Shown here piece by piece: positions 1 through 64,000 of a stretch of 64,000 nucleotides of DNA. Numbering within the stretch: the stretch's first letter is position 1; the number at the start of each line of letters is the position of its first letter. The notes under the pieces are model-generated. The model worked only from the letters and a program-made list of their open reading frames with translations. It had not been told where the DNA came from and made no database searches. Source of the stretch: Spirosoma aerolatum (GTDB lineage Bacteria; Bacteroidota; Bacteroidia; Cytophagales; Spirosomataceae); contig NZ_CP020104.1 of NCBI RefSeq assembly GCF_002056795.1, forward strand, positions 1,933,001 to 1,997,000. The letters run 5' to 3'. The position numbers were made by a program, and so were the translations under genes.

Positions 1-3000
1 ATATACGCAGCCGATTCATGTTGATCTTGTTGAGGATCGTCGAGGGCAGCGTATACCCCAGGGTCAGGTACTGCATCCGGGCATACGAACCGTTCTCTAC
101 GTAGTAGGAGTTGGGCTGGGTGTTGGTGCTGAAGTTCGACGCACTCTCGAAAATGGGCACCGTTGTGTTCGTATGATCTGGCAACCATGAATCTTTTACC
201 CGAGCACTAACAGCCGCCCCCGTGAAGGAGGGATAGAAATCGGTGAACCAACGCTGGTTATTGAAGATCTTGTTGCCCAGCGAGGTGTACAGGTTAGTGT
301 TCAGATCGAAGCCTTTGTACTTCAGCGTCAGGGTGATACTACCTGTCATTTTCGGAATCGGGCTGCCCAGATACTGTCGGTCATCAGCCGTGATCTTGCC
401 ATCCCCGTTGGTGTCGGCATAGCGGAACCGACCTGGACCCGCGCCTTCCTGGGTGGGAGCAGCGGCCACTTCTTCCTTGCTGTTGAACAGACCGATCACT
501 TTGTAGCCGTAGAACGACGACAGATCATGACCCGGCTCGTTGCGTACTACGTTGCCACTCAGACGCGTACCCCCGCCGTAGAAGTAAGGCACCAGCGGGT
601 CAATGGATATGATCTTGTTGTTGAGCAAACCGGCAATGGCCGTCACTTCGTAGCTCAGATCGCTGTTGATGTTGCCCCGGTTGGTGACCAGGATGTCGAT
701 CCCTTCGTTACGCATGCTGGCCAGGTTTTTGAATGGGGCCCCTGAACGAACGCCTACTACACCGGGCAGAGCCAGTTGGTAGAGCAGGTCTTTGGTATCC
801 CGGCGCCAGAAGTCGAGCACGACTTCGAGTTTGTTGTTGAAGAAGGCTCCGTCGATACCGATGTTGCTGGTCACGTTAGTTTCCCACTTAGCCGAAGCAT
901 TTCCAATCTGAGTACGATAGAAACCAGAAGCAATTGTATTGTTGGTTCCATTGATATCATATCCCTGACTAGCATCACCACCATATAAATTGTACTGGTT
1001 GGTGGCACTTAGGAAGTTGGAGTTACCCATGGTACCGTATCCACCGCGAATTTTCAGGTCAGATACCCAGGGCAGATTCTTCATGAAGTCTTCGGATGAC
1101 AAACGCCAGGCGGCCGACACGGCTGGGAAAACCCCGTACCGATTTGAGGCCGCGAATTGCGATGAACCATCCCGGCGAACAACGCCTGTAATGATATATT
1201 TATCATTGTAGGTGTAGCGTACCTGACCAAACAGCGAGTAGAACTTGTTTCCCAGGCTGTAACCACTACCGACCTGCCGGGTAGCCCCTGGTGTGGTGGT
1301 GCTGATGGTTACGTAGTTGGGGTCGGTCGAGAAGGGGTTTTGGCCAGAACCAAAAATATTCCGTCCGGCTCCTGTATTGAGGGCTTCGATACCGGCCAGG
1401 GCGTCGATGTCATGGATACCAAACTTCTGCTTGAAGTGAGCGGTGTTGGTAAACGTCCAGGTTAAGCCGTAGCCAGATCCTTCGCTGTAGGTATAGGTGG
1501 TGTTGTTTTCCGAGTTCTCATACTGCACCCGACCATAGCTATTATAATAATTGGTGTAATAGGCACCCCCCAAGCTGCTGCGCAGGGTCAGGGATGGAAT
1601 CACATCATACTCCAGGTAGGCATTACCGAATCCGAAAATATTGAAGTTACTATCGTTAGCCCGTTGTTGGCGATCGGCAACTGCATTGTGAGGGTTGTTG
1701 AAACCCGGAGCAGCTGTACCGGCATACCCTCCAAAGGAGTTATACACCGGAATAATAGGAGGAGTACGGAAGGCCGTTAACACCTCGTTTTCGTCGGATG
1801 ATGAAGACGAGTTGTTGTTGGTCGAGTTACCCAGAATACTACCAACGCCACCCAGAGTGCCTTTGGTGCGGATATACGCTAATTGGAAGTTTTCGCCAAA
1901 GCGGAGTTTCTTGGTGATGTCGAACTCAGTGTTGGCCCGTAGCGTGTAGCGCGAGTAATCGTTATAAATAACGATACCCGCCTGCCGCTGCATACCCAGC
2001 GCTACATAGAACCGGCTCGATTCGGTACCGCCCGAAAAACCAATGTTGTGCCGCATCAGCGGAGCCACCCGGGTGATCTCTTTGTACCAGTTGGTACCCG
2101 CTTTGTTGGCTGGAATGACGTTATAGATCGCCCCGTTGGCTGGGTTGACGTTGTACTTGGCTGCTTCTGCGGTCAGATCCACCTGCGAAGCCGATAAGCC
2201 CGAACGGCTACCCACCAGCAGATAATCCGGTAACACCGGCGTAGCCCCTTCCCCATACTGACCTCCGGCTAAGCCTTTGAAATCGTTGGTGGGGTAGGTG
2301 CCCTGATAAATGTCATTCTTACGAGCCTGCCAGGTCCAGTCAGCCTGCTCCTGGGGGTTGAGGATCGGCAGGCTCTTGCCTGGATCGGTAGCTCCAAAAA
2401 GACCATCGTAGCTTACGCTCAGCTTTTGAGCCCGACGCTGGCCTTTGCGGGTGGTGATAACGATCACCCCGGAAGCGGCCCGGGCTCCATAGATCGAAGC
2501 CGAAGCGGCATCTTTCAGGACGGTGGTCGTTTCGATATCATCAGGCGCCAGGAAGGATGTTGTTTGAACGGGTACGCCATCGACCACATAAAGTGGCTGG
2601 TTACCCCCGAACGAACCAAAGCCCCGAACCCGAACCTGGGACGAAGTACCTGGCTGTCCGTTGGTGATGACGGTGACCCCGGCTACCCGACCCTGCAATT
2701 GCTGTTCGACGTTGGTGGAAGGAACGACCTTTAACTGAGCGGGTTTAACGGTGGAAACGGCTCCGGTCACATCCCGACGGTTTTCGGTGGAGTACCCGGT
2801 AACGACGACTTCGCTCAGCGCGGTGGCTTCGTCTTCGAGACGGACGCTCAGGCTGCTTTGATTGCCCACATTGACTTCCTGGGTTTTGAAGCCGATGGCC
2901 GAGATTACCAGTACGGGATCTGCCCCTCTGACATTCAACGAGAAGTTACCGTTGGCGTCGGAAGAGGTTCCGACCTGGGTCCCTTTCAGGACGATGTTGG

Positions 3001-3136
3001 CTCCGGGTACGGCTCCATCCGACCCCGTGATTGTTCCCGTCACCCGACGGTCTTGGGCTGAAGCATGGAGGCTCCAAAGCAGCAGGACTGCACCCAGAAA
3101 AGCGGTCTGCAGAAACCTGTAGAACGATGCTTTCAT
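1..3136 (-). CDS. SusC/RagA family TonB-linked outer membrane receptor, C-terminus outside the window
   Basis: TonB-dependent outer membrane importer of the SusC/RagA family, which takes up oligosaccharides or peptides together with a SusD-like lipoprotein. Reading from the ATG at 3136, the frame is open for 1045 codons to the window edge. A signal peptide (about residues 1-27, ending LHASAQ) is followed by a CarboxypepD_reg-like domain (about 30-105), the family hallmark ALSEVVVTGYST, a plug domain with YVVDGVPV and ASIYGARAASGVIVITTRKG, then the beta-barrel. The last visible residues, NRLRI, precede the final strands, so only about 40-60 residues should be missing. A susD partner would lie just left of the window. 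The substrate cannot be read from the sequence. Confidence 0.95.
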   Translation of the reverse strand, partial: MKASFYRFLQTAFLGAVLLLWSLHASAQDRRVTGTITGSDGAVPGANIVLKGTQVGTSSDANGNFSLNVRGADPVLVISAIGFKTQEVNVGNQSSLSVRLEDEATALSEVVVTGYSTENRRDVTGAVSTVKPAQLKVVPSTNVEQQLQGRVAGVTVITNGQPGTSSQVRVRGFGSFGGNQPLYVVDGVPVQTTSFLAPDDIETTTVLKDAASASIYGARAASGVIVITTRKGQRRAQKLSVSYDGLFGATDPGKSLPILNPQEQADWTWQARKNDIYQGTYPTNDFKGLAGGQYGEGATPVLPDYLLVGSRSGLSASQVDLTAEAAKYNVNPANGAIYNVIPANKAGTNWYKEITRVAPLMRHNIGFSGGTESSRFYVALGMQRQAGIVIYNDYSRYTLRANTEFDITKKLRFGENFQLAYIRTKGTLGGVGSILGNSTNNNSSSSSDENEVLTAFRTPPIIPVYNSFGGYAGTAAPGFNNPHNAVADRQQRANDSNFNIFGFGNAYLEYDVIPSLTLRSSLGGAYYTNYYNSYGRVQYENSENNTTYTYSEGSGYGLTWTFTNTAHFKQKFGIHDIDALAGIEALNTGAGRNIFGSGQNPFSTDPNYVTISTTTPGATRQVGSGYSLGNKFYSLFGQVRYTYNDKYIITGVVRRDGSSQFAASNRYGVFPAVSAAWRLSSEDFMKNLPWVSDLKIRGGYGTMGNSNFLSATNQYNLYGGDASQGYDINGTNNTIASGFYRTQIGNASAKWETNVTSNIGIDGAFFNNKLEVVLDFWRRDTKDLLYQLALPGVVGVRSGAPFKNLASMRNEGIDILVTNRGNINSDLSYEVTAIAGLLNNKIISIDPLVPYFYGGGTRLSGNVVRNEPGHDLSSFYGYKVIGLFNSKEEVAAAPTQEGAGPGRFRYADTNGDGKITADDRQYLGSPIPKMTGSITLTLKYKGFDLNTNLYTSLGNKIFNNQRWFTDFYPSFTGAAVSARVKDSWLPDHTNTTVPIFESASNFSTNTQPNSYYVENGSYARMQYLTLGYTLPSTILNKINMNRLRI

Positions 3137-3585
3137 GAAATTTAGGTTGGTTTGAAAAAAAATGAGTAAACACTTTACTGTTAAAGTAAGCGGACCAATA
3201 TTAAGTTGGTTAAATTATATTTCAAAAGGGGATCGTGATAATTCTATTTAAGAAATTGAATTAAAAAGGTGTAATTTATTGAAAAAATTAAATTAAATAT
3301 GGATTAATACATTGTTAATCAAATATTTACGCTATAAATTATGTTAATAAAATTAAGTTTTTTCTTGAAAATTAAATAGAAATTAAATTTGATTTTAACG
3401 GTAAACTTTTTGCCTTATTTCTCTATAAATTAGTCCCCGAATAACTAATTAAATTGACTTAAGAAATTTTAATTGAGTATATTTTTTTTAACGCACGTAA
3501 TAATACTCAGTTAAACTACTCAGGCATATTTAATTAAATTACTTAATAGATTTTAACTATTAAAAATTCTAACTCAACGTCCCAT
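3137..3585. other. AT-rich divergent intergenic region
   Basis: This 449-bp gap separates the leftward SusC gene from the rightward small Cys-rich gene and must hold promoters for both. It is much richer in A+T than its flanks, with many TTAAATT/AATTAA runs. I found no convincing TAnnTTTG minus-7 element or operator and no open reading frame. Confidence 0.6.
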
Positions 3586-3873
3586 ATGGATACTTATTAT
3601 TTTTATGCATACTATCGAAATCCGAAGGTTACTATTCATAAAGCAGCTTGTCGATTTTGTAATCAGGGTAAAGGCATGCAGCCTAACAAGTGTAGTTGTT
3701 CGACAGGGCGCTGGCGGGGAGGTTTTGCCAGCTTCGAACTGGCTTTAGAGGCCGCTCAGGAAATGGGTAAACGATTGGGTGTAGAGCCGACGTATTGTCA
3801 ACGGTGTCTTTCGGATATAGTTGACCTTTCTATGAAAGAAGAAGTTGGTTTAGAAACGGCTGCTTTTGAGTAA
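3586..3873 (+). CDS. Small Cys/His-rich protein, probable zinc ribbon-like, function unknown
   Basis: A 95-residue protein that I cannot assign to a characterised family. It has an ordered set of possible metal ligands: His19 with CRFC (residues 23-26), then CSC near 37-39, and a C-terminal CQRC at about 72-75. Between them is an aromatic segment (GRWRGGFASFELALEAAQEM) resembling the W-x-G-x-F-x-S-x-x-x-A pattern of short bacterial hypothetical proteins with CxxC pairs. No signal peptide or membrane segment is visible, so it is probably cytoplasmic. Its expression is likely monocistronic, because it has its own upstream AT-rich region and ends at a strong terminator. Zinc binding is inferred from Cys spacing only. 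Confidence 0.75.
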   Translation: MDTYYFYAYYRNPKVTIHKAACRFCNQGKGMQPNKCSCSTGRWRGGFASFELALEAAQEMGKRLGVEPTYCQRCLSDIVDLSMKEEVGLETAAFE

Positions 3874-3902
3874 GGATATTGTAGCAGATGTCAGTTCATA
3901 AG

Positions 3903-3946
3903 AAAAGGCCCTGTTTGCAGATAGATGACTGCAAACAGGGCCTTTT
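3903..3946. terminator. Bidirectional hairpin terminator between converging genes
   Basis: Perfect 18-bp inverted repeat (arms 3903-3920 and 3929-3946, loop ATAGATGA). Arms begin with AAAA and end with TTTT, so it works as an intrinsic terminator on both strands. It serves the small Cys-rich gene (+) and thioredoxin (-). Confidence 0.85.
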
Positions 3947-3965
3947 GTAAATAGATCATTATGGC

Positions 3966-4271
3966 TTAGCTGGCAAACTGCTTAACCAGGCCTTCCAGCG
4001 TATGTAAAGGCTGAACGCCCGACTGCCGCCAGACAATTTTCCCGTCTTTAAATAAAATCATGGTTGGAATACTGCGAATCTGATATTGCTGGGCGGCTGC
4101 CTGTGCTTTATCGACATCAATCTTCACAACCCGGACTTTATCGCCTGCCCGATCGGTGAGTTGCTTGAGGATAGGAGCCTGTTGTTTACAGGGGCCACAC
4201 CAGTCGGCATAGAAATCGACCAGCACGGGTTTATCGCCGTTGATCAGGTCTTTAAACGATTGCTTATTCAT
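3966..4271 (-). CDS. trxA: Thioredoxin
   Basis: Cytoplasmic thiol-disulfide oxidoreductase. The 101-residue length is that of a single thioredoxin fold with no signal peptide. The active site WCGPC is at residues 24-28, preceded by VLVDFYAD, and the cis-proline is in RSIPT (Pro69). The final GVQPLHTLEGLV corresponds to the usual C-terminal helix. It lies about 100 bp downstream of ribBA on the same strand, separated by a word-like inverted repeat, and ends at the hairpin 3903-3946. The ATG at 4271 is the natural start for the family. Confidence 0.95.
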   Translation of the reverse strand: MNKQSFKDLINGDKPVLVDFYADWCGPCKQQAPILKQLTDRAGDKVRVVKIDVDKAQAAAQQYQIRSIPTMILFKDGKIVWRQSGVQPLHTLEGLVKQFAS

Positions 4272-4282
4272 AGTGGTGTTGA

Positions 4283-4368
4283 TTTACGATTTTCGGTATT
4301 CAGTTTGCGATTTTCAGAGCCGGGCCGTAAAAGTCCGCTTCTTGCCAACGTAAACCGAAAACGCTAAA
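4283..4368. repeat. Weak word-like inverted repeat, ribBA-trxA gap
   Basis: Arms 4283-4303 and 4349-4368 match at about 14 of 20 positions, around a shared core TTTTCGGT. The words ATTTTCGGTATTCAG resemble the GTTTTCAG words of the perfect copy at 53736-53818, so I read this as a decayed member of the same class. The right arm ends just before the ribBA stop codon. Confidence 0.45.
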
Positions 4369-4374
4369 CTTGCC

Positions 4375-5682
4375 TTATTGTTCCTCATTCACCGGTTCGT
4401 TCAGAATGGTATGGCCCATTTTATCCCGTTTGGTTTGGAGATATCGTTTGTTGTGCGGGTTGGAGGGAATTTCGATGGGTACAGTGTCGACAATTTCAAG
4501 GCCATACCCCATCAAACCAGCCCGTTTCTTCGGATTGTTGGAAATTAGCCGCAGTTTGCGGATACCCAGGTCACGAAGAATCTGAGCGCCAACTCCATAA
4601 TCGCGGGCGTCCATAGGAAGTCCTAGTTCCAGGTTGGCTTCTACGGTATCGCGGCCCATTTCCTGAAGTTTATACGCCTTGAGTTTGTTCAGCAGGCCAA
4701 TACCCCGACCTTCCTGAAACATATACAGCACAACGCCTTTCCCTTCGGCTTCCACCATTTTCATAGCTTCGTGAAGCTGAGCACCGCAGTCGCAGCGGCA
4801 GGAGCCGAAGATGTCGCCGGTCACACAGGAAGAATGCACGCGTACCAGAACAGGTTCGTTAGGCTCCCAGCTGCCTTTAATGAGCGCCAGGTGTGTGTCG
4901 CCAGTGTTACTTTGTTTATAGGCAATCAGATCAAAATGGCCCCATTCAGTGGGCAGATCGACGCCAATTTCCCGGTGAATAAGTGTCTCAGTCTGGAGTC
5001 GGTATTCAATCAGATCCTGAATACTAATCAGTTTCATGTCGAAACGGTCGGCCATGACGCGCAATTGCGGTAAGCGGGCCATGGTTCCGTCTTCATTCAG
5101 AACCTCGATCAGTACACCGGCTGGCGAAAGACCAGCCAGCCGCGCCAGATCGATAGCCGCTTCGGTATGCCCCGATCGTCGAATCACACCACCTTCGGCC
5201 GCACGTAACGGAAATATATGACCAGGGCGCCCCAGATCGTCGGGTGTAATGGTTGGATCGACCAACGCCTGAATGGTTTTAGCCCTGTCGGAAGCCGAAA
5301 TACCGGTTGTACAACCATGACCTAATAAGTCGACCGAAACCGTAAATGGCGTGGTATGAACCGACGTATTGCTGGTAACCATCATATCCAGGCCCAGTTC
5401 ATTGCAGCGTTCCTGAGTAAGCGGAACACACATCAGTCCACGGGCTTCGCGGACCATAAAGTTGACCATCTCGGGCGTAACCATTTCGGCCGAACAGATC
5501 ATATCCCCTTCATTTTCGCGATCTTCATCGTCAACGACAATCACAATTTTACCCGCCTTAATATCCGCAACAGCCTCTTCGATAGTATTGAGTCGAATCG
5601 GTGTTGCGTCGGACGGGGATAACTCGTAGCCAGAGGCAGATTCTTGCTGTGTGGCGTCAGAGTTGGTACTATTATTGCTCAT
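4375..5682 (-). CDS. ribBA: Bifunctional 3,4-dihydroxy-2-butanone 4-phosphate synthase / GTP cyclohydrolase II
   Basis: Supplies both riboflavin precursors: the RibB half makes dihydroxybutanone phosphate from ribulose 5-phosphate, and the RibA half opens GTP. From the ATG at 5682 it has 435 residues. The RibB acidic motif [10 protein letters not shown] is at residues 51-60, followed by the RARGLMC-like segment ([11 protein letters not shown]) and the [10 protein letters not shown] region. The RibA half carries the zinc cysteines in [18 protein letters not shown] and the [13 protein letters not shown] loop. An in-frame GTG at 5760 would add 26 low-complexity residues; I prefer the ATG because the catalytic domain starts near residue 30 either way. 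Its 5' region is too short to hold an FMN riboswitch. Confidence 0.95.
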
Positions 5683-5865
5683 CTTTTTTGGTCTATGCGT
5701 ATCAGTAAAACTATCTTTGGTAGTGCTTAGCCGGTCGCCTACTAGTTCAATGGGAGACACAGGCTCCTGTTTAATCGGAAAACTGAATTTTAGAAAGATA
5801 CGTTTCGCAGGATGCGAAAATGTCTGTTATTCCGTTTAAAGCATAGATGCGATAATTATATAAGA

Positions 5866-7893
5866 ATGCTAAAAAAGTTACCCTCTGTGCGAGTCTTACG
5901 ATTGTGGTTGATGGAGTCTGGGGTGAAAACCAAGGGATTGACTGGCTGGTTGAGCCTGGCCTTAGGCGTATACCTGCTACTGGGTAGCCCTCAGTTCGTA
6001 CGGGGGCAGAATGCCTGTGCTAACCCACGATTTCCGGGCGATTTTTCGGTTGATAAAGCAAAAGTATGCGTTGGTTCGTCGGTTAATATTGTAGGCGTGC
6101 CAGCCAACTTAATAAGCGCTCAATATAATTTTGAATACGATGGCAAGAGCACGATCGATAAAGTGACCCTTGCACCAACCAAAGCGCATACGTATTCGAC
6201 TCCCGGTTCATTTACAATTATTCAGAGCGGTGCCGGTAATGGTGCCGGTACGGGAACTATCTTCTGCAAAGAAGTAGTCGTATTGCCTGTGGATCAGGTA
6301 AGGTTTACAGTCAACATTTGTTCTGGACGTAGGGCCATTCTTGTGCCTGATGGCTCGACACTAGGTCAGTATGACAGCTATGAGATCCGATGGGGGGATG
6401 GAACCGTTGAGCGGAAAACCCGGGCTGAACTGACGAATCAACCCGCGCATACTTACAGCAACTCCAGCAATCAAGTACTTACCATCCAGCTTCAGGGAGT
6501 TTATAACCCTCCGGCCGATTGTAGGTCGACAACATCTGTGGCAACAATTAGCCTGATTGGCGCGGCCACACAGCCTACGATTTCGGCATTGAAAACTACC
6601 AGCGATAATTCAATAGATATTGACTATCAGGTTAGTACTGGGATCACGGTACAGCTTTATCAAAAGGTAAATGGGGCCTATGTATCGACTGGTAAAACCA
6701 GTACAGGCGGAGGTACATTTACCGTGCAGACCGACGCTAAACAGGTACAGTGTTTTCAAGTGGTTACTCAGGATGCCTGCAACAGTACCCCTGTAAAATC
6801 GGACGAAGTGTGTAGCCTGGTGCTTGATGCAAAAGCGGCCAATAAACAGAATGATTTAAGTTGGCAGGCCTATGCCGGTACGGCCACCCAATTTCGGTTT
6901 TATCGGATTCGGCGCAATGGTGCAGTAAATGGCCAGGTACCGAGTCGGACGACAACTACCTATGCCGATGCCAGTGACATCACCTGCGGTACGCAGTACT
7001 GCTACTCGCTTGAAGCTACGGTCGGTCCAACCACGATTACATCGCAACAGGTTTGTGTAAACGGAATCAATGATGGCACGCCAGGGGATATTGAGGGAGT
7101 TGTGGTATCCATTGAAAATAACAGGCCCCGGATTGTGGCCAATTTACCTGCCACCAGTTCTTCTTCCAGCTTTACTCTGGTCGTGAGCCGTGCTAGTGGT
7201 TCTTCGGGAACCTATCAGCAGGTTGGTACCATAGTGAATAAGAATTCCTTTGTGGATGCGAGCGCTGATCCGTCAGCTGGTTCATATTGCTATCAGGTAA
7301 GTTATCTAAGTGCCTGCGGACTGACATCAAAACCTTCGGAGCCGGTTTGTTCCGTATTCCTGACATCTAACTCGCCTAAAGGGATCGACTGGTCGGCCAC
7401 GTCGCCATTTACGCCCTCAACAATAGCTGAATACATTGTTGAAGTGATTGATTCGGTCAATAATACAAAACGAGAAATACGCGTAAGCTCAAACACCCAC
7501 CTCGATCTGACAGACGCCGATCTGGAATCGCAAACGCAAAAATACCGGGTTATTACAGCTTCATCGGACGGAACGGTTAGTTATTCGAACTTCTACACCT
7601 TCCGAAGTGAAGTTAAGATCTGGCTTCCTGATGCGTTTACACCGGATGGCGACGGGATGAACGAAGTGTTTCTGGCAAGAGGCATCTACCTTGACCAGTT
7701 CCGCATGACCATTTTCGATCGATGGGGCGAGGTCGTATTTACAACTACGGATAAACAGCAGGGTTGGGATGGTACCATAAATGGGCAGCGAGCGCTGGAG
7801 GGCCAGTACTTGTACCGTATTGAAGTGATTGATCAGACTAATCTGAAAACTGTCCGAACGGGGGGCGTACTGCTTGTTCGAAGTAAACGCTGA
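5866..7893 (+). CDS. T9SS-exported protein with PKD-like domains and type B (gliding motility) sorting domain
   Basis: A secreted or surface protein of about 675 residues. A hydrophobic signal segment (GWLSLALGVYLLLGSP) ends near FVRGQ. The body is a series of beta-sandwich domains: a PKD-like part containing AHTYSTPGSFTI and a later IRWGDGTVERK segment, then fibronectin-type-like repeats with periodic CYSLE/CYQVS cysteines. The last 85 residues are a CHU_C type B sorting domain, with LPDAFTPDGDGMNEVF, FDRWGEVVF and GWDGTINGQ. Such domains route proteins through the type IX secretion system. No catalytic domain is visible, so an adhesive or structural role is inferred. Start choice is uncertain: ATGs at 5866 and 5911 and an upstream in-frame 5812 are possible. 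Confidence 0.85.
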   Translation: MLKKLPSVRVLRLWLMESGVKTKGLTGWLSLALGVYLLLGSPQFVRGQNACANPRFPGDFSVDKAKVCVGSSVNIVGVPANLISAQYNFEYDGKSTIDKVTLAPTKAHTYSTPGSFTIIQSGAGNGAGTGTIFCKEVVVLPVDQVRFTVNICSGRRAILVPDGSTLGQYDSYEIRWGDGTVERKTRAELTNQPAHTYSNSSNQVLTIQLQGVYNPPADCRSTTSVATISLIGAATQPTISALKTTSDNSIDIDYQVSTGITVQLYQKVNGAYVSTGKTSTGGGTFTVQTDAKQVQCFQVVTQDACNSTPVKSDEVCSLVLDAKAANKQNDLSWQAYAGTATQFRFYRIRRNGAVNGQVPSRTTTTYADASDITCGTQYCYSLEATVGPTTITSQQVCVNGINDGTPGDIEGVVVSIENNRPRIVANLPATSSSSSFTLVVSRASGSSGTYQQVGTIVNKNSFVDASADPSAGSYCYQVSYLSACGLTSKPSEPVCSVFLTSNSPKGIDWSATSPFTPSTIAEYIVEVIDSVNNTKREIRVSSNTHLDLTDADLESQTQKYRVITASSDGTVSYSNFYTFRSEVKIWLPDAFTPDGDGMNEVFLARGIYLDQFRMTIFDRWGEVVFTTTDKQQGWDGTINGQRALEGQYLYRIEVIDQTNLKTVRTGGVLLVRSKR

Positions 7894-8230
7894 CAAAGAA
7901 GGCATCCAGACGATACAAAGCCTATCCTGTATAGAACGTACTTACGCGATTGCTCCCTGAGAGCTATACTTCTCCAGCCTTATCCGGCTTAACCAACACG
8001 TCATTAGCATTCTACGTCTGATCGGCAATTGACTATACTGAAACAAATCCGGATTGATCAGAGTAATCAGATAGCGCGTAGGTAATCTGTTTAAAATGGT
8101 CCGATTACTCCTGTTGCAAAATGTAAGAAGCAAACCGAATAAAAATGCCGGGTGAACCCAGTAAACGTTTTGCATGTTGCCAGAAGTGTGATATTTACAA
8201 ATAGAAGGTGGATTCTTTACTAGATACGAT
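7894..8230. other. Intergenic region upstream of ybaB
   Basis: This 337-bp stretch follows the T9SS protein and precedes ybaB on the same strand. It holds no supported gene. A 77-codon minus-strand frame at 7942-8175 has no recognisable features. It presumably contains the ybaB promoter, but I cannot fix its position. Confidence 0.5.
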
Positions 8231-8560
8231 ATGAATATGATGGATATGTTCGGGAAGATGAAAGAAGTTCAGTCCCGAATGAAAGACGCCCAGGAAACGC
8301 TTAGCGCAGTTACCGAAGTCGGTGAATCAGGGGCTGGATTGGTAAAAGTGACAGTGAACGGCCTAAAAAACGTTCTTAAAATAGAAATTGACCCTGATCT
8401 GATTAAGCCCGACGACCGCGAAATGCTACAGGATCTGGTCGTAGCGGCTACTAACAAGGCGATGGCCAATGTCGAGACGAAGTCCCGTGAACACCTCCGG
8501 AAAGCTACAGAAGGGTTACTGCCCAATATTCCCGGCCTGAATCTGGACGGGCTTATGTGA
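8231..8560 (+). CDS. ybaB: YbaB/EbfC nucleoid-associated protein
   Basis: A 109-residue member of the YbaB/EbfC family, small dimeric DNA-binding proteins often found near recR/dnaX. The sequence shows the family pattern: an N-terminal amphipathic helix (FGKMKEVQSRMKDAQETL), a beta-sheet core (GAGLVKVTVNGLKNVLKIEI), then the D-x-x-x-L-x-D-L-V-x-A-A-x-N-x-A helix at about residues 60-78 and a Gly/Leu-rich tail. Here the neighbours are unrelated to recombination. It is followed after 92 bp by a glycosyltransferase on the same strand. Confidence 0.93.
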   Translation: MNMMDMFGKMKEVQSRMKDAQETLSAVTEVGESGAGLVKVTVNGLKNVLKIEIDPDLIKPDDREMLQDLVVAATNKAMANVETKSREHLRKATEGLLPNIPGLNLDGLM

Positions 8561-8567
8561 GGAAGAG

Positions 8568-8648
8568 TTTGTAAGTTTGTCGTTCGTAGGTTGCTGTTGG
8601 TATAGGTCCTTGTTAACTATGACAAACGTCAAACTGCGGACGCAAACG
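8568..8648. repeat. Possible degenerate word-like inverted repeat
   Basis: The ybaB-glycosyltransferase gap contains repeated GTTTGTAAGTTTGTCGTTCG-type words, answered near the right end by their approximate complement (GACAAACGTCAAAC, then CGCAAACGTT). Pairing is poor. I list it because its position and vocabulary match the better copies in this window. Confidence 0.3.
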
Positions 8649-8652
8649 TTGA

Positions 8653-9687
8653 ATGGATTTGGATAGTCTTGCCATTGTTATTCTGAATTACAACGGTCAG
8701 CCGTTTTTAGCGAAGTTTCTGCCTAACGTATTGGCTCATGCCGACGGACATCCGGTTTATGTGGCAGATAGTGCATCTACGGATGGATCGGTCTCTTTTC
8801 TGCGAACTGCTTTCCCTACCGTTCGGGTAATCGAACTGCCTAAAAATGAAGGCTATGCCGGAGGGTATAACCGGGCTCTCGACCAGATTCGATCCGGCTA
8901 TGGAGGAGCTACTTATTATGTACTGCTCAATTCAGATATCGATGTGACCCCCAACTGGCTGTCGCCTGTGGTATCCTTATTTGATGCGAATCCAAAGCTG
9001 GCAGCCTGCCAACCCAAAATCCGGTCGTATAGCCAGCCCGACTTGTTTGAACACGCGGGTGCTGCCGGGGGCTTTATCGATTGGTTGGGTTATGTATTCT
9101 GTCGGGGTCGCGTTTTTGCAACCTTCGAGGCCGATCGGGGCCAATATGATGATAATAGCCCCGTATTCTGGGCAACAGGTGCCTGTCTGTTTGTCCGATC
9201 ATCCGTATTTCATCAAACCGGTGGATTCGATGCGGCTTTTTTTGCCCATATGGAAGAGATTGACTGGTGCTGGCGTGTTCAGCGGCTTGGCTATGCGGTT
9301 TGGACCTGTGGCCAATCGACTGTATACCATGTAGGTGGTGGGACACTTCATAAATCGAATCCCCACAAAACCTTTCTTAATTACCGGAACAGCCTGTTCA
9401 TGCTCTATAAAAACTGGCCCTCAGATGGTTGGTTATGGCCTAAAATCCTGCTACGGTTGATACTGGACGGCGTATCGTCGTTACTGTTCATGAAAGAGGG
9501 GCAATGGCCTGATGTATGGGCAATTTTGCGGGCGCACTTCGCTTTTTATGGTAAGCTACCAACCTTACACCGCCAACGAAACGAATTGAAGCGGCAACAG
9601 CTAAAAGAAGTTCAGGTATACCCCACTAGTATTGTGTGGCAATACTTCGCTAAAGGTAGAAAGACGTTTCAGGAGATATATGAATAA
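8653..9687 (+). CDS. Family 2 (GT-A) glycosyltransferase, rhamnosyltransferase-like
   Basis: A cytoplasmic GT-A enzyme of 344 residues that transfers a sugar from a nucleotide sugar, probably in polysaccharide or lipid-linked glycan assembly. Seen are the N-terminal strand LAIVILNYNGQ, DSASTDGS near residues 36-43, the metal-binding region LLNSDIDVTP near 98, and the acceptor-side motif GGFDAAFFAHMEEIDWCWR around residue 200. This order is typical of GT2 rhamnosyltransferase-like proteins. The C-terminal part has two hydrophobic amphipathic segments but no clear membrane anchor. Its TAA stop lies inside the left arm of the inverted repeat 9681-9770. Confidence 0.92.
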   Translation: MDLDSLAIVILNYNGQPFLAKFLPNVLAHADGHPVYVADSASTDGSVSFLRTAFPTVRVIELPKNEGYAGGYNRALDQIRSGYGGATYYVLLNSDIDVTPNWLSPVVSLFDANPKLAACQPKIRSYSQPDLFEHAGAAGGFIDWLGYVFCRGRVFATFEADRGQYDDNSPVFWATGACLFVRSSVFHQTGGFDAAFFAHMEEIDWCWRVQRLGYAVWTCGQSTVYHVGGGTLHKSNPHKTFLNYRNSLFMLYKNWPSDGWLWPKILLRLILDGVSSLLFMKEGQWPDVWAILRAHFAFYGKLPTLHRQRNELKRQQLKEVQVYPTSIVWQYFAKGRKTFQEIYE

Positions 9688-9770
9688 TGTATAATATAAG
9701 ATGTAGGGTGTAGGATGTAAAGTGCCTGTTTTTGTTCATAGAGCATACATCCTATATCATACATTATTTA
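9681..9770. repeat. Word-like inverted repeat carrying both stop codons of converging genes
   Basis: Arms 9681-9707 and 9744-9770 match at 23 of 27 positions. The words are AATAATGTAT and AGGATGTA/GATGTAGGG. The TAA of the glycosyltransferase (9685-9687) and the TAA of the minus-strand PspC gene (9768-9770) are both inside arms at near-symmetric positions. It may also act as a bidirectional terminator, although no long T run follows. Confidence 0.75.
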
Positions 9771-9989
9771 CAGTTCCCAGATAGTTGGATGAGCATGCCG
9801 ACGAAGATGCTTGTTCATTTCCATCCAGAAAGCGAGTATCAAGTAAAGCACAACTGGCGATCCTAAGGTCAAACACGACGTATAAATAAAATATAAGCGG
9901 ATACTACTAGCTGAGATATTCATTTTCTCACCTAGGAGGGCGCATACGCCAAACGCTTGATTTTCAATGAAATAACGTATCTTGTCCAT
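9768..9989 (-). CDS. Small PspC-domain inner membrane protein
   Basis: A 73-residue protein matching the short Bacteroidota form of the PspC domain. MDKIRYFIENQAFGVCALLG provides the domain start, SIRLYFIYTSC the central Arg-containing segment, and TLGSPVVLYLILAFWM one membrane helix. PspC-type proteins are linked to envelope stress, but these free-standing short forms are uncharacterised. I chose the ATG at 9989; an upstream start at 10043 would add 18 residues that do not fit the family. Its stop lies in the repeat arm at 9768. Confidence 0.85.
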   Translation of the reverse strand: MDKIRYFIENQAFGVCALLGEKMNISASSIRLYFIYTSCLTLGSPVVLYLILAFWMEMNKHLRRHAHPTIWEL

Positions 9990-10328
9990 TTTCTTATATA
10001 TGAAGTGCCTAAAAGATCTGGGCAATGATATGACGAAGAACAAACTGGGTTTTTGATAGAATGTTTGCTCTTTGGATAAAAAAGCAATATAAACTTAGTG
10101 AAATTAGCTAAAAAGTGTTGGTAAACTCATTGAAGTCGGAACATTTTTGTTTTCTTTGTGTTGTAACGGCTATGACGGTGCATAAGTGTCGTTTTTAGCT
10201 ATTTTTTTAACAAAGTTCGTTGATTATCAACTAAGTACCCTGGTAACGGGATGGTCTGGTATCTGTTTCCTGAATCTTTGTTAATAACTGACCCTTTAAA
10301 TGTTTAATTGTTTAATTGTTTAAGTTTT
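9990..10328. other. Divergent region with long cold-shock 5' leader
   Basis: This 339-bp region separates the pspC-like gene (-) from the cold-shock gene (+). The last part contains three near-identical copies of TTTAATTG (about 10302-10322) directly before the cold-shock start, and several T-rich tracts (about 10142-10215). No gene was found. The T-rich leader would suit a cold-responsive 5' UTR, but that is inference. Confidence 0.5.
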
Positions 10329-10529
10329 ATGCAAACAGGTGAAGTAAAATTCTTTAACGAGAGTAAAGGCTACGGATTTATCGTTGAAGACGGTACCAAC
10401 AGAGACATTTTCGTTCACATTACCGGTTTAAACGGAATTACCATTCGTGAGAAGGACCGGGTACAGTTTGAAGTGATTGACGGCAAAAAAGGACTAAACG
10501 CCGTAAAGGTGCAGAAAATAGCCGACTAG
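10329..10529 (+). CDS. Cold-shock domain protein
   Basis: A 66-residue single cold-shock domain, a nucleic-acid-binding OB fold. It has the RNP1-type motif KGYGFIVED (about residues 13-21) and RNP2-type DIFVHI (about 26-31). The start at ATG 10329 gives the canonical [17 protein letters not shown]. An in-frame ATG seven codons upstream lies in the TTTAATTG repeats and adds residues not usual for the family. It is followed by a bidirectional hairpin. Confidence 0.93.
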
Positions 10530-10545
10530 GGTAAGTCTGTGAGGA

Positions 10546-10582
10546 CCAGAGTATGAAAGGTTTTATCTCTTTCATACTCTGG
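10546..10582. terminator. Bidirectional hairpin terminator
   Basis: Perfect 14-bp arms 10546-10559 and 10569-10582 around the loop GTTTTATCT. It sits between the converging cold-shock gene and lysS. Confidence 0.75.
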
Positions 10583-10590
10583 TTTATGAA

Positions 10591-12345
10591 TTACTCTGCT
10601 ATCCAGCCACGAACCTCCTCAATACGAGGCATTGCTACATCCATTTTTAGTTTTTTACGAACTCCACCAAGATCATTAAAAAGCTTATTTGGGTTTGCAG
10701 CACGTAGCTGTTCAACAGTCAGGATGCCCAGCTTTTGCAAAGCAGCCACCCATTCGGCAGGTACACCGGCAGCAACAAAATCTCCTTCGCCCGATTGTTC
10801 GACTTTCTTTTCAGGCCGCATCTGTGGGAAAAACAGAACGTCCTGAATAGAAGGCTGGTTGGTCATTATCATGGTTAGCCGATCAATACCTAGTCCCACA
10901 CCAGCCGTAGGGGGCATACCGTATTCCAGCGCTCTTAAAAAGTCTTCGTCCAGCGCCATCGCTTCTTCGTCGCCCCGTTCGGCCAGACGTAGCTGATCCT
11001 CAAATCGTTCACGCTGGTCAATTGGGTCATTCAGCTCTGAATAGGCATTCGCAATTTCTTTTCCGTTACAGATCGCTTCAAACCGTTCGACAAGACCCGG
11101 TTTGCTTCGGTGTTTTTTTGTCAGTGGTGACATCTCGACCGGGTAGTCGGTAATGAATGTGGGCTGAATTAGGTTAGGCTCACAGGCCTCGCCAAACAAC
11201 TCGTCGATCAGTTTAGACTTGCCCATGGTATTGTCTACTTCGATGCCCCGGCTTTGTGCTACCTGACGCAACTCATCTTCTTCCATAGCCGACACATCAA
11301 CACCCGTATATTCCTGAATGGCCTCGAACATGGTCATGCGCTTCCAGGGGCGTTTGAAATCGATCACATTCGTACCAACCGTCACCTTCGTCGTACCGGC
11401 AACATCCAGCGCCACTTTTTCGACCATTTCCTCAATGGTATCCATCATCCAGAGGTAGTCTTTATAAGCCACGTAAAATTCAACCTGCGTAAACTCCGGA
11501 TTGTGCGTACGGTCCATCCCCTCGTTACGGAAGTCTTTGGCAAACTCGAATACGCCATCATAGCCACCAACGATCAGCCGTTTGAGGTATAACTCATTGG
11601 CAATCCGCATATAAAGCGTCATGTCGAGTGAGTTATGATGCGTACGGAAAGGCCGTGCCGTAGCGCCCCCATGAATAGGTTGCAGAATAGGGGTTTCGAC
11701 TTCCAGATAGCCTTTGTTGCTCAGGTACTGGCGAATCGAATTGACCAGTTTGGTTCGTTTTATGAAAACATCACGCACCTGCGGATTTACAATCAGGTCG
11801 ACATAGCGCTGGCGATACCGTTGCTCTGGATCGGTAAAGGCGTCGTACACTTCTTTCTCACCCTGATCGTTGACCACCTCTTTTACGACCGGTAAAGGGC
11901 GTAGTGATTTATTGAGCAGCGTAAATTCCCGAACGTAAACAGACAACTCTCCGGTTTTGGTCGAGAATACATTCCCTCGCACACCAATAATGTCGCCAAT
12001 GTCGAGCAATTTTTTAAAGACGGTGTTGTACAGGGTTTTATCGTCACCAGGGCACAGGTCATCGCGTCGGAAATAGAGCTGCATTCGCCCGGTCGAATCC
12101 TGCATTTCGGCAAAGGAGGCATTCCCCATAATGCGGAAACCCATCAGGCGCCCAGCTAGTTGGATATTTCCCCAATGACTGTCGCCCGACAGATCCTGTT
12201 CGGGTTCAATGGTCGGAAAAGCCTCCCGGATACCGGCAATAGTAGCCGTTACGTCAAACAGTTCGGCAGGGTAGGGGTCGATCCCCATCCGCATTAATTC
12301 TTCGCGTTTTTGTCGGCGATTTATTTCTTGTTCACTCAGGAGCAT
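10591..12345 (-). CDS. lysS: Lysyl-tRNA synthetase, class II
   Basis: Charges tRNA-Lys. The 584-residue protein has an N-terminal OB-fold anticodon domain (about residues 55-170) and a class II catalytic core with motif 2 [16 protein letters not shown] and motif 3 [13 protein letters not shown]. After the usual end ([10 protein letters not shown]) it has about 70 extra residues, including [20 protein letters not shown] and a helical [11 protein letters not shown] segment. From memory, this helix-hairpin-helix-like extension occurs in other Bacteroidota LysRS. I use the ATG at 12345; a TTG three codons upstream is the alternative. Confidence 0.95.
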
Positions 12346-12532
12346 GATTGTCAATGGTCAGTCAACCGGTTGGTTAACCAGGATTTTAGCCCGCAAAAAT
12401 AGTGAAAAGGATTGGCGTTTGCAGAGTTAGCGTTTGAAGGGGCTGAGTTTTGTTCATACAAGTGGCTGGCAAGACCCTCTTTCGAGCGAAAAATAGAGAT
12501 TATGAGGGATTGTAAGTATGCGGGATGAAGTC

Positions 12533-12587
12533 AAAAATAACATGGCCGCAAACGAGTAGACAGATCGTTTGCGGCCATGTTATTTTT
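12533..12587 (-). terminator. Strong intrinsic terminator after the dehydrogenase gene
   Basis: Perfect 23-bp arms 12533-12555 and 12565-12587, with AAAAA and TTTTT at the outer ends and loop GTAGACAGA. It lies immediately 3' of the leftward alcohol dehydrogenase gene, so it ends the sugar cluster transcript. Confidence 0.85.
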
Positions 12588-12598
12588 AGGAGCAGTGT

Positions 12599-13618
12599 TT
12601 AGCCCTCCAGGGACACCATCGCCTTAATGACCCCATTAGCGGGATTCAGCCAACTGGCAAATTCGTCGCGTACCTGTCCAAACGCAACCCGATGCGTAAT
12701 GTACGTGGTAGGGTCAACCAGTCCGGCTTTCATTGACGAAATTACGTGTTCAAAATCGGCACGGGTCGCGTTTCGGCTGCTCATCAACGTGCCTTCCCGC
12801 TTATGAAATTCGGGGTGGCTAAAGCTGATTTCACCTTTCTGTAAACCAATCAATATATACCGGGCACCATGGGCCATGTACCGAAAGGCATTGTTAATTG
12901 CTCGTAAGCTGCCTGTTGCGTCGATGACTACAGTAGGCAGCTCACCGTTGGTGATTAACGAGAGCTGCTCATACACATCGGGCGAAGTAGCCAGAACTGT
13001 ATGAGCTACTTTCAATCGGTCCTGGCAAAAGGCCAGCCGCGATTCGTTGATATCGAGTGCAATGACGTTTCCACCGGCAATGCGGGCAAATTCCATTACG
13101 CCCAACCCGATGGGGCCAGCGCCAACTACCAGTACCCATTCGCCTGGCTGTACACCTGCCCTACGAACACCGTGAGCACCAATCGCTAAGGGTTCAACCA
13201 GCGCCAGTTCATCGAAACTCAGCCCATTGCCATGCACCAGTGAATGAGAGGGCACTGATAAGTATTCGACCATACCGCCGTCTGCATGAACACCGCACAC
13301 CTGCAAATTGACACAGCAGTTGGGTTTCCCTGATCGGCAGGCAATGCAGTGGCCACAGTTGAAATAAGGTATGAACGTAACGGCTTCGCCAGGTTCAAAA
13401 CCCGGTGCATTGTCGGCTTCGACTAGCTCACCCGCCAGTTCATGACCCAAAATTCGGGGGTAGTTAAAAAAGGGCTGAGTGCCTTCAAAAGCGTGTAAAT
13501 CGGTGCCACAGATTCCGATCCGACGAATGCGCAGAATACTATGATCGGGTTGTAAACTTGGTTTTTCGCCTGACTGGTAGTCTAACTGGCCCGGCGTTGT
13601 ACAGACTAATGTTTGCAT
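12599..13618 (-). CDS. Zinc-dependent alcohol (polyol) dehydrogenase, MDR family
   Basis: A 339-residue medium-chain dehydrogenase that oxidises a sugar or polyol with NAD(P). Catalytic zinc ligands are seen in GICGTDLH and GHEL; a structural zinc lobe is present (NCGHCIACRSGKPNCC). The Rossmann motif GAGPIGLGVMEFA is followed by ALDIN. It is the last gene of a leftward cluster with a FucP-like permease, a cupin and an SDR, so a role in deoxy-sugar or L-fucose oxidation is likely but not proven. The start at ATG 13618 gives MQTLVCTTPG; the open frame continues upstream to 13669 without family similarity. Confidence 0.9.
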   Translation of the reverse strand: MQTLVCTTPGQLDYQSGEKPSLQPDHSILRIRRIGICGTDLHAFEGTQPFFNYPRILGHELAGELVEADNAPGFEPGEAVTFIPYFNCGHCIACRSGKPNCCVNLQVCGVHADGGMVEYLSVPSHSLVHGNGLSFDELALVEPLAIGAHGVRRAGVQPGEWVLVVGAGPIGLGVMEFARIAGGNVIALDINESRLAFCQDRLKVAHTVLATSPDVYEQLSLITNGELPTVVIDATGSLRAINNAFRYMAHGARYILIGLQKGEISFSHPEFHKREGTLMSSRNATRADFEHVISSMKAGLVDPTTYITHRVAFGQVRDEFASWLNPANGVIKAMVSLEG

Positions 13619-13651
13619 AAAATAGGGAATTGTTACTGCTGCAACGTAATG

Positions 13652-13740
13652 CGGGCAAGATGTCCGCATGGTCCATACGATTACAGACAGAGCTGTGGCC
13701 TACCGTTGTCGCAGTTTTAACTATGCGGACATTCTGTCCG
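13652..13740. repeat. GC-rich inverted repeat between SDR and dehydrogenase genes
   Basis: Arms 13652-13669 and 13723-13740 match at 15 of 18 positions, with the word GTCCGCAT. It fills the gap between two codirectional sugar genes and ends next to the SDR stop codon, as other repeats in this window do. A related GCGGGC/GCCCGC hairpin (56194-56210) precedes the FAH-fold gene. Confidence 0.6.
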
Positions 13741-13742
13741 AG

Positions 13743-14534
13743 TTAGTTTGCGTTGGCTAAAGCCCGGTCGAGGTGAACATAACCCCCATCGACATAGAGC
13801 AGTTGACCCGTAGTGTGACTTGAGCGGGGCGACAACAGGAATACTGTTGTATTGGCAATCTCTTCGGCTGTGGTCATCCGATTTTCAAGCGGGATATTTG
13901 CCACAATAGAGGCTAGTTTGTCTTCGGGATTCGGTAGCGTCTGAATCCAGCGTTCGTATAGGGGTGTCCAGCATTCGGCTACGATGATGGCATTGACCCG
14001 AATGCCATATTTGAGCAGTTCAACGGCCCACTCACGAGTCAGCGCATTGCGGCCACCGTTTGCCGCTGCGTAAGCGGACGTTCCTCCCTGACCTGTTTCG
14101 GCGGTTTTAGAACTAATGTTGACAATCGCTCCTTTGGATTCTTTTAAGGCGGGTAGGGCGTAGTGGACAATCAGGTAATAATGTACCAGATTTTTGTGCA
14201 GTGAAGCCATAAATGCTTCGTAATTGCCATGTTCAAGACCAACACCATCGTTGACGCCAGCATTGTTGACCACACCGTCGATGCGTCCGAACTGTTGCAG
14301 GACAGCATTTACTGCTTTTTCCGATTCCTCGGGTTTCGTGAGTTCGGCCGCGACCTGAAAAGCCTGTTGCCCGGCAGCTTCCAGTTCTGCTACCACCTTT
14401 AGGTTATCGGCTTCATTACGGCCAATAATTACCGGAATGGCTCCTTCGCCTGCCAGCACTTTAACTATGCCTTCGCCAATACCTTTAGCGCCACCTGTAA
14501 CGATGATAACCTTGTTTTGCAGTTGTAAATCCAT
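13743..14534 (-). CDS. SDR family oxidoreductase, L-fucose dehydrogenase-like, with Asn in place of catalytic Lys
   Basis: A classical-length SDR of 263 residues. The cofactor motif is TGGAKGIGEG near residues 13-22, followed by NNAGVNDG (about 90-97), SSKTAETGQGG and the Tyr-containing SAYAAANGG. The canonical YxxxK is Y-A-A-A-N: the Lys is Asn, read directly from the DNA (codon AAC). The C-terminal RVNAIIVAECWTPLYERW resembles enzymes annotated as L-fucose dehydrogenase in nonphosphorylating fucose pathways. It lies between a cupin gene and a zinc dehydrogenase in a cluster with a FucP-like permease. Activity may be altered or the Asn may be subfamily-specific. Confidence 0.88.
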   Translation of the reverse strand: MDLQLQNKVIIVTGGAKGIGEGIVKVLAGEGAIPVIIGRNEADNLKVVAELEAAGQQAFQVAAELTKPEESEKAVNAVLQQFGRIDGVVNNAGVNDGVGLEHGNYEAFMASLHKNLVHYYLIVHYALPALKESKGAIVNISSKTAETGQGGTSAYAAANGGRNALTREWAVELLKYGIRVNAIIVAECWTPLYERWIQTLPNPEDKLASIVANIPLENRMTTAEEIANTTVFLLSPRSSHTTGQLLYVDGGYVHLDRALANAN

Positions 14535-14705
14535 GTTGTTTTATTCGGTAAGAAATGCCGGTAAAGTTAAGGCTGTGTTTTTAGGTTTCGTGTTTCAGGC
14601 TAGCTGAAGCATCAGAATCGAAAATGATTTCCAAAAAGAAAGTCCTCACACAACTCGGTGGGACTTTTCCAGAAAACCAACCTATAAAATAACTCCGTGT
14701 GCATC

Positions 14706-15095
14706 TTAAGCCAGTTGAAAACACAACTGATTGAATTCGTCTTCGTAGATATAATCGCTCGGATCATACAACTCCGACGCGGCTACCAGCAATATGGTAT
14801 CGGTAGTGAATCGAATCTCTTTCCATAGCATTGGAGGAATGTATACGGCCTGCCCGGTTTCGGTCAGCCGAAGCTGGGCAGCTTCGCCTTCCCTATTTCT
14901 TAAGTCGATGGTAAGTTCTCCCTGTAGAACAATTAAATATTCCTGACAAGCGCGATGTGCGTGAGTACCCCGAATGGCATCTGTTGGAACGCCATAGATC
15001 CAGTAAAGACGTTTTACCGGGAACGGGGCCTGTTTGAGTAAGGAAAGCGTATCCTTATTCGTTAAGTCAAGTTTATTAATCGTGAGCATTGCCAT
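14706..15095 (-). CDS. Cupin of the FdtA/QdtA (WxcM-like) sugar ketoisomerase family
   Basis: A 129-residue single cupin domain. It shows RLYWIYGVPTDAIRG near residue 30, the HAHRACQEYLIVLQGELT metal/substrate-side strands, and the YIPPMLWKEI motif. These match the family of dTDP-4-dehydro-6-deoxyglucose 3,4-ketoisomerases. These enzymes normally sit in O-antigen or glycan gene clusters; here the gene is inside a catabolic-looking fucose cluster, between the permease and the SDR. ATG 15095 (or 15089) is chosen; the longer frame to 15215 overlaps the permease gene and adds an unrelated N-terminus. Confidence 0.85.
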   Translation of the reverse strand: MAMLTINKLDLTNKDTLSLLKQAPFPVKRLYWIYGVPTDAIRGTHAHRACQEYLIVLQGELTIDLRNREGEAAQLRLTETGQAVYIPPMLWKEIRFTTDTILLVAASELYDPSDYIYEDEFNQLCFQLA

Positions 15096-15139
15096 ACGTT
15101 TGACGGTGATTTCTGTACTCCTTTTGTGATGCCTTAGTG

Positions 15140-16393
15140 TTAGTGCGAAGCTGTTAACGTCACATTCTTCACTGTGAAGTTTTTTACCGCGAAATAGAGA
15201 ATCGGTAAGAAACAACAGGCCGGTACCAGGTAGGCCGTTTGCATAGTGGTCAGGTCTGAAACCCGACCCATAATAACCGGGAAGAACGCTCCACCCGCTA
15301 TCGCCATAATAACAAGCGAAGACCCCAGCTTTGTTTTCGATCCTAACCCCCGGATACTCAGGGCGAAAATGGTTGGGAACATGATCGACATAAAAAACTC
15401 AACGCCGATCAGGGCATAAACCGGCACCTGGCCATGCCCGGTTACCGCAATGGCTAATAGACCAATATTGAGCAGGCTGTACAAGGCCAGTAAACGGGGA
15501 GGAGCTATAAAGCGCATCAGAAAGGTGCCAAAGAAACGACCAACCATAAAAGCCAGCAACGCTATAGATAGCAGTTTGGCGGCCGGCTTTTCGGTAATAT
15601 TGGCAGCCTGGCTAACAAAGCGAATAAAAAAGCTACTTACACAAACCTGAGCGCCTACGTAAAAAAATTGAGCAATTACGCCTGTAATCAAATTCTTTTC
15701 GGTCAGAATCGATTCCTGGCTGGCCGACGGCGAATCGTCTTCATCACTGATAATCGGTAGCGGTGTGCGGCTTATTAAGAGAGCAACCAGGAGAACAAAG
15801 CCACCAATGAGCAAAAATGGAACCTGGACCGACGAAGCTTCTTCTTTCAGATAAGCCTGAAGTTGATCGGCCGACATGGCCTGTTTGTCGGCAACCGACA
15901 GATTCTTGCCGGACAGAATAAACTGGCCACCTGCCAGTGGAGCCAGAAAAGCAGCTAAGCCATTGAACGATTGGGCAAAATTGAGTCGTTGCGTACCCGT
16001 TTCAGGGTCGCCGAGTACGGTGATATAGGGGTTAGCCGCCGTTTCGAGTAGGGTTAAACCGCTGGCAATTACAAATAAGGCAATTAGGAATAAGCTAAAC
16101 TGGAGCGAATCGGCAGCCGGATAGAATAAAAAGGCACCACCGGCAAATAGGAGCAGACCCAGGGTAATGCCTGCTTTGTAGCCATAGCGTTTCATGAAGA
16201 GCCCGGCAGGTATAGCCATTAGAAAATAGGCGATATACGAAGCCGAGTCGATAAACGCTGATTGAACATCACTTAACTGGCACGCTTTTTTCAGGTGTGG
16301 AATCAATATAGGATTCATATTCAAGGCGAATCCCCATAGAAAAAAGAGTGCTGTAATTAAGACGACGGCAAAACGATTCGTAGGTTTAGACAC
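15140..16393 (-). CDS. FucP-like sugar:proton symporter, MFS
   Basis: A 417-residue inner membrane permease with about 12 hydrophobic helices. The start MSKPTNRFAVVLITALFFLWGFALN and the conserved ETAANPYI and RLNFAQSFNG segments are characteristic of the FucP branch of the major facilitator superfamily, which imports L-fucose and related sugars with protons. It is the first gene of the leftward cluster and so probably sets its substrate. The promoter should lie in 16394-16856. Confidence 0.92.
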   Translation of the reverse strand: MSKPTNRFAVVLITALFFLWGFALNMNPILIPHLKKACQLSDVQSAFIDSASYIAYFLMAIPAGLFMKRYGYKAGITLGLLLFAGGAFLFYPAADSLQFSLFLIALFVIASGLTLLETAANPYITVLGDPETGTQRLNFAQSFNGLAAFLAPLAGGQFILSGKNLSVADKQAMSADQLQAYLKEEASSVQVPFLLIGGFVLLVALLISRTPLPIISDEDDSPSASQESILTEKNLITGVIAQFFYVGAQVCVSSFFIRFVSQAANITEKPAAKLLSIALLAFMVGRFFGTFLMRFIAPPRLLALYSLLNIGLLAIAVTGHGQVPVYALIGVEFFMSIMFPTIFALSIRGLGSKTKLGSSLVIMAIAGGAFFPVIMGRVSDLTTMQTAYLVPACCFLPILYFAVKNFTVKNVTLTASH

Positions 16394-16856
16394 TGTACTT
16401 CTTGTGGTTTAGTTGTAAATCCAGTTAAGGTTACGTTGCAAAGGAACTCTATTTATTCGCCCATATTTTGTAGAAATTTATCTGGATAGTCAGCTATTTT
16501 AGCATAGATCACCAATCTCCCTTTTTGGCCGGGGCTTCTTCTGAAAAGATCAAGGGATAAGCATAACTACTTAGCCTTTGATTGTTATTTATAATTAGGT
16601 GGCGACCTGAAATATGGCTTACAATATACGAGTTTTCGCTGGATGGTTGGTATGATAAGCTAAGCCTGGTTATGAAACCATGTTAAAAAATTTCTGCCTT
16701 GGCCCGCCATACTGCTTACCCGCTATACAGCATGTGCTTCATTGGCCGTTGATCAATTGGCCTGACCGCTCCTCCTGTTTTTGAACAACATACTTTATTT
16801 TTAACTATCATTGTGCTATCATTTTGATAGCAAATCTGAACTAAATTTTTACGAAT
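16394..16856. other. Divergent promoter region with short dyad
   Basis: This 463-bp gap separates the FucP-like gene (-) and the SPFH gene (+). No gene is supported. Near the SPFH start there is a dyad of GCTATC and GATAGC (16815-16820 and 16826-16831), preceded by another CTATCATT. It could be an operator or a small 5' UTR hairpin; the evidence is weak. Confidence 0.45.
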
Positions 16857-17705
16857 ATGGAAGAGAAACGACTTACCTCCGTTTCAGGCTATGTGTTTAT
16901 ACTGATTGGCCTGGTCTGTTTTGGCTTAGCTCCCTTTACATTACGTTATGCCCCTATTTTGAGCGGCTTTCTGGCAATATTGGGCATTTTTATCCTGAAA
17001 GGAATAATCGTTATTTACCCAAACGAAGGTATTGCTGCCACCTTTTTTGGGGACTACGTTGGCACCATTAAAGAAACGGGCTTGCGCTGGGTGAATCCCC
17101 TGTACAGTAAAACCCGGATCAGCCTTCGTGCTCGTAACCTGAACGGACAGCAGCTTAAAGTGAATGATAAAATGGGTAACCCCATTGAGATTGCAGCCGT
17201 TGTGGTTTGGCAGGTGGCTGATACGGCCAAAGCTCTGTTCGATGTTGATAACTACGCTAATTTTGTACAGATACAGTCCGAAGCGGCTGTACGGTTTTTA
17301 GCCAGCTCCCATGCCTACGACAACATGGAAGATGAACACGAAAACGTTACCTTGCGCGACAATACCGGCCAGATCAACAAATTTCTGGAGCAGGAGCTTG
17401 ATGAGCGTCTTGGGCAGGCAGGGGTTCGGGTAATGGAAGCGCGAATCAGCCACCTGGCCTATGCACCCGAAATTGCTGGGGCTATGCTTCAGCGTCAGCA
17501 GGCAACCGCCGTGGTATCGGCGCGGAAGCAGATTGTGGAAGGTGCCGTTGGGATGGTCGAAATGGCATTGGCCCGACTTGCTGAAAAGGACGTAGTTCAA
17601 CTGGATGAAGAACGAAAAGCCGCTATGGTGAGCAACCTGCTGGTTGTACTATGTGGTGAAAAAGCAGTTAGCCCGGTCGTAAATGCGGGAACACTGTATA
17701 ATTAA
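16857..17705 (+). CDS. SPFH/band 7 domain membrane protein
   Basis: A 282-residue prohibitin/stomatin-type protein. Two N-terminal hydrophobic segments (about residues 12-32 and 34-52) anchor it, followed by a band 7 domain with NEGIAATFFGDYVGTIKETG, then a helical region with RISHLAYAPEIAGAMLQRQQ and coiled-coil-like residues. Such proteins scaffold membrane microdomains. It is followed, across a perfect 25-bp hairpin, by an Arc-type ribbon-helix-helix gene; the same pairing recurs in other Bacteroidota (memory). Confidence 0.9.
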   Translation: MEEKRLTSVSGYVFILIGLVCFGLAPFTLRYAPILSGFLAILGIFILKGIIVIYPNEGIAATFFGDYVGTIKETGLRWVNPLYSKTRISLRARNLNGQQLKVNDKMGNPIEIAAVVVWQVADTAKALFDVDNYANFVQIQSEAAVRFLASSHAYDNMEDEHENVTLRDNTGQINKFLEQELDERLGQAGVRVMEARISHLAYAPEIAGAMLQRQQATAVVSARKQIVEGAVGMVEMALARLAEKDVVQLDEERKAAMVSNLLVVLCGEKAVSPVVNAGTLYN

Positions 17706-17711
17706 GTACTA

Positions 17712-17770
17712 GACGTGAGTAGCGAGGAGTGCGAATGGCCAGACTATTCGCACTCCTCGCTACTCACGTC
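17712..17770. repeat. Perfect 25-bp word-like inverted repeat
   Basis: Arms 17712-17736 and 17746-17770 are perfectly complementary, with a 9-nt loop GGCCAGACT. The words GTGAGTAGCGAGGAGTGCG and the loop-proximal GAATGGC are shared with copies at 59478-59573 and 63024-63119. After the right arm the vocabulary continues as CACTCCTGA. It lies between the SPFH gene and its small downstream partner. Confidence 0.85.
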
Positions 17771-17786
17771 TCACTCCTGAAAAGAG

Positions 17787-17978
17787 ATGGCTGCTGAAAA
17801 AAAAGCGTTTGTTTTACGGATTCAGCCGGAAACGCTAAAAGAATTGGAACGATGGGCACAGGAAGAGTTTCGAAGTGTGAACGGGCAAATTGAATATCTG
17901 CTCAATGAGGCACTTCGGAAACGCAAAAAACGTGCTCAGCAAATTCCGGATAATGACGTAAAGCCTTCCGATGAATAA
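17787..17978 (+). CDS. Arc-family ribbon-helix-helix protein
   Basis: A 63-residue protein with the short strand KAFVLRIQPETLKELERWA, followed by SVNGQIEYLLNEALRKRKKR, the helix-turn-helix part of Arc-like repressors. The tail is acidic and polar. No toxin gene follows, so this is not an obvious toxin-antitoxin pair. It may control the SPFH gene just upstream. The start ATG at 17787 lies directly after the 25-bp hairpin. Confidence 0.88.
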   Translation: MAAEKKAFVLRIQPETLKELERWAQEEFRSVNGQIEYLLNEALRKRKKRAQQIPDNDVKPSDE

Positions 17979-18001
17979 GCCATTACATCAACTTCACTGT
18001 C

Positions 18002-18688
18002 CTAGTCCTCCTGAGGAGTGTCCAATCCTTTGGTAGAAGCCGTTTTAGCGTCTTGTTCAAGCATCAGATTATATTGATTAATTAACACCAACCGCCCGAA
18101 AAGTAAGCGGTCATTGATATTATGGGTATCCCTATATTTTTTGAGTTGTTTGTCGTAACGGGTCATCAGGGGCGTATACACGTCGGTATAAAACCGGTCG
18201 AGTGCCCGTAAATGATCCCCATCGTTAACAAAGTACTCGAAATATTCGGGATTGTCGGCCATGGCTGGATGGTCGGAATAGTAGGCAGGGTGTGTAAACG
18301 CAATTTTTCGAAAGCCCCGCCTGGACCTGAGTCGTCTGACCACGGCCAGTGAACCGTCCTGACACACTTCGAAAAAGGCCTGCTTAGCTGAAGCCTGGTC
18401 ACTCTGATGAATTAGGGTCTGAAAATCCCGGTATTTATGGAGGTTAAAGTCGAACCAGCCGAATTGGCTGACCTGATTAGTGGAATAGGTGTGCATTCGT
18501 CCATCCTTGGTGCGAAACAGCACCATCTCCGTCAGCCAATTATAGCATATATCGCCTTCCAGCGTGGTTTTGTCCCAGAAGATTACCTTTCCGTTTTGCC
18601 AGATGGGTTTAGGTATAGAAGCCTGGCTAAGAAAAGATTGAAAAAGTACAATTACTATAATTGACGTAATTAAGTAACGATAGGTCAT
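18002..18688 (-). CDS. Hypothetical secreted protein
   Basis: A 228-residue protein with an N-terminal signal peptide (ITSIIVIVLFQSFLSQAS, cleavage near residue 24). The mature part has a beta-rich opening (WQNGKVIFWDKTTLEGDICY and VLFRTKDGRMHTYS) and a polar helical C-terminus. I do not recognise a domain, and there is no Cys for a lipobox. It is monocistronic, converging with the Arc-type gene across only about 23 bp. Confidence 0.75.
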   Translation of the reverse strand: MTYRYLITSIIVIVLFQSFLSQASIPKPIWQNGKVIFWDKTTLEGDICYNWLTEMVLFRTKDGRMHTYSTNQVSQFGWFDFNLHKYRDFQTLIHQSDQASAKQAFFEVCQDGSLAVVRRLRSRRGFRKIAFTHPAYYSDHPAMADNPEYFEYFVNDGDHLRALDRFYTDVYTPLMTRYDKQLKKYRDTHNINDRLLFGRLVLINQYNLMLEQDAKTASTKGLDTPQED

Positions 18689-19055
18689 AGCCTCTTATGT
18701 TTGGTGAGAGATTTATTTGCTGGTAACTAAGGCCGCTTCTTACGTAATAGTGGTCTTACGTTCAATTATGAAATTAATTATTTTATATATATATTCTTTT
18801 ACGATATAAAATAATGCAATTTGGCGTTTTTTAATTATATATAGCTGCAATAGAACAAGCAGAAGAAAAGAGAGAGATTGTTCTATTTTTCTGTATTTTG
18901 ATTCAATTTGATCGGCTGACTAAATTTATCTAATGGTGCCTGAATTTTTGAGTAAGTTTTGTTGACTTGATATAATACAAAAATACGTCACCTCGAAGAC
19001 TGTTCACTGAAACAGGTTTCAAAGTGACGTATGAATGAGTGACGCCTAGAGGCTT
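18689..19055. other. AT-rich intergenic region with a coaX terminator
   Basis: This 367-bp stretch has long A/T runs (for example TATATATATA near 18783) and no gene. Its right end contains a hairpin with arms 18983-19002 and 19013-19032 (16 of 20 matching), directly downstream of the leftward coaX gene, which fits a terminator. Its left part should hold the promoter of the hypothetical secreted gene. Confidence 0.55.
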
Positions 19056-19838
19056 TTACAAACGGTCGGTGGAGGAAGTAACGAAATTGCCGATCAATCG
19101 AATACCGTCCAGTGTAAGTGAGGGTACTATAGCCGTAAATACATCGTTCAAGGATGGAATCCGCTGCGATAAACCGCCTGTTGCCACCGCGAGGCAATCG
19201 CCAGCCAGTTCTGCTTGAATGCGAGCGACCAACGAGCGCACGAGTCCTTCATAGCCTAGTACGACTCCCGCCTGAATGGCATGGGTTGTGCTGGTACCCA
19301 GTGCAGATGAGGGTACTTCAATAGGGACTTCAGGTAGCTGAGCGGTATTGGCAAACAGCGAACGAATGGCTGTTTTTAGTCCTGGCGCGATGGCAACTCC
19401 TAAAATTTGTCCTTTGTCCGAAACGGTTGTAAACGTGAGTGCCGTGCCAAAATCGACAACTACGCAATTGCGTTTATACTGCATATAAGCAGCCAGCGCA
19501 TTAGCCACCAGATCGGTGCCAATTTCGTGCGGACGCAGAATTTCGAGAGGTAACAAAGGGTAGACCCCTGGGCCGACCACAACAGGAGCAAAACCGAATA
19601 ACTCCGTCAACATGCCCCGCATAGTGGGTGTAAGATCGGGCACTACACTGCTTAATACTGTGGTTTTAATGGCACTGAGCGGAATATCGGCTTCCAATAG
19701 CCAAAGCCGAAGTCGTCGTTCATACGATTCGGCGGATTCATCTTTTCGGGCAGGAGTGCGCCAGATGGTGTGCCAGCCAGTTTGGTTGTAAAGCCCAAAA
19801 ACGGCGTCGGTATTACCAATATCAACAATAATCTGCAC
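19056..19838 (-). CDS. coaX: Type III pantothenate kinase
   Basis: Phosphorylates pantothenate as the first step of coenzyme A synthesis. The acetate-kinase-fold signature is seen in the N-terminal phosphate loop DIGNTDAVFGLY, in VDFGTALTFTTV, and in the late GLVRSLVARIQ/ATGGLSQRI region. With the GTG at 19838 it has 260 residues and starts MQIIVDIGNTD, as the family does. An ATG at 19898 in the same frame would add 20 residues. It precedes a word-like repeat and the tsaB gene on the same strand. Confidence 0.92.
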   Translation of the reverse strand: MQIIVDIGNTDAVFGLYNQTGWHTIWRTPARKDESAESYERRLRLWLLEADIPLSAIKTTVLSSVVPDLTPTMRGMLTELFGFAPVVVGPGVYPLLPLEILRPHEIGTDLVANALAAYMQYKRNCVVVDFGTALTFTTVSDKGQILGVAIAPGLKTAIRSLFANTAQLPEVPIEVPSSALGTSTTHAIQAGVVLGYEGLVRSLVARIQAELAGDCLAVATGGLSQRIPSLNDVFTAIVPSLTLDGIRLIGNFVTSSTDRL

Positions 19839-19917
19839 AGGATGGGAGATGGACGGTTGTCGGGGCGAAATAAGGACAAAAACCGCACATTCCCGCACAT
19901 TCTCTCAGAGCGATTTC

Positions 19918-19986
19918 TGACAGGATTAGCAGGATGGACAAGATTTTCTGACTGTCTTAAGCCTAACCATCCGGTTAACCCTGTCA
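19918..19986. repeat. Word-like inverted repeat, coaX-tsaB gap
   Basis: Arms 19918-19945 and 19959-19986 match at 21 of 28 positions. The words are TGACAGG-N-TTA and GGATGG. The right arm reaches to within 10 bp of the tsaB stop. Confidence 0.65.
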
Positions 19987-19995
19987 AAAGAAATT

Positions 19996-20685
19996 TTATA
20001 GTATGATCTTTTTAGGCTGCGTTGTCATGAAATCTTTAAGATAAAACGGCTCAAAAGTCGCCATATCTTCAAACTGCCCATCGGTATAGGCCCGGCCTGC
20101 CAACTGCCCCACGGTGCGGGCTGAAGGAACCAGAGCGCGCGCTGGGAAAATGGCGTTGGGATGATCGTTTAGCAGGCTCTTACATTTAGCTGCTCCATCA
20201 CCAAAAAATACCACCGGACTCTGCCTGAGCCAGTCACCGAACGAAGTGTGGTCGATGATTTGCGCTGCTGTGGGTTGCCGCTCCTGGCCCTTTGTATCGT
20301 ATAAAGCGCAATACACTTCCATCCGTCGGGCATCGATCATCGGACAAAGCAGATGATCGTCCGGATAAAATGCCCGAATTTGCTCAGCCATAGCGGCTAG
20401 TGTGTTGATGGCCAGTAAAGGTTTGTCAAGAGCAAAACAGAGCCCTTTGGCGGTAGAAACAGCAATTCGAAGACCCGTATAAGAGCCAGGCCCTTTGGCA
20501 ACCGCAATGGCATCCAGATTAGCCAGTTCGTAACCTGCCTGTTGGACCGCATCGTGAATCAGCGTAGTGAGCATAGCCGCTGATGTGCGCTCCGTAAACA
20601 ACTCGTAACAGGCCAGAAGCTGTGAATCCTGATGAAGGGCTACCGAACAGGAAGCGGTAGAGGTATCGATGGAGAGAATCAGCAT
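19996..20685 (-). CDS. tsaB: tRNA threonylcarbamoyladenosine biosynthesis protein TsaB
   Basis: Partner of TsaD/TsaE in making t6A37 of ANN-decoding tRNAs. The 229-residue protein starts MLILSIDTSTASCSVAL, the nucleotide-binding ASKHA-like opening, followed by GPGSYTGLRIAVSTAKGL (about residues 65-82), the family signature. The start at ATG 20685 is chosen because the longer frame to 20727 is translated from the arm of the adjacent inverted repeat and adds residues not seen in the family. Confidence 0.92.
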   Translation of the reverse strand: MLILSIDTSTASCSVALHQDSQLLACYELFTERTSAAMLTTLIHDAVQQAGYELANLDAIAVAKGPGSYTGLRIAVSTAKGLCFALDKPLLAINTLAAMAEQIRAFYPDDHLLCPMIDARRMEVYCALYDTKGQERQPTAAQIIDHTSFGDWLRQSPVVFFGDGAAKCKSLLNDHPNAIFPARALVPSARTVGQLAGRAYTDGQFEDMATFEPFYLKDFMTTQPKKIIL

Positions 20686-20696
20686 GATGTAAAGAG

Positions 20697-20774
20697 TGAA
20701 GAGTGCGGGATGTAAAGCGAAGAGCAACCCGCTGCGTCAGCCGTTATTCTTCGCTTTACATCCCGCACTCTTCA
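20697..20774. repeat. Perfect 27-bp word-like inverted repeat
   Basis: Arms 20697-20723 and 20748-20774 are perfectly complementary, separated by 24 nt. The words are AAGAGTGCGGGATG and AAAGCGAAGAG. It lies 4 bp downstream of the S41 peptidase gene and 11 bp upstream of tsaB, both leftward, so the hairpin would be in the mRNA between them. Confidence 0.85.
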
Positions 20775-20778
20775 TTTT

Positions 20779-22437
20779 CTACTTGCTTTTTAAAATTGAC
20801 TGGTATCGTCCCATATCTTTAAACAGATCGAGGGCCGCTTTAAGCTCGGGATCGGTGGAAAAAGATGCCTCCTTAATCCCTTTTTGCAGGTAATAATGCC
20901 CTGCAATCTCCTGTTCCAGTAATGTCCGAATTTCGGTTTTGAAGGTATTCAGGTCGGCGTCTTTGCTATGCGACATCTTGGTTTTCAGCGACTTCAACTG
21001 ATCCTGAATCTGATCAAAATATTTCTCTTTCTTGGCCGAAGCTTCGAGTGTGCCCAGATCTTTTTCAACCTGAGTAGTGTAATCGTATTCTTTGTCGGCC
21101 AGCCATTTGGTGAACTCAGCATACTCCGCGTCGGTCAGCTTGAACTCACGGGCGGGTTTGATGGTGGGATGATCGTGGTGGTATTTGACCGCGTAATCGA
21201 AGATTAATCCCTTATTGGTCAGGCTGAGCGCAATAGGCGTTGGCGTTTGAGCATCAATAACTACGTCGGGCAGAACCCCACCTCCGTCGTATACAACACG
21301 ACCCGCTTTGGTTTTGAACGCTGTTTTCAGCGAATCTGGGATTTTGCCTACGCTGCCGTCTGGGTTGCGATGGCTATAATCGATGGCCTGAATACAACGA
21401 CCACTGGGTATGTAGTATTTGGCCGTGGTGATTTTCAATTTTGTATTAAACGATAGTTCGCGCGTGGTTTGTACCAGTCCTTTGCCATACGTACGCTGCC
21501 CAATCAACACGCCCCGGTCGTAATCCTGAATAACCCCCGACACGATTTCGGCGGCTGAGGCACTATGGCTGTTGGTTAATACGATGATCGGGATTTCGAG
21601 GTCCAGGGGAGGGTTCAGCGCTGTATAGGTTTTGTTCCATTCGGTCACTTTGCCCTTCGTGGTTACTACTTCCGAATCTTTGGGGATGAACGTATTACAG
21701 ATGTCGATAGCCATGTTGAGCAGCCCACCGGGGTTTTCACGAACATCCAGCACGAGTTTTTTCATGCCCTTACCTTTCAGTTCCTGAAACGCCGACCGGA
21801 CTTCCCGCGAAGCCGTTGCTGTAAAGTCTTTCAGATCGATATACCCCACATCTTCGGAGATCATGCCGTAATAAGGCACATTCGTCATTTTGACCACATC
21901 CCGAACTACACTCAGGTCTACCGGGCTTTTCTCGCCGTACCGTTGCACCGTAAGTTTTACGGCTGTATTGTTTTGGCCTTTCAACAGTTTGCCGGGGTCG
22001 GATTCTTTGATGTTCTTCAGCGTGATTCCGTCAATTTTGATAACTTCATCACCGATACGTAATCCTGACTTTTCGGCTGGGGTACCTTCATACACCATTA
22101 ATACGATGTGCTTTCCCTGACGTTGGCCAATCAGGGCCCCGATACCGTTGTAACGGCCGGTAGTCATGGTCATGTAATCCTCGATTTCATCTTCCGCAAA
22201 GAAGTTGGTATAGGGATCGAGGGCTTTCAGCATCGCGTCAATGCTGGTTTTGACCATCCGGTTCGGATTTACCTCATCGACATAATATAAATTCAGCTCT
22301 TTGAAGAGCGTAGCGTAGATGTCGAGGTTACGAGCGATTTCAAAAAACCGGTCATCGGTCTTGAAGGAGAAGAAGCCAATGCCACCCGCTACCAGCGCCG
22401 ACGAGGCTAAAAGAGTAAGGCGTTTAGAAAAGCGCAT
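20779..22437 (-). CDS. C-terminal processing peptidase, family S41 (CtpA/Prc type)
   Basis: A periplasmic serine protease of 552 residues. An N-terminal hydrophobic anchor (LTLLASSALVAGGIGFFSF) is followed by a PDZ domain (IGALIGQRQGKHIVLMVYEG to VQRYG) and the catalytic domain. The Ser is in TNSHSASAAEIVSG and the Lys partner in GQRTYGKGLVQTT. The C-terminal 150 residues are helical, as in Bacteroidota homologues. The ATG at 22437 gives MRFSKRLTLL; the longer frame to 22464 would extend into the repeat. It lies 70 bp from the rnpA stop on the same strand. Confidence 0.93.
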   Translation of the reverse strand: MRFSKRLTLLASSALVAGGIGFFSFKTDDRFFEIARNLDIYATLFKELNLYYVDEVNPNRMVKTSIDAMLKALDPYTNFFAEDEIEDYMTMTTGRYNGIGALIGQRQGKHIVLMVYEGTPAEKSGLRIGDEVIKIDGITLKNIKESDPGKLLKGQNNTAVKLTVQRYGEKSPVDLSVVRDVVKMTNVPYYGMISEDVGYIDLKDFTATASREVRSAFQELKGKGMKKLVLDVRENPGGLLNMAIDICNTFIPKDSEVVTTKGKVTEWNKTYTALNPPLDLEIPIIVLTNSHSASAAEIVSGVIQDYDRGVLIGQRTYGKGLVQTTRELSFNTKLKITTAKYYIPSGRCIQAIDYSHRNPDGSVGKIPDSLKTAFKTKAGRVVYDGGGVLPDVVIDAQTPTPIALSLTNKGLIFDYAVKYHHDHPTIKPAREFKLTDAEYAEFTKWLADKEYDYTTQVEKDLGTLEASAKKEKYFDQIQDQLKSLKTKMSHSKDADLNTFKTEIRTLLEQEIAGHYYLQKGIKEASFSTDPELKAALDLFKDMGRYQSILKSK

Positions 22438-22449
22438 ATTGAGTAAGGG

Positions 22450-22532
22450 ATGTATAATGAACAATGTGTAATGGATAATGGTGACGACAAGCCTGTTAAG
22501 GCATTACTCATTTTACATTATTCACTATACAT
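22450..22532. repeat. Word-like inverted repeat overlapping the end of rnpA
   Basis: Arms 22450-22480 and 22502-22532 match at 25 of 31 positions. The words are ATGTATAATGAA and AATGGATAATG. The right arm includes the rnpA stop (22508-22510) and its last seven codons, so the C-terminal CIVNNVK of RnpA is translated from the repeat. Confidence 0.8.
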
Positions 22533-22921
22533 TTAGCGATAGCTAATTTCATACCTTTTTCTATCTCTTCAAACGAAATTATCTGTTTGGCGGTATAAAG
22601 AAAACCAATATATGCCGGTGTTGTTGAACCGGTTGATGTGTTTTCGATCTGAAATAACTGTTTGTGAAGGCGATAAGCCTCCCGCACCCGTCGGCGAATG
22701 AGGTTGCGGTCGACAGCTCGCTTAAATGTTCGTTTCGGTACAGTAATGACAATGGCAGGAAGCGAAACGTTGCTTGTCGAATCGGATTCGGGCTGGGGCA
22801 GATAAAGTACCCGAAACGGAAAAAGGTAGAACGTCCTGACAGCCGCACTACCTTTCTTAAATAAGTCGCCGAGAATCTTTTTGCTGCAAAGCCGTTCTGA
22901 TTTGGGGAAGGTTTGCGGCAT
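22508..22921 (-). CDS. rnpA: Ribonuclease P protein component
   Basis: Protein subunit of RNase P, which matures tRNA 5' ends. The 137-residue protein starts MPQTFPKSERLCSKKILGDL and contains the conserved RNA-binding helix DRNLIRRRVREAYRLH near residues 70-85. It lies downstream of rpmH on the same strand, the usual bacterial order, but the gap holds a word-like repeat. The final CIVNNVK is encoded by another repeat arm, so this tail is likely dispensable. Confidence 0.95.
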   Translation of the reverse strand: MPQTFPKSERLCSKKILGDLFKKGSAAVRTFYLFPFRVLYLPQPESDSTSNVSLPAIVITVPKRTFKRAVDRNLIRRRVREAYRLHKQLFQIENTSTGSTTPAYIGFLYTAKQIISFEEIEKGMKLAIAKCIVNNVK

Positions 22922-22935
22922 AAAGTCGTGATCGA

Positions 22936-22999
22936 TAGAAGTTAGTCGTTAGTTGTAAGCCATTATCGACTGTCGGCTAACGACTGACAACTAATGACT
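22936..22999. repeat. Word-like inverted repeat in the rpmH-rnpA junction
   Basis: Arms 22936-22960 and 22975-22999 match at about 17 of 25 positions. The words are GTTAGTCGTTAGTTG and ACAACTAATGACTA. The rpmH stop TAG (22998-23000) overlaps the right arm, and the left arm starts 15 bp upstream of rnpA's ATG. Confidence 0.65.
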
Positions 23000-23165
23000 A
23001 GATTTTAAAGCGATCGCCTTTTTTCTCGTCTGAGACGGTCAGTTTATGCCGACCTTTAGCCCGACGGGCAGCCAATACTTTGCGGCCGTTGGCGGTAGCC
23101 ATACGCTCACGGAAACCGTGTTTGTTTTTCCGCTTCCGGTTCGATGGTTGGTACGTTCTTTTCAT
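22998..23165 (-). CDS. rpmH: 50S ribosomal protein L34
   Basis: A 55-residue ribosomal protein that starts [18 protein letters not shown] and continues [19 protein letters not shown], which is the whole L34 signature. The last residues, [11 protein letters not shown], are a short tail ending in a TAG shared with a repeat arm. It is the first gene of the leftward rpmH-rnpA run. Its promoter should lie in 23166-23329. Confidence 0.95.
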
Positions 23166-23329
23166 GATCTATCTTGCCTAAAACTCTTGTTTTCCAAATG
23201 AGTCCGCAAAGATAGCTGAATTGCATTAGTTTACCAAGCCCTTGTTTTAGATTTGTGGCTCATGAACTGGATAAGGCACTACACTCTTTTACCATCCATT
23301 GACCTACTCAACCAAATTTAGCCAAAACT

Positions 23330-24889
23330 ATGCATTATCGCCTGTCTGCTGACCCCGTTACTCCTCATTATATCGCCGTTGAGGCTCAACTGACGGCTAT
23401 CAATACCGTTGAAGTGGAGTTACAACTACCGGCCTGGCGCCCAGGGCGATACGAGTTGCAGCAATTTGCCCGGAATATCCAGCGATTCACGATCGTTGAC
23501 GGAAATGGAAACCCGCTCCCTTTTCGAAAAATCACCAAAGATCGGTGGCTGGTGCAAACCAACGGGGTATCTAAACTGACGGTTCACTACAACTACTACG
23601 CTTTGTTAGCGACGCCGAATCAGTTGAATGCAGGCAGCAGTTTTATCAGCGAAACCCTCCTATACGTCAATCCGGTCAACCTGTGCCTGTATGCCGAAGG
23701 GCGTCTTAACGATCCCTGTACTCTGGAACTGGCTATTCCCGATGGTTGGACAATCGCCTGTGGCATGGAGGAATATGGTATTAAATCACTTCAGGCGGCT
23801 GATTTTTATGAATTGGTCGACTGCCCCATTATAGCTGCCCCAGTGATTCAGCATGTTCAGTATGCCATTGGCGAAACGTCGTTTCATGTCTGGATTCATG
23901 GTGGCCGTCGGACCGATGGCGAATTTACCTTCGATGCTGACCGGATTGTGCAGGATTTCAGCCGATTTTCGCAGAAGCAAATTGATTTATTCGGCGAGTT
24001 TCCTGAAAAAGAGTACCACTTTCTTACGCTGGTGTTAACCGTGCCCTATTATCATGGGGTAGAACATCGGAATTCGACTGTGCTGGTGCTTGGACCAAAT
24101 GACGAAGGTGAAGGGTTGTATCAGGATTTGCTGGGTGTTTCTTCCCATGAGTTGTTTCATGCCTGGAACATCATTCGGATTCGACCAGTGGAGTTATTGC
24201 CTTACGACCTTACGAAAGAAAACTATTTTTCGACCTGTTTTGTGGCCGAAGGGGTAACTACTTACTACGGCGATTTAATGCTTCGGCAGTCGGGTGTTTT
24301 TTCAGATGAAGCGTATTTAAAGGAATTGCAGGTACTGTTCAAACGTCATTTTGAAGCAAATGGGCGGGCTTTTCAATCGCTCACCGAATCATCGTGGGAT
24401 TTGTGGCTCGATGGGTATGATAAAGGCGTACCGGATCGGAAAGTGTCCGTTTATCACAAAGGGTCAATTGTCGCACTGATTCTGGACCTGCACATTCGTC
24501 GGCTGACCAATCATGCGCGTTCTCTGGATGATGTCATGCGGCTAATGTGGCAGCAATTTGGGAAGCCATTTGTTGGCTATACACTCGATGACTACCGAAA
24601 GACAACCGAACAAGTGGCAGGCGAATCGCTGGATTGGTATTACAACCTATGTATTTTTGGGAGTCAGCCATTAGAAACCACACTCAATTCGTATCTGGCC
24701 TGGGTGGGTTTACAGATCGTTTATGAAGAACCAACGATCGAGCATCCAGGAGGTATTCGCCTACTGGAGCTGGAGGAGGAAGCAGCAGCGACGGAGCGGG
24801 CGAAATGGTTTGGCGGCTGGTTGACCGAGGAGCCTCATACCGAACTGATATCCGAAGAGAAACCCGGTAAGAAGGTTGTCGCCAAGTAG
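23330..24889 (+). CDS. M61 family (glycyl aminopeptidase-like) metallopeptidase
   Basis: A 519-residue peptidase. The N-terminal domain begins MHYRLSADPVTPHYIAVEAQ with LPAWRPGRYELQQFARNIQ, a typical M61 N-domain signature. The zinc site is SHELFHAWNIIRIRP near residue 270 (HExxH), with the third ligand region FVAEGVTTYYGDL about 30 residues later. The C-terminus is shorter than PDZ-bearing M61 proteins and I see no clear PDZ domain. No signal peptide is evident, so it is probably cytoplasmic. Confidence 0.92.
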   Translation: MHYRLSADPVTPHYIAVEAQLTAINTVEVELQLPAWRPGRYELQQFARNIQRFTIVDGNGNPLPFRKITKDRWLVQTNGVSKLTVHYNYYALLATPNQLNAGSSFISETLLYVNPVNLCLYAEGRLNDPCTLELAIPDGWTIACGMEEYGIKSLQAADFYELVDCPIIAAPVIQHVQYAIGETSFHVWIHGGRRTDGEFTFDADRIVQDFSRFSQKQIDLFGEFPEKEYHFLTLVLTVPYYHGVEHRNSTVLVLGPNDEGEGLYQDLLGVSSHELFHAWNIIRIRPVELLPYDLTKENYFSTCFVAEGVTTYYGDLMLRQSGVFSDEAYLKELQVLFKRHFEANGRAFQSLTESSWDLWLDGYDKGVPDRKVSVYHKGSIVALILDLHIRRLTNHARSLDDVMRLMWQQFGKPFVGYTLDDYRKTTEQVAGESLDWYYNLCIFGSQPLETTLNSYLAWVGLQIVYEEPTIEHPGGIRLLELEEEAAATERAKWFGGWLTEEPHTELISEEKPGKKVVAK

Positions 24890-25023
24890 ATAAGCGCTGG
24901 TATAAGATTACTATAATAGCTTGTGCAACCTCGACAGAATTATTCGGGCTGTCAACGTCTGGATTTTAATGGGGTGCCTGTATCTAAACGCTAAACCAAT
25001 TAACCTTTAATTATTTTTTCTTG

Positions 25024-26115
25024 ATGAAGCGTCTTTTCCTTCTTGTCCTGTTAGTGCCTGGTTGCCTGCTGGCTCAGTCAAAACCCGAAAAGCCCTGGAT
25101 GCTGGGACCTTTTCAAAAAGCAAATGCGTACAATCCAATTCTATCCGCCAAAGCCACGACTACCTTCGACTGCCCCGTTCGTAAACAAACCATCCATTGG
25201 GAAGAGAAAGACGTTTATAATCCAACTACGGTGGTGCGGAATAACAAAGTATATATGTTGTACCGCGCCGAAGATACTGTCCGAAGCGTAGGGGGAACGT
25301 CTAGATTGGGACTGGCGGTTAGTACGGATGGTATTCATTTTAAACGAATGCCGAAACCTGTATTTTACCCAAACAACGACCCGATGAAAGTGTATGAGTG
25401 GGAGGGAGGTTGCGAAGACCCGCGTGTAGTGGAAAGCCCCAATGGGGTGTATATAATGACCTATACGGCTTACGATGGCGATAAGGCCCGGCTTTGCGTG
25501 GCGACTTCGCGGAATCTGACCGACTGGCAAAAGCAAGGGCTTGCTTTTGGAGAAGCAGCCAACGGTAAATACAAAAATAGCTGGTCAAAATCGGGAGCGA
25601 TCGTGTGTAAGCGTGTCGGTGATCGGTTTGTCGCGCAGAAAATAAACGGTAAATACTGGATGTACTGGGGCGATCAACCTCAGCTTCGGTTAGCCGTTTC
25701 GGACGACCTCCTGCACTGGAGTCCTCTGGAAAATGAAGCTGGACAGCCTGTTGTGGTGGCAGAGTCCCGGAAAGGGAAACACGATGTCAGACTCCTTGAG
25801 CCCGGTCCGTTTGCTATGCTGGCAAAAAAAGGGATTCTGTTGATTTACAATGGCATGAACGATGCTAAAAATGGCGACTCGGGCCTGCCTGAAGGCGCTT
25901 ATGCAGGCGGGCAGCTACTATTCGATGCAACTAATCCAGCAAAACTTCTGGACCGTTCAGAAACGTATTTTATTAAGCCCGACCAGCCCTATGAAATGGA
26001 AGGCCAGGTAAACCAGGTGGTTTTTCTGGAAGGAATGGTGCCATTCCATGGCAAATGGTTCCTGTATTATGGCACAGCTGATTCTAAAATTGGGGTTGCT
26101 ATGGCTAACCAATAA
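25024..26115 (+). CDS. Secreted GH130-like five-bladed beta-propeller glycosidase/phosphorylase
   Basis: A 363-residue protein with a signal peptide (MKRLFLLVLLVPGCLLAQ). The propeller contains YNPTTVVRNNKVYMLYRAED, GTSRLGLAVSTDG, and GCEDPRVVE, the last containing the EDPR motif conserved in GH130 mannosyl phosphorylases and hydrolases. YWMYWGD and FLYYGTADSKIGVA supply further blades. The exported location favours hydrolysis over phosphorolysis, but that is inference. Immediately upstream is a TTG; I take the ATG after it. Confidence 0.85.
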   Translation: MKRLFLLVLLVPGCLLAQSKPEKPWMLGPFQKANAYNPILSAKATTTFDCPVRKQTIHWEEKDVYNPTTVVRNNKVYMLYRAEDTVRSVGGTSRLGLAVSTDGIHFKRMPKPVFYPNNDPMKVYEWEGGCEDPRVVESPNGVYIMTYTAYDGDKARLCVATSRNLTDWQKQGLAFGEAANGKYKNSWSKSGAIVCKRVGDRFVAQKINGKYWMYWGDQPQLRLAVSDDLLHWSPLENEAGQPVVVAESRKGKHDVRLLEPGPFAMLAKKGILLIYNGMNDAKNGDSGLPEGAYAGGQLLFDATNPAKLLDRSETYFIKPDQPYEMEGQVNQVVFLEGMVPFHGKWFLYYGTADSKIGVAMANQ

Positions 26116-26225
26116 GGGCTGTTATACTACTTCTAATTGGTGTGGTTTTTATATCATAACACAGATAGTAAATAGTTGACGGATTCGGTTGCTAGTTGTT
26201 TGTTAGCTTGCAGCTGAGGTTAATG

Positions 26226-26329
26226 TAAAGTTTGAGAAAGGTATAAGTATACATAGGCTCTCCATGAGAGACCTGATAAGAGGTCGTTCGTCTAAACGGT
26301 ATGTATATTTTCTCCTTACTCAAACTTTA
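26226..26329 (+). promoter_or_regulatory. Four-way-junction inverted repeat upstream of the DUF937-like gene
   Basis: The outer stem has arms 26226-26253 and 26302-26329, matching at 23 of 28 positions. Inside it, three small perfect stems follow one another with no gap: 26258-26270 (CTCTC/GAGAG, loop CAT), 26271-26284 (ACCT/AGGT) and 26285-26298 (CGTT/AACG). The fold is cloverleaf-like and ends 7 nt before the ATG at 26337. It could be a 5' UTR regulator or a mobile palindromic element. Confidence 0.5.
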
Positions 26330-26336
26330 ATCATAT

Positions 26337-26906
26337 ATGGGGGTTACAGCCACTGTGGGGCAACTATTTACTGATGAAACGTATCTTGAAAAGACAGCCC
26401 TACAGATTAAAATTCCGGTTTCCTACGTAGACCTGGCGTTCCGATCAACAGTCAGTTTAATAATAGCGTGTTTGCATCAGCAATTGCAGACAAACATTGG
26501 TCAAGGACTGGTTTATAGAACGTTGGAAAAACACGTGCTACAGAGTGAATCTGTTTTGAGCATAGAAATCGAGCGGCCTATTAGTTTTGAGTTGTCGGCC
26601 ATCGAAGGTAATCGTCTGTTGGGTAAGCTACTTCCCGGCAAGAAAAGCCCTATCATGACGAGTGTAATCCATCATAGCCGACTGTCATACAAACAGGTAG
26701 ATCAGCTTATAGGCTTATGCGCTTACCACTTGTTTACCAGGATGGCTTCACATGTACAACAGCAGCATGAATTGACCACCCTGTTAATACCCTTTAAAGA
26801 ACTATCGAAGCTTGCCCCTGAGCTTGACGAGAAAGATTACAGAAGTATTGGACTGCATGATAACTTATCTTTCTTTAAAACAGCTCCTACCTATATATCG
26901 ATTTGA
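26337..26906 (+). CDS. DUF937-like protein, function unknown
   Basis: A 189-residue protein without signal peptide. Two helical blocks are seen: FRSTVSLIIACLHQQLQTNI, and NRLLGKLLPGKKSPIMTSVI followed by SRLSYKQVDQLIGLCAYHLF. The order (internal helical repeat, then a G-x-L-L-G-K turn) resembles DUF937 proteins, though weakly. A decayed paralogue follows at 27120-27702 and keeps the LLPGKKS and GLCAYKLFT motifs. Base composition is AT-richer than the flanks. The structured inverted repeat directly upstream may control it. Confidence 0.65.
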   Translation: MGVTATVGQLFTDETYLEKTALQIKIPVSYVDLAFRSTVSLIIACLHQQLQTNIGQGLVYRTLEKHVLQSESVLSIEIERPISFELSAIEGNRLLGKLLPGKKSPIMTSVIHHSRLSYKQVDQLIGLCAYHLFTRMASHVQQQHELTTLLIPFKELSKLAPELDEKDYRSIGLHDNLSFFKTAPTYISI

Positions 26907-27119
26907 TTTTTCATTACTGGCTACAAAATACTGTCGAAGACTAAGCATATCGCTTTATTGGAGCTAATAAAATCGTTATTTAGTTTGATTATTAGTAAAA
27001 AAGACTGCTTGTTATTACTTGATTTTCTGATTTTGATAGTCATAAGACTCCGAAAAGTAGATAATTATAAGCATAGAAATTAATCGATGAGTGGGTACGC
27101 AAGTTAGTACCATCACTCA

Positions 27120-27702
27120 ATGTATAACTTTAACGACAAGGCGTTAATGGAGAACAATGCCTCCGTTCTCAAGCAACTGCTTGAAAGCGATATGTATCTG
27201 GACGATGTAACTCTATGGCCCAACTATCCACTTGTATGTATCAAGTAGGTTCCTCGATTAGCCACCAGTTTATTAATCGCTTGCCTTGACCGACAGCTTC
27301 GCAATGATATTGGTGGAGGATTGATACAGCGGATACTGGAAAAGCATGCTGATCAGCTTAAAGTTATCCCTGATTTTGAATCGGCAATCGCTCTTGATGT
27401 AATGGTTTTGGAAGGTGATCGCCTACTGAACTCGTTGTTGCCTGGTAAAAAAAGCGCCATTCTAAGAATATTGTCCATTACGCAAAACTCCCGTTTAAGG
27501 ATGTAGACTCTAACTCTATTTTGGGACTGTGCGCTTACAAGCTATTTACAAAACTGGCTTTCGACAATCAGGGGAGTAGAGTGCCTTTCTTAGTACATCT
27601 GAGCGAATTGAGAGAACTAGCCCCGAACTTGTCACGAAAGATTATATGGCGATTGGTGCTTTTTCTGTTCTACCATCACTGAAACAGGTATCTGTTGCCT
27701 AG
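27120..27702 (+). pseudogene. Frameshifted paralogue of the DUF937-like gene
   Basis: Three frames together rebuild a protein similar to its neighbour. ATG 27120 runs to an in-frame TAG near 27246. A second frame gives TSLLIACLDRQLRNDIGGG and GDRLLNSLLPGKKSAILR, ending at TAG about 27506. A third gives ILGLCAYKLFTKLAFDNQ. A further shift restores VTKDYMAIGAFSVLPSLK before the TAG at 27702. At least three disruptions mean it is not functional. It is a tandem duplicate of 26337-26906. Confidence 0.8.
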
Positions 27703-28201
27703 TTGATTCATCTCGTTTCGCTATAAGCTATAACCAGACGATCCGCACAGCCACTACATCCTGAATTTTCTATAGAGCACCCTTGTTATTGTACCTTTTC
27801 TGATATAAACTGTTGATTTTCTGCTGGATAAACTGTATACTGAAATAGAGTCAGATTGGCTCAACTTAGTTTGTGTTCATGCATTTGGTAATCTGTTGAA
27901 CTCAGGAAGTATTTTCGTATATATCTATCCGTTCATTTAGGGCTATGTTGACCCCTGTGTTGACACATTATAAGAGTAGACGTATAAATGCTGTGTTCAT
28001 TGATTGGAGGCTGATTCTATCGGTTACCCTGCCTGTTAGTTATTTGCAGAGAGCATTGTTAGAAGCGTGGACCCCTTGCCTGTGGGTAATCTCGCCCGTT
28101 TAATAAACGAATGAGATTATTTTGGCCCAGATTTGCTACCAATGATTGGTTATCAATAATTTAACGGTCCTGAAACCTCAAATCTTTTTGACCAGTCGTA
28201 T
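27703..28201. other. Non-coding stretch between pseudogene and cytochrome c gene
   Basis: This 499-bp region has no supported gene, repeat or clear terminator. It is rich in short T/G tracts. It should contain the promoter of the cytochrome c gene at 28202. I see no trace of a third paralogue. Confidence 0.5.
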
Positions 28202-29188
28202 ATGAAGAAGGCTTTAAAAGTAATTGGTATTGTACTTGGTGTAGTCGTATTGGGCGTAGTGGGTGTAATGGCGTATGTAAAATTGGCCCTACCCGATGTA
28301 GGCGAAGCACCGGCACTTAAAGTAAAGGCGACACCAGCCCGTATTGCGCGGGGCGAGTATCTGGCGAATCATGTGACCGTTTGTATGGACTGCCATAGTA
28401 CGCGGGATTACACACTCTTTTCGGCTCCCTTAACGGCGGGTACATTGGGTAAAGGCGGGGAGATGTTTAATCAGCAAATGGGCTTTCCCGGTTCATTTAC
28501 GTCAAAAAATATAACGCCTTTCGGCATTGGCAGCTGGACCGATGGCGAAATCTACCGAGCCATTACGACAGGTGTTAGTCGCGATGGGCATGCGTTTTTC
28601 CCCGTGATGCCTTATCCGTATTATGCTAAAATGAATGATGAAGATGTACAAAGTATCATTGCCTACCTGCGTACCATAAAGCCTATCGAATCGAAACCAG
28701 CCGAGTCGAAGGCCGATTTTCCATTCAACTTCATTCTAAATACCATTCCTAAAAAAGCAGAGCCAATGGCCATGCCCGACACTGCCAACGAATTGGCTAC
28801 GGGCCAGTATCTGGTGATGATAGCGGGCTGTGTTGAGTGTCATACACAGGTGGATCAAGGCCGCATTATTCCTGAAAAATCGTTTGCGGGTGGCCGCGAA
28901 TTTGCAATGCCCAATGGAACACTTTATACCGCGAACATAACTCCAGATAAAGAAACGGGTATTGGTAGCTGGACTAAAGAGGCTTTCATTGCCCGGTTTA
29001 AAACATACGGCGCTGACTATAAGGCACATAAGGTTGGGCCGAATGATTTTCAAACGATTATGCCCTGGACTATGTATGGTGGCATGACGGAGAAGGACCT
29101 AGGTGCTATGTACACATACCTCATGTCTATTAAACCTATTTCAAATAAAGTAGCCGATAAGTTTAAGCCCCGCATTGCTATGCGTTAA
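28202..29188 (+). CDS. Membrane-anchored dihaem cytochrome c
   Basis: A 328-residue electron-transfer protein with an uncleaved-type N-terminal helix (VIGIVLGVVVLGVVGVMAYV) and two class I-like cytochrome c domains. The first haem site is CMDCH (about residues 64-68) and the second CVECH (about 218-222). Each domain has its distal Met candidate region. Two-domain cytochromes of this kind often pass electrons from a dehydrogenase to a terminal oxidase; no dehydrogenase lies next to it here. Transcription ends at the 25-bp hairpin 29212-29274. Confidence 0.9.
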   Translation: MKKALKVIGIVLGVVVLGVVGVMAYVKLALPDVGEAPALKVKATPARIARGEYLANHVTVCMDCHSTRDYTLFSAPLTAGTLGKGGEMFNQQMGFPGSFTSKNITPFGIGSWTDGEIYRAITTGVSRDGHAFFPVMPYPYYAKMNDEDVQSIIAYLRTIKPIESKPAESKADFPFNFILNTIPKKAEPMAMPDTANELATGQYLVMIAGCVECHTQVDQGRIIPEKSFAGGREFAMPNGTLYTANITPDKETGIGSWTKEAFIARFKTYGADYKAHKVGPNDFQTIMPWTMYGGMTEKDLGAMYTYLMSIKPISNKVADKFKPRIAMR

Positions 29189-29211
29189 TGGGGCGTTTAC
29201 GGATTTAAAAG

Positions 29212-29274
29212 CCGTGCATCACACTGAGATAGCTTTTTACTAATTGTGTAAAGCTATCTCAGTGTGATGCACGG
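29212..29274. terminator. Perfect 25-bp bidirectional terminator overlapping the minus-strand stop
   Basis: Arms 29212-29236 and 29250-29274 are perfectly complementary, with AGCTTT facing a TTAC loop. The TGA of the small membrane protein gene (29259-29261) is inside the right arm, so its last residues ASH are part of the hairpin. It separates converging genes. Confidence 0.8.
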
Positions 29275-29558
29275 TTACCGCTTATAAGAGCGATGCATTT
29301 ATTTATAATCAACCCAAGGACTGCCCAAAATAATGTATTTGCTATCATGCAAATTGCAATGCCTACGTATGAGTCAGCGGGTATTTTGATCAGTAGGCCG
29401 AAAGGAAGTAATAGGCTCCCTATTGTCTGCTGCCAGATTGGAGGGACGTTTGGTGTTAAAAAGAAAACTGCCCAGACTAGGAATATTACTCCGCAGGTCA
29501 ATAGATAGATACATCCATAGCCGACTAACCTAATAAGGACACTTTGCCAAGTTTTCAT
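29259..29558 (-). CDS. Small multi-pass membrane protein, function unknown
   Basis: A 99-residue protein with about three hydrophobic segments: VGYGCIYLLTCGVIFLVWAV, IGSLLLPFGLLIKI, and IAICMIANTLFWAVLGLIIN. No motif identifies a family. It is transcribed alone, leftward, and its stop codon is inside the terminator stem. Confidence 0.7.
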   Translation of the reverse strand: MKTWQSVLIRLVGYGCIYLLTCGVIFLVWAVFFLTPNVPPIWQQTIGSLLLPFGLLIKIPADSYVGIAICMIANTLFWAVLGLIINKCIALISGNRASH

Positions 29559-29718
29559 ATCTGTTGTATAATGACGATGTAGTTAACCAAAGTAAGGAAC
29601 TTCAGGCTAACTACATCGTCAATTTAAGTGGCTGAAGGTATATTCAGACGGTGTTTTTGGTTAGAATTTAATGATAAGCTGTTATTTATCAGTAGATTAA
29701 TGGCCTGCGCTTTAATGG

Positions 29719-32478
29719 TTAAACAGAGGTTAAAGCGAGTACGCACAAAGGTAAATCCGTGAATACATCTGTCACCCTGATTTTAGTCTCTACAGTACCA
29801 CTGGCCTTTGTCAATCGATGTTTCCATCGTTTGGGAGCTTCATCGGGTAGCAAAATATACGTATCGCCCCAATCAATGGTGGTAGGAGCAGTTTGTTGAT
29901 CGCGGCACAACCGGGCAATACCCAGTGGTATGGCTACCACATACCAGTGTTGGGTATCGTGTCGGGCAAAGGCCAGTACCTGTTCTTTATAACGCCCTTC
30001 TATCATCAGGGGGGCGTATTGTCCTTCTGCAAAAAGGCTAGGGTTTTGTTGACGTTCCTGTAGCAGGGTATACACCAGCCGGAGTTTAATCTGACCATTA
30101 TAGCGACTCTGCCATAGTTCCTGCCAGTCAGGGTCATGTTCGAGCAGGGCGTCGAGAGCCTGGTACCGTTGTTCAAAATCGACTGGGCGACGGTTATCTG
30201 GGTCTACCATACTTAGGTCCCATCCTTCACAACCCTGATACACATCGGGCAGTCCGGGACACGTGCATTTAAGTACGACTTGTATCAGTGAGTTGATAAT
30301 ACCCAGGTCGGCTATCTGTCGATAAAAGGCATCGAACCGTTTCCAGAAGGGCCGATTCGTATCCAGCAACTCATGGGCAAACGACTTCGTTGCGTCTTCA
30401 TACGCTGCGTTGGGCGTGTCGTGGCTTGAGTAGCGTTTTGCTTCCCGCAGGGCTTTTTCCAGATACTCGTCCAGGCGGTTAGGAAAGTCCTCGCCGTCCT
30501 GATCAGGCATGGGATAAGCGCCCACCAACGTCTGGTAAATAAAATATTCGTCATTAGGATCAGGCGAATCGATGAAAGTAGATTCTTCTTCCGAAGATAC
30601 TGACTCGCTGATCGGTATAGACGACTTGAGCGGTCGGTTTAGCTTTTGCCAGATTCGTACTTCGTCGATCCACTCGTCGGCCAGATCAGTCAGTACGTTT
30701 AATCGGCTACGAACATCTTCGCCCCGTTTGGTATCATGCGTTGAGGTGGCGTTGAGGGCCAGGGGCCACTTGGCCTGTCGATCAATCATTTTCTGGTGGA
30801 ACTCATCGACGGTCAGGCCAAAATAAAGCGGAGAATCGCCTACTTCGTCGTGCCCGATAAAGCGCGTGTAGGTATACATAAGTGTATCTTCTACGCCCTT
30901 TGCCATAAGGGGCCCCGTAAACTGCATACAGCGTTGGTAGAACCGCAGGGCATGGTCGTTATGGGCTATATCACCGGCTTTTGGCCTGGTCAGCAGAACG
31001 TTTTCGAGCAGATCGATTGCTGGTGTTAATCGGGATTTGCTGGTTCGGATACGGTCGAAAATCCTGCGAACGGCGTCGGCCTCGGAGGAGTCGAGCGGCA
31101 TTCGGTTGCCATAGTACCGATAAACGGGACATTGAATCAGAAACTCGCCAATGGCTTCTTTCAGCGTATTGTCGGGCAGTGCAGCAAGTTGCTCCTCGCT
31201 GGCTAACTGAAGTTCGCTAAATAGATGGAATAGATTGTCCAGCTCACCACCCATATGCTGGAAGAGAATGTAGGCCTTCTTATCGTATAACTCCTTACGC
31301 ACCACTTTTCGCTCTCCTACCAATTCCTGGTAGAACCGGGTGAAGCTTTGCTGGCTGCTGGTTCGGGTCAGCAGATTATTAACAATGGAGAGAAACCCAT
31401 AGCCTGTTGCTCCCTGAATGGGCCAGTTGGCAGGCAAATCCTCGTCGTCTTTCAGAATTTTTTCGACGATTAGGTAAGCATCATCACCTGCCAACCGACG
31501 TAACCGTTCCAGGTACTGGCTGGGATCGTAAAGACCATCAATATGGTCGACGCGTAGGCCCTGAAATACGCCCGTTTCGAGCAGGTTTTTCGTATAGTGA
31601 TGTACATGGTCGAATACGTTCTGATGCTGAATGTTCAGACAGATCAGGCTGTTGACGGTAAAAAAGCGTCGGTAGTTGATTCGGGAATCGGTTTCGCCGT
31701 AAAAACACAGCCGATACACTTGTTCATCAGTAATCCGTTTTAACTGACCGGAGTTTTTATTTACCGTGTTCAGGCAGTTAGTCAGGTACGACTTCGTAGC
31801 GGGTTGGCGTGACCACTCGTCCAGTTTCACCTGTAAAGCGGTACTGTGTAAGGCATAGGTAGTTGGATCGGTTATACCTTCCAGTTCAGATACCTGGGCG
31901 AGCCATACCTGTAGTTGTTCGGAGGGGTACTGGTCAGCCGATTGCAGAATTGTGACGTAGGAACGCAGGTGAATCGGGTAGGCCGTGTCGAAATAAGTAA
32001 GTACGAATCGCTGATTCTGGTATGCTACGGTTAGTTCACCTTTTTGGAGTACTTCGTCCAGCGGCTCACCCAGAAAAGGTACCATGAGTCGGCCATGATG
32101 ATGCGGACTAGTCCAGTCGATGTCGAAAAAGGTGCCGTAGATGGATAAAGGGCCTTTTTCCAACACATCCATGAGCCAGCCGTTGGCCGGATGAAACGCC
32201 ATATGATTGGGCACAATATCCTGTAGCCAGTCGATACTACGCTGAGCCAATAGCTGATGAATATACCGGAGCTGTTCGTCGGTGCCGATTTCGGGATTGA
32301 TTCGTTGCGGGTTGACGCCATCATAGCCATGTACACTCCCCGGAACGGCCTCAAAAATAGGGGATGCGTATATAGTTTTGATGCCAAGCTTATCCAGGTA
32401 AGGGATAATTCGTTCAAAGTCAGTGAAGGTAAAGTCCTTGTGAAATTGGATTCGGTACGTTGAAATGGGATTTCTCAT
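29719..32478 (-). CDS. treY: Malto-oligosyltrehalose synthase
   Basis: Converts the reducing end of maltooligosaccharides to a trehalose unit by intramolecular transglycosylation. The 919-residue length fits GH13_26 TreY, which is longer than ordinary amylases. Seen are the start MRNPISTYRIQFHKDFTF, the DIVPNHMAFH region, the nucleophile strand GLRVDHIDGLYDP, and a late LPDVYQGCEGWDLSMVDPDN. It is the last gene of a leftward run with treZ and a GH13 enzyme; a treX debranching gene is absent from the window. Confidence 0.95.
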   Translation of the reverse strand: MRNPISTYRIQFHKDFTFTDFERIIPYLDKLGIKTIYASPIFEAVPGSVHGYDGVNPQRINPEIGTDEQLRYIHQLLAQRSIDWLQDIVPNHMAFHPANGWLMDVLEKGPLSIYGTFFDIDWTSPHHHGRLMVPFLGEPLDEVLQKGELTVAYQNQRFVLTYFDTAYPIHLRSYVTILQSADQYPSEQLQVWLAQVSELEGITDPTTYALHSTALQVKLDEWSRQPATKSYLTNCLNTVNKNSGQLKRITDEQVYRLCFYGETDSRINYRRFFTVNSLICLNIQHQNVFDHVHHYTKNLLETGVFQGLRVDHIDGLYDPSQYLERLRRLAGDDAYLIVEKILKDDEDLPANWPIQGATGYGFLSIVNNLLTRTSSQQSFTRFYQELVGERKVVRKELYDKKAYILFQHMGGELDNLFHLFSELQLASEEQLAALPDNTLKEAIGEFLIQCPVYRYYGNRMPLDSSEADAVRRIFDRIRTSKSRLTPAIDLLENVLLTRPKAGDIAHNDHALRFYQRCMQFTGPLMAKGVEDTLMYTYTRFIGHDEVGDSPLYFGLTVDEFHQKMIDRQAKWPLALNATSTHDTKRGEDVRSRLNVLTDLADEWIDEVRIWQKLNRPLKSSIPISESVSSEEESTFIDSPDPNDEYFIYQTLVGAYPMPDQDGEDFPNRLDEYLEKALREAKRYSSHDTPNAAYEDATKSFAHELLDTNRPFWKRFDAFYRQIADLGIINSLIQVVLKCTCPGLPDVYQGCEGWDLSMVDPDNRRPVDFEQRYQALDALLEHDPDWQELWQSRYNGQIKLRLVYTLLQERQQNPSLFAEGQYAPLMIEGRYKEQVLAFARHDTQHWYVVAIPLGIARLCRDQQTAPTTIDWGDTYILLPDEAPKRWKHRLTKASGTVETKIRVTDVFTDLPLCVLALTSV

Positions 32479-32721
32479 AACCCAGCGCGTAAATAATAAT
32501 GGATTCGGGTTTTAGCGTGTTAGGTACCCTGTCTAACCATGTATCGAGTGCTGCAAGGGCCGCTGATTGATGAACAGGCAGATGGTATCATGACCAATGA
32601 GTTGCCGTTACAGGTTAACCTTCTGAACCGTAGCGTCATTCTGTGGATCGGCAGCGGCATCGCCATCCGAATGAAGAAAAGAAAACTCTGCTAACCAACT
32701 CTGACGCAACGCTTTTTCGCG
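32479..32721. other. treZ-treY gap with an unassigned antisense frame
   Basis: This 243-bp gap is long for genes that otherwise look like one operon. A 51-codon plus-strand frame (32539-32694) starts with ATG and has some alpha-helical content, but no features I recognise. I do not call it a gene. Confidence 0.4.
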
Positions 32722-34581
32722 TTATTGCCATTCGCGCGATAGTCGGCCTGTATACAGGGAAACACTCCAGGGAGCCAGATTAACTTGTTGACCAGGGGCT
32801 AGTTGGCCGGGCAATAGGGTAATATCTGTCGGGTTGGTTTCCTGCCATTTGGCTTCTTTCGAATCCAGTTGTTTATCCCACTGCGTAACCCAGCTGGGTA
32901 GGGCATAGGAAATAACCTCTTCCGAGAAATTGAACAGAATGGTCACGTGCTGTTGGCCATCAACGGTTTGGCGGTGTAGCACAAAGCCTGATTGCCCAAG
33001 TACAGTAACCCGAATATCGTTCTTACTCACATTCCGCAAGGCAGGTATCGATTGCCGTAGTTCGATCAATCGTTTGTGCCAAGCCAGCATAGTAGCATGC
33101 CGTCCTTCGGTTCGGGTAGGCCATTGTATTTTCGACTGTACAAACGTGCCTTCGTCGGCAGGGTCGGGGAGTTCGGCATCGCCAATAAAGGCTTTGAAAT
33201 CATTCTTACGACCTTCGCGGACGGCGTTGAGTAAGTCGGGATCGGTATGGCTCACAAAGTAATAAAAAGGAGATTCGTCGGCGTATTCTTCACCCATGAA
33301 CAGCATGGGAACATAGGGTGACAGCAACAGGGCAGCCGCAGCCACTTTCTGACGATCAAAATCGACCAGGAGCGATAGCCGTTCGGTGCCGAGCAAATTG
33401 CCGACCTGATCATGATTGAGGTTGAAAACAACGAACCGATCGCCGGGAATACCTGCTGAAGAACGACCAAATTTCCGTTTGCGAAAGGCTGCATAGTCGC
33501 CACTCGCTACGAAACCATCGGTATAGGCTTTGGCAAGCTGCTCCATTCGGCCGAAATCATGATACCGCTGGCGTCCAGGTTTATGGATCAGTACATGCAA
33601 CGCATGGTGGAAATCGTCGAGCCACTGGGCATCAAAACCATACCCGCCTGCATCGGGTGATTTGACCACGCGTGGGTTGTTCAGGTCTGATTCCGCCACC
33701 AGATAAAGCGCCCGGCCGAGTCGTTCTTCCAGATAAGCTACCTTGCTGTGCGTCAGTTCCCAGATATGAACGGCCCCCATGTCAAATACTTCATGAATGG
33801 CATCGAAGCGCAACCCATCGACATGGTACTGCTCAAACCAGAACAATGGGTTGTTTGACACGTAGTCGCGCACACCATCCGACCATTCGCGGTCAAAGTT
33901 GATGGCGTTGCCCCAGGGGGTGTGGTATTTATCCGTGAAGTAAGGACCAAACTGGGTGAGGTAGTTGCCTTCCGGCCCTAAGTGATTATACACAACGTCC
34001 AGAAAAATGGCCAGTCCACGTGCATGGCAGGCATCGACCAGTTTTTTTAGCCCGGTTGGTCCGCCATAGGATTCCTGAACCGAATAGGGATATACCCCAT
34101 CGTAGCCCCAGTTGCGCTCGCCCGGAAACTGACAGACAGGCAACAATTGCAGGGCATTTACACCCAGATCGGCCAAGTCATCGAGTCGGGGAATGATGGC
34201 GTCAAACGTACCCTCGGGGGTGAACGTACCCACATGAATCTGATACAAAATAAGGTCATGAAAAGGTAAGCCACGCCAGCCCTCATCCTGCCATCGATAG
34301 GCTGAGTGATCAATAACCTCCGATGGGCCGTGAACGCCATTGGGCTGGAAATGTGAGGCTGGGTCTGCAAATTCGCCCTGGTCGTCTAGCCTGTACATGT
34401 ATCGGGTGCCCGGTTCAATATCCTCAACTTCCAGTTTGAAGTATCCCCATTCATCACATAACATAGGCAACTCTCGTTGTTGGGGGTGTACAATATGCAG
34501 GGTTACGGATTTACATTTGGGTGCCCATACTGTAAATACACAGCGCCCATTACCGGTATACGTTGCTCCAATTGGTTTCAT
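32722..34581 (-). CDS. treZ: Malto-oligosyltrehalose trehalohydrolase
   Basis: Releases trehalose from the product of TreY. The 619-residue protein has the N-terminal carbohydrate-binding fold (FTVWAPKCKSVTLHIV), then the GH13 barrel with LQLLPVCQFPGERNWGYDGV, DVVYNHLGPEGN, the nucleophile strand GLRFDAIHEVFD, and the acid/base region LVAESDLNNPRVV. It lies 11 bp downstream of the GH13 gene on the same strand, so the two are probably cotranscribed. Confidence 0.95.
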   Translation of the reverse strand: MKPIGATYTGNGRCVFTVWAPKCKSVTLHIVHPQQRELPMLCDEWGYFKLEVEDIEPGTRYMYRLDDQGEFADPASHFQPNGVHGPSEVIDHSAYRWQDEGWRGLPFHDLILYQIHVGTFTPEGTFDAIIPRLDDLADLGVNALQLLPVCQFPGERNWGYDGVYPYSVQESYGGPTGLKKLVDACHARGLAIFLDVVYNHLGPEGNYLTQFGPYFTDKYHTPWGNAINFDREWSDGVRDYVSNNPLFWFEQYHVDGLRFDAIHEVFDMGAVHIWELTHSKVAYLEERLGRALYLVAESDLNNPRVVKSPDAGGYGFDAQWLDDFHHALHVLIHKPGRQRYHDFGRMEQLAKAYTDGFVASGDYAAFRKRKFGRSSAGIPGDRFVVFNLNHDQVGNLLGTERLSLLVDFDRQKVAAAALLLSPYVPMLFMGEEYADESPFYYFVSHTDPDLLNAVREGRKNDFKAFIGDAELPDPADEGTFVQSKIQWPTRTEGRHATMLAWHKRLIELRQSIPALRNVSKNDIRVTVLGQSGFVLHRQTVDGQQHVTILFNFSEEVISYALPSWVTQWDKQLDSKEAKWQETNPTDITLLPGQLAPGQQVNLAPWSVSLYTGRLSREWQ

Positions 34582-34592
34582 GCGTTAGTAAG

Positions 34593-36206
34593 TTACTCGT
34601 CAAGTAAGCGTATTAATAAGCCTTCGTCGCCACCGAGGCTGATGCTGTCGGCTACCTCAGCTCCTTCCCATTCGGGTACTGTGGCAATTGCGACAATGCC
34701 TTTTAGTGGATTGTCTTTGGCGTTAAAATAAGCAGGTCGATGGCTAAGGTTCAGTAGAATAAGGAAACGTGGATGGCCTTCCAGTTGCCGGATATACGTG
34801 ATGAGCTGTGAGGTGGCATAAACGGGCACGTAGTCGCCAACCATCAAGGCTGGCTCCTGTTGTCGGAGACTGATCAGCCGTTTATAGAACGAAAGCATAG
34901 AAAACGGGTCTGTTTCCTGCCGCCAAACGTTTTCCCTATCGAAATTACGGGCCACCCGTAACCAGGGCTTACCTTCTGTAAAGCCTGCATTGGTGGTTTT
35001 ATTCCACTGCATGGGCGTTCGGGCAGGGTCACGGCTTAAGTTTTTATCCGGCATGTTCAGTCCCTGCGGGTCCTGCACTTCATCGAAGGGAATCGGCACA
35101 TCGCGCATTCCGATTTCTTCGCCATAATAGATAGTTGGCGTACCGCGTAGGGTTAGCAGCAACAAGGCAGCAACTCTGGCCTGTTCGATACCTACCCGGC
35201 TCGTAATGCGGGGCTGATCGTGGTTGCCCAGCACCCAGTTGGGCCAGCCGCCCTTGGGCAAAAGGCCTTCATACTGGTCGATAGTAGCCGCAATTGTCTG
35301 TGCATTCCAGGGGAGGGTTAACAGTTGAAAATTGAAGGGCAGGTGCGCTCCATTGCCATCGATGCCGTAATAGGTAACTAGCTGATGAATAGGGAGGTAT
35401 ATTTCGCCAATCAACAGCCGCTCCGGATAGGAGTCGATGACCTGCCGCATTTTTACTACGATGTCATGAACTTCTGGCTGGTCGGTAGAGTAAACAGGCA
35501 ACAGTTGCTCATACGTCGCCATATGGGACTGATAGTCGGGATTGACGGGGTTATCGCGCAGGTTTTTATCCTTGATCATGTGCCACATCACATCTACCCG
35601 GAATCCATCAACCCCTTTGTCCAGCCAGAACCGCATAACATTTAGCATAGCTTCCTGAACTGCCGGATTTCGCCAGTTTAGGTCAGGTTGCTCCTTCAGA
35701 AAAGCATGGTAATAATACTGCCCGGTTGCCACGTCCCATTCCCAGGCGCTTCCGCCGAAAACGCTGAGCCAGTTGTTAGGCTCCGACCCATCGGATTTGC
35801 TATCATGCCAGATATACCAGTCCCGTTTCGGATTATCGCGCGATGAGCGGGATTCGAGAAACCAAGGGTGTTGGCTCGATGTATGGTTGGGAACAAGATC
35901 CAGAACCAATTTCATACCCCGGCTGTGTACACCAGAGAGTAATTCATCGAAATCGTTTAGTGAACCAAAAATGGAATCGATGTTCTGATAGTCGGCAATG
36001 TCGTAGCCGAAATCGGCCATTGGGGATGGGTAGATGGGCGAAAGCCATATAGCTGTTACGCCCAGTCCCTGTAGGTAATCCAGTCGTTTCAGGATACCCA
36101 GAAGATCACCAATGCCATCACCATTACTGTCTTGAAAGGATCGTGGATAAATTTGATAAATAATTCCCCCCTGCCACCATATATATCCTGAACTACGTTC
36201 GTTCAT
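34593..36206 (-). CDS. GH13 alpha-glucosidase (oligo-1,6-glucosidase-like)
   Basis: A 537-residue GH13 enzyme with no signal peptide. The motifs are DLVPNHTSSQHPWF, nucleophile GFRVDVMWHMIKD, acid/base LLIGEIYLP and the third acid GNHDQPR. DVATGQYYYHAFLKEQPDLN and the VPIPFDEVQDP segment place it with alpha-1,6-glucosidases and alpha-glucosidases. It is the first gene of the treZ-treY run, so it may trim starch or trehalose-derived oligosaccharides. Exact linkage specificity cannot be told from sequence alone. Confidence 0.92.
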   Translation of the reverse strand: MNERSSGYIWWQGGIIYQIYPRSFQDSNGDGIGDLLGILKRLDYLQGLGVTAIWLSPIYPSPMADFGYDIADYQNIDSIFGSLNDFDELLSGVHSRGMKLVLDLVPNHTSSQHPWFLESRSSRDNPKRDWYIWHDSKSDGSEPNNWLSVFGGSAWEWDVATGQYYYHAFLKEQPDLNWRNPAVQEAMLNVMRFWLDKGVDGFRVDVMWHMIKDKNLRDNPVNPDYQSHMATYEQLLPVYSTDQPEVHDIVVKMRQVIDSYPERLLIGEIYLPIHQLVTYYGIDGNGAHLPFNFQLLTLPWNAQTIAATIDQYEGLLPKGGWPNWVLGNHDQPRITSRVGIEQARVAALLLLTLRGTPTIYYGEEIGMRDVPIPFDEVQDPQGLNMPDKNLSRDPARTPMQWNKTTNAGFTEGKPWLRVARNFDRENVWRQETDPFSMLSFYKRLISLRQQEPALMVGDYVPVYATSQLITYIRQLEGHPRFLILLNLSHRPAYFNAKDNPLKGIVAIATVPEWEGAEVADSISLGGDEGLLIRLLDE

Positions 36207-36486
36207 AGTATTGAGTCGTTACTAATGAGTGCCGCTGACCGTCTAACGAATCGTCGGATGCGACTTCTGACTACTATGCCTATTTAAATGACGAGAAAGC
36301 TCTTTTTGTTTGCCTAACTGGGTTGATTAAACCCAAAAATCGAGGAAGTGGCGACCGGAAATGGCCAGAGACAAGACAACTCGCGAATGAATAAACAGGT
36401 GTGTATCATTATTTTTTCATTCTTTAAACGGAGCTGGTGAGTCAGGGGTCTACTGCTAAATACTATACTTATACGATACATTTCTA

Positions 36487-36777
36487 ATGATAATTGATCA
36501 ACTTAACGTTGCAATACATCCAGATATCCTTTTGGATATACACTTTAACGGAGTCTTTATTGGCGTACTGAATAAACCCGATCACCGTATTAATCTCTTT
36601 TATTGGAATCGATTTCTGGTCGAAATTCACTGTCAGTTTATTCATCAGCACTGGGAGCCTGTCAAGGTTAATTATCTACTTCAAACAGAAGCCTACATAG
36701 ATTCATTGACGTCCGGCTTGACACAGGAACAGTTTTATAAGCTACAGGATGTTATCCGTAGTCAGGAATCGAACTAA
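36487..36777 (+). CDS. Hypothetical protein
   Basis: A 96-residue protein that starts MIIDQLNVAIHPDILLDIHF and has no signal peptide or membrane segment. The N-terminal half is beta-rich with many aromatic residues (NLFYWNRFLVEIHCQFIHQ), and the C-terminal part is helical (LTQEQFYKLQDVIRSQ). No family recognised. Its base use is close to that of its neighbours. It stands alone between the leftward GH13 gene and the leftward methyltransferase. Confidence 0.65.
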   Translation: MIIDQLNVAIHPDILLDIHFNGVFIGVLNKPDHRINLFYWNRFLVEIHCQFIHQHWEPVKVNYLLQTEAYIDSLTSGLTQEQFYKLQDVIRSQESN

Positions 36778-36870
36778 TCCGCAAACGCATCAGTCCGGAT
36801 AAAAAGTCAGTTTTACGCCTTGGTGAGACCTCCTGAGATCACACCAAGGCCATATCGCAGAATGTTACAG

Positions 36871-37623
36871 TTACGCCGTAACCCGCCGGATATTGTCCAA
36901 TAAGACGGCTGTGGCAATACCAACGTTCAAGGATTCGGCGTCTCCATAGCGCGGAATGGTAACGGGCTGTGTTATGTACCGGGCAACATCGGACCCGATG
37001 CCGTTCGACTCATTGCCCATCACCAGATAACCGGATTTTGCAAACGGGAGCGTATGCACATCAGCGCCATTCAGAAAGGCACCATAAACGGGTACGGCAC
37101 CAGCCGATTGGGCGAGTACCTGAACCACATTGCCATACCACCAGTTTACTCGGGTAAAGGAGCCTTTACTGGCCGAAATGACTTTCGGATTATAGACGTC
37201 GGCGGTTGTTTCGGAGCATAGAATTTTTCGAACGCCGTACCAGTCGGCAATGCGAAGAATAGTACCTAGATTGCCAGGGTCGCGGATGTCGTCCAAAATC
37301 AGGGCAATTTCGTCTGGTTGAGCCAATAGGGGGCGGTTCTCTTTCGTTCTGACCACAGCCAGGGCCGCATTATTACTTTCGAGGGTTCCGGCACGGGTCA
37401 ACTCCGCTTCGGAAACGATTTCGACGGTTGTTCGTTGGCGATCTGTAAGGTGAGCGTTTTCTTTGTAAAATGCTTCGGTCGCTATTACCAGTTCGGTCTG
37501 GAAGGTTGATTGTAGAACCTCCTGAACGCTCTTGGCACCTTCGACCAGAAAGGCCCCGTGTTGTTGCCGGTATTTTTTCTGGTGCAGCGACTGTATGTAT
37601 TTAAGCTGATTTTTGGAAAGCAT
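36871..37623 (-). CDS. TrmH/RlmB family SPOUT RNA 2'-O-methyltransferase
   Basis: A 250-residue knotted (SPOUT) methyltransferase that methylates a ribose in rRNA or tRNA with S-adenosylmethionine. The substrate-binding N-domain (about residues 1-95) starts MLSKNQLKYIQSLHQKKYR. The SPOUT domain has LDDIRDPGNLGTILRIADW and the knot motif GNESNGIGSD, followed by IPRYGDAESLNVGIATAV. Its ATG at 37623-37621 overlaps the ATG of the divergent BamA-like gene by two bases (CATG). Confidence 0.93.
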   Translation of the reverse strand: MLSKNQLKYIQSLHQKKYRQQHGAFLVEGAKSVQEVLQSTFQTELVIATEAFYKENAHLTDRQRTTVEIVSEAELTRAGTLESNNAALAVVRTKENRPLLAQPDEIALILDDIRDPGNLGTILRIADWYGVRKILCSETTADVYNPKVISASKGSFTRVNWWYGNVVQVLAQSAGAVPVYGAFLNGADVHTLPFAKSGYLVMGNESNGIGSDVARYITQPVTIPRYGDAESLNVGIATAVLLDNIRRVTA

Positions 37624-40306
37624 GAAAAAGATGTATGATATAGGATGTAGGATGTATGATGGGTTGGCTAGCTATACATCATACACCATACATCATACAT
37701 CACGAATAAGCGTACTTCTGATCGCCATTTCACTGTCCAGTTGCCTGAGTACCAAGCGGCTGGGTATCAATCAATATATCCTGACGGCTCAAACGGTAAA
37801 AGGCAACCGGATTATTTCCCGCGAAAATCTCGAAAGTCTGATTCCCCAGAAGCCAAATCGGCGGGTGCTGGGGTTACCCATTACGCCACCCCTCTGGTTT
37901 TATCAACTGGGCCTACGCCGATACAATCGTGAAAAGGCTGTTCAGGAGTTGGAGGCCAAAACTAATGAATTTGAACAGCAAAGCCAGCAACTAGCCGACC
38001 AACCGAAGGCGCTAAAAAAACTGAATAAACAATATGGCCGCCAACTAAAACGCCTTCGTCTGAAAGCCGAAGAGGGGAACTGGCTGATGCGGAGCCTTGG
38101 CGAACCCCCGTCTTATTTTGCCGAAGCGGATGCCAAGGCCAATACGGCTAAAATGCAGAAGTACTTATCGGACAAAGGGTTCTTCAACGCCCAAACCAGC
38201 TACACCCTCGACACGATTCGTCGGTCGCAGATTCGGGTAAATTATCTGATTCGAGAAAACGAAGGGTTTTATCTACGCAATATCAGTTATCAGATTGCCG
38301 ATCCTCGCGTCGATTCGATTGTACGGCAGTCATTCGACCAGTCAAAACTGAAAGTAGGTGAACGGTTTGATTTCGATAATATGTCGGGGGAGCGACTTCG
38401 GATCGAATCGTTGCTGCGTGATCAGGGCTATTACACGTTTTCACGTCAGTATATCCGGGCTACGGATGTTGATACCATTCGCCGGGGTAATGCCCGTCGG
38501 TATTTGGCAGGCGTTGAACCTGGCGATTCGACGCGCCGTACGGTCGATGTTGACATTCTGATTGCGAATCCACCCGGAAAGTCGTCGCATCCGATTTATC
38601 ATATTGGCGATGTAGATGTTCAAATAAGCCCCAATGCCGATTTAGCCACCAATGGACAGCCCGCCATGATGAGTTCGCTGGATACGGTGAAACGAAACGG
38701 GATTAGCTACATGCTGAGCGGTCAGGACATTTCGCTACGGCTGCTGGAATCAAAAATTCTGCTTCGCCCCAATCAACTCTATAGTCAGACCAACTTTCGT
38801 GATACGCAGCGGCAGTTGTTCATGCTGAATCAGTTTAAATACATCAACCTTACGTTCACGGATACCACCAACCGCCGATTGCATGCGCTCGTAACAGCTA
38901 GTCCCCTAGATAAATACGAAGCTACCGCCGAGGGGGGAGCCACGGGGCTTTTCTACCAGGGGCAAGGGTACCCAGGTGGATTTGGAAGCCTGGTTTTTCG
39001 GGTGCGTAATCTGTTTGGTGGATTGGAAACGTTGGAAACCTCAGTTCGCTATGGGGTAGAAGCCCAGACGGGTTTTGTGCCTGATCCGAATAATTTTAAC
39101 AAAGTCGTGTATGCGTCGCAGGAGTTAGGGGTTAGCAGCTCACTGATTTTTCCGCAAATTTTATTACCGGGTCGCTTTCGCTTCCGCTTTACACCCTATG
39201 CCCCTCGTACTCAGGTAAGCTTAAGCTTTAATAATACCTTTCGCCCTGACTTTCGTCGGTCACTACTTCGGGCCACTATGGCCTATAACTGGCAAACGAC
39301 CCCTGCCAAACAGTTCAATTTTCTGATTGCGGATATTAACCTGATCAACGCTGGCGATGGTACAAATAAGGTCATAAGTCAGGCGTTTTACGATCAATTA
39401 CTAGCTTTAAGAAGCCAGGGAAGCACTGTTTATCTAAACTTTTTTCGGCGCTCTCTGAGTTCAAGTTTTAGTTTCGCTTATACCTATAATACGAATACCC
39501 CTGGCCAGAACCGTCAGGCCAATTTCTTTCGTACGGTTCTGGAGTCAGGTGGGACCACCCTCAATTTCTTTTCTGATAAGACAGTGGCTAGATGGAGTGA
39601 AGAAAATGGGGGTATTGGTGTTCAGCTCTATAAGTTTTTGAGAGCGAGCCTTGATTACCGGCATTACATCCCGATTCGTTCCCGAACGACGCTGGCTTTT
39701 CGGGTCAATACAGGGGTCGCTTATGGATATGGACCGGGAGGAGGCCCTGTTCCTTACGAAAAACTATTCTTTGCTGGTGGCAGCAATAGTGTTAGAGCTT
39801 GGTTACCCAGAAGGCTAGGGCCGGGTTCCGCGTTCCCGTATCAGGCAGGAAATGCGTCAAAACCAGCCATCGATTCCTTAACAGGGCAGTTCAAATATTT
39901 ATTCGAGCAACCCGGTAATATCCTGATTGAAGGCTCAGCCGAACTTCGGGGACGTTTATTTCACCTTGGAGCTGATATCAATGGGGCTGTTTTCATCGAT
40001 GCAGGCAACGTATGGGCGTTTAGAAGCCGTTCGGCTACCGCCGACCAGCCTCGTGCAGGTTCTACCTTTCAATTCGATTCGTTTATTCCGCAAATTGCTG
40101 TCGGTACGGGGGTAGGGTTACGGATCGACTTTTCTTTTTTCGTGATTCGGCTGGATGGTGGCATTAAAGTGTGGGACCCTGCCCGGTTAAATTTGAGTGA
40201 AGCCGAAGGGGGCGGAGCTTTTATCCTTCCAAAGTTCTCGTTGGCTAAATTGTCGAGCGGACCTAATCCGCTGGTAATCAATTTCGGCGTTGGTTATCCG
40301 TTTTAA
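37622..40306 (+). CDS. BamA/TamA-like outer membrane lipoprotein (surface antigen family)
   Basis: An 894-residue protein combining a lipoprotein signal, POTRA-like domains and a C-terminal 16-strand Omp85-type barrel (Bac_surface_Ag). The lipobox is SLSSC (Cys codon 37742-37744). The barrel includes GGSNSVRAWLPRRLGPG, near the VRGF-type signature of Omp85 proteins, and ends VINFGVGYPF with a terminal Phe. Starts at 37622, 37631 and 37652 are possible; all are in or at the edge of the inverted repeat 37630-37701, and no later ATG, GTG or TTG precedes the lipobox. So the signal peptide is partly repeat-encoded. Confidence 0.9.
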   Translation: MKKMYDIGCRMYDGLASYTSYTIHHTSRISVLLIAISLSSCLSTKRLGINQYILTAQTVKGNRIISRENLESLIPQKPNRRVLGLPITPPLWFYQLGLRRYNREKAVQELEAKTNEFEQQSQQLADQPKALKKLNKQYGRQLKRLRLKAEEGNWLMRSLGEPPSYFAEADAKANTAKMQKYLSDKGFFNAQTSYTLDTIRRSQIRVNYLIRENEGFYLRNISYQIADPRVDSIVRQSFDQSKLKVGERFDFDNMSGERLRIESLLRDQGYYTFSRQYIRATDVDTIRRGNARRYLAGVEPGDSTRRTVDVDILIANPPGKSSHPIYHIGDVDVQISPNADLATNGQPAMMSSLDTVKRNGISYMLSGQDISLRLLESKILLRPNQLYSQTNFRDTQRQLFMLNQFKYINLTFTDTTNRRLHALVTASPLDKYEATAEGGATGLFYQGQGYPGGFGSLVFRVRNLFGGLETLETSVRYGVEAQTGFVPDPNNFNKVVYASQELGVSSSLIFPQILLPGRFRFRFTPYAPRTQVSLSFNNTFRPDFRRSLLRATMAYNWQTTPAKQFNFLIADINLINAGDGTNKVISQAFYDQLLALRSQGSTVYLNFFRRSLSSSFSFAYTYNTNTPGQNRQANFFRTVLESGGTTLNFFSDKTVARWSEENGGIGVQLYKFLRASLDYRHYIPIRSRTTLAFRVNTGVAYGYGPGGGPVPYEKLFFAGGSNSVRAWLPRRLGPGSAFPYQAGNASKPAIDSLTGQFKYLFEQPGNILIEGSAELRGRLFHLGADINGAVFIDAGNVWAFRSRSATADQPRAGSTFQFDSFIPQIAVGTGVGLRIDFSFFVIRLDGGIKVWDPARLNLSEAEGGGAFILPKFSLAKLSSGPNPLVINFGVGYPF
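37630..37701. repeat. Word-like inverted repeat encoding the N-terminus of the BamA-like protein
   Basis: Arms 37630-37656 and 37675-37701 match at 23 of 27 positions. The words are GATGTATGAT and AGGATGTA, as in the copy at 9681-9770. Read in the frame of the downstream gene the arms give MYDIGCRMYDG and SYTIHHTS. Confidence 0.8.
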
Positions 40307-40489
40307 GTCAGGGACCTGAACGACGCTATCGACCAGGTTGTTAACAGAATTTAACGGCTACTTTCTGCCAAAATGACAGGATTTTCAGGGCAAACTTCTT
40401 AATTTTGTAAAAAAGAGTCGCCAAATCGTAAAAAAAGGCTGTCAGGAACTGGCGATTAGCCATCTACGGGTATCGACTACCGACGAGCA

Positions 40490-41962
40490 ATGACACAGAT
40501 TACTGAACTTACTATACTTCAACCAGCTGATAAAGAACAGATTGATTTACCCCGTACGTCTGAAGAGGAACTGGCAGTGGGTAAAAAACGACTGTATATC
40601 GAAAGCTACGGTTGCCAGATGAACTTCGCCGATAGTGAAATCGTAGCCGCCGTGATGCGGAACGCCGGTTTTGCTACTACCTCGTCGGCCGAAGAAGCTG
40701 ATCTGATCTTTTTGAATACCTGTGCCATTCGGGACAATGCTGAGCAGAAAGTTCGTAACCGACTCAAGCATCTGACGGGTCTTAAACGACAGAAACCTGA
40801 ATTGCTGGTGGGTATGCTGGGCTGCATGGCCGAACGGTTGAAAACCAAGCTACTGGAAGAAGAAAAAGTGGTCGATATTGTGGCTGGCCCTGATGCCTAC
40901 CGCGATATTCCGAAACTGGTAGAAGAAGCCGAATCGGGCCAGAAAGCCGTCAATGTGTTTCTGTCTCGCGAGGAAACCTATGCTGATATTTCGCCCATTC
41001 GCCTGAATTCCAATGGTGTTACGGCTTTTGTTTCAATTATGCGGGGGTGCGATAATATGTGCAGTTTCTGCGTGGTACCGTTTACTCGTGGGCGCGAACG
41101 CAGCCGTGATCCACATAGTATCGTTCGGGAAGCACAGGAGCTTTTCGATCAGGGGTACCGCGAAGTGACGCTACTCGGCCAGAACGTGGATAGTTATAAG
41201 TGGCAGGTAGCCGGGAGCGAGGAGCAAGTAGCCGCTAACGCCATTCCCCAAGTACCGAGTCCCCAGCCTTTGGTCACGTTTGCCAACCTCCTCGAAATGG
41301 TGGCACAGATTCACCCTGATTTGCGGGTTCGGTTCTCAACGTCGCACCCCAAGGATATTACGGATGATGTGCTACATACTATGGCCCGCTACGAAAACAT
41401 CTGTAAGTACATTCACCTGCCTGCCCAAAGTGGCAACAGCCGGGTGCTGCGGCTGATGAACCGTACATACGATCGCCCCTGGTATATCGGTAAGATCGAC
41501 CGGATTCGCGAGATTCTGGGCGAGGATTGTGGTATTTCGACCGATATGATTTCGGGCTTCTGTACCGAAACCGAAGAGGAACACCAGGAGTCGCTAACGC
41601 TCATGGACTATGTGCGGTACGATTACGCGTATATGTTTGCCTACTCGGAGCGGCCGGGTACACTGGCTGCTAAAAAGTACACCGACGACATTCCTGAAGA
41701 GGTGAAAAAGCGTCGGCTCAATGAAATTATCGCCCGTCAGTTGGAGCACTCGGCCGAACGGAATCAGCGGCATATTGGTCAGGTGCAACGTGTACTGATC
41801 GAAGGTCCATCCAAACGCTCCGATGAGTTTCTGTGCGGCCGGAATGACCAGAACAAAATGGTCGTATTTCCAAAAGGGGATCATCAGAAAGGCCAGTACG
41901 TCAATGTATTAGTGACCGAATGTACCTCGGCAACGTTGCTTGGCCAGGTAGTTAGTCATTGA
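40490..41962 (+). CDS. miaB: tRNA-2-methylthio-N6-dimethylallyladenosine synthase
   Basis: Radical SAM enzyme that adds a methylthio group at A37 of tRNAs. The 490-residue protein has the N-terminal UPF0004 domain with [12 protein letters not shown] (about residues 38-49), the radical SAM cluster [18 protein letters not shown], and a C-terminal TRAM domain. A 23-residue insert after VDSYKW is Ser/Glu/Gln/Pro-rich and its DNA contains GTAGCC words. The TGA stop (41960-41962) is inside a word-like repeat arm. The ATG at 40490 gives a normal start. Confidence 0.95.
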
Positions 41963-42035
41963 TTGTCATTAGATGGTCATGAGCTTGTATCGGCAACGAA
42001 TGACTGCCTGTTGACTATTAGTGACAGTAAATGAC
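41955..42035. repeat. Word-like inverted repeat containing the miaB stop codon
   Basis: Arms 41955-41980 and 42011-42035 pair with a one-base gap around AGTCAT/GTCATT words (left ATTGATTGTCATTAGATG). The miaB TGA is in the left arm, so its last residues VSH are repeat-encoded. The right arm ends 6 bp before the ATG of the sigma54 activator gene. Confidence 0.65.
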
Positions 42036-42041
42036 ATTTAT

Positions 42042-43400
42042 ATGAACAATCAGGAAATACAGTCGGTTAAGCAACGCTTTGGCATTATTGGGAACGCTCC
42101 TGCGCTAAACTACGCCATCAACGTGGCTATGCAGGTAGCTGCGACTGACCTGACGGTGCTTATTACGGGCGAGAGCGGGAGTGGGAAAGAGTCGTTTTCA
42201 AAGATTATCCACAGCCTGAGTGCTCGTAAACATGGCCAATTTATTGCCATCAACTGTGGGGCTATTCCCGAAGGTACCATCGATTCGGAATTGTTTGGAC
42301 ACGAAAAGGGCTCATTTACCGGCGCTGTCGATTCGCGGAAGGGATACTTCGAAACAACAAATGGCGGAACAATTTTCCTGGATGAAATCGGTGAAATGCC
42401 ACTCGGTACCCAGGCCCGGTTGCTACGGGTGCTGGAAAATGGGGAGTTTATTCGGGTAGGTTCATCCAAAACCCAGAAGACCGATGTTCGGGTGGTGGCG
42501 GCTACTAACGTGAACCTGATGGACGCGGTTGAAAAAGGAAAATTTCGGGAAGATTTATATTATCGACTCAATACCGTGCCCATTTATGTGCCACCCCTGC
42601 GCGAACGGGGTTCCGACATTGAGCTGCTTTTTCGCAAGTTCACAACCGATTTTGCGGAGCGTTATCGAATAAAACCCCTGCAATTGACCGAAGGAGCCAA
42701 ACAGGTATTGATGTCGTTTCCGTTTCCGGGGAATATCCGTCAGTTGAAAAATATCGCTGAACAGATTTCTATCCTCGAATCAGAACAGAACAAACCTATT
42801 GAGGCCGATACACTGGCCAAATACCTGCCAAGCTCCCAACAGCCAAGCCGAACGCTGGCCTTGTTTCCGCAGGCGTATGGAGGCAATAGCGAGAATTTCT
42901 CCGAACGCGAGTTGCTATACAAAGTGCTGTTCGATATGCGCCGGGATATGAACGAGCTAAAAAAACTGGTTCGGGATATGCTGGGCAGTGAACAGGATGG
43001 TCGGCAGATTTTGCACACCCACAAAGACCTGTTCGATTCGATTATTCCTGATGGCGACGCACGCCCGGCTGGCGACATGGGAATAACCCGTTTTCTGCCT
43101 GCCACCAACGGAGCCACCCGGCCTGATGTGCCACCTCCTTCCGAAACCTATGGCAGTCATCCGCCCGTACAGATTTTTGATGATGTCAATGGCGATATCA
43201 ATGATCTGACCGAAGTAGAAGATGTTACGCATGAAACGGAAGAAGACGACTCGTTGTCGTTGGAACGACAGGAAAAGGAAATGATCCTTAAAGCCCTTCG
43301 GCGTAACAATAACAAGCGAAAGTATGCCGCTCAGGCGCTCGGTATTTCCGAGCGGACGTTATACCGGAAAATTAAGCAGTATGAGATTGATGAAGAGTGA
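42042..43400 (+). CDS. Sigma54-dependent transcriptional activator without receiver domain
   Basis: A 452-residue AAA+ enhancer-binding protein that drives promoter opening by RNA polymerase-sigma54. The AAA+ core starts almost at the N-terminus: Walker A GESGSGKE near residue 48, sigma54-contact loop GSFTGA (GAFTGA with Ser), Walker B GGTIFLDEIGEM, and the arginine finger region DLYYRLNTVPI. A Pro-rich linker leads to a Fis-type HTH (LRRNNNKRKYAAQALGISER). No receiver, GAF or PAS domain is seen, so control is probably by partner or level. I use the ATG at 42042; the longer GTG start at 42021 is in the repeat arm. Confidence 0.92.
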   Translation: MNNQEIQSVKQRFGIIGNAPALNYAINVAMQVAATDLTVLITGESGSGKESFSKIIHSLSARKHGQFIAINCGAIPEGTIDSELFGHEKGSFTGAVDSRKGYFETTNGGTIFLDEIGEMPLGTQARLLRVLENGEFIRVGSSKTQKTDVRVVAATNVNLMDAVEKGKFREDLYYRLNTVPIYVPPLRERGSDIELLFRKFTTDFAERYRIKPLQLTEGAKQVLMSFPFPGNIRQLKNIAEQISILESEQNKPIEADTLAKYLPSSQQPSRTLALFPQAYGGNSENFSERELLYKVLFDMRRDMNELKKLVRDMLGSEQDGRQILHTHKDLFDSIIPDGDARPAGDMGITRFLPATNGATRPDVPPPSETYGSHPPVQIFDDVNGDINDLTEVEDVTHETEEDDSLSLERQEKEMILKALRRNNNKRKYAAQALGISERTLYRKIKQYEIDEE

Positions 43401-43404
43401 GTTC

Positions 43405-43502
43405 GTAATGGATAATGAAAAATGGATAATGAAGGATGTCAACAGGAGGCTTCGGTTGCTGCTATACCCATTATTCATTATTCAGTGTTCAGTGTTCATT
43501 AC
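43405..43502. repeat. Word-like inverted repeat encoding the LptE signal peptide
   Basis: Arms 43405-43438 and 43469-43502 match at 26 of 34 positions. The words are AATGGATAATGA and ATTATTCATTATTCAG. In the LptE frame the right arm reads as hydrophobic PLFIIQCSVFIT, which is the core of the signal peptide. Confidence 0.85.
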
Positions 43503-43956
43503 CTCATGTGGCGTTTATTCCTTCACAGGTTCTACACTCTCGCCCGATATTAAGACAGTAACTGTAAACAATTTTGTACTGGCAACAGCCGGTGGACCGG
43601 CCAACTTACCGCTTACATTCAACGAAAAGCTGAAGGAGTATTATCAACGGTACACCAATCTGAAGGTAGTACCTGCCAATGGCGATATAGTCCTGGAAGG
43701 AAATATTACAGGCTACGACCTGTTGGCTGTAGCGCCAACTGCTCAGGACCAGGCGGGTGTTAACCGGCTGCAAATCACCGTACTGGTTCGATTCTACAAT
43801 AATAAAGATGAAACCAAAAACTTTGAGCAGTCATTTTCATTTTACCAGGACTTCCCTCAGGGCCAAACGCTGAGCCAGAACGAGAGCCGTTTAGTGCCCA
43901 AAATTCTGGATCAGATCGTCCTCGATATTTTCAATAAGACGGCTGCTGACTGGTAA
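43429..43956 (+). CDS. lptE: LptE-like lipopolysaccharide assembly lipoprotein
   Basis: Outer membrane lipoprotein that plugs LptD and helps deliver LPS to the surface. From ATG 43429 it has 175 residues, a signal peptide MKDVNRRLRLLLYPLFIIQC and lipobox ITSC. The mature part begins GVYSFTGSTLSPDIKTVTV, which is the Bacteroidota LptE signature. The C-terminus, QFSFYQDFPQGQTLSQ-like (FSFYQDFPQGQTLSQN), fits the family. Earlier in-frame ATGs at 43390 and 43408 exist; 43390 overlaps the sigma54 gene. Signal and start lie in the inverted repeat. Confidence 0.85.
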   Translation: MKDVNRRLRLLLYPLFIIQCSVFITSCGVYSFTGSTLSPDIKTVTVNNFVLATAGGPANLPLTFNEKLKEYYQRYTNLKVVPANGDIVLEGNITGYDLLAVAPTAQDQAGVNRLQITVLVRFYNNKDETKNFEQSFSFYQDFPQGQTLSQNESRLVPKILDQIVLDIFNKTAADW

Positions 43957-43968
43957 AAAAAATAGGGA

Positions 43969-44016
43969 TTACGCTTTACGAATTAGGCTTGAAGCCGTAC
44001 TTTCGCAAATCGTAAG
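43969..44016. repeat. Word-like inverted repeat after lptE
   Basis: Arms 43969-43989 and 43993-44016 pair imperfectly. The words are ATTACGCTTTACGAATTAG and TTTCGCAAATCGTAAG. It fills the gap between lptE and the TPR protein gene, whose TTG start follows 24 bp later. Confidence 0.55.
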
Positions 44017-44040
44017 TTGTACCCATAACTAGTATTTTCC

Positions 44041-44865
44041 TTGCTTTCGCTCGATAAAGAAACCTTTTCTTACTGGGTTACCCATCCCGACGATTTGTCT
44101 GCAACTGACTTTGCGCAGTTACAGGAAAGTCTGGCAGCGTACCCTTATTGCCAATCATTATATACCTTAACGGCTAAGGCTGCCTCCGTACACCAACGGG
44201 GACAGGCTATCTCATTTGTGCGTCAGGCAGCGGCCCATGCACTAAGCCGTAATGCGTTGCGTAAGTTGATCGAAAACGAATTCCAGTGGTCCGAAAACCT
44301 GTTGTCGAAGCTGAATGAGCTGTCGGCAAAACACGTTCCCATCCCCGACGATTATCAGCAGGAAAGTTATGCAATCTTCAAGTCGAAAGCGGGGCTGAGC
44401 AACGGTTTTCCAAAATTAACGCTATTACGTCTGACTGCACCAGGCGAAGCCGATCGGATCGATACCAAACCATTGCCTGAAGATCCGACATTAGCTGAGA
44501 CGAGTCTGCAACATGAACTTGTACAAATAGCTGAACCTGTTGAAGACGAACACCCTGAACCGTCGGCTGCCGATCTGGAGCGACAGCGTCAATTCGATCT
44601 GATCGAGAGTTTTATCAAGAATGAGCCTAGTATTTCCCGAATTTCGGTGCGAGGAAAGCTGAGCGAATCGAACGAACAGGAAGATTTGACGAAGCGAAAT
44701 AAAACGGTTGGCGGAGGATTGGTGACGGAGAGTTTCGCCAAAATATTAGAGAAACAAGGAAAAATTGACAAAGCCCGTGAAATGTATAAGAAGCTGATGG
44801 TGAAGAATCCAGAAAAAAAGGCGTACTTTGCGGCAAAAATTAGTGAATTGGAGAGCCGTCAGTAG
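44041..44865 (+). CDS. TPR-containing hypothetical protein
   Basis: A 274-residue cytoplasmic protein. The N-terminus SLDKETFSYWVTHPDDLS and the helical AYPYCQSLYTLTAKAA segment look like the Bacteroidota family that precedes secG. A single TPR motif is near the C-terminus (FAKILEKQGKIDKAREMYKK). The open frame begins with TTG 44041; the next upstream in-frame codon group ends at TAA (44026-44028) and no ATG fits. Its position, 71 bp upstream of secG, suggests a shared transcript. No enzymatic motif is seen. Confidence 0.8.
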   Translation: MLSLDKETFSYWVTHPDDLSATDFAQLQESLAAYPYCQSLYTLTAKAASVHQRGQAISFVRQAAAHALSRNALRKLIENEFQWSENLLSKLNELSAKHVPIPDDYQQESYAIFKSKAGLSNGFPKLTLLRLTAPGEADRIDTKPLPEDPTLAETSLQHELVQIAEPVEDEHPEPSAADLERQRQFDLIESFIKNEPSISRISVRGKLSESNEQEDLTKRNKTVGGGLVTESFAKILEKQGKIDKAREMYKKLMVKNPEKKAYFAAKISELESRQ

Positions 44866-44936
44866 CCATAGAGGAACGATTTTTGATCACTCCAATTCAG
44901 AAACGCATTAACTAAACAGAGTAAGCATCTTTTTTC

Positions 44937-45329
44937 ATGGTAACGGCACTTGTTATTCTTATTTGTATTCTCACCGTACTGCTGATTCTTATCGTTCTGA
45001 TTCAGAACTCGAAAGGGGGCGGACTAGCCGGTGAATTTGGTGGATTGGGATCAAACCAACTGATGGGCGTTAAAAAGACGACCGATTTGCTTGAGCAAAT
45101 CACCTGGGGATTGGGTATCGGGGTGATGGTTTTGACCCTGGCTTCGTACATCATGGTTGATCGTACACAGACCGCCACTATCAATAGCGCAAACGTTGAC
45201 CGGGCGCAAACTCAAACCCTGCCAGGAGCCGCGGCTCCCAGTGCTGCTAATGGTGCCGCACCAAGTCAGGCTGTTCCAGGGGCTCAGTCGCCGGGAGCTT
45301 CTACGTCGGCTTTAACTCCGCAGAAGTAA
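44937..45329 (+). CDS. secG: Preprotein translocase subunit SecG
   Basis: Small membrane subunit of the SecYEG translocon. The 130-residue protein has two membrane segments (LVILICILTVLLILIVLIQ and ITWGLGIGVMVLTLASYIMV) separated by the SecG loop NSKGGGLAGEFGGLGSNQLM. It ends in a long Ala/Pro/Ser-rich tail, usual in Bacteroidota. An intrinsic terminator follows at 45351-45387. Confidence 0.95.
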   Translation: MVTALVILICILTVLLILIVLIQNSKGGGLAGEFGGLGSNQLMGVKKTTDLLEQITWGLGIGVMVLTLASYIMVDRTQTATINSANVDRAQTQTLPGAAAPSAANGAAPSQAVPGAQSPGASTSALTPQK

Positions 45330-45350
45330 TAGAGACCAGTCGTACACGTA

Positions 45351-45387
45351 TTAAAAAGCCACTCTTTCAATGAGAGTGGCTTTTTAA
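45351..45387. terminator. Bidirectional intrinsic terminator after secG
   Basis: Perfect 15-bp arms 45351-45365 and 45373-45387 with loop TTCAATG and TTTTTAA at the end. It separates the converging secG and 45394-46101 genes. Confidence 0.85.
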
Positions 45388-45393
45388 TTGTGG

Positions 45394-46101
45394 TTAGGCC
45401 GCTGCCTGGGCCAGTAACTGGCGGGCAATCGGCAGTAGTGTCTCCTGAACAGGGTAAGAACGTTTACTTTCCAGAATGAAAGTTGCTGGGTTGGGTAAAT
45501 GCTGATGACGGCGAATGAGATTAAGCTTGATGTTTTCGAAGGTGTTGGCCAGGCTTTTCGTCACCACATCAACCTGACGTAATTGCACCAGTCGACCACC
45601 TGGTTCGTTCTCTGAATAAAGTGTTACGGCGAAGTAATACACCTGCATTTCAGTGTTGCTAGTGGCGTGTAGCAGCAAATAACCTTCTTCCGGACGAAGC
45701 GGTAATAAACCTACTGGGACCAGGGTAAGCGATTGCGCTATATCTGCCCAGCGTTGATGTCCTTCTGTCAGCATGGCCTGGAATCGGGGCAAAGCAAATT
45801 CCATAATCGCATCTAACTCCGCCATAAAGGCAGGGTCCGTTACCTCGGATTTGTATTCGATTCGGGGTGGGGGTCCACTTATTCGACTGACGCGCTTGGG
45901 GAACGCCCCATTTAACGTACCTTTGCCCCTCGTAAAACGAAGACCTTCATTGTAGTGGTCGCGTAGTTCGGGTAAATCGGGGCAAAGTTTATGCTCGGCA
46001 AAGTTCTGTTGAACACCCTGTAAGTATGCCATCACGACATATTTTTGGTATTCGGCATCGATCCAATTTTGTGTAAACCAGTCAGATTGCAACTTTTTCA
46101 T
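45394..46101 (-). CDS. Hypothetical protein conserved in Bacteroidota
   Basis: A 235-residue soluble protein without signal peptide. The start MKKLQSDWFTQNWIDAEYQKY leads to a helical N-terminus and a beta-rich middle (EGYLLLHATSNTEMQVYYFA). The C-terminus is helical (NPATFILESKRSYPVQETL). I do not recognise a family or active site. The ATG at 46101 is preferred over a TTG two codons upstream. It is divergent from groES, sharing the 46102-46358 region. Confidence 0.7.
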   Translation of the reverse strand: MKKLQSDWFTQNWIDAEYQKYVVMAYLQGVQQNFAEHKLCPDLPELRDHYNEGLRFTRGKGTLNGAFPKRVSRISGPPPRIEYKSEVTDPAFMAELDAIMEFALPRFQAMLTEGHQRWADIAQSLTLVPVGLLPLRPEEGYLLLHATSNTEMQVYYFAVTLYSENEPGGRLVQLRQVDVVTKSLANTFENIKLNLIRRHQHLPNPATFILESKRSYPVQETLLPIARQLLAQAAA

Positions 46102-46272
46102 AAGCAAAAAACGGTCATTTGGCGGGTAAATGACTTGGTTAATTTAGCCAGTATTCGCTAAAAAGCCAAATTCTGTTTGCTAAATAGACTTCAATTACCG
46201 AAGAAAGTTTAATGAATAAGGCAAATGGCAGTATGTCAGTCTTAAAACTGAAAATTTGACAGTCTGATCGGG

Positions 46273-46289
46273 TTGGCACAGTAATTGGC
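46273..46289 (+). promoter_or_regulatory. Sigma54-like promoter candidate upstream of groES
   Basis: TTGGCACAGTAATTGGC resembles the minus-24/minus-12 consensus TGGCAC-N5-TTGC, with GG instead of GC at minus-12. It is 70 bp from the groES start. No CIRCE element (TTAGCACTC-N9-GAGTGCTAA) is present. The near-miss at minus-12 keeps this low. Confidence 0.3.
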
Positions 46290-46358
46290 GGGTCCAGAAC
46301 GTCGTGTAACTAAAATCAGTACACAAACAGTTTAAAAAACCTTAATCAACTCATTATC

Positions 46359-46655
46359 ATGGTAGCAGAAACGGAAAGCGTTAAAGTGAACGTGAAACCG
46401 CTGGCCGACCGAGTGCTGATCGAAGCCGCACCGGCCGAAGAAAAAACCTCCTTTGGTATTATCATTCCCGATACCGCAAAGGAAAAACCCCAGCGTGGTA
46501 CGGTCGTTGCCGTTGGCGCAGGTAAGAAAGATGAGCCGCTGACGGTTCAGGTGGGCGATACGGTATTGTATGGCAAATATGCCGGTACAGAAATTACCGT
46601 TGATGGCAAAGAGTATCTTATCATGCGTGAATCCGACATTTTCGCAATCCTTTAA
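46359..46655 (+). CDS. groES: Co-chaperonin GroES
   Basis: The lid of the GroEL folding chamber. The 98-residue protein has the 10-kDa chaperonin pattern: [20 protein letters not shown] (mobile loop follows), [30 protein letters not shown] and [13 protein letters not shown]. It is the first gene of the groES-groEL pair, separated from groEL by about 115 bp that holds a word-like inverted repeat. Confidence 0.97.
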
Positions 46656-46660
46656 TCTCA

Positions 46661-48408
<1,748 letters not shown>

Positions 48409-48461
48409 TACCAGTCTGAACCGGGATTTTTGCGAGTTAACAGATTTCCTGGATTTTATAG

Positions 48462-48498
48462 AAGCGCCCTCAATCGAACGATTGGGGGCGTTTTATTT
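48462..48498 (+). terminator. Intrinsic terminator after groEL
   Basis: Arms 48462-48476 and about 48479-48493 pair with two wobbles around a tight AA loop, followed by TTTTATTTTTT. It ends the groES-groEL transcript. Confidence 0.85.
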
Positions 48499-48531
48499 TT
48501 TGCTTAATTAGCCCATTCACTGGACAATGAT

Positions 48532-48954
48532 ATGAGAAAGTTTTTTGCGGCTGGAGGATTCTGGCAGGAGGATGGCTTGGCGCTGGTACGAATCGCTGTA
48601 GGGTTACAACTGGTTTACCATGGATGGGAAGTCTTTAATCCAGCCCAGATGAAGGCCTATGCTGCCTGGGAGACCTTCAAACAATCGGCTTCTCCTTTAT
48701 TTATGGTTTATTTGGGCAAAGGCTCTGAATTGATTGCCGGAATTTTGCTTACACTAGGGCTTCTGACGAGAGTGGGATGTCTGATTACGATAGGTACCAT
48801 GCTATATATTACGTTTATTATAGGACACGGAAAATTCTGGTACGAAGATCAGCACCCGTTTCTGTTTGTAATGCTGGCGTTGGTATTTCTGGTTACTGGC
48901 GGGGGGAAATGGAGCGCTGATGCCCTGTTATTTGGAAAAGGTCAGCGTAATTAA
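48532..48954 (+). CDS. DoxX family membrane protein
   Basis: A 140-residue protein with four hydrophobic helices: LVRIAVGLQLVYHGWEVF, FMVYLGKGSELIAGILLTLG, VGCLITIGTMLYITFIIGHG, and FLFVMLALVFLVTGGG. The DoxX/DoxD fold is linked to thiosulfate:quinone oxidoreductase in archaea, but bacterial members are mostly uncharacterised. It stands alone after the groEL terminator and ends at the hairpin 49006-49034. Confidence 0.88.
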   Translation: MRKFFAAGGFWQEDGLALVRIAVGLQLVYHGWEVFNPAQMKAYAAWETFKQSASPLFMVYLGKGSELIAGILLTLGLLTRVGCLITIGTMLYITFIIGHGKFWYEDQHPFLFVMLALVFLVTGGGKWSADALLFGKGQRN

Positions 48955-49259
48955 ATAACGTGTAATCGGCCATTGATTTCTCTTTTAGTATATATAAAAA
49001 ACAAAAAAGCCAAGCGAGACTCTCTCTTGGCTTTCTGATTTACTCAACGTTATGAAAAACTTTTCTTTTCGACACAATTATAAAACAAAATTAGCAAAAA
49101 CAAATATACTTAGCTCAACTTTTTTTTTGCCATTTGTCTAGTTGCTTGATAATGAATCCAATAAATAAATTTTTTGAGCATTAATACTTGGCTATTAATA
49201 CTTATATTACTCAAAAAAAGTCATCGGCAAATGGATTAGCAAGACTAGCTCGCCCAGCC
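48955..49259. other. Convergent gap with two terminators
   Basis: A hairpin with arms 49006-49014 and 49026-49034 (AAAGCCAAG/CTTGGCTTT) ends doxX. A second, nested hairpin with TTTTTTGAG/CTCAAAAAA arms (49170-49178 and 49210-49218) and inner ATTAATA/TATTAAT arms fits a terminator for the leftward T9SS gene. The rest is AT-rich with no gene. Confidence 0.6.
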
Positions 49260-52200
49260 TTACTGGCTAATGATAAATCGTCTGGTCAGTTGCCATTTAA
49301 AACCAGCCTTTACTTGGATAACATAGATGCCATTCGGCAAGTTCGGTAAGCTCATGCGATGAATGGTTGATTTTTCAAGTGAAACGTTATCTGTATGAAC
49401 TTTCTGCCCCACTGTGTTGTAGACTTCCATCCTTAGAACAGTAGGCTCTGCAATAGACACATCAATGTCCAGATACTCCTTTGCCGGATTTGGAAATAGA
49501 GTGAGTGTGTTGTCAAAATCAGCTCCGATTCGTCCACTGTTCGTTGCGCAACCCACCGACTCTAGCTTCCAATACTGCACATAAGAGCCGCTGAATGTAT
49601 ATTGGATAACCATTCCGTCTTCGTCCTGATTGACTATATCCAGCAGCTTGTTAGAATGTACGGCTTTGAGCGTTGAATAACCATCGGAATTCGTTTGAAT
49701 GATCCACTTCTGGTGATTTGCGTTACTAGTGGTATCCTGAACGATAGTGGCCCGATCCTGTAAAGACCCACCTTTAACGGTAAGCACCTGGCCATTATGA
49801 ACAGCCGCCAGTTGATAGGCATTTGGGTCGTCGCCTGGGCGGAGTTCCCACTTTTGCCAGAGTTGATTGGCATACGTTTGCTGACGTACTACAGCTCCGC
49901 TGGCCGTTGCTCCATTTTCTACTGCCAGTACTTTCCCACTCACTCGATTGGTTACTTTATAGCAGAGCGTCGTTGAAGCTGGAGAGGCCATATTAGAGCA
50001 GCCAGTTGCTTCAATTTTCCAGTACTGTACATACGAGCCGCTAGCGGCATATTGAATAACCATTCCGCCGTCATTCTGATTGGCTATGTCCAGCAGCTTA
50101 TTAGAATGTACGGCTTTAAGCGTTGAATAGCCATCATTTCCTGTCTGAATAATCCATTTCTGATTAGCAGCAGTTGTCCGAATATTCTGAACGATGCCTG
50201 CCCAGTCTTGGGTTGACGCGTTTTCAACCGAAAGGGCTTGATTACTGTGCAAGGCGATGAGCTGATATGTATTCGATCCGAGGGATTGAAACTTCCATTT
50301 TTGCCAGGCTTGATCAGCAAAGAGTCGTTGTCGCACCGGAGCTCCGTCTGTAATTGCACCAGACTCGACTGCCAGCGCATTTCCACTAATTCGGTTCGTT
50401 AGTTTATAACATAAAGTGGGATCGAATTGGGATAGGGTGGAAGAGGCTACACCTGTGGTTATACTTACCTCAACACCCCTCGACCAGGTCGTATCTTTTC
50501 GTGTAAAGGCTCGAAAATAATAGGTTGTTTGTGGGCTTAAGTTCGTGATAATTGCTGAAGTGGTCATTCCTCGGTAAACAATTTTACCTCCTTCAAGGAC
50601 CGAACTGTTCCCCAGAAGGTCAGGGTTGGCGGTATAGTCGATTCCTGATGGACGGACGGAGAAACCATTGCCTGTTCGAACGGCAATCAGTACTTCATCG
50701 AAGGGCGCTATCGGAGCGGTCCAGGTCAGACTGGCGCTGGAGGGTCCTGACATAGTAGCTTTAAAATTCTGTACGGCAAGTGTAAACCAACCGCAATCCG
50801 GGTAAAGATTTACCGAATCACTAGCCGACAAACCTTCTTTATCCGTAACAGTAAGTTTTATAAGGTAAAAGGCTTCGGTATCGCAGCCAACCGGCGTGAG
50901 TGATATAGTCGGTGAAGCTTCGGTTATTGTCGATACAACCTGTTGTTGGTTATTACGTCGTAACATAACCTGCCATGTATACGTCAGAGTACTGACCGAT
51001 TCGTCGGTAATAGCGGCTTTTAATGGGTAATTGCTCGCTTTATTGGATGGAAAGGAACTGTTCGTAATTGGGCTCGTGATTTTTGCCGTTGGAGCTGCGT
51101 TTTTCAGCGCAATGATAAGTTGCTGTTCTGATGACAGACCTTCGGGATCAGTTACTGTCAAGTGGGCTGTAAAACTCTGCGTACCGGTTGACGAGAACGT
51201 ATGACTTGGATTGGCGAGTGTTGACGCACTGCCATCTCCGAAATTCCAGGTGTAAACTAAGGCATCGTCGTCGGGGTCCGTAGAATCATCCCCCTTGAAT
51301 TGTATGGTTAAAGGGCTAGTTCCGGTAAGTTTATCGACCGATATAACCGCTGATGGGGGGCGATTTGTTGCATATGTAATTTTGCGAATCTCCCCTGAAT
51401 TGATATTTGTAAAATAGAGAGCACCGTCCAGCGGATTGAATTCAATATCCACTATGCCATTCGTACCTCCCGTCGGGACAAATTCTTTAACCGAGGTGAT
51501 ATCACCTACTGTACCCAGGCTTGCCGCTTTTATCCAGTTGGCACCATAGTCGGCGAAGTAGTAACGATTACGATAGGTTGCCGGATATACGGTTCCTGAA
51601 TAATAAGTGCCCCCAGTCGAGCAGTTTCCGTTGAAAGGCTTTCCCGTTACGGGGGAGTCCGTTGCACCAATCAAGACCGTCGTGGTAGAGAAAGCGGTAA
51701 GCTTCGGTACACGAGCTATACTGGCTGCATGATTCCAGTCTAGGGCAGGTACACTATGCCTATAGCGACGCTGTAGGCTTGGCAACGGCAATCCACTACA
51801 GGGGTTTACAACCGTAGCAGTTTCTTCAGAGGCCTGTTTCAACAGGTCTGCAAAGGTTAGAAAAGGGTTGGCACAGGTGTTGGATGGATTCGGTTCGTCT
51901 TTGTTTTCGATCGTTTGGGCAGCCAGAGCATAAACACTATTTTCCAGAATTCCCTCATATATAGGCCAGCCGGCATTTTCACCCCCTTGCCGGATAATGT
52001 GCATTTCTTCCCAGTTGTTCCAGCCTACGTCACCTACGAGCAGAACACCGGGATTGCCGTCAACTGCTTTGGTACTTCCCGTGCCGGGTTGCAAACTCAT
52101 TCGGTAAGGATTTCGTAACCCTAACGTCCAGACGCGTGAAGCTGCTGAACGAGAATTTGCGGGAATATAGAAGGGATTGCCGGGTACGCCATCGCCTGTA

Positions 52201-52982
52201 TTGGGATCGAGACGCAGAATTTTGCCGCAGAGAGAGGTGGGCATCTGAGCCCGAAAAGCACCTACGTTTTCGTTTGCACGCAGAATCCCGTCATTAATGG
52301 CGGTTTGCCAATAAGTTTCTGACGAACTACCCAGATCGGCGCTGATATAACTGGCATTGTCGCCAGTTGACACGAGTAGTGTGCCATCATGGCCAAATAA
52401 AAGCGTACCCACTGCGTGCGATTCGTGTGTAAGTGGAATACCTGTCGATTGACTTTCCCCCAAAAGTACTTTGCGGCTGGTCAAATCGGCCAATAGCCCG
52501 TCATTGGTTGTGTTTACTTTGTACCGGCTGATCCGGCTAATGGTGGCATTGAAATACTCATCTTTGGTATCGCTATATGAAGACGTTCCAAAATGGAGTA
52601 GGTGATGACGGTCGACCACATAAAGCAGGTAGATCAGACCGTTGGTGGCAAAGTTTGGATCGAGGCACAGGCTTAACAGGCCAAAATCACGCCAGTTACC
52701 AACTTCTGGACTAATATCCAGCAGGGCTGTTGTTTGCTTAACATATTTCGTTCCGTTCCAGGTCGAAACCCAGACACGCCCTGCTTTATCCCAGACGAAA
52801 AGTTGTTTGGCATCGGCAGAGAAAACAGTGCCCATGGGCGTAGCATAGCCGCTCTGTACTAAGTTGTTGTGGAATCCTGCGGGGAGCTGAGCAAGCGATT
52901 CAGTTGCTTGGATAAGCAGACCTATAATCAAAGAAAAGGCGAATCGGCCAGACAGGCGATTGCCAATGAGGAAGGTAGTCAT
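49260..52982 (-). CDS. Secreted PQQ-type sugar dehydrogenase-like protein with PKD, FN3, two ricin-type lectin domains and T9SS type A sorting signal
   Basis: A 1240-residue exported protein. After a signal peptide near residues 10-32 comes a sorbosone/glucose dehydrogenase-type propeller (FGLLSLCLDPNFATNGLIYL, RVWTLGLRNPYRMSL, EEMHIIRQGGENAGWPIYEG). Then a PKD domain (YTWNFGDGSASTLANPSHTF), a second PKD-like domain, an FN3 domain (ASLTWTAPIAPFDEVLIAV), two ricin-B-type domains (each with QKW, ALHSNQALSV or AVHNGQVLTV, and AVHSNKLLDI), and the sorting tail LTLFPNPAKEYLDIDV to RRFIISQ. Likely a secreted enzyme that binds a glycan; the true substrate is unknown. Confidence 0.88.
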   Translation of the reverse strand: MTTFLIGNRLSGRFAFSLIIGLLIQATESLAQLPAGFHNNLVQSGYATPMGTVFSADAKQLFVWDKAGRVWVSTWNGTKYVKQTTALLDISPEVGNWRDFGLLSLCLDPNFATNGLIYLLYVVDRHHLLHFGTSSYSDTKDEYFNATISRISRYKVNTTNDGLLADLTSRKVLLGESQSTGIPLTHESHAVGTLLFGHDGTLLVSTGDNASYISADLGSSSETYWQTAINDGILRANENVGAFRAQMPTSLCGKILRLDPNTGDGVPGNPFYIPANSRSAASRVWTLGLRNPYRMSLQPGTGSTKAVDGNPGVLLVGDVGWNNWEEMHIIRQGGENAGWPIYEGILENSVYALAAQTIENKDEPNPSNTCANPFLTFADLLKQASEETATVVNPCSGLPLPSLQRRYRHSVPALDWNHAASIARVPKLTAFSTTTVLIGATDSPVTGKPFNGNCSTGGTYYSGTVYPATYRNRYYFADYGANWIKAASLGTVGDITSVKEFVPTGGTNGIVDIEFNPLDGALYFTNINSGEIRKITYATNRPPSAVISVDKLTGTSPLTIQFKGDDSTDPDDDALVYTWNFGDGSASTLANPSHTFSSTGTQSFTAHLTVTDPEGLSSEQQLIIALKNAAPTAKITSPITNSSFPSNKASNYPLKAAITDESVSTLTYTWQVMLRRNNQQQVVSTITEASPTISLTPVGCDTEAFYLIKLTVTDKEGLSASDSVNLYPDCGWFTLAVQNFKATMSGPSSASLTWTAPIAPFDEVLIAVRTGNGFSVRPSGIDYTANPDLLGNSSVLEGGKIVYRGMTTSAIITNLSPQTTYYFRAFTRKDTTWSRGVEVSITTGVASSTLSQFDPTLCYKLTNRISGNALAVESGAITDGAPVRQRLFADQAWQKWKFQSLGSNTYQLIALHSNQALSVENASTQDWAGIVQNIRTTAANQKWIIQTGNDGYSTLKAVHSNKLLDIANQNDGGMVIQYAASGSYVQYWKIEATGCSNMASPASTTLCYKVTNRVSGKVLAVENGATASGAVVRQQTYANQLWQKWELRPGDDPNAYQLAAVHNGQVLTVKGGSLQDRATIVQDTTSNANHQKWIIQTNSDGYSTLKAVHSNKLLDIVNQDEDGMVIQYTFSGSYVQYWKLESVGCATNSGRIGADFDNTLTLFPNPAKEYLDIDVSIAEPTVLRMEVYNTVGQKVHTDNVSLEKSTIHRMSLPNLPNGIYVIQVKAGFKWQLTRRFIISQ
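49555..50425 (-). repeat. Tandem duplication of ricin-type domain inside the T9SS protein
   Basis: Two copies of about 420 bp (near 50000-50425 and 49555-49972) encode similar proteins, including the shared AVHSNKLLDI and KWIIQT segments. Some stretches are nearly identical in DNA (for example TTAGAATGTACGGCTTT in both), which suggests a fairly recent duplication or gene conversion. Confidence 0.8.
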
Positions 52983-53072
52983 TCGTCAAATACAAATTCA
53001 CTTATGGGTATGGCAATGCAAACGACCCGCAACAGGCCATTAAACTACGTTTTACTAGGAATTTGAATCGTA

Positions 53073-53732
53073 TTACGTAAGCACCACGCCGTCGCGAATG
53101 GTTAATTTCCGGTCGGCAAGGTCAGCTAAATGTTCGTTGTGAGTAACGATGACGAAGGTTTGCCCGAATTCATCCCGCAGTTGGAAAAATAACTGATGTA
53201 GTTCTTCGGCATTCCGCGAATCGAGATTACCGCTGGGTTCGTCGGCAAAAACAATGGCTGGCTGATTAATTAAGGCCCTTGCTACGGCTACCCGTTGTTG
53301 CTCTCCACCCGACATTTGAGACGGGAAATGAGATTGCCGGTCACGAAGCCCTAATCGGCCCAGCAACTCATTGGCTCGTTCGCGCACCTGCTTTTCGTCT
53401 TTTCCGGCAATGAATCCGGGCAAGCAGACATTTTCGAGGGCGGTAAACTCAGGCAGAAGATTATTGAACTGAAAGACAAAGCCAATCCGCTCGTTCCTAA
53501 ACTGAGCCAGTTTGCGGTCATTCAGATTAAACACATTTTGCCCATCGAGGATGAGTTCGCCCGTGTCGGGTCGGTCGAGTGTACCAAGAATTTGCAGGAG
53601 GGTGGTTTTGCCAGCTCCCGATGCCCCTACTATCGAAACGATTTCGCCCGGCTCAATGCGTATATCTATTCCTTTCAGTACAGCCAGATTTTTATAGTTC
53701 CGGCGGATATTGGTGGTATGAAGAAGCGACAC
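53073..53732 (-). CDS. ABC transporter ATPase, LolD/MacB type
   Basis: A 219-residue nucleotide-binding subunit. Walker A is GASGAGKTT near residues 35-43, the Q-loop is [15 protein letters not shown], the signature [14 protein letters not shown], and Walker [13 protein letters not shown]. The length and [14 protein letters not shown] loop fit the LolD/MacB/FtsE group that powers lipoprotein release or efflux. No membrane subunit lies next to it in this window. The start is a GTG at 53732, just after the perfect inverted repeat; no ATG fits. Confidence 0.92.
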
Positions 53733-53735
53733 GAG

Positions 53736-53818
53736 GTTTTCAGTTTTCAGTTTTCGGTTTTCAGTTGGTGGTTATGCGCTCTTTTTGAACTGAAAACCGA
53801 AAACTGAAAACTGAAAAC
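53736..53818. repeat. Perfect 31-bp word-like inverted repeat between divergent genes
   Basis: Arms 53736-53766 and 53788-53818 are perfectly complementary, with a 21-nt loop. Each arm is four copies of GTTTTCAG or GTTTTCGG. It begins 4 bp from the lolD-like start and lies in the shared promoter region with sucC. A perfect DNA cruciform could form here. Confidence 0.88.
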
Positions 53819-53880
53819 TCTTTTTATTGTTAACTTGCCACGCAAAAATACGATTTCCAATCCTCCTTGTTGCAGTTGTC

Positions 53881-55098
53881 ATGAATATACACGAGTATCA
53901 GGGTAAAGAAATTCTCAAAAAATACGGTGTCCGCATCCAGGAAGGCATCGTTGCTGAGTCGCCCGAAAAAGCGGTGGAAGCCGCTAAGCAGATTATGGCG
54001 CAGACGAATTCCAAGTTTGTCGTCGTAAAATCGCAGATCCACGCAGGTGGACGTGGTAAGGGCAAAGTTGTCGGCAGCGAACAGCGTGGGGTAGCCTTAG
54101 CGAAATCGGTCGATGAGGTACGCGACATTGCCAAAAATCTCATTGGTAATGTACTCGTTACGCACCAAACCGGACCTGAAGGGAAAAAAGTAAATAAGGT
54201 TCTGGTGGCACAGGATGTCTTCTATCCAGGAGCGTCGGAGCCGAAAGAAATGTACATCAGCATCCTGCTCGATCGGAGCAAAGCCTGCAACGTGATCATG
54301 GCCAGTACCGAAGGTGGAATGGACATTGAAGAAGTGGCTGAGAAAACTCCCGAGAAAATCGTGAAAGAGTGGATCGACCCAGCTGTTGGTTTACAGCCGT
54401 TCCAGGCACGAAAAGTAGCGTTTGGCTTGGGTTTGTCGGGGGAGGCCTTCAAAGAGATGGTCAAATTCGTGACCTCGCTCTACAAGGCGTATGTCGATAC
54501 CGACGCATCGATGTTTGAAATCAACCCCGTTCTGAAAACATCGGATAATAAGATTCTGGCTGTCGATGCAAAGGTTAATCTGGACGATAACGCACTGTAT
54601 CGCCATCCCGATTTGGCTAATCTGCGTGACATCACCGAAGAGGACCCGCTCGAAGTAGAAGCCTCAGCCAATGACCTGAACTATGTGAAACTCGACGGTA
54701 ACGTAGGTTGTATGGTAAATGGCGCAGGGCTGGCTATGGCAACGATGGACATCATTAAATTATCGGGTGGTGAGCCTGCCAACTTCCTGGACGTAGGCGG
54801 TGGCGCCAATGCTAAAACGGTGGAAGCCGGTTTCCGAATCATCTTGAAAGATCCGAATGTGAAAGCTATTCTGATCAATATCTTTGGCGGTATCGTTCGC
54901 TGCGACCGTGTAGCAACGGGTGTGGTAGAAGCTTACAAAGCGATTGGCGATATTCCTGTCCCCATTATTGTTCGGTTGCAGGGAACTAACGCGGCCGAAG
55001 GTGCTAAAATTATTGATGAGTCTGGCCTGAAAGTGCAATCGGCTGTAGAGTTGAAAGAAGCCGCCGAGAAAGTTCGGCAGGTTGTTTCGGCACTGTAA
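53881..55098 (+). CDS. sucC: Succinyl-CoA ligase (ADP-forming), beta subunit
   Basis: TCA-cycle enzyme subunit that converts succinyl-CoA to succinate with ATP formation. The 405-residue protein starts MNIHEYQGKEILKKYGV, has the ATP-grasp domain with SQIHAGGRGKGKVVG, a central GLSGEAFKEMV segment, and the CoA-ligase C-domain with NFLDVGGGANAKTVEAGFRI and NIFGGIVRCDRVA. It is alone here without sucD. The ATG at 53881 is chosen; the open frame upstream runs into noncoding DNA. Confidence 0.96.
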   Translation: MNIHEYQGKEILKKYGVRIQEGIVAESPEKAVEAAKQIMAQTNSKFVVVKSQIHAGGRGKGKVVGSEQRGVALAKSVDEVRDIAKNLIGNVLVTHQTGPEGKKVNKVLVAQDVFYPGASEPKEMYISILLDRSKACNVIMASTEGGMDIEEVAEKTPEKIVKEWIDPAVGLQPFQARKVAFGLGLSGEAFKEMVKFVTSLYKAYVDTDASMFEINPVLKTSDNKILAVDAKVNLDDNALYRHPDLANLRDITEEDPLEVEASANDLNYVKLDGNVGCMVNGAGLAMATMDIIKLSGGEPANFLDVGGGANAKTVEAGFRIILKDPNVKAILINIFGGIVRCDRVATGVVEAYKAIGDIPVPIIVRLQGTNAAEGAKIIDESGLKVQSAVELKEAAEKVRQVVSAL

Positions 55099-55119
55099 GA
55101 TTCATTGTATAAAACGTCC

Positions 55120-55159
55120 AAACAGAAAAGCCGGAGTTTGTGCTCCGGCTTTTCTGTTT
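55120..55159. terminator. Bidirectional intrinsic terminator after sucC
   Basis: Perfect 17-bp arms 55120-55136 and 55143-55159 with loop TTTGTG. It lies between converging sucC and the M48 peptidase gene. Confidence 0.85.
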
Positions 55160-55177
55160 ATGTTTGATGGTTGTTGG

Positions 55178-56011
55178 CTAGCGACGGGCGCTGGCATAAA
55201 ACTTCTGAGCCTCGGGCAATAATTTTTGCAGATCTGCAATCCGACGTGAATCGGAAGGGTGATCAGAGAAAAATTCGGCCGGAGCTTTTCCGCCACTGGC
55301 CTTAGCCATGCGCTGCCAGAATGTAATGGCTTCTGCCGGGTTGTAACCCGCCATCGACATAAAAATCAATCCCAGGTGGTCAGCCTCTGACTCCTGATTG
55401 CGGCTATGCGGAAGACCACGGCCATACTGATAAGCCAAAGGCCCCACTACACCAAATGCCTGCTGAAACAGCGCTTGTGTTTGTGGGCTTCTGGCAGAGG
55501 TGGCAATTCCGGTAGCTACCTGGCCAGCCTGCAACAGACCGTTGGCAATCAGTCCTTCACTCATCCGTTCGTTTCCGTGTTCGGCTATGGCGTGAGATAC
55601 TTCGTGGCCTAGTACAGTAGCCAAACCTGCTTCATTCTGTGTATATGGTAAAATGCCTGAATACACAACAATCTTACCGCCGGGCATACACCAGGCATTA
55701 ACCTGGCTACTTTGTACCAGATGGTATTCCCACTGAAAACCTTCGAGTCGCTTTGAATAGCCGTTGCTGTTCATATAGCTCTCCACAGCCTGACGAATAC
55801 GGTTACCTACACGGGTTACCATTTCGGCATCATTGTTTGAGGTAGGAACCACTCGGCTCGTGTCCAGAAACGCTTTATACTGCGTGAAGCTCATCGCCAG
55901 CATATCGCTGGGAGGAACCAGAATCAATTGCTTTCGCCCGGTTAACGGTACTTTTTCGCAGGCCGCAACCGCGAAAGCAAGCGATAGCATAAGAATCAAT
56001 ACTTTTTTCAT
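55178..56011 (-). CDS. M48 family zinc metallopeptidase lipoprotein (LoiP/BepA-like)
   Basis: A 277-residue periplasmic lipoprotein. The signal MKKVLILMLSLAFAVAAC ends in a lipobox with Cys18, followed by the PLTGRKQLILVP segment common in this family. The zinc site is HEVSHAIAEHGNERM near residue 130 (HExxH), with the third ligand region SEADHLGLIFMSMAGYNP about 60-70 residues on. Such proteases act in outer membrane protein quality control. The ATG at 56011 is chosen over 56038. Confidence 0.92.
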   Translation of the reverse strand: MKKVLILMLSLAFAVAACEKVPLTGRKQLILVPPSDMLAMSFTQYKAFLDTSRVVPTSNNDAEMVTRVGNRIRQAVESYMNSNGYSKRLEGFQWEYHLVQSSQVNAWCMPGGKIVVYSGILPYTQNEAGLATVLGHEVSHAIAEHGNERMSEGLIANGLLQAGQVATGIATSARSPQTQALFQQAFGVVGPLAYQYGRGLPHSRNQESEADHLGLIFMSMAGYNPAEAITFWQRMAKASGGKAPAEFFSDHPSDSRRIADLQKLLPEAQKFYASARR

Positions 56012-56193
56012 TTGTGTGTGTTTAATGGTAGATGACATTCTGACGTAATAAGACTGGTAAGGTACTGGAATTGTTCAAATTTTCTGCCCATTCATGTGGT
56101 CTACCCCTCTTTAGTCGTTAGATTTGCGATATTCTTCTTGGTTTAAACCTACTGCGGCCGGGCGGTCTATTTTTGCTCTGCGTCCGCATTTTT

Positions 56194-56210
56194 GCGGGCC
56201 GGATGCCCGC
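56194..56210. repeat. Short GCGGGC hairpin before the FAH-fold gene
   Basis: GCGGGC and GCCCGC arms (56194-56199 and 56205-56210) around CGGAT, 9 bp upstream of the ATG. The GTCCGC word also occurs in the repeat 13652-13740. It may be a small relative of that element. Confidence 0.4.
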
Positions 56211-56219
56211 GTTACGTCT

Positions 56220-56831
56220 ATGAAAATTATCTGCGTTGGTCGTAATTACGCCGAACACATTAAGGAACTCAATAACGAGCGTCCTGACGATCCGGTTATT
56301 TTTATGAAGCCCGAAACGGCTATTCCTTTGAAAAATGAGCCGTTTTTCTACCCTGAATTTTCCAGCGATGTTCATCATGAAGTAGAAATTCTGGTAAAGA
56401 TTAACCGGGTAGGTAAAAACATCGACGAAAAATTCGCGCATAAGTATTACGACGAAATAGGCATCGGTATCGATTTTACGGCTCGTGATGTACAGAGTAA
56501 ATTGAAGGCGAAAGGGCTTCCCTGGGAGTTAGCCAAGGGCTTTAATGGCTCGGCACCTATTTCCGGATTTGTACCCAAAGCCAACTACCCGGATTTACAA
56601 AACCTTAATTTCCGGTTAGACATCAACGGCGAAACGCGTCAACAAGGCAATACCAGCCTGATGTTGTACAAAATTGATTACCTGATTTCGTTCGTATCCC
56701 GGTATTTCCTGCTGCAGCAGGGTGACATACTGTTTACGGGTACGCCCCATGGCGTAGGCCCCGTACAAGTCGGTGATCGACTAACGGCCTATATTGAAGA
56801 CAAACCTATGCTAACGTTCGACGTTAAGTAG
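56220..56831 (+). CDS. Fumarylacetoacetate hydrolase (FAH)-fold family protein
   Basis: A 203-residue enzyme of the FAH superfamily, which includes hydrolases and decarboxylases of short beta-keto or acyl-pyruvate acids. It opens MKIICVGRNYAEHIKELN and has the metal ligand region VHHEVEILVKIN, YDEIGIGIDFTARDVQ, and the C-terminal GDILFTGTPHGVGPVQVGD. The specific substrate is not determined; acylpyruvate hydrolase or oxaloacetate decarboxylase are both possible. The ATG at 56220 gives the normal family start. Confidence 0.9.
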   Translation: MKIICVGRNYAEHIKELNNERPDDPVIFMKPETAIPLKNEPFFYPEFSSDVHHEVEILVKINRVGKNIDEKFAHKYYDEIGIGIDFTARDVQSKLKAKGLPWELAKGFNGSAPISGFVPKANYPDLQNLNFRLDINGETRQQGNTSLMLYKIDYLISFVSRYFLLQQGDILFTGTPHGVGPVQVGDRLTAYIEDKPMLTFDVK

Positions 56832-56884
56832 TTCAGTTTGGCGAACCGGTTCGGATTTCGGTTCGCTATCAACTTTACATTCTT

Positions 56885-58963
56885 TTGCTTTTGATACGAT
56901 CACTTTATTATTGGTCCATGCTGGTTCTGATCGGGTCAGGATCGGCTTATGGACAACCGACTAAGCCCGTTTTATCGACTCAGTCAGGTCAGCCACAAAC
57001 AGGGTATATTCAACCGGGAACACTCGTAAACGGCTATTTCCTGTTTCCGATTCAGCCGGGGGCCGCTAATTCGTTATCGGGTGGTATGGGAGATTTACGA
57101 CCCAACCACTTCCATGCGGGCCTGGATATTCGCACTGGTGGTCGTGAGGGGCTGGATGTGCATGCAGCTGCGGATGGGTATATTTCCCGAATTGCCGTGT
57201 TTACGGGAGGGTACGGAAATGTTGTATTCATTAAGCATCCGAATGGTCTGACCACAGTATATGGCCACTTAAAATCGCTGAAAGATACACTTGGTCGATA
57301 CCTGCGTGAGCAACAGTATCAGGCCAAAACGTTTGAGATTGATCTTCGCCCGCAGCCCGATCAGTTTCCGGTCAAAAAAGGGGATGTCATTGCCGCTTCA
57401 GGCAATACAGGGGGCTCAGGTGGACCACACCTTCACTTCGAAATTCGGGATGCCCACGACAATCTGATCAATCCACTACTGTATGGTTTTTCGGAAATAC
57501 AGGATGACGTGCCGCCTTATTTTGAGCGCGTCGCCCTGAAAACCATGACCGCTACTTCGCGCATCAATGGCGAATACCAGCGGGTTAGTTATGTTCCGGT
57601 TCGTCGGTCCGATGGTACGTATACAATTACGCAACCGATTACAGCGTCCGGCCTGATCGGTATGGAAGTGCTGGCTTACGATAAAACCAGTGGATCGCCC
57701 TATCGAAACGGTATTAGTTGCCTGGAAATCCGGCTGGATGGGAAGGAGGTGTTTGCCTACAATATGAACAGCTTCCCGAATGAGCAGACACGGTTCATGA
57801 ACGTCCACGAAAATTATGAAGTCGAGCAAACGAGCGGTCAACGGTATCACCGGGGGTATATTGCCGATGGAAATATTCTGAATATATATAAGTTGCAGAG
57901 TAATGCGGCCTATCGGGGACGATTGCCTTTGCTGGATGGACATCCGCATGAGGTGACGCTGACGCTATACGATGCATTCGACCATGCCACTCAGTTGTCG
58001 TTTACCATTCGGCCCGAAGTAGCGCCAGCCGCACTCGTTTCGATGGATACGATGGAAGCACCTGTAGCACCCAGTGCGCCCGAAGTAGTTCGGGGTGACC
58101 CTACAGCAACCATTACGACCGACGAAAATGTGCTTAAACTAAGTGTCAAAAATGTATCACTTATCAACCCGCCTAAGGCTAAATTAATTACGGGGCGAGC
58201 TGTTGTTGAGCAACCTGTTAGCTATGTGCGTAGCAATCAAGCCGTTTATCTTATAGATTTGCGTCAGTATTTACCCGATTCAGTTCAGTTTGACCGGAGT
58301 GTTGTGCGTACCAATTTTAAAAAACGCATTATTCCAGGCCGAAATGAGTTATACATAGGAGAAAATACTCGGCTCGACTTTGGAGCCAAAACACTTTTTG
58401 ACACACTTCATCTAGCTGTACGAACATTACCGGGTGGCGGTCTGGAAATTAACCAATCGACGATTCCATTAAATGATTACTTAATGGTTCAGTATACACC
58501 CAATGTACCGATGGCCATCGATACGGCCCGAACAAAGGCTTACTGGACAAGTAATGGGAATCAGACGTTTTTGGGCGGCAAATGGAATAAGGGACATATT
58601 GAATTTAAAACCCGTTCGCTGGGCCGTTTCCAACTGATGACGGATATAAATCCGCCAACGGTTCAGATTCTGAACGCAACTCCGGCCGGAATTACAGCCC
58701 GCATTCGGGACGATTTGTCGGGTATTGCCCAGTTTCGGGCTTTAGTCAATGGCGAGTGGGTACTGATGCAGTATGATTACAAACGTGCTTTACTATGGTC
58801 GGATAAGCTAAACCCTGATGAGCCGTTTGAAGCGGGGGCCGAGGTAATTGTACAGGTGAAAGACCAGGCAGGTAATATTGGTTCCGATAGTACTAGTATT
58901 AAAGAACCCCAGCGGGCAGTTCACCGGAAAGTCACTTCGAAAGGCCGTCGGAAGCGACGATAG
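56885..58963 (+). CDS. M23 family peptidase, probable cell-wall endopeptidase
   Basis: A 692-residue exported protein. A signal peptide ([20 protein letters not shown]) precedes the LytM/M23 domain: [12 protein letters not shown], the beta-sheet [30 protein letters not shown] and [14 protein letters not shown] supply the zinc ligands. The long C-terminal part (about residues 250-690) is beta-rich and shows no known domain. The start codon is TTG at 56885; ATG 56918 would give a signal too short to work. It overlaps nothing and ends 58 bp before bcp. Confidence 0.88.
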
Positions 58964-59021
58964 AACAGAGCTTACAGTATTCGATTTACCGTTTACGGTA
59001 GTCTATAAACTAATAAATCGT

Positions 59022-59471
59022 ATGGAATTAAAAGTTGGTGATCCTGCTCCCGATTTTACGAGTACCAATCAGAACGGTAATCCGATTAAGTTATCCGATT
59101 ATCGGGGTAAGAAAGTGGTGCTGTATTTTTATCCTAAAGATGATACCCCCGGTTGTACAGCCGAAGCCTGTAGCCTACGCGACAACGAAGATCGGCTTCG
59201 GGCGGCTGGCTATGAAATACTGGGGGTTAGTGTCGATGACCACAAATCGCACCAGAAGTTTATCAAGAAATATAACTTGCCGTTTCCCCTCGTTGCTGAT
59301 ACGGATAAGCAGATTGTAGAAGCCTATGGTGTCTGGAAAGAGAAGTCGATGTATGGGCGTACGCATATGGGTATTGTCCGTACAACATTCCTGATCGACG
59401 AAGCGGGCATCATCACGGATATTATTACGAAAATAGATACCCAAAACCACGCAGATCAAATTTTAAAATAA
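59022..59471 (+). CDS. bcp: Thioredoxin-dependent peroxiredoxin Bcp
   Basis: Reduces hydroperoxides with thioredoxin. The 149-residue protein starts [14 protein letters not shown] and has the peroxidatic site [18 protein letters not shown] with both cysteines five residues apart, then [17 protein letters not shown] and the [10 protein letters not shown] strand. It follows the M23 peptidase on the same strand. The ATG at 59022 is chosen over an open frame that continues inside the peptidase gene. Confidence 0.95.
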
Positions 59472-59477
59472 GTACTC

Positions 59478-59573
59478 AGGAGGGAGGAGCGAGGAGTGAG
59501 AATGGCTAGGCCGCGTAGACAGAACGCACCGGATGGATTCTTACTCCTAACTTCTCACTCCTAACTCCTAAAA
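59478..59573. repeat. Word-like inverted repeat upstream of transketolase N-half
   Basis: Arms 59478-59503 and about 59537-59573 match at 21 of 26 positions. The words are AGGAGCGAGGAGTGAGAAT and ACTCCTAACTCCTAA. Its left arm starts 7 bp after the bcp stop and its right arm ends 4 bp before the transketolase ATG. It is a sister of 63024-63119. Confidence 0.8.
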
Positions 59574-59576
59574 AGT

Positions 59577-60434
59577 ATGGAACTCGAACAACTCGAACAC
59601 ATTGCTACCGCCGTTCGGCGTGATATTGTCCGCATGGTCGCGGCTGTCAACTCTGGTCACCCAGGTGGCTCATTAGGCTGCACCGATTTTATGGTCGCAC
59701 TCTATTTTGAGATCATGAACCGGAAAAAGGACGACAAAGGGAATCCTGTTTTCGATATGGATGGACGCGATGAAGACATCTTCTTCCTGTCGAATGGTCA
59801 TATTTCTCCCGTATTTTATTCGGTACTGGCTCGGGCGGGTTACTTCCCATTGTCAGAGCTGGCCACGTTCCGTAAGCTGGATAGCCGCCTACAGGGGCAT
59901 CCAACCACTGCCGAGCATCTGCCAGGGGTACGCATCGCATCGGGTTCGCTGGGACAGGGTTTGTCAGTAGCAGCCGGGGCCGCTTACTCGAAAAAACTCA
60001 ACGGCGATAAAAGCCATGTGTACGTGCTCATGGGCGATGGCGAGCAGCAGGAAGGGCAGATTTGGGAGGCTGCTCAGTTTGCGCCCAACAAAAAGCTCGG
60101 TAACCTGACCGCTGTAATCGATTTCAACCACGCACAGATCGATGGTAAAACCGATAACGTAAACAACAACCGCGACCTCGGTGCAAAATATGCTGCTTTT
60201 GGCTGGCACGTCGACGAGATGCAGGGCAACGACATGGCCGACGTAATCAAAACCCTTCGCAAAGCACAGGAAAACCCAGACGTACCTACGTTGATTCTGA
60301 TGCATACTGAAATGGGCTTCGGGGTCGACTACATGGTGGGTAGTTATAAGTGGCATGGCGTAGCGCCAAACGCGGAGCAGCTACAGCAAGCTCTGAATCA
60401 ACTGCCGCTAACTGTAGGTATGTCGGATTATTAA
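59577..60434 (+). CDS. Transketolase, N-terminal (TPP-binding) subunit
   Basis: Half of a split transketolase, a pentose phosphate enzyme that moves two-carbon units. The 285-residue protein carries VNSGHPGGSLGCTDFMVALY, GSLGQGLSVAAGAAYSKKL and the TPP motif GDGEQQEGQIWEAAQFA. The matching C-terminal half lies at 62069-63022, with two unrelated genes between them. In most bacteria with the split form the two halves are adjacent. Confidence 0.95.
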   Translation: MELEQLEHIATAVRRDIVRMVAAVNSGHPGGSLGCTDFMVALYFEIMNRKKDDKGNPVFDMDGRDEDIFFLSNGHISPVFYSVLARAGYFPLSELATFRKLDSRLQGHPTTAEHLPGVRIASGSLGQGLSVAAGAAYSKKLNGDKSHVYVLMGDGEQQEGQIWEAAQFAPNKKLGNLTAVIDFNHAQIDGKTDNVNNNRDLGAKYAAFGWHVDEMQGNDMADVIKTLRKAQENPDVPTLILMHTEMGFGVDYMVGSYKWHGVAPNAEQLQQALNQLPLTVGMSDY

Positions 60435-60439
60435 GATTG

Positions 60440-60518
60440 GTAGAGACGCGATCCCTCGCGTCTCATGACCGGATGGTTTTGGCTGACGCATAGGAGACGC
60501 GAGGTATCGCGTCTCTAC
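60440..60518. repeat. Double palindrome of TAGAGACGCGAT words
   Basis: Left element 60440-60464 and right element 60494-60518 are complementary at 24 of 25 positions, and each is itself palindromic (GAGACGCGA facing TCGCGTCTC). It starts 5 bp after the transketolase stop and ends 9 bp before the ATPase ATG. It may terminate transcription or mark an insertion boundary. Confidence 0.85.
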
Positions 60519-60527
60519 ATAAATCCC

Positions 60528-61496
60528 ATGCAAATCAAACGCTTAGTCATCGAAAATTTCAAGTCCATTGAGCGGATCGAGCTTATTGAGCCGAATCCGT
60601 TCACGGTCTTTGTCGGCCCCAACGGGTCGGGCAAGTCGAATATTTTCGAGGCTCTGGAGTTTGTGCAAACTAGAGTAAATGCAGATACTGCCGTTAGCTT
60701 GTTTGGCGGCCAAGATAAACTCAGGAGGAGACAAAGTCCTGATGGTATTTTTAAGTTCGAGTTTGAGGCAGAGGAGCTGTTATATAGAAGGACGAGCTTG
60801 ACTGGTAATTCGGATATCTTGGATATGGGTAATCATGGTTGGGAGCCTATTAGAAGAGTAAAGGATTTAGCAATTAATTATGATTATCTTCAATTTGATA
60901 GCTTTTCTCGTTTATTCATTAAAAACGGAACTCTAGTAAAATTGCGTCTGAATGACAACAAAAAGCTAGCGTTAGATGCAAGCAATCTAGAGCTAGTATT
61001 AAAGCGAATTCTGTCTGATAAATTATTGAAAGACGAAATCTTTGAGTGGCTTGAGCTATTCGTGCCAGGGTTTAAAGCCGTTGAAGTGGATGATCGGGAT
61101 GAGTTACATTGGTTTGAAGATTCTGTTCCAAATTACTTTACCAAAGACCTTATCTCCGATGGTACCTATAATATTCTGGCTCTTTTAACTGCTGTTTATC
61201 AAAGTGATAAGCCACAGTTTTTGTGCATTGAGGAGCCAGAGAATGGACTACACCCGGATGTAATTAAAGAGTTTGTCAACCTTTGTCGGTATGCTTGTGA
61301 GCAAAAAGATCATTTTATTTGGTTAAATACACACTCGCAAACACTGGCTTCTCAATTGACCGCCGATGAGATTATTGTCGTCGATAAAGTAGAAGGCGCC
61401 ACCCAGACCAAACAATTTAAAGGCCATGATTTCCACGGATTACGGATGGATGAAGCCTGGCTAATGAATGCCTTGGGAGGTGGGCTTCCGTGGTAA
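60528..61496 (+). CDS. ABC-type ATPase (AAA_21 family) of a probable two-gene defence module
   Basis: A 322-residue SMC/RecF-like ATPase. Walker A is GPNGSGKS at residues 30-37 after MQIKRLVIENFKSIE; the signature-like region is LISDGTYNILALLTAVY; Walker B is FLCIEEPENGLHPD; and the H-loop is WLNTHSQTLASQL. No coiled coil is present. It overlaps the next gene by 7 bp, so the two are translationally coupled. This arrangement (AAA_21 ATPase plus TOPRIM partner) resembles abortive-infection systems such as AbiL and PARIS. The gene is AT-richer than the flanking transketolase halves, suggesting acquisition. The ATG at 60528 is used. Confidence 0.88.
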   Translation: MQIKRLVIENFKSIERIELIEPNPFTVFVGPNGSGKSNIFEALEFVQTRVNADTAVSLFGGQDKLRRRQSPDGIFKFEFEAEELLYRRTSLTGNSDILDMGNHGWEPIRRVKDLAINYDYLQFDSFSRLFIKNGTLVKLRLNDNKKLALDASNLELVLKRILSDKLLKDEIFEWLELFVPGFKAVEVDDRDELHWFEDSVPNYFTKDLISDGTYNILALLTAVYQSDKPQFLCIEEPENGLHPDVIKEFVNLCRYACEQKDHFIWLNTHSQTLASQLTADEIIVVDKVEGATQTKQFKGHDFHGLRMDEAWLMNALGGGLPW

Positions 61497-62062
61497 AGAT
61501 TGGATTTATTTGTGAAGGTAAAACCGAGAAAAATATCATTGAGTCAGACAGGTTTCAGCAGTGGCTAAGTCTGAATGGTTTTGAGTGTTCATTGCCGGTA
61601 ATTGATGCAAAAGGCAATGGTAATCTGTTACCGCACAAAATTGAAGCGTTGCGACAGGAGTTACTGGATCGCCATGTTCAGAAAATAGTCATATTAACGG
61701 ATATGGACGTTGACAGTTGTATTACATTGACAAAGCAACGCATTACCGAGCGAGAAGGTCAACTTATCATTGTGGCTGTGAAGCAAATAGAAGCATGGTT
61801 TCTCAGTGATTCGCCTACATTACAAAGTCTATTTGGCGATTCGACTTTTTCGTTCGAATATCCAGAACAAGAAACGAATCCATTCTTTACACTTCAACAA
61901 CTGCTTTTAACGAAAACGAATCGAGGAGTAGGCAGTAAATCTATTTTAGTAAGCCGTATGCTTAAATACGGTTTCACGATTGAAAATGCTGCTCAACATC
62001 CTAATTGCCCGAGTGCCACTTATTTTCTAACTAAATTGCAAACCCTCGCTTCGGCGAATTAA
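61490..62062 (+). CDS. DUF4276/RloB-like TOPRIM protein, probable nuclease partner
   Basis: A 190-residue protein. TOPRIM residues are visible: Glu9 in FICEGKTEKN and the pair Asp71/Asp73 in ILTDMDVDS. The EAWFLSD segment near residues 101-107 corresponds to the EAWLLAD motif of DUF4276/RloB proteins. With the ATPase upstream it probably forms a toxic effector complex triggered by phage. It starts with GTG 61490 and overlaps the ATPase gene. It ends 6 bp before the transketolase C-half, so that gene may depend on its transcript. Confidence 0.82.
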   Translation: MVKIGFICEGKTEKNIIESDRFQQWLSLNGFECSLPVIDAKGNGNLLPHKIEALRQELLDRHVQKIVILTDMDVDSCITLTKQRITEREGQLIIVAVKQIEAWFLSDSPTLQSLFGDSTFSFEYPEQETNPFFTLQQLLLTKTNRGVGSKSILVSRMLKYGFTIENAAQHPNCPSATYFLTKLQTLASAN

Positions 62063-62068
62063 TAGATT

Positions 62069-63022
62069 ATGAAAAAATACGAGTTCACCGAGAAAAAAGA
62101 TACCCGCTCTGGTTTTGGTGCGGGCATTGCCGAACTGGGCAAAACACATCCTAATGTGGTAGCACTGACCGCCGATCTGGCCGGGTCACTCAAGCTCGAA
62201 GCCTTCATTAAAGACTTCCCTGATCGGTTTATCCAGTGTGGTATTGCGGAGGCCAACATGATTGGGGTGTCGGCGGGGTTGACCATTGGCGGGCATATTC
62301 CGTTTGCTACCACGTTTGCCAACTTTGCAACAGGCCGGGTGTATGACCAGATTCGTCAGTCGGTCGCGTATTCGAACAAAAACGTTAAAATCTGTGCTTC
62401 ACACGCGGGCCTGACCCTGGGTGAAGATGGAGCTACGCACCAGATTCTGGAAGATTTGGGCATGATGAAAATGTTGCCCAACATGACCGTCATCAATCCC
62501 TGCGATTATAACCAGACTAAAGCCGCTACCATTGCGATTGCCGATCACGAAGGCCCCGTGTATCTCCGGTTTGGCCGTCCAGTCATTCCTGTATTTACGC
62601 CTGCCGATCAAACGTTTGAAATCGGTAAAGCCTGGACCGTCAATGAAGGAAGTGACGTATCAATTTTCTGTACAGGTCACCTGGTCTGGGAAGCCATTAA
62701 AGCCGGTGAAATCCTGTCTCAGGAAGGAATTGAAGCCGACATTATCAACATTCATACGATTAAGCCGTTAGATGAAGAGGCTATTCTGGCATCGGTGAAG
62801 AAAACGGGCTGTGCCGTTTCGGCCGAAGAGCATATGTTGAATGGTGGTCTGGGCGATAGTGTCGCCCAGGTACTGGCCCGCAATTATCCGGCTCCGCTCG
62901 AATACGTTGGCGTTCATGATACCTTTGGGGAAAGCGGAACTCCTGATCAACTGATGCAGAAATATGGCCTCACTGCCGACAAAATTGTTGAGCAGGTGAA
63001 GAAAGTAATGGCAAGAAAATGA
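62069..63022 (+). CDS. Transketolase, C-terminal subunit
   Basis: The second half of the split transketolase, with the pyrimidine-binding and C-terminal domains (317 residues). Seen are SGFGAGIAELGKTHPNVVAL, QCGIAEANMIGVSAGLTIGG, ASHAGLTLGEDGATHQILED and the last-domain GDSVAQVLARNYPAPLEYVG. It is complete and intact. It is separated from its N-half by the ATPase/TOPRIM pair. A word-like repeat follows directly after its stop. Confidence 0.95.
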   Translation: MKKYEFTEKKDTRSGFGAGIAELGKTHPNVVALTADLAGSLKLEAFIKDFPDRFIQCGIAEANMIGVSAGLTIGGHIPFATTFANFATGRVYDQIRQSVAYSNKNVKICASHAGLTLGEDGATHQILEDLGMMKMLPNMTVINPCDYNQTKAATIAIADHEGPVYLRFGRPVIPVFTPADQTFEIGKAWTVNEGSDVSIFCTGHLVWEAIKAGEILSQEGIEADIINIHTIKPLDEEAILASVKKTGCAVSAEEHMLNGGLGDSVAQVLARNYPAPLEYVGVHDTFGESGTPDQLMQKYGLTADKIVEQVKKVMARK

Positions 63023-63023
63023 G

Positions 63024-63119
63024 TAGTTAGGAGTTAGGAGCGAGGAGTGAGAATCCATTCGGCAGCAACCAGTTTGCGCAAGCCATTCTCTCTCCTCGCT
63101 CCTAAATCCTAACTCCTAA
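63024..63119. repeat. Word-like inverted repeat between transketolase and sigma factor genes
   Basis: Arms 63024-63054 and 63085-63119 match at 27 of the 29 best-aligned positions. The words are TTAGGAGTTAGGAGCGAGG and GAGTGAGAAT. It starts 1 bp after the transketolase stop and ends 7 bp before the sigma factor ATG. It is the closest relative of 59478-59573, about 3.5 kb upstream. Confidence 0.85.
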
Positions 63120-63126
63120 AAGAATA

Positions 63127-63699
63127 ATGACTGACGAAGAACTCCTCGCCAAATTTCGCGATCCGTCGAGCCGAAATTATGCCTTTAATCTGCTGGTGCG
63201 CAAGTATCAGCAGAAAATCTATTGGCATATTCGGAAGATGGTTATTGATCACGATGATGCCGATGACCTGGTGCAGGAAACGTTCATAAAAGTCTGGAAT
63301 AGCCTGGAACAGTTTCGGGGTGATAGTCAGTTATATACCTGGATTTATCGGATTGCTACCAACGAGTGTCTTAACTTCCTCAACAAGAAACGTCGCCGAT
63401 TCTTTTTGCCGATTGGTGATGTAGAAGGGGAGTTGATGGAAAAATTGGAAACCAATGCCGCCTATGTAACGTCGGGCAACGATCCCAGTGGTGAAGACGT
63501 ACAGTTGAAGTTACAGAAAGCGCTGCTGAAACTGCCCGACAAACAGCGGTTGGTTTTCAACATGAAGTATTTCGATGATATGAAATACGAAGATATTGCC
63601 GAAATTACAGGAACGTCCGTTGGAGCTTTAAAAGCATCGTACCATCTTGCCGTTAAGAAGATTGAAGATTTTTTTAATAACTCGGACACAGACGATTAA
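63127..63699 (+). CDS. ECF-type RNA polymerase sigma factor
   Basis: A 190-residue sigma70-family protein with region 2 (NYAFNLLVRKYQQKIYWHIR, then DADDLVQETFIKVWNSLEQF) and region 4 (LLKLPDKQRLVFNMKYFDDM, then YEDIAEITGTSVGALKASYH). It has no region 1 or 3, which is the ECF layout. The gene that follows starts like a Bacteroidota anti-sigma factor (a PDGYF motif and a membrane helix). So a sigma/anti-sigma pair is likely. The ATG at 63127 follows the repeat arm. Confidence 0.95.
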   Translation: MTDEELLAKFRDPSSRNYAFNLLVRKYQQKIYWHIRKMVIDHDDADDLVQETFIKVWNSLEQFRGDSQLYTWIYRIATNECLNFLNKKRRRFFLPIGDVEGELMEKLETNAAYVTSGNDPSGEDVQLKLQKALLKLPDKQRLVFNMKYFDDMKYEDIAEITGTSVGALKASYHLAVKKIEDFFNNSDTDD

Positions 63700-63723
63700 A
63701 CCTAGTGCCATTGAAGCTGTCAA

Positions 63724-63764
63724 ATCTTAAAATATTTTAAGATACCTGAATTGTGTGACACACA
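63724..63764. promoter_or_regulatory. Two palindromes upstream of the anti-sigma gene
   Basis: A 20-bp perfect palindrome ATCTTAAAATATTTTAAGAT (63724-63743) is followed by the odd palindrome TGTGTGACACACA (63752-63764). They fill the 75-bp gap before the anti-sigma start. They could be operator sites or a small terminator; no data decide. Confidence 0.4.
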
Positions 63765-63774
63765 CACCAGAGCA

Positions 63775-64000
63775 ATGAACGATAGTAAACATTTCCGGCT
63801 TGATGAATTGCCACCTGAACACCCACTCAGGCAGCTTCCGTTTACAGCGCCAGACGGTTATTTTGATGACCTACCGTCGCGGGTACAGGCTCGTGTTGTC
63901 AGGAAACCCAAGCCCGCTTTCCGTATTAGCTGGTCGTGGCAACGTACGGCTGCTTCGCTGGCAGGGGCTAGTCTGATCGCCTTGCTGGTATGGCAAACAT
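63775..64000 (+). CDS. Probable anti-sigma factor, partial (runs past window end)
   Basis: 75 complete codons are visible from ATG 63775. The cytoplasmic N-terminus contains FTAPDGYFDDLPSRV, the short motif (F-x-x-P-x-G-Y-F-x-x-L) common in Bacteroidota membrane proteins encoded after ECF sigma genes. It is followed by a basic stretch and the start of a membrane helix (AASLAGASLIALLVWQT). Placement just after the sigma factor supports an anti-sigma role. The rest lies outside the window. Confidence 0.75.
   Translation, partial: MNDSKHFRLDELPPEHPLRQLPFTAPDGYFDDLPSRVQARVVRKPKPAFRISWSWQRTAASLAGASLIALLVWQT

What the first reader, a model, noticed from the sequence alone, without database searches (positions are those of the whole stretch)
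4283..63119. A dispersed family of 'phrase-like' inverted repeats fills about eighteen gene junctions
Seen: gaps hold hairpins 70-110 bp long whose arms are runs of 5-9-bp related words. Clear members are at 9681-9770, 17712-17770 (25 bp perfect), 19918-19986, 20697-20774 (27 bp perfect), 22450-22532, 22936-22999, 37630-37701, 41955-42035, 43405-43502, 43969-44016, 46661-46760, 53736-53818 (31 bp perfect), 59478-59573, 60440-60518 and 63024-63119. Weaker ones are at 4283-4368, 8568-8648 and 13652-13740. Vocabularies differ between loci, but members of one vocabulary recur. Known from memory: filamentous cyanobacteria carry similar short tandem words (STRR-type). Inference: one process generates word arrays and copies them to the opposite arm, for example by strand switching at a stalled fork or by a transposase acting on palindromes. 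No matching transposase is in the window.
Basis: partly seen in the sequence, partly recalled or inferred. Interest (0 to 1): 0.88.

Follow-up and report, generated by a model that had tools for sequence, protein, structure and literature searches.

The report
Seven-letter-word hairpins between Spirosoma genes
Many gaps between genes in this bacterium are filled by long DNA hairpins whose two arms are matching runs of seven-letter words, and at the same gap in related species a hairpin is often still there although its words have been replaced.

Summary
The hairpins are real. Of 18 listed loci, 16 fold better than 199 or 200 of 200 dinucleotide shuffles; 4283 and 43969 do not. A 464-kb sample of the genome holds 104 strong stems against 3 in one shuffle of each stretch. 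They are a mixture. (1) Heptad hairpins: 12 of 18 loci have arms of degenerate 7-bp words. (2) REPIN-like palindromes (60440, 13641); such families flank RAYT-like genes in this genus. At one promoter junction read in 28 genomes of the genus, 21 keep a stem, but with at least three unrelated vocabularies. Arms are held together: within-copy divergence is about half that between copies. The same word hairpin occurs in records of five phyla. Wobble pairs are not significantly favoured, and no transposase tracks the heptad hairpins well. Best reading: STRR-type heptad palindromes kept by arm-to-arm copying and 7-nt slippage, with replacement at reused sites. STRR hairpins and whole-stem replacement in the Nostoc trnL intron are precedents, so this is a new variant of a known kind. 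The copying mechanism is inferred, not shown.

The parts
9683..9768 (.). heptad hairpin (GATGTAT-type words), convergent junction
   Evidence: z -4.4, lag 7 in both arms; G027 keeps it, G020 has no stem there
17711..17771 (.). heptad hairpin (GGAGTGA-type words), 26-bp perfect arms, convergent junction
   Evidence: G027 and G020 keep a hairpin with changed words
20689..20782 (.). heptad hairpin (AGAGTGA-type words), 40-bp arms 88% complementary, tandem junction
   Evidence: different words in G020
22450..22532 (.). heptad hairpin (AATGGAT-type words), tandem junction
   Evidence: z -4.2, lag 7; another hairpin in G020
22936..22999 (.). heptad hairpin (GTTAGTC-type words), divergent junction
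   Evidence: z -5.1, lag 7
37630..37701 (.). heptad hairpin (GATGTAT words), divergent junction; AATGGAT words at this place in the closest relative G027
43405..43502 (.). heptad hairpin (AATGGAT words) between a sigma-54 activator gene and an lptE-like gene
46661..46760 (.). heptad hairpin (AATGAAT words) upstream of a chaperonin gene
   Evidence: z -3.1, reached by 1 of 200 shuffles, lag 7; different words in G020
53736..53818 (.). heptad hairpin (GTTTTCA words), 31-bp perfect arms, divergent junction of an ABC-ATPase gene and sucC
   Evidence: orthologous junction read in 28 genomes, own included
59478..59573 (.). heptad hairpin (GGAGTGA words) between an AhpC/TSA-family gene and a transketolase N-part gene
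63022..63119 (.). heptad hairpin (GGAGTTA words) between a transketolase C-part gene and a sigma-70 gene
4283..4368 (.). weak heptad array (left arm only), stem not significantly better than shuffles
   Evidence: z -1.7, lag 7 left arm
13641..13751 (.). non-heptad palindrome, REPIN-like; resembles (by eye) the GCGGACATCCTGTCCGC palindromes beside a RAYT-like gene of G023
60440..60518 (.). non-heptad REPIN-like palindrome (GTAGAGACGCGA...TCGCGTCTCTAC), 18 further loci in this genome
19918..19986 (.). hairpin with about 9-bp word spacing (ACAGGAT type), not heptad
41955..42035 (.). hairpin with 10-11-bp word spacing (GTCATT words), not heptad
8568..8648 (.). hairpin, z -3.7, no significant 7-bp period

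Best explanation
The word hairpins are STRR-type heptad palindromes: degenerate 7-bp words on the 5' arm and their reverse complement on the 3' arm, nearly filling a gene gap. Shown: excess, period 7, reused sites, vocabulary turnover, arms held together, G-rich 5' arm. Inferred: when the palindrome folds at a replication fork, one arm is copied from the other (intrastrand template switching) while arrays slip by one 7-nt word, so a palindrome stays a palindrome while its words drift and spread along both arms; now and then the whole hairpin is replaced by one of another vocabulary or by a REPIN at the same site. The site persists because a hairpin spacer is tolerated there or mildly useful. 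A separate REPIN-like set is probably moved by RAYT transposases.
For: Excess 104 to 3 in shuffles. Best lag 7 in 12 of 18 listed loci. GGAGTTA-type copies of this genome (25 loci examined, 19 with both cores found, 17 kept): arms differ by 8% within a copy and 17% between copies over the inner 14 nt, 0 of 10,000 permutations as low. sucC junction, 13 anchored genomes: where the right arm differs, 181 of 192 stem cells are paired in both sequences (cells are not independent and the stem finder favours pairs). Stem of score >=10 in 21 of 28 genomes at that junction, with GTTTTCA, GATGAAT/GAAGAAT (one base per word apart) and TTTGTGG words scattered on the tree (labels by eye). Occupancy by stems of any kind, score >=11: of 38 gaps comparable with G020, both have one in 13, own only 5, G020 only 2, neither 18. 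G>C in the 5' arm of 28 of 29 periodic hairpins, against 59 G>C, 34 G<C and 14 ties among the others. No full-length donor for the switched 37630 hairpin in G027: next best match 75%, though many sites share its left arm at 88-96%. Slippage in 7-nt steps has been proposed before for heptanucleotide repeats (passage in PMC4679880).
Against: Single-arm changes are common: in the GGAGTTA copies variants in one arm only outnumber those in both, 19 to 15 (inner 14 nt), 41 to 29 (21 nt), 91 to 37 (28 nt, some flank included); G020 carries uncompensated changes at 53736. Arm copying does not by itself explain replacement by an unrelated vocabulary or by a REPIN at the same spot. GGAGTTA copies share a core and partly align over their whole length, as copies of a mobile element would. 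The wobble test has little power.
Confidence: 0.45

Rival explanations
1. The heptad hairpins are mobile miniature elements (REPIN- or MITE-like), moved as single-stranded hairpins by a Y1 (HuH) transposase in trans; vocabularies are element families.
For: 15 of 20 fetched Y1 loci of the genus have palindromes of score >=12 within 1.5 kb, 12 of these 15 with alike palindromes on both sides by eye (such stems are so common, 109 in 400 kb, that presence alone means little). Copies of the GGAGTTA hairpin recur at 69-81% identity over most of its length. Heptad density is higher in genomes with a subclass-1.2-like Y1 protein: 33 in 880 kb (7 genomes, one with only a 32% relative; own genome gives 17 of the 33) against 11 in 720 kb (9 genomes), Mann-Whitney p 0.039, no correction for kinship. 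10 of 17 genomes with the GGAGTTA hairpin from the contig scan have a relative of that protein.
Against: The flanking palindromes are not heptad arrays (by eye), bar one of 20 subclass-1.2 neighbourhoods (L292). G030 lacks the protein and has 5 heptad-like stems in 80 kb. 7 of 17 scanned genomes lack it, and in a set that overlaps in 16, 3 of 17 have no Y1_Tnp match at all; the seven are MAGs by title, so possibly incomplete.
Confidence: 0.25
2. Selection on RNA: the hairpins work in transcripts as terminators, pause sites or stability elements, and compensatory mutation keeps them.
For: Position tight against genes (median 9 and 4 nt to the flanking ORFs); stems kept in 21 of 28 genomes while the sequence changes; a role in transcript stability or coupling has been suggested for cyanobacterial STRR (PMC2670836, passages read).
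Against: G-U 34 against A-C 24 in tandem-gene heptad stems (p 0.24) and 44 against 39 in other long-loop stems. 11 of 64 heptad hairpins lie in divergent junctions, against 6 of 213 other long-loop and 13 of 217 short-loop stems. Selection gives no reason for a 7-nt period or a G-rich 5' arm.
Confidence: 0.2
3. Allele exchange between species: each junction has several old hairpin alleles, and switches come from homologous recombination in the flanking genes.
For: A switch can lie within well-conserved flanks (37630 in G027, where the change runs some 25 bp past the hairpin on one side); vocabularies are scattered on the tree.
Against: Flank gene trees were not compared junction by junction, so it is untested; it leaves the origin of the vocabularies unexplained.
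Confidence: 0.1

Closest known systems
STRR (short tandemly repeated repetitive) sequences of filamentous cyanobacteria
   Same: Usually 7-bp repeats between genes, able to form hairpins (PMC2670836, passages read). The GGAGTTA palindrome itself is in Nostoc, Calothrix and relatives (28 of the 80 listed loci by record title).
   Different: Here in a Bacteroidota genome, with arms of 25-40 bp that are often near-perfect, many vocabularies in one genome, and gaps almost filled.
P6b stem of the Nostoc trnL intron (Class I TDNGATT, Class II NNTGAGT)
   Same: One site, the stem always built on one of two 7-nt motifs, whole-stem replacement inferred repeatedly (PMC4476775, abstract and passages read).
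   Different: There one intron locus with two classes; here many intergenic sites, more vocabularies, and swaps with REPIN-like elements.
REPINs with RAYT transposases
   Same: Palindromic dimers with a loop, between genes; Spirosoma RAYT-like genes carry flanking palindromes; Bacteroidetes subclasses are described (PMC6006769, passages read).
   Different: REPINs have fixed REP sequences; heptad hairpins do not, and no Y1 locus is flanked by them (by eye).
TAACTGA heptamer repeats (Beggiatoaceae, Cyanobacteria, some Bacteroidetes)
   Same: Intergenic heptamers shared across phyla, often close to start codons (PMC4679880, abstract and passages read).
   Different: Reported as direct repeats of one word, with related heptamers rare as repeats; not word hairpins that change.

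Membership tests
STRR-type heptad repeats | tandem degenerate 7-bp words | tested here: met
   best lag 7 in 12 of 18 loci; arm autocorrelation of the genome sample is highest in z at lag 7
STRR-type heptad repeats | mainly intergenic | tested here: met
   59 of 64 heptad hairpins lie between ORFs, 2 intragenic, 3 unplaced (ORF heuristic, no gene caller)
STRR-type heptad repeats | confined to filamentous cyanobacteria (recalled) | tested here: not met
   same word hairpin in Bacteroidota, Firmicutes, Hydrogenedentes and Chloroflexota records
REPIN | two inverted copies of a fixed REP sequence, many similar copies | tested here: inconclusive
For 60440 the form fits: 18 further loci, the best eight at 84-93%, others down to 71%
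REPIN | cognate RAYT gene flanked by the element | tested here: not met
   for heptad vocabularies none among 20 fetched Y1 loci (by eye). For the GTAACGCGGGTGGAAACCCGCG family it is met at own C1:5894230; for 60440's family no flanked RAYT was seen
Intrinsic terminator | short-loop GC-rich stem followed by a T run, downstream of a gene | tested here: not met
   mostly long loops, and 11 of 64 heptad hairpins in divergent junctions; T runs not scored
Known RNA family (Rfam 15) | match at gathering score | tested here: not met
   0 matches in the window
Nostoc trnL P6b-type stem | stem replacement between heptad vocabularies at one site | tested here: met
   sucC junction in 28 genomes; 37630 and 63022. 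The site is intergenic, not an intron

The most novel reading that the evidence does not exclude
A sequence-independent palindrome-renewing process, paced in 7-nt steps, works in at least five bacterial phyla: it builds heptad palindromes between genes, keeps the arms matched and rewrites their words, so that the site and the fold are inherited while the sequence is not. No dedicated transposase is needed.
Probability: 0.25. Interest if true: 0.85.

Novelty: new variant of a known kind. Interest (0 to 1): 0.62.

Why it matters
The function of STRR and the origin of the trnL stem words are called unknown in the papers read here (PMC2670836, PMC4476775). The same word hairpin is now seen in records of five phyla, and a genus with dozens of genomes offers many orthologous sites where the fold persists and the words are replaced. 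That makes the question testable: does the matching of the arms come from replication, from an enzyme, or from selection on RNA? It also warns that spacer alignments and small ORFs reading into such arrays can mislead.

Tried and rejected
Subclass-1.2-like Y1 protein as the enzyme of the heptad hairpins: suggested by its known restriction to Cyanobacteria and Bacteroidetes (PMC6006769, section read) and by a weak density difference; set aside because its gene neighbourhoods hold other palindromes, G030 is a counter-example, and several heptad-bearing genomes lack it. Density of all long-loop stems does not differ significantly (p 0.15).

RNA selection through the wobble test: no significant asymmetry, also none in short-loop stems (30 to 20, p 0.20), so the test lacks a working positive control; stems of orthologous stretches were counted more than once.

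An exact GATGAAT hairpin pattern in 296 Bacteroidota genomes, own and one congener included: 0 of 296; a control pattern of the same composition also 0 of 296. Exact phrases are sporadic; this says little about the class and gives no support for wide spread of that vocabulary.

Donor search for the switched hairpin in G027: words shared at many sites, no donor copy.

Paper searches for a description in Spirosoma or Bacteroidetes: searches list no paper on heptad-word hairpins there as far as titles and abstract starts tell (open-licence library only).

Rows dropped: sucC loci L075 and L089 (contig ends); six of 25 loci gave no core pair (L337, L342, L346, L354, W17711, W59478); L350 (no stem) and L022b (same locus as L349). 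With those two kept, 28-nt within-copy divergence is 0.231 against 0.306, 0 of 5000 permutations as low. L190 was left out of the foreign set. The 40 stretches that were not listed were not used.

An earlier count said 17 of 20 RAYT loci are flanked; recounting one search gives 15 of 20, which is used here.
Full report
OBSERVATION. The window lies at G000:C1:1933001-1997000 of a 7.96-Mb single-contig genome. Congeners are unnamed, but L190 is Spirosoma fluviale by record title, and contig length and Y1 coordinates of its genome equal those of G026. A stem search of my own (pair +1, mismatch -2, gap -3, no credit for G-T) finds 16 stems of score >=13 in the window and 104 in 464 kb of this genome, window included, against 3 in one dinucleotide shuffle of each stretch. 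Of the 18 listed loci 16 fold better than 199 or 200 of 200 shuffles; 4283 and 43969 do not.

TWO KINDS. In 12 of 18 listed loci the best period of at least one arm is 7: GTTTTCA, GGAGTTA/GGAGTGA, GATGTAT, AATGGAT, GTTAGTC and AGAGTGA words. Octad arrays also occur in the genome sample (six arms at lag 8). Others (60440, 13641, and elsewhere GTCATCCCGACGAAGGAGGGATC types) are not periodic and look like REP dimers. Y1_Tnp proteins are found in 25 of 31 genomes of the genus examined, own included. Of 20 fetched Y1 loci, 15 have palindromes of score >=12 within 1.5 kb, 12 of them alike on both sides by eye, one sequence per locus, for example AGTAACGCGGGTGGAAACCCGCG at own C1:5894230; the other five are three orthologues (own C1:7571280, G020, G027), a subclass-1.2-like locus, and an IS200-like locus with one hairpin 809 bp away. 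Stems of that score are common (109 in 400 kb), so it is the likeness of the two sides that counts. In that 400-kb sample 17 of 109 stems are heptad/octad-like.

PLACE. In 494 stems of score >=12 from about 2 Mb of Spirosoma DNA (some stretches are orthologous to the window, so some sites count more than once), 64 are heptad-like: 38 in tandem, 11 in divergent and 10 in convergent junctions, 2 intragenic, 3 unplaced. Median distances to the flanking ORFs are 9 and 4 nt, against 17.5 and 20 for other long-loop stems and 24 and 28.5 for short-loop stems (ORFs by a length heuristic that tends to extend starts). Divergent junctions hold 11 of 64 heptad, 6 of 213 other long-loop and 13 of 217 short-loop stems, which speaks against a general terminator role.

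SAME SITE, NEW WORDS. The junction of sucC and an ABC-ATPase gene was read in 28 genomes (30 loci, two cut by contig ends). 21 of 28 have a stem of score >=10; seven score 9 or less, among them G003 (L067) and G029 (L066), which has none. The near flanks are conserved, the words are not: GTTTTCA in the own clade, GATGAAT, GAAGAAT and TTTGTGG elsewhere, scattered on a midpoint-rooted FastTree of sucC plus tkt DNA (labels by eye). GATGAAT and GAAGAAT differ by one base per word, so one can drift into the other; the other two are unrelated to them. Around the transketolase N-part gene (30 loci) the gaps hold, by eye, heptad hairpins, GTGCGGATGCCCACGTCCG-type, CGCGGG-type or GTAGAGACG-type palindromes, or nothing clear. 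Among near relatives, 37630 has GATGTAT words in own, G020 and, more loosely, G005, but AATGGAT words in G027; 63022 has GGAGTTA words in own, G027 and G020, GTTTTCA-like words in G017 and a GTAGAGACG palindrome in G008. Occupancy, counting stems of any kind (terminator-like ones included) of score >=11: with G020, of 38 gaps, both 13, own only 5, G020 only 2, neither 18; with G027 18, 0, 4, 16; with G017 (14 gaps) 6, 3, 1, 4; with G005 (13 gaps) 4, 4, 0, 5. Spacer identity in own-stem against own-stemless gaps is 0.71 and 0.75 (G020), 0.86 and 0.83 (G027), 0.63 and 0.62 (G017), 0.59 and 0.64 (G005). So stem presence is kept without extra sequence conservation; the two far relatives are too few to tell.

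ARMS HELD TOGETHER. In 13 sucC sequences anchored at the right flank, 181 of 192 differing right-arm cells are paired in both sequences, against 717 of 842 identical cells; cells share ancestry and the finder favours pairs. In 17 GGAGTTA-type copies of this genome the arms differ by 8% within a copy and 17% between copies over the inner 14 nt, 0 of 10,000 permutations as low; over 28 nt 19% and 27%. Against this, variants present in one arm only are more numerous than those in both (19 to 15; 91 to 37). So arms are held together but not at once. Many of the copies share a core like GAGAATG-CTGACGC and differ in the number and kind of words.

POLARITY. The 5' arm has more G than C in 28 of 29 periodic hairpins (18 of 19 own, 10 of 10 in congeners; some are orthologues), against 59 G>C, 34 G<C and 14 ties in the others. 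A palindrome reads alike on both strands, so this is a property of the element, not of the strand. I have no explanation for it.

OTHER PHYLA. Of the 80 listed, by record title, 28 are cyanobacterial, 21 Bacteroidota, 15 Firmicutes, 12 Hydrogenedentes (one MAG) and 4 Chloroflexota (my count). Many are MAGs, and the Firmicutes and Hydrogenedentes ones all are; Nostoc, Hymenobacter and Spirosoma isolates are among the rest. In 79 of these loci, of 66 further stems that do not touch the pattern, 16 have period 7, 1 period 14 and 2 period 8, often with other words (GGCTGTA, AGTGTGG, GGGGTAT). An exact GATGAAT hairpin was in 0 of 296 Bacteroidota genomes.

MECHANISM. Wobble test: if RNA structure were selected, G-U should exceed A-C among stem mismatches on the sense strand; observed 34 to 24 in heptad stems (p 0.24), 44 to 39 in other long-loop stems and 30 to 20 in short-loop stems. 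No support for RNA selection, but low power. Transposase test: heptad-like stems number 33 in 880 kb (7 genomes, own 17 of the 33) with a subclass-1.2-like Y1 protein and 11 in 720 kb (9 genomes) without (p 0.039, no kinship correction; G030 an exception); its neighbourhoods hold non-heptad palindromes except L292; 7 of 17 scanned heptad genomes lack it and 3 of 17 in a near-identical set lack any Y1_Tnp match. I therefore prefer arm-to-arm copying with 7-nt slippage (inferred), plus occasional replacement, at 0.45.

KNOWN. Cyanobacterial STRR are usually 7-bp repeats and can form hairpins between genes (PMC2670836, passages). In the Nostoc trnL intron the P6b stem is always built on one of two 7-nt motifs and is inferred to have been replaced repeatedly (PMC4476775, abstract and passages). 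REPINs (PMC3116915, passages), GTAG/CGTC repeats (PMC3733652, passages) and RAYT subclasses (PMC6006769, passages and one section) cover the second kind. TAACTGA heptamers shared by Beggiatoaceae, Cyanobacteria and Bacteroidetes (PMC4679880, passages) are direct repeats of one word; the same passages report an earlier proposal that 7 nt may be set by polymerase slippage. What I did not find in print (listings of an open-licence library) is the genome-wide version with word replacement at orthologous gaps in Bacteroidota.

Noticed in passing
window 60525-62062: A two-gene cassette (AAA_21-type ATPase and a 190-aa protein without Pfam match) separates the two transketolase parts in this genome; in 8 of 30 loci of the genus the second part seems to follow the first directly (read by eye from the start of the next gene).
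   Followed up: partly
L275-L294 (20 loci): Genes of the subclass-1.2-like Y1 protein, said in PMC6006769 to be generally without typical terminal IS200 structures, have a stem of score >=10 close outside the gene in about 15 of 20 loci by eye (GTCGCTAACGCGAC, CTACCGACGCC...CCCTACGGGAC, GCCCTGAAAGGGC types).
   Followed up: partly
L017 (own C1:2500001-2520000) and L018: Dense cluster of GTCATCCCGACG...CGTCGGGATGAC palindromes, eight in the 20 kb of L017; between copies the inner word seems to change together at all four places of the dimer (by eye). No flanked transposase was seen for it in this genome.
   Followed up: no
loops of 60440, G027's 63022, L336-L345, and L145/L170 (Prevotellaceae MAGs): The loop or inner-stem word GGCTGACGC/GCGTCAGCC, or a near form, recurs across different arm vocabularies and in Prevotellaceae hairpins; enrichment not tested.
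   Followed up: no
L068, L074, L082-L084, L090 upstream of sucC: At this junction the sucC-side arm is nearly uniform among species while the other arm carries more variation (by eye).
   Followed up: no
own C1:7571280 (L115), L119, L120: A RAYT-like protein of 214-217 aa conserved in the three nearest genomes with no stem of score >=12 within 1.5 kb.
   Followed up: no
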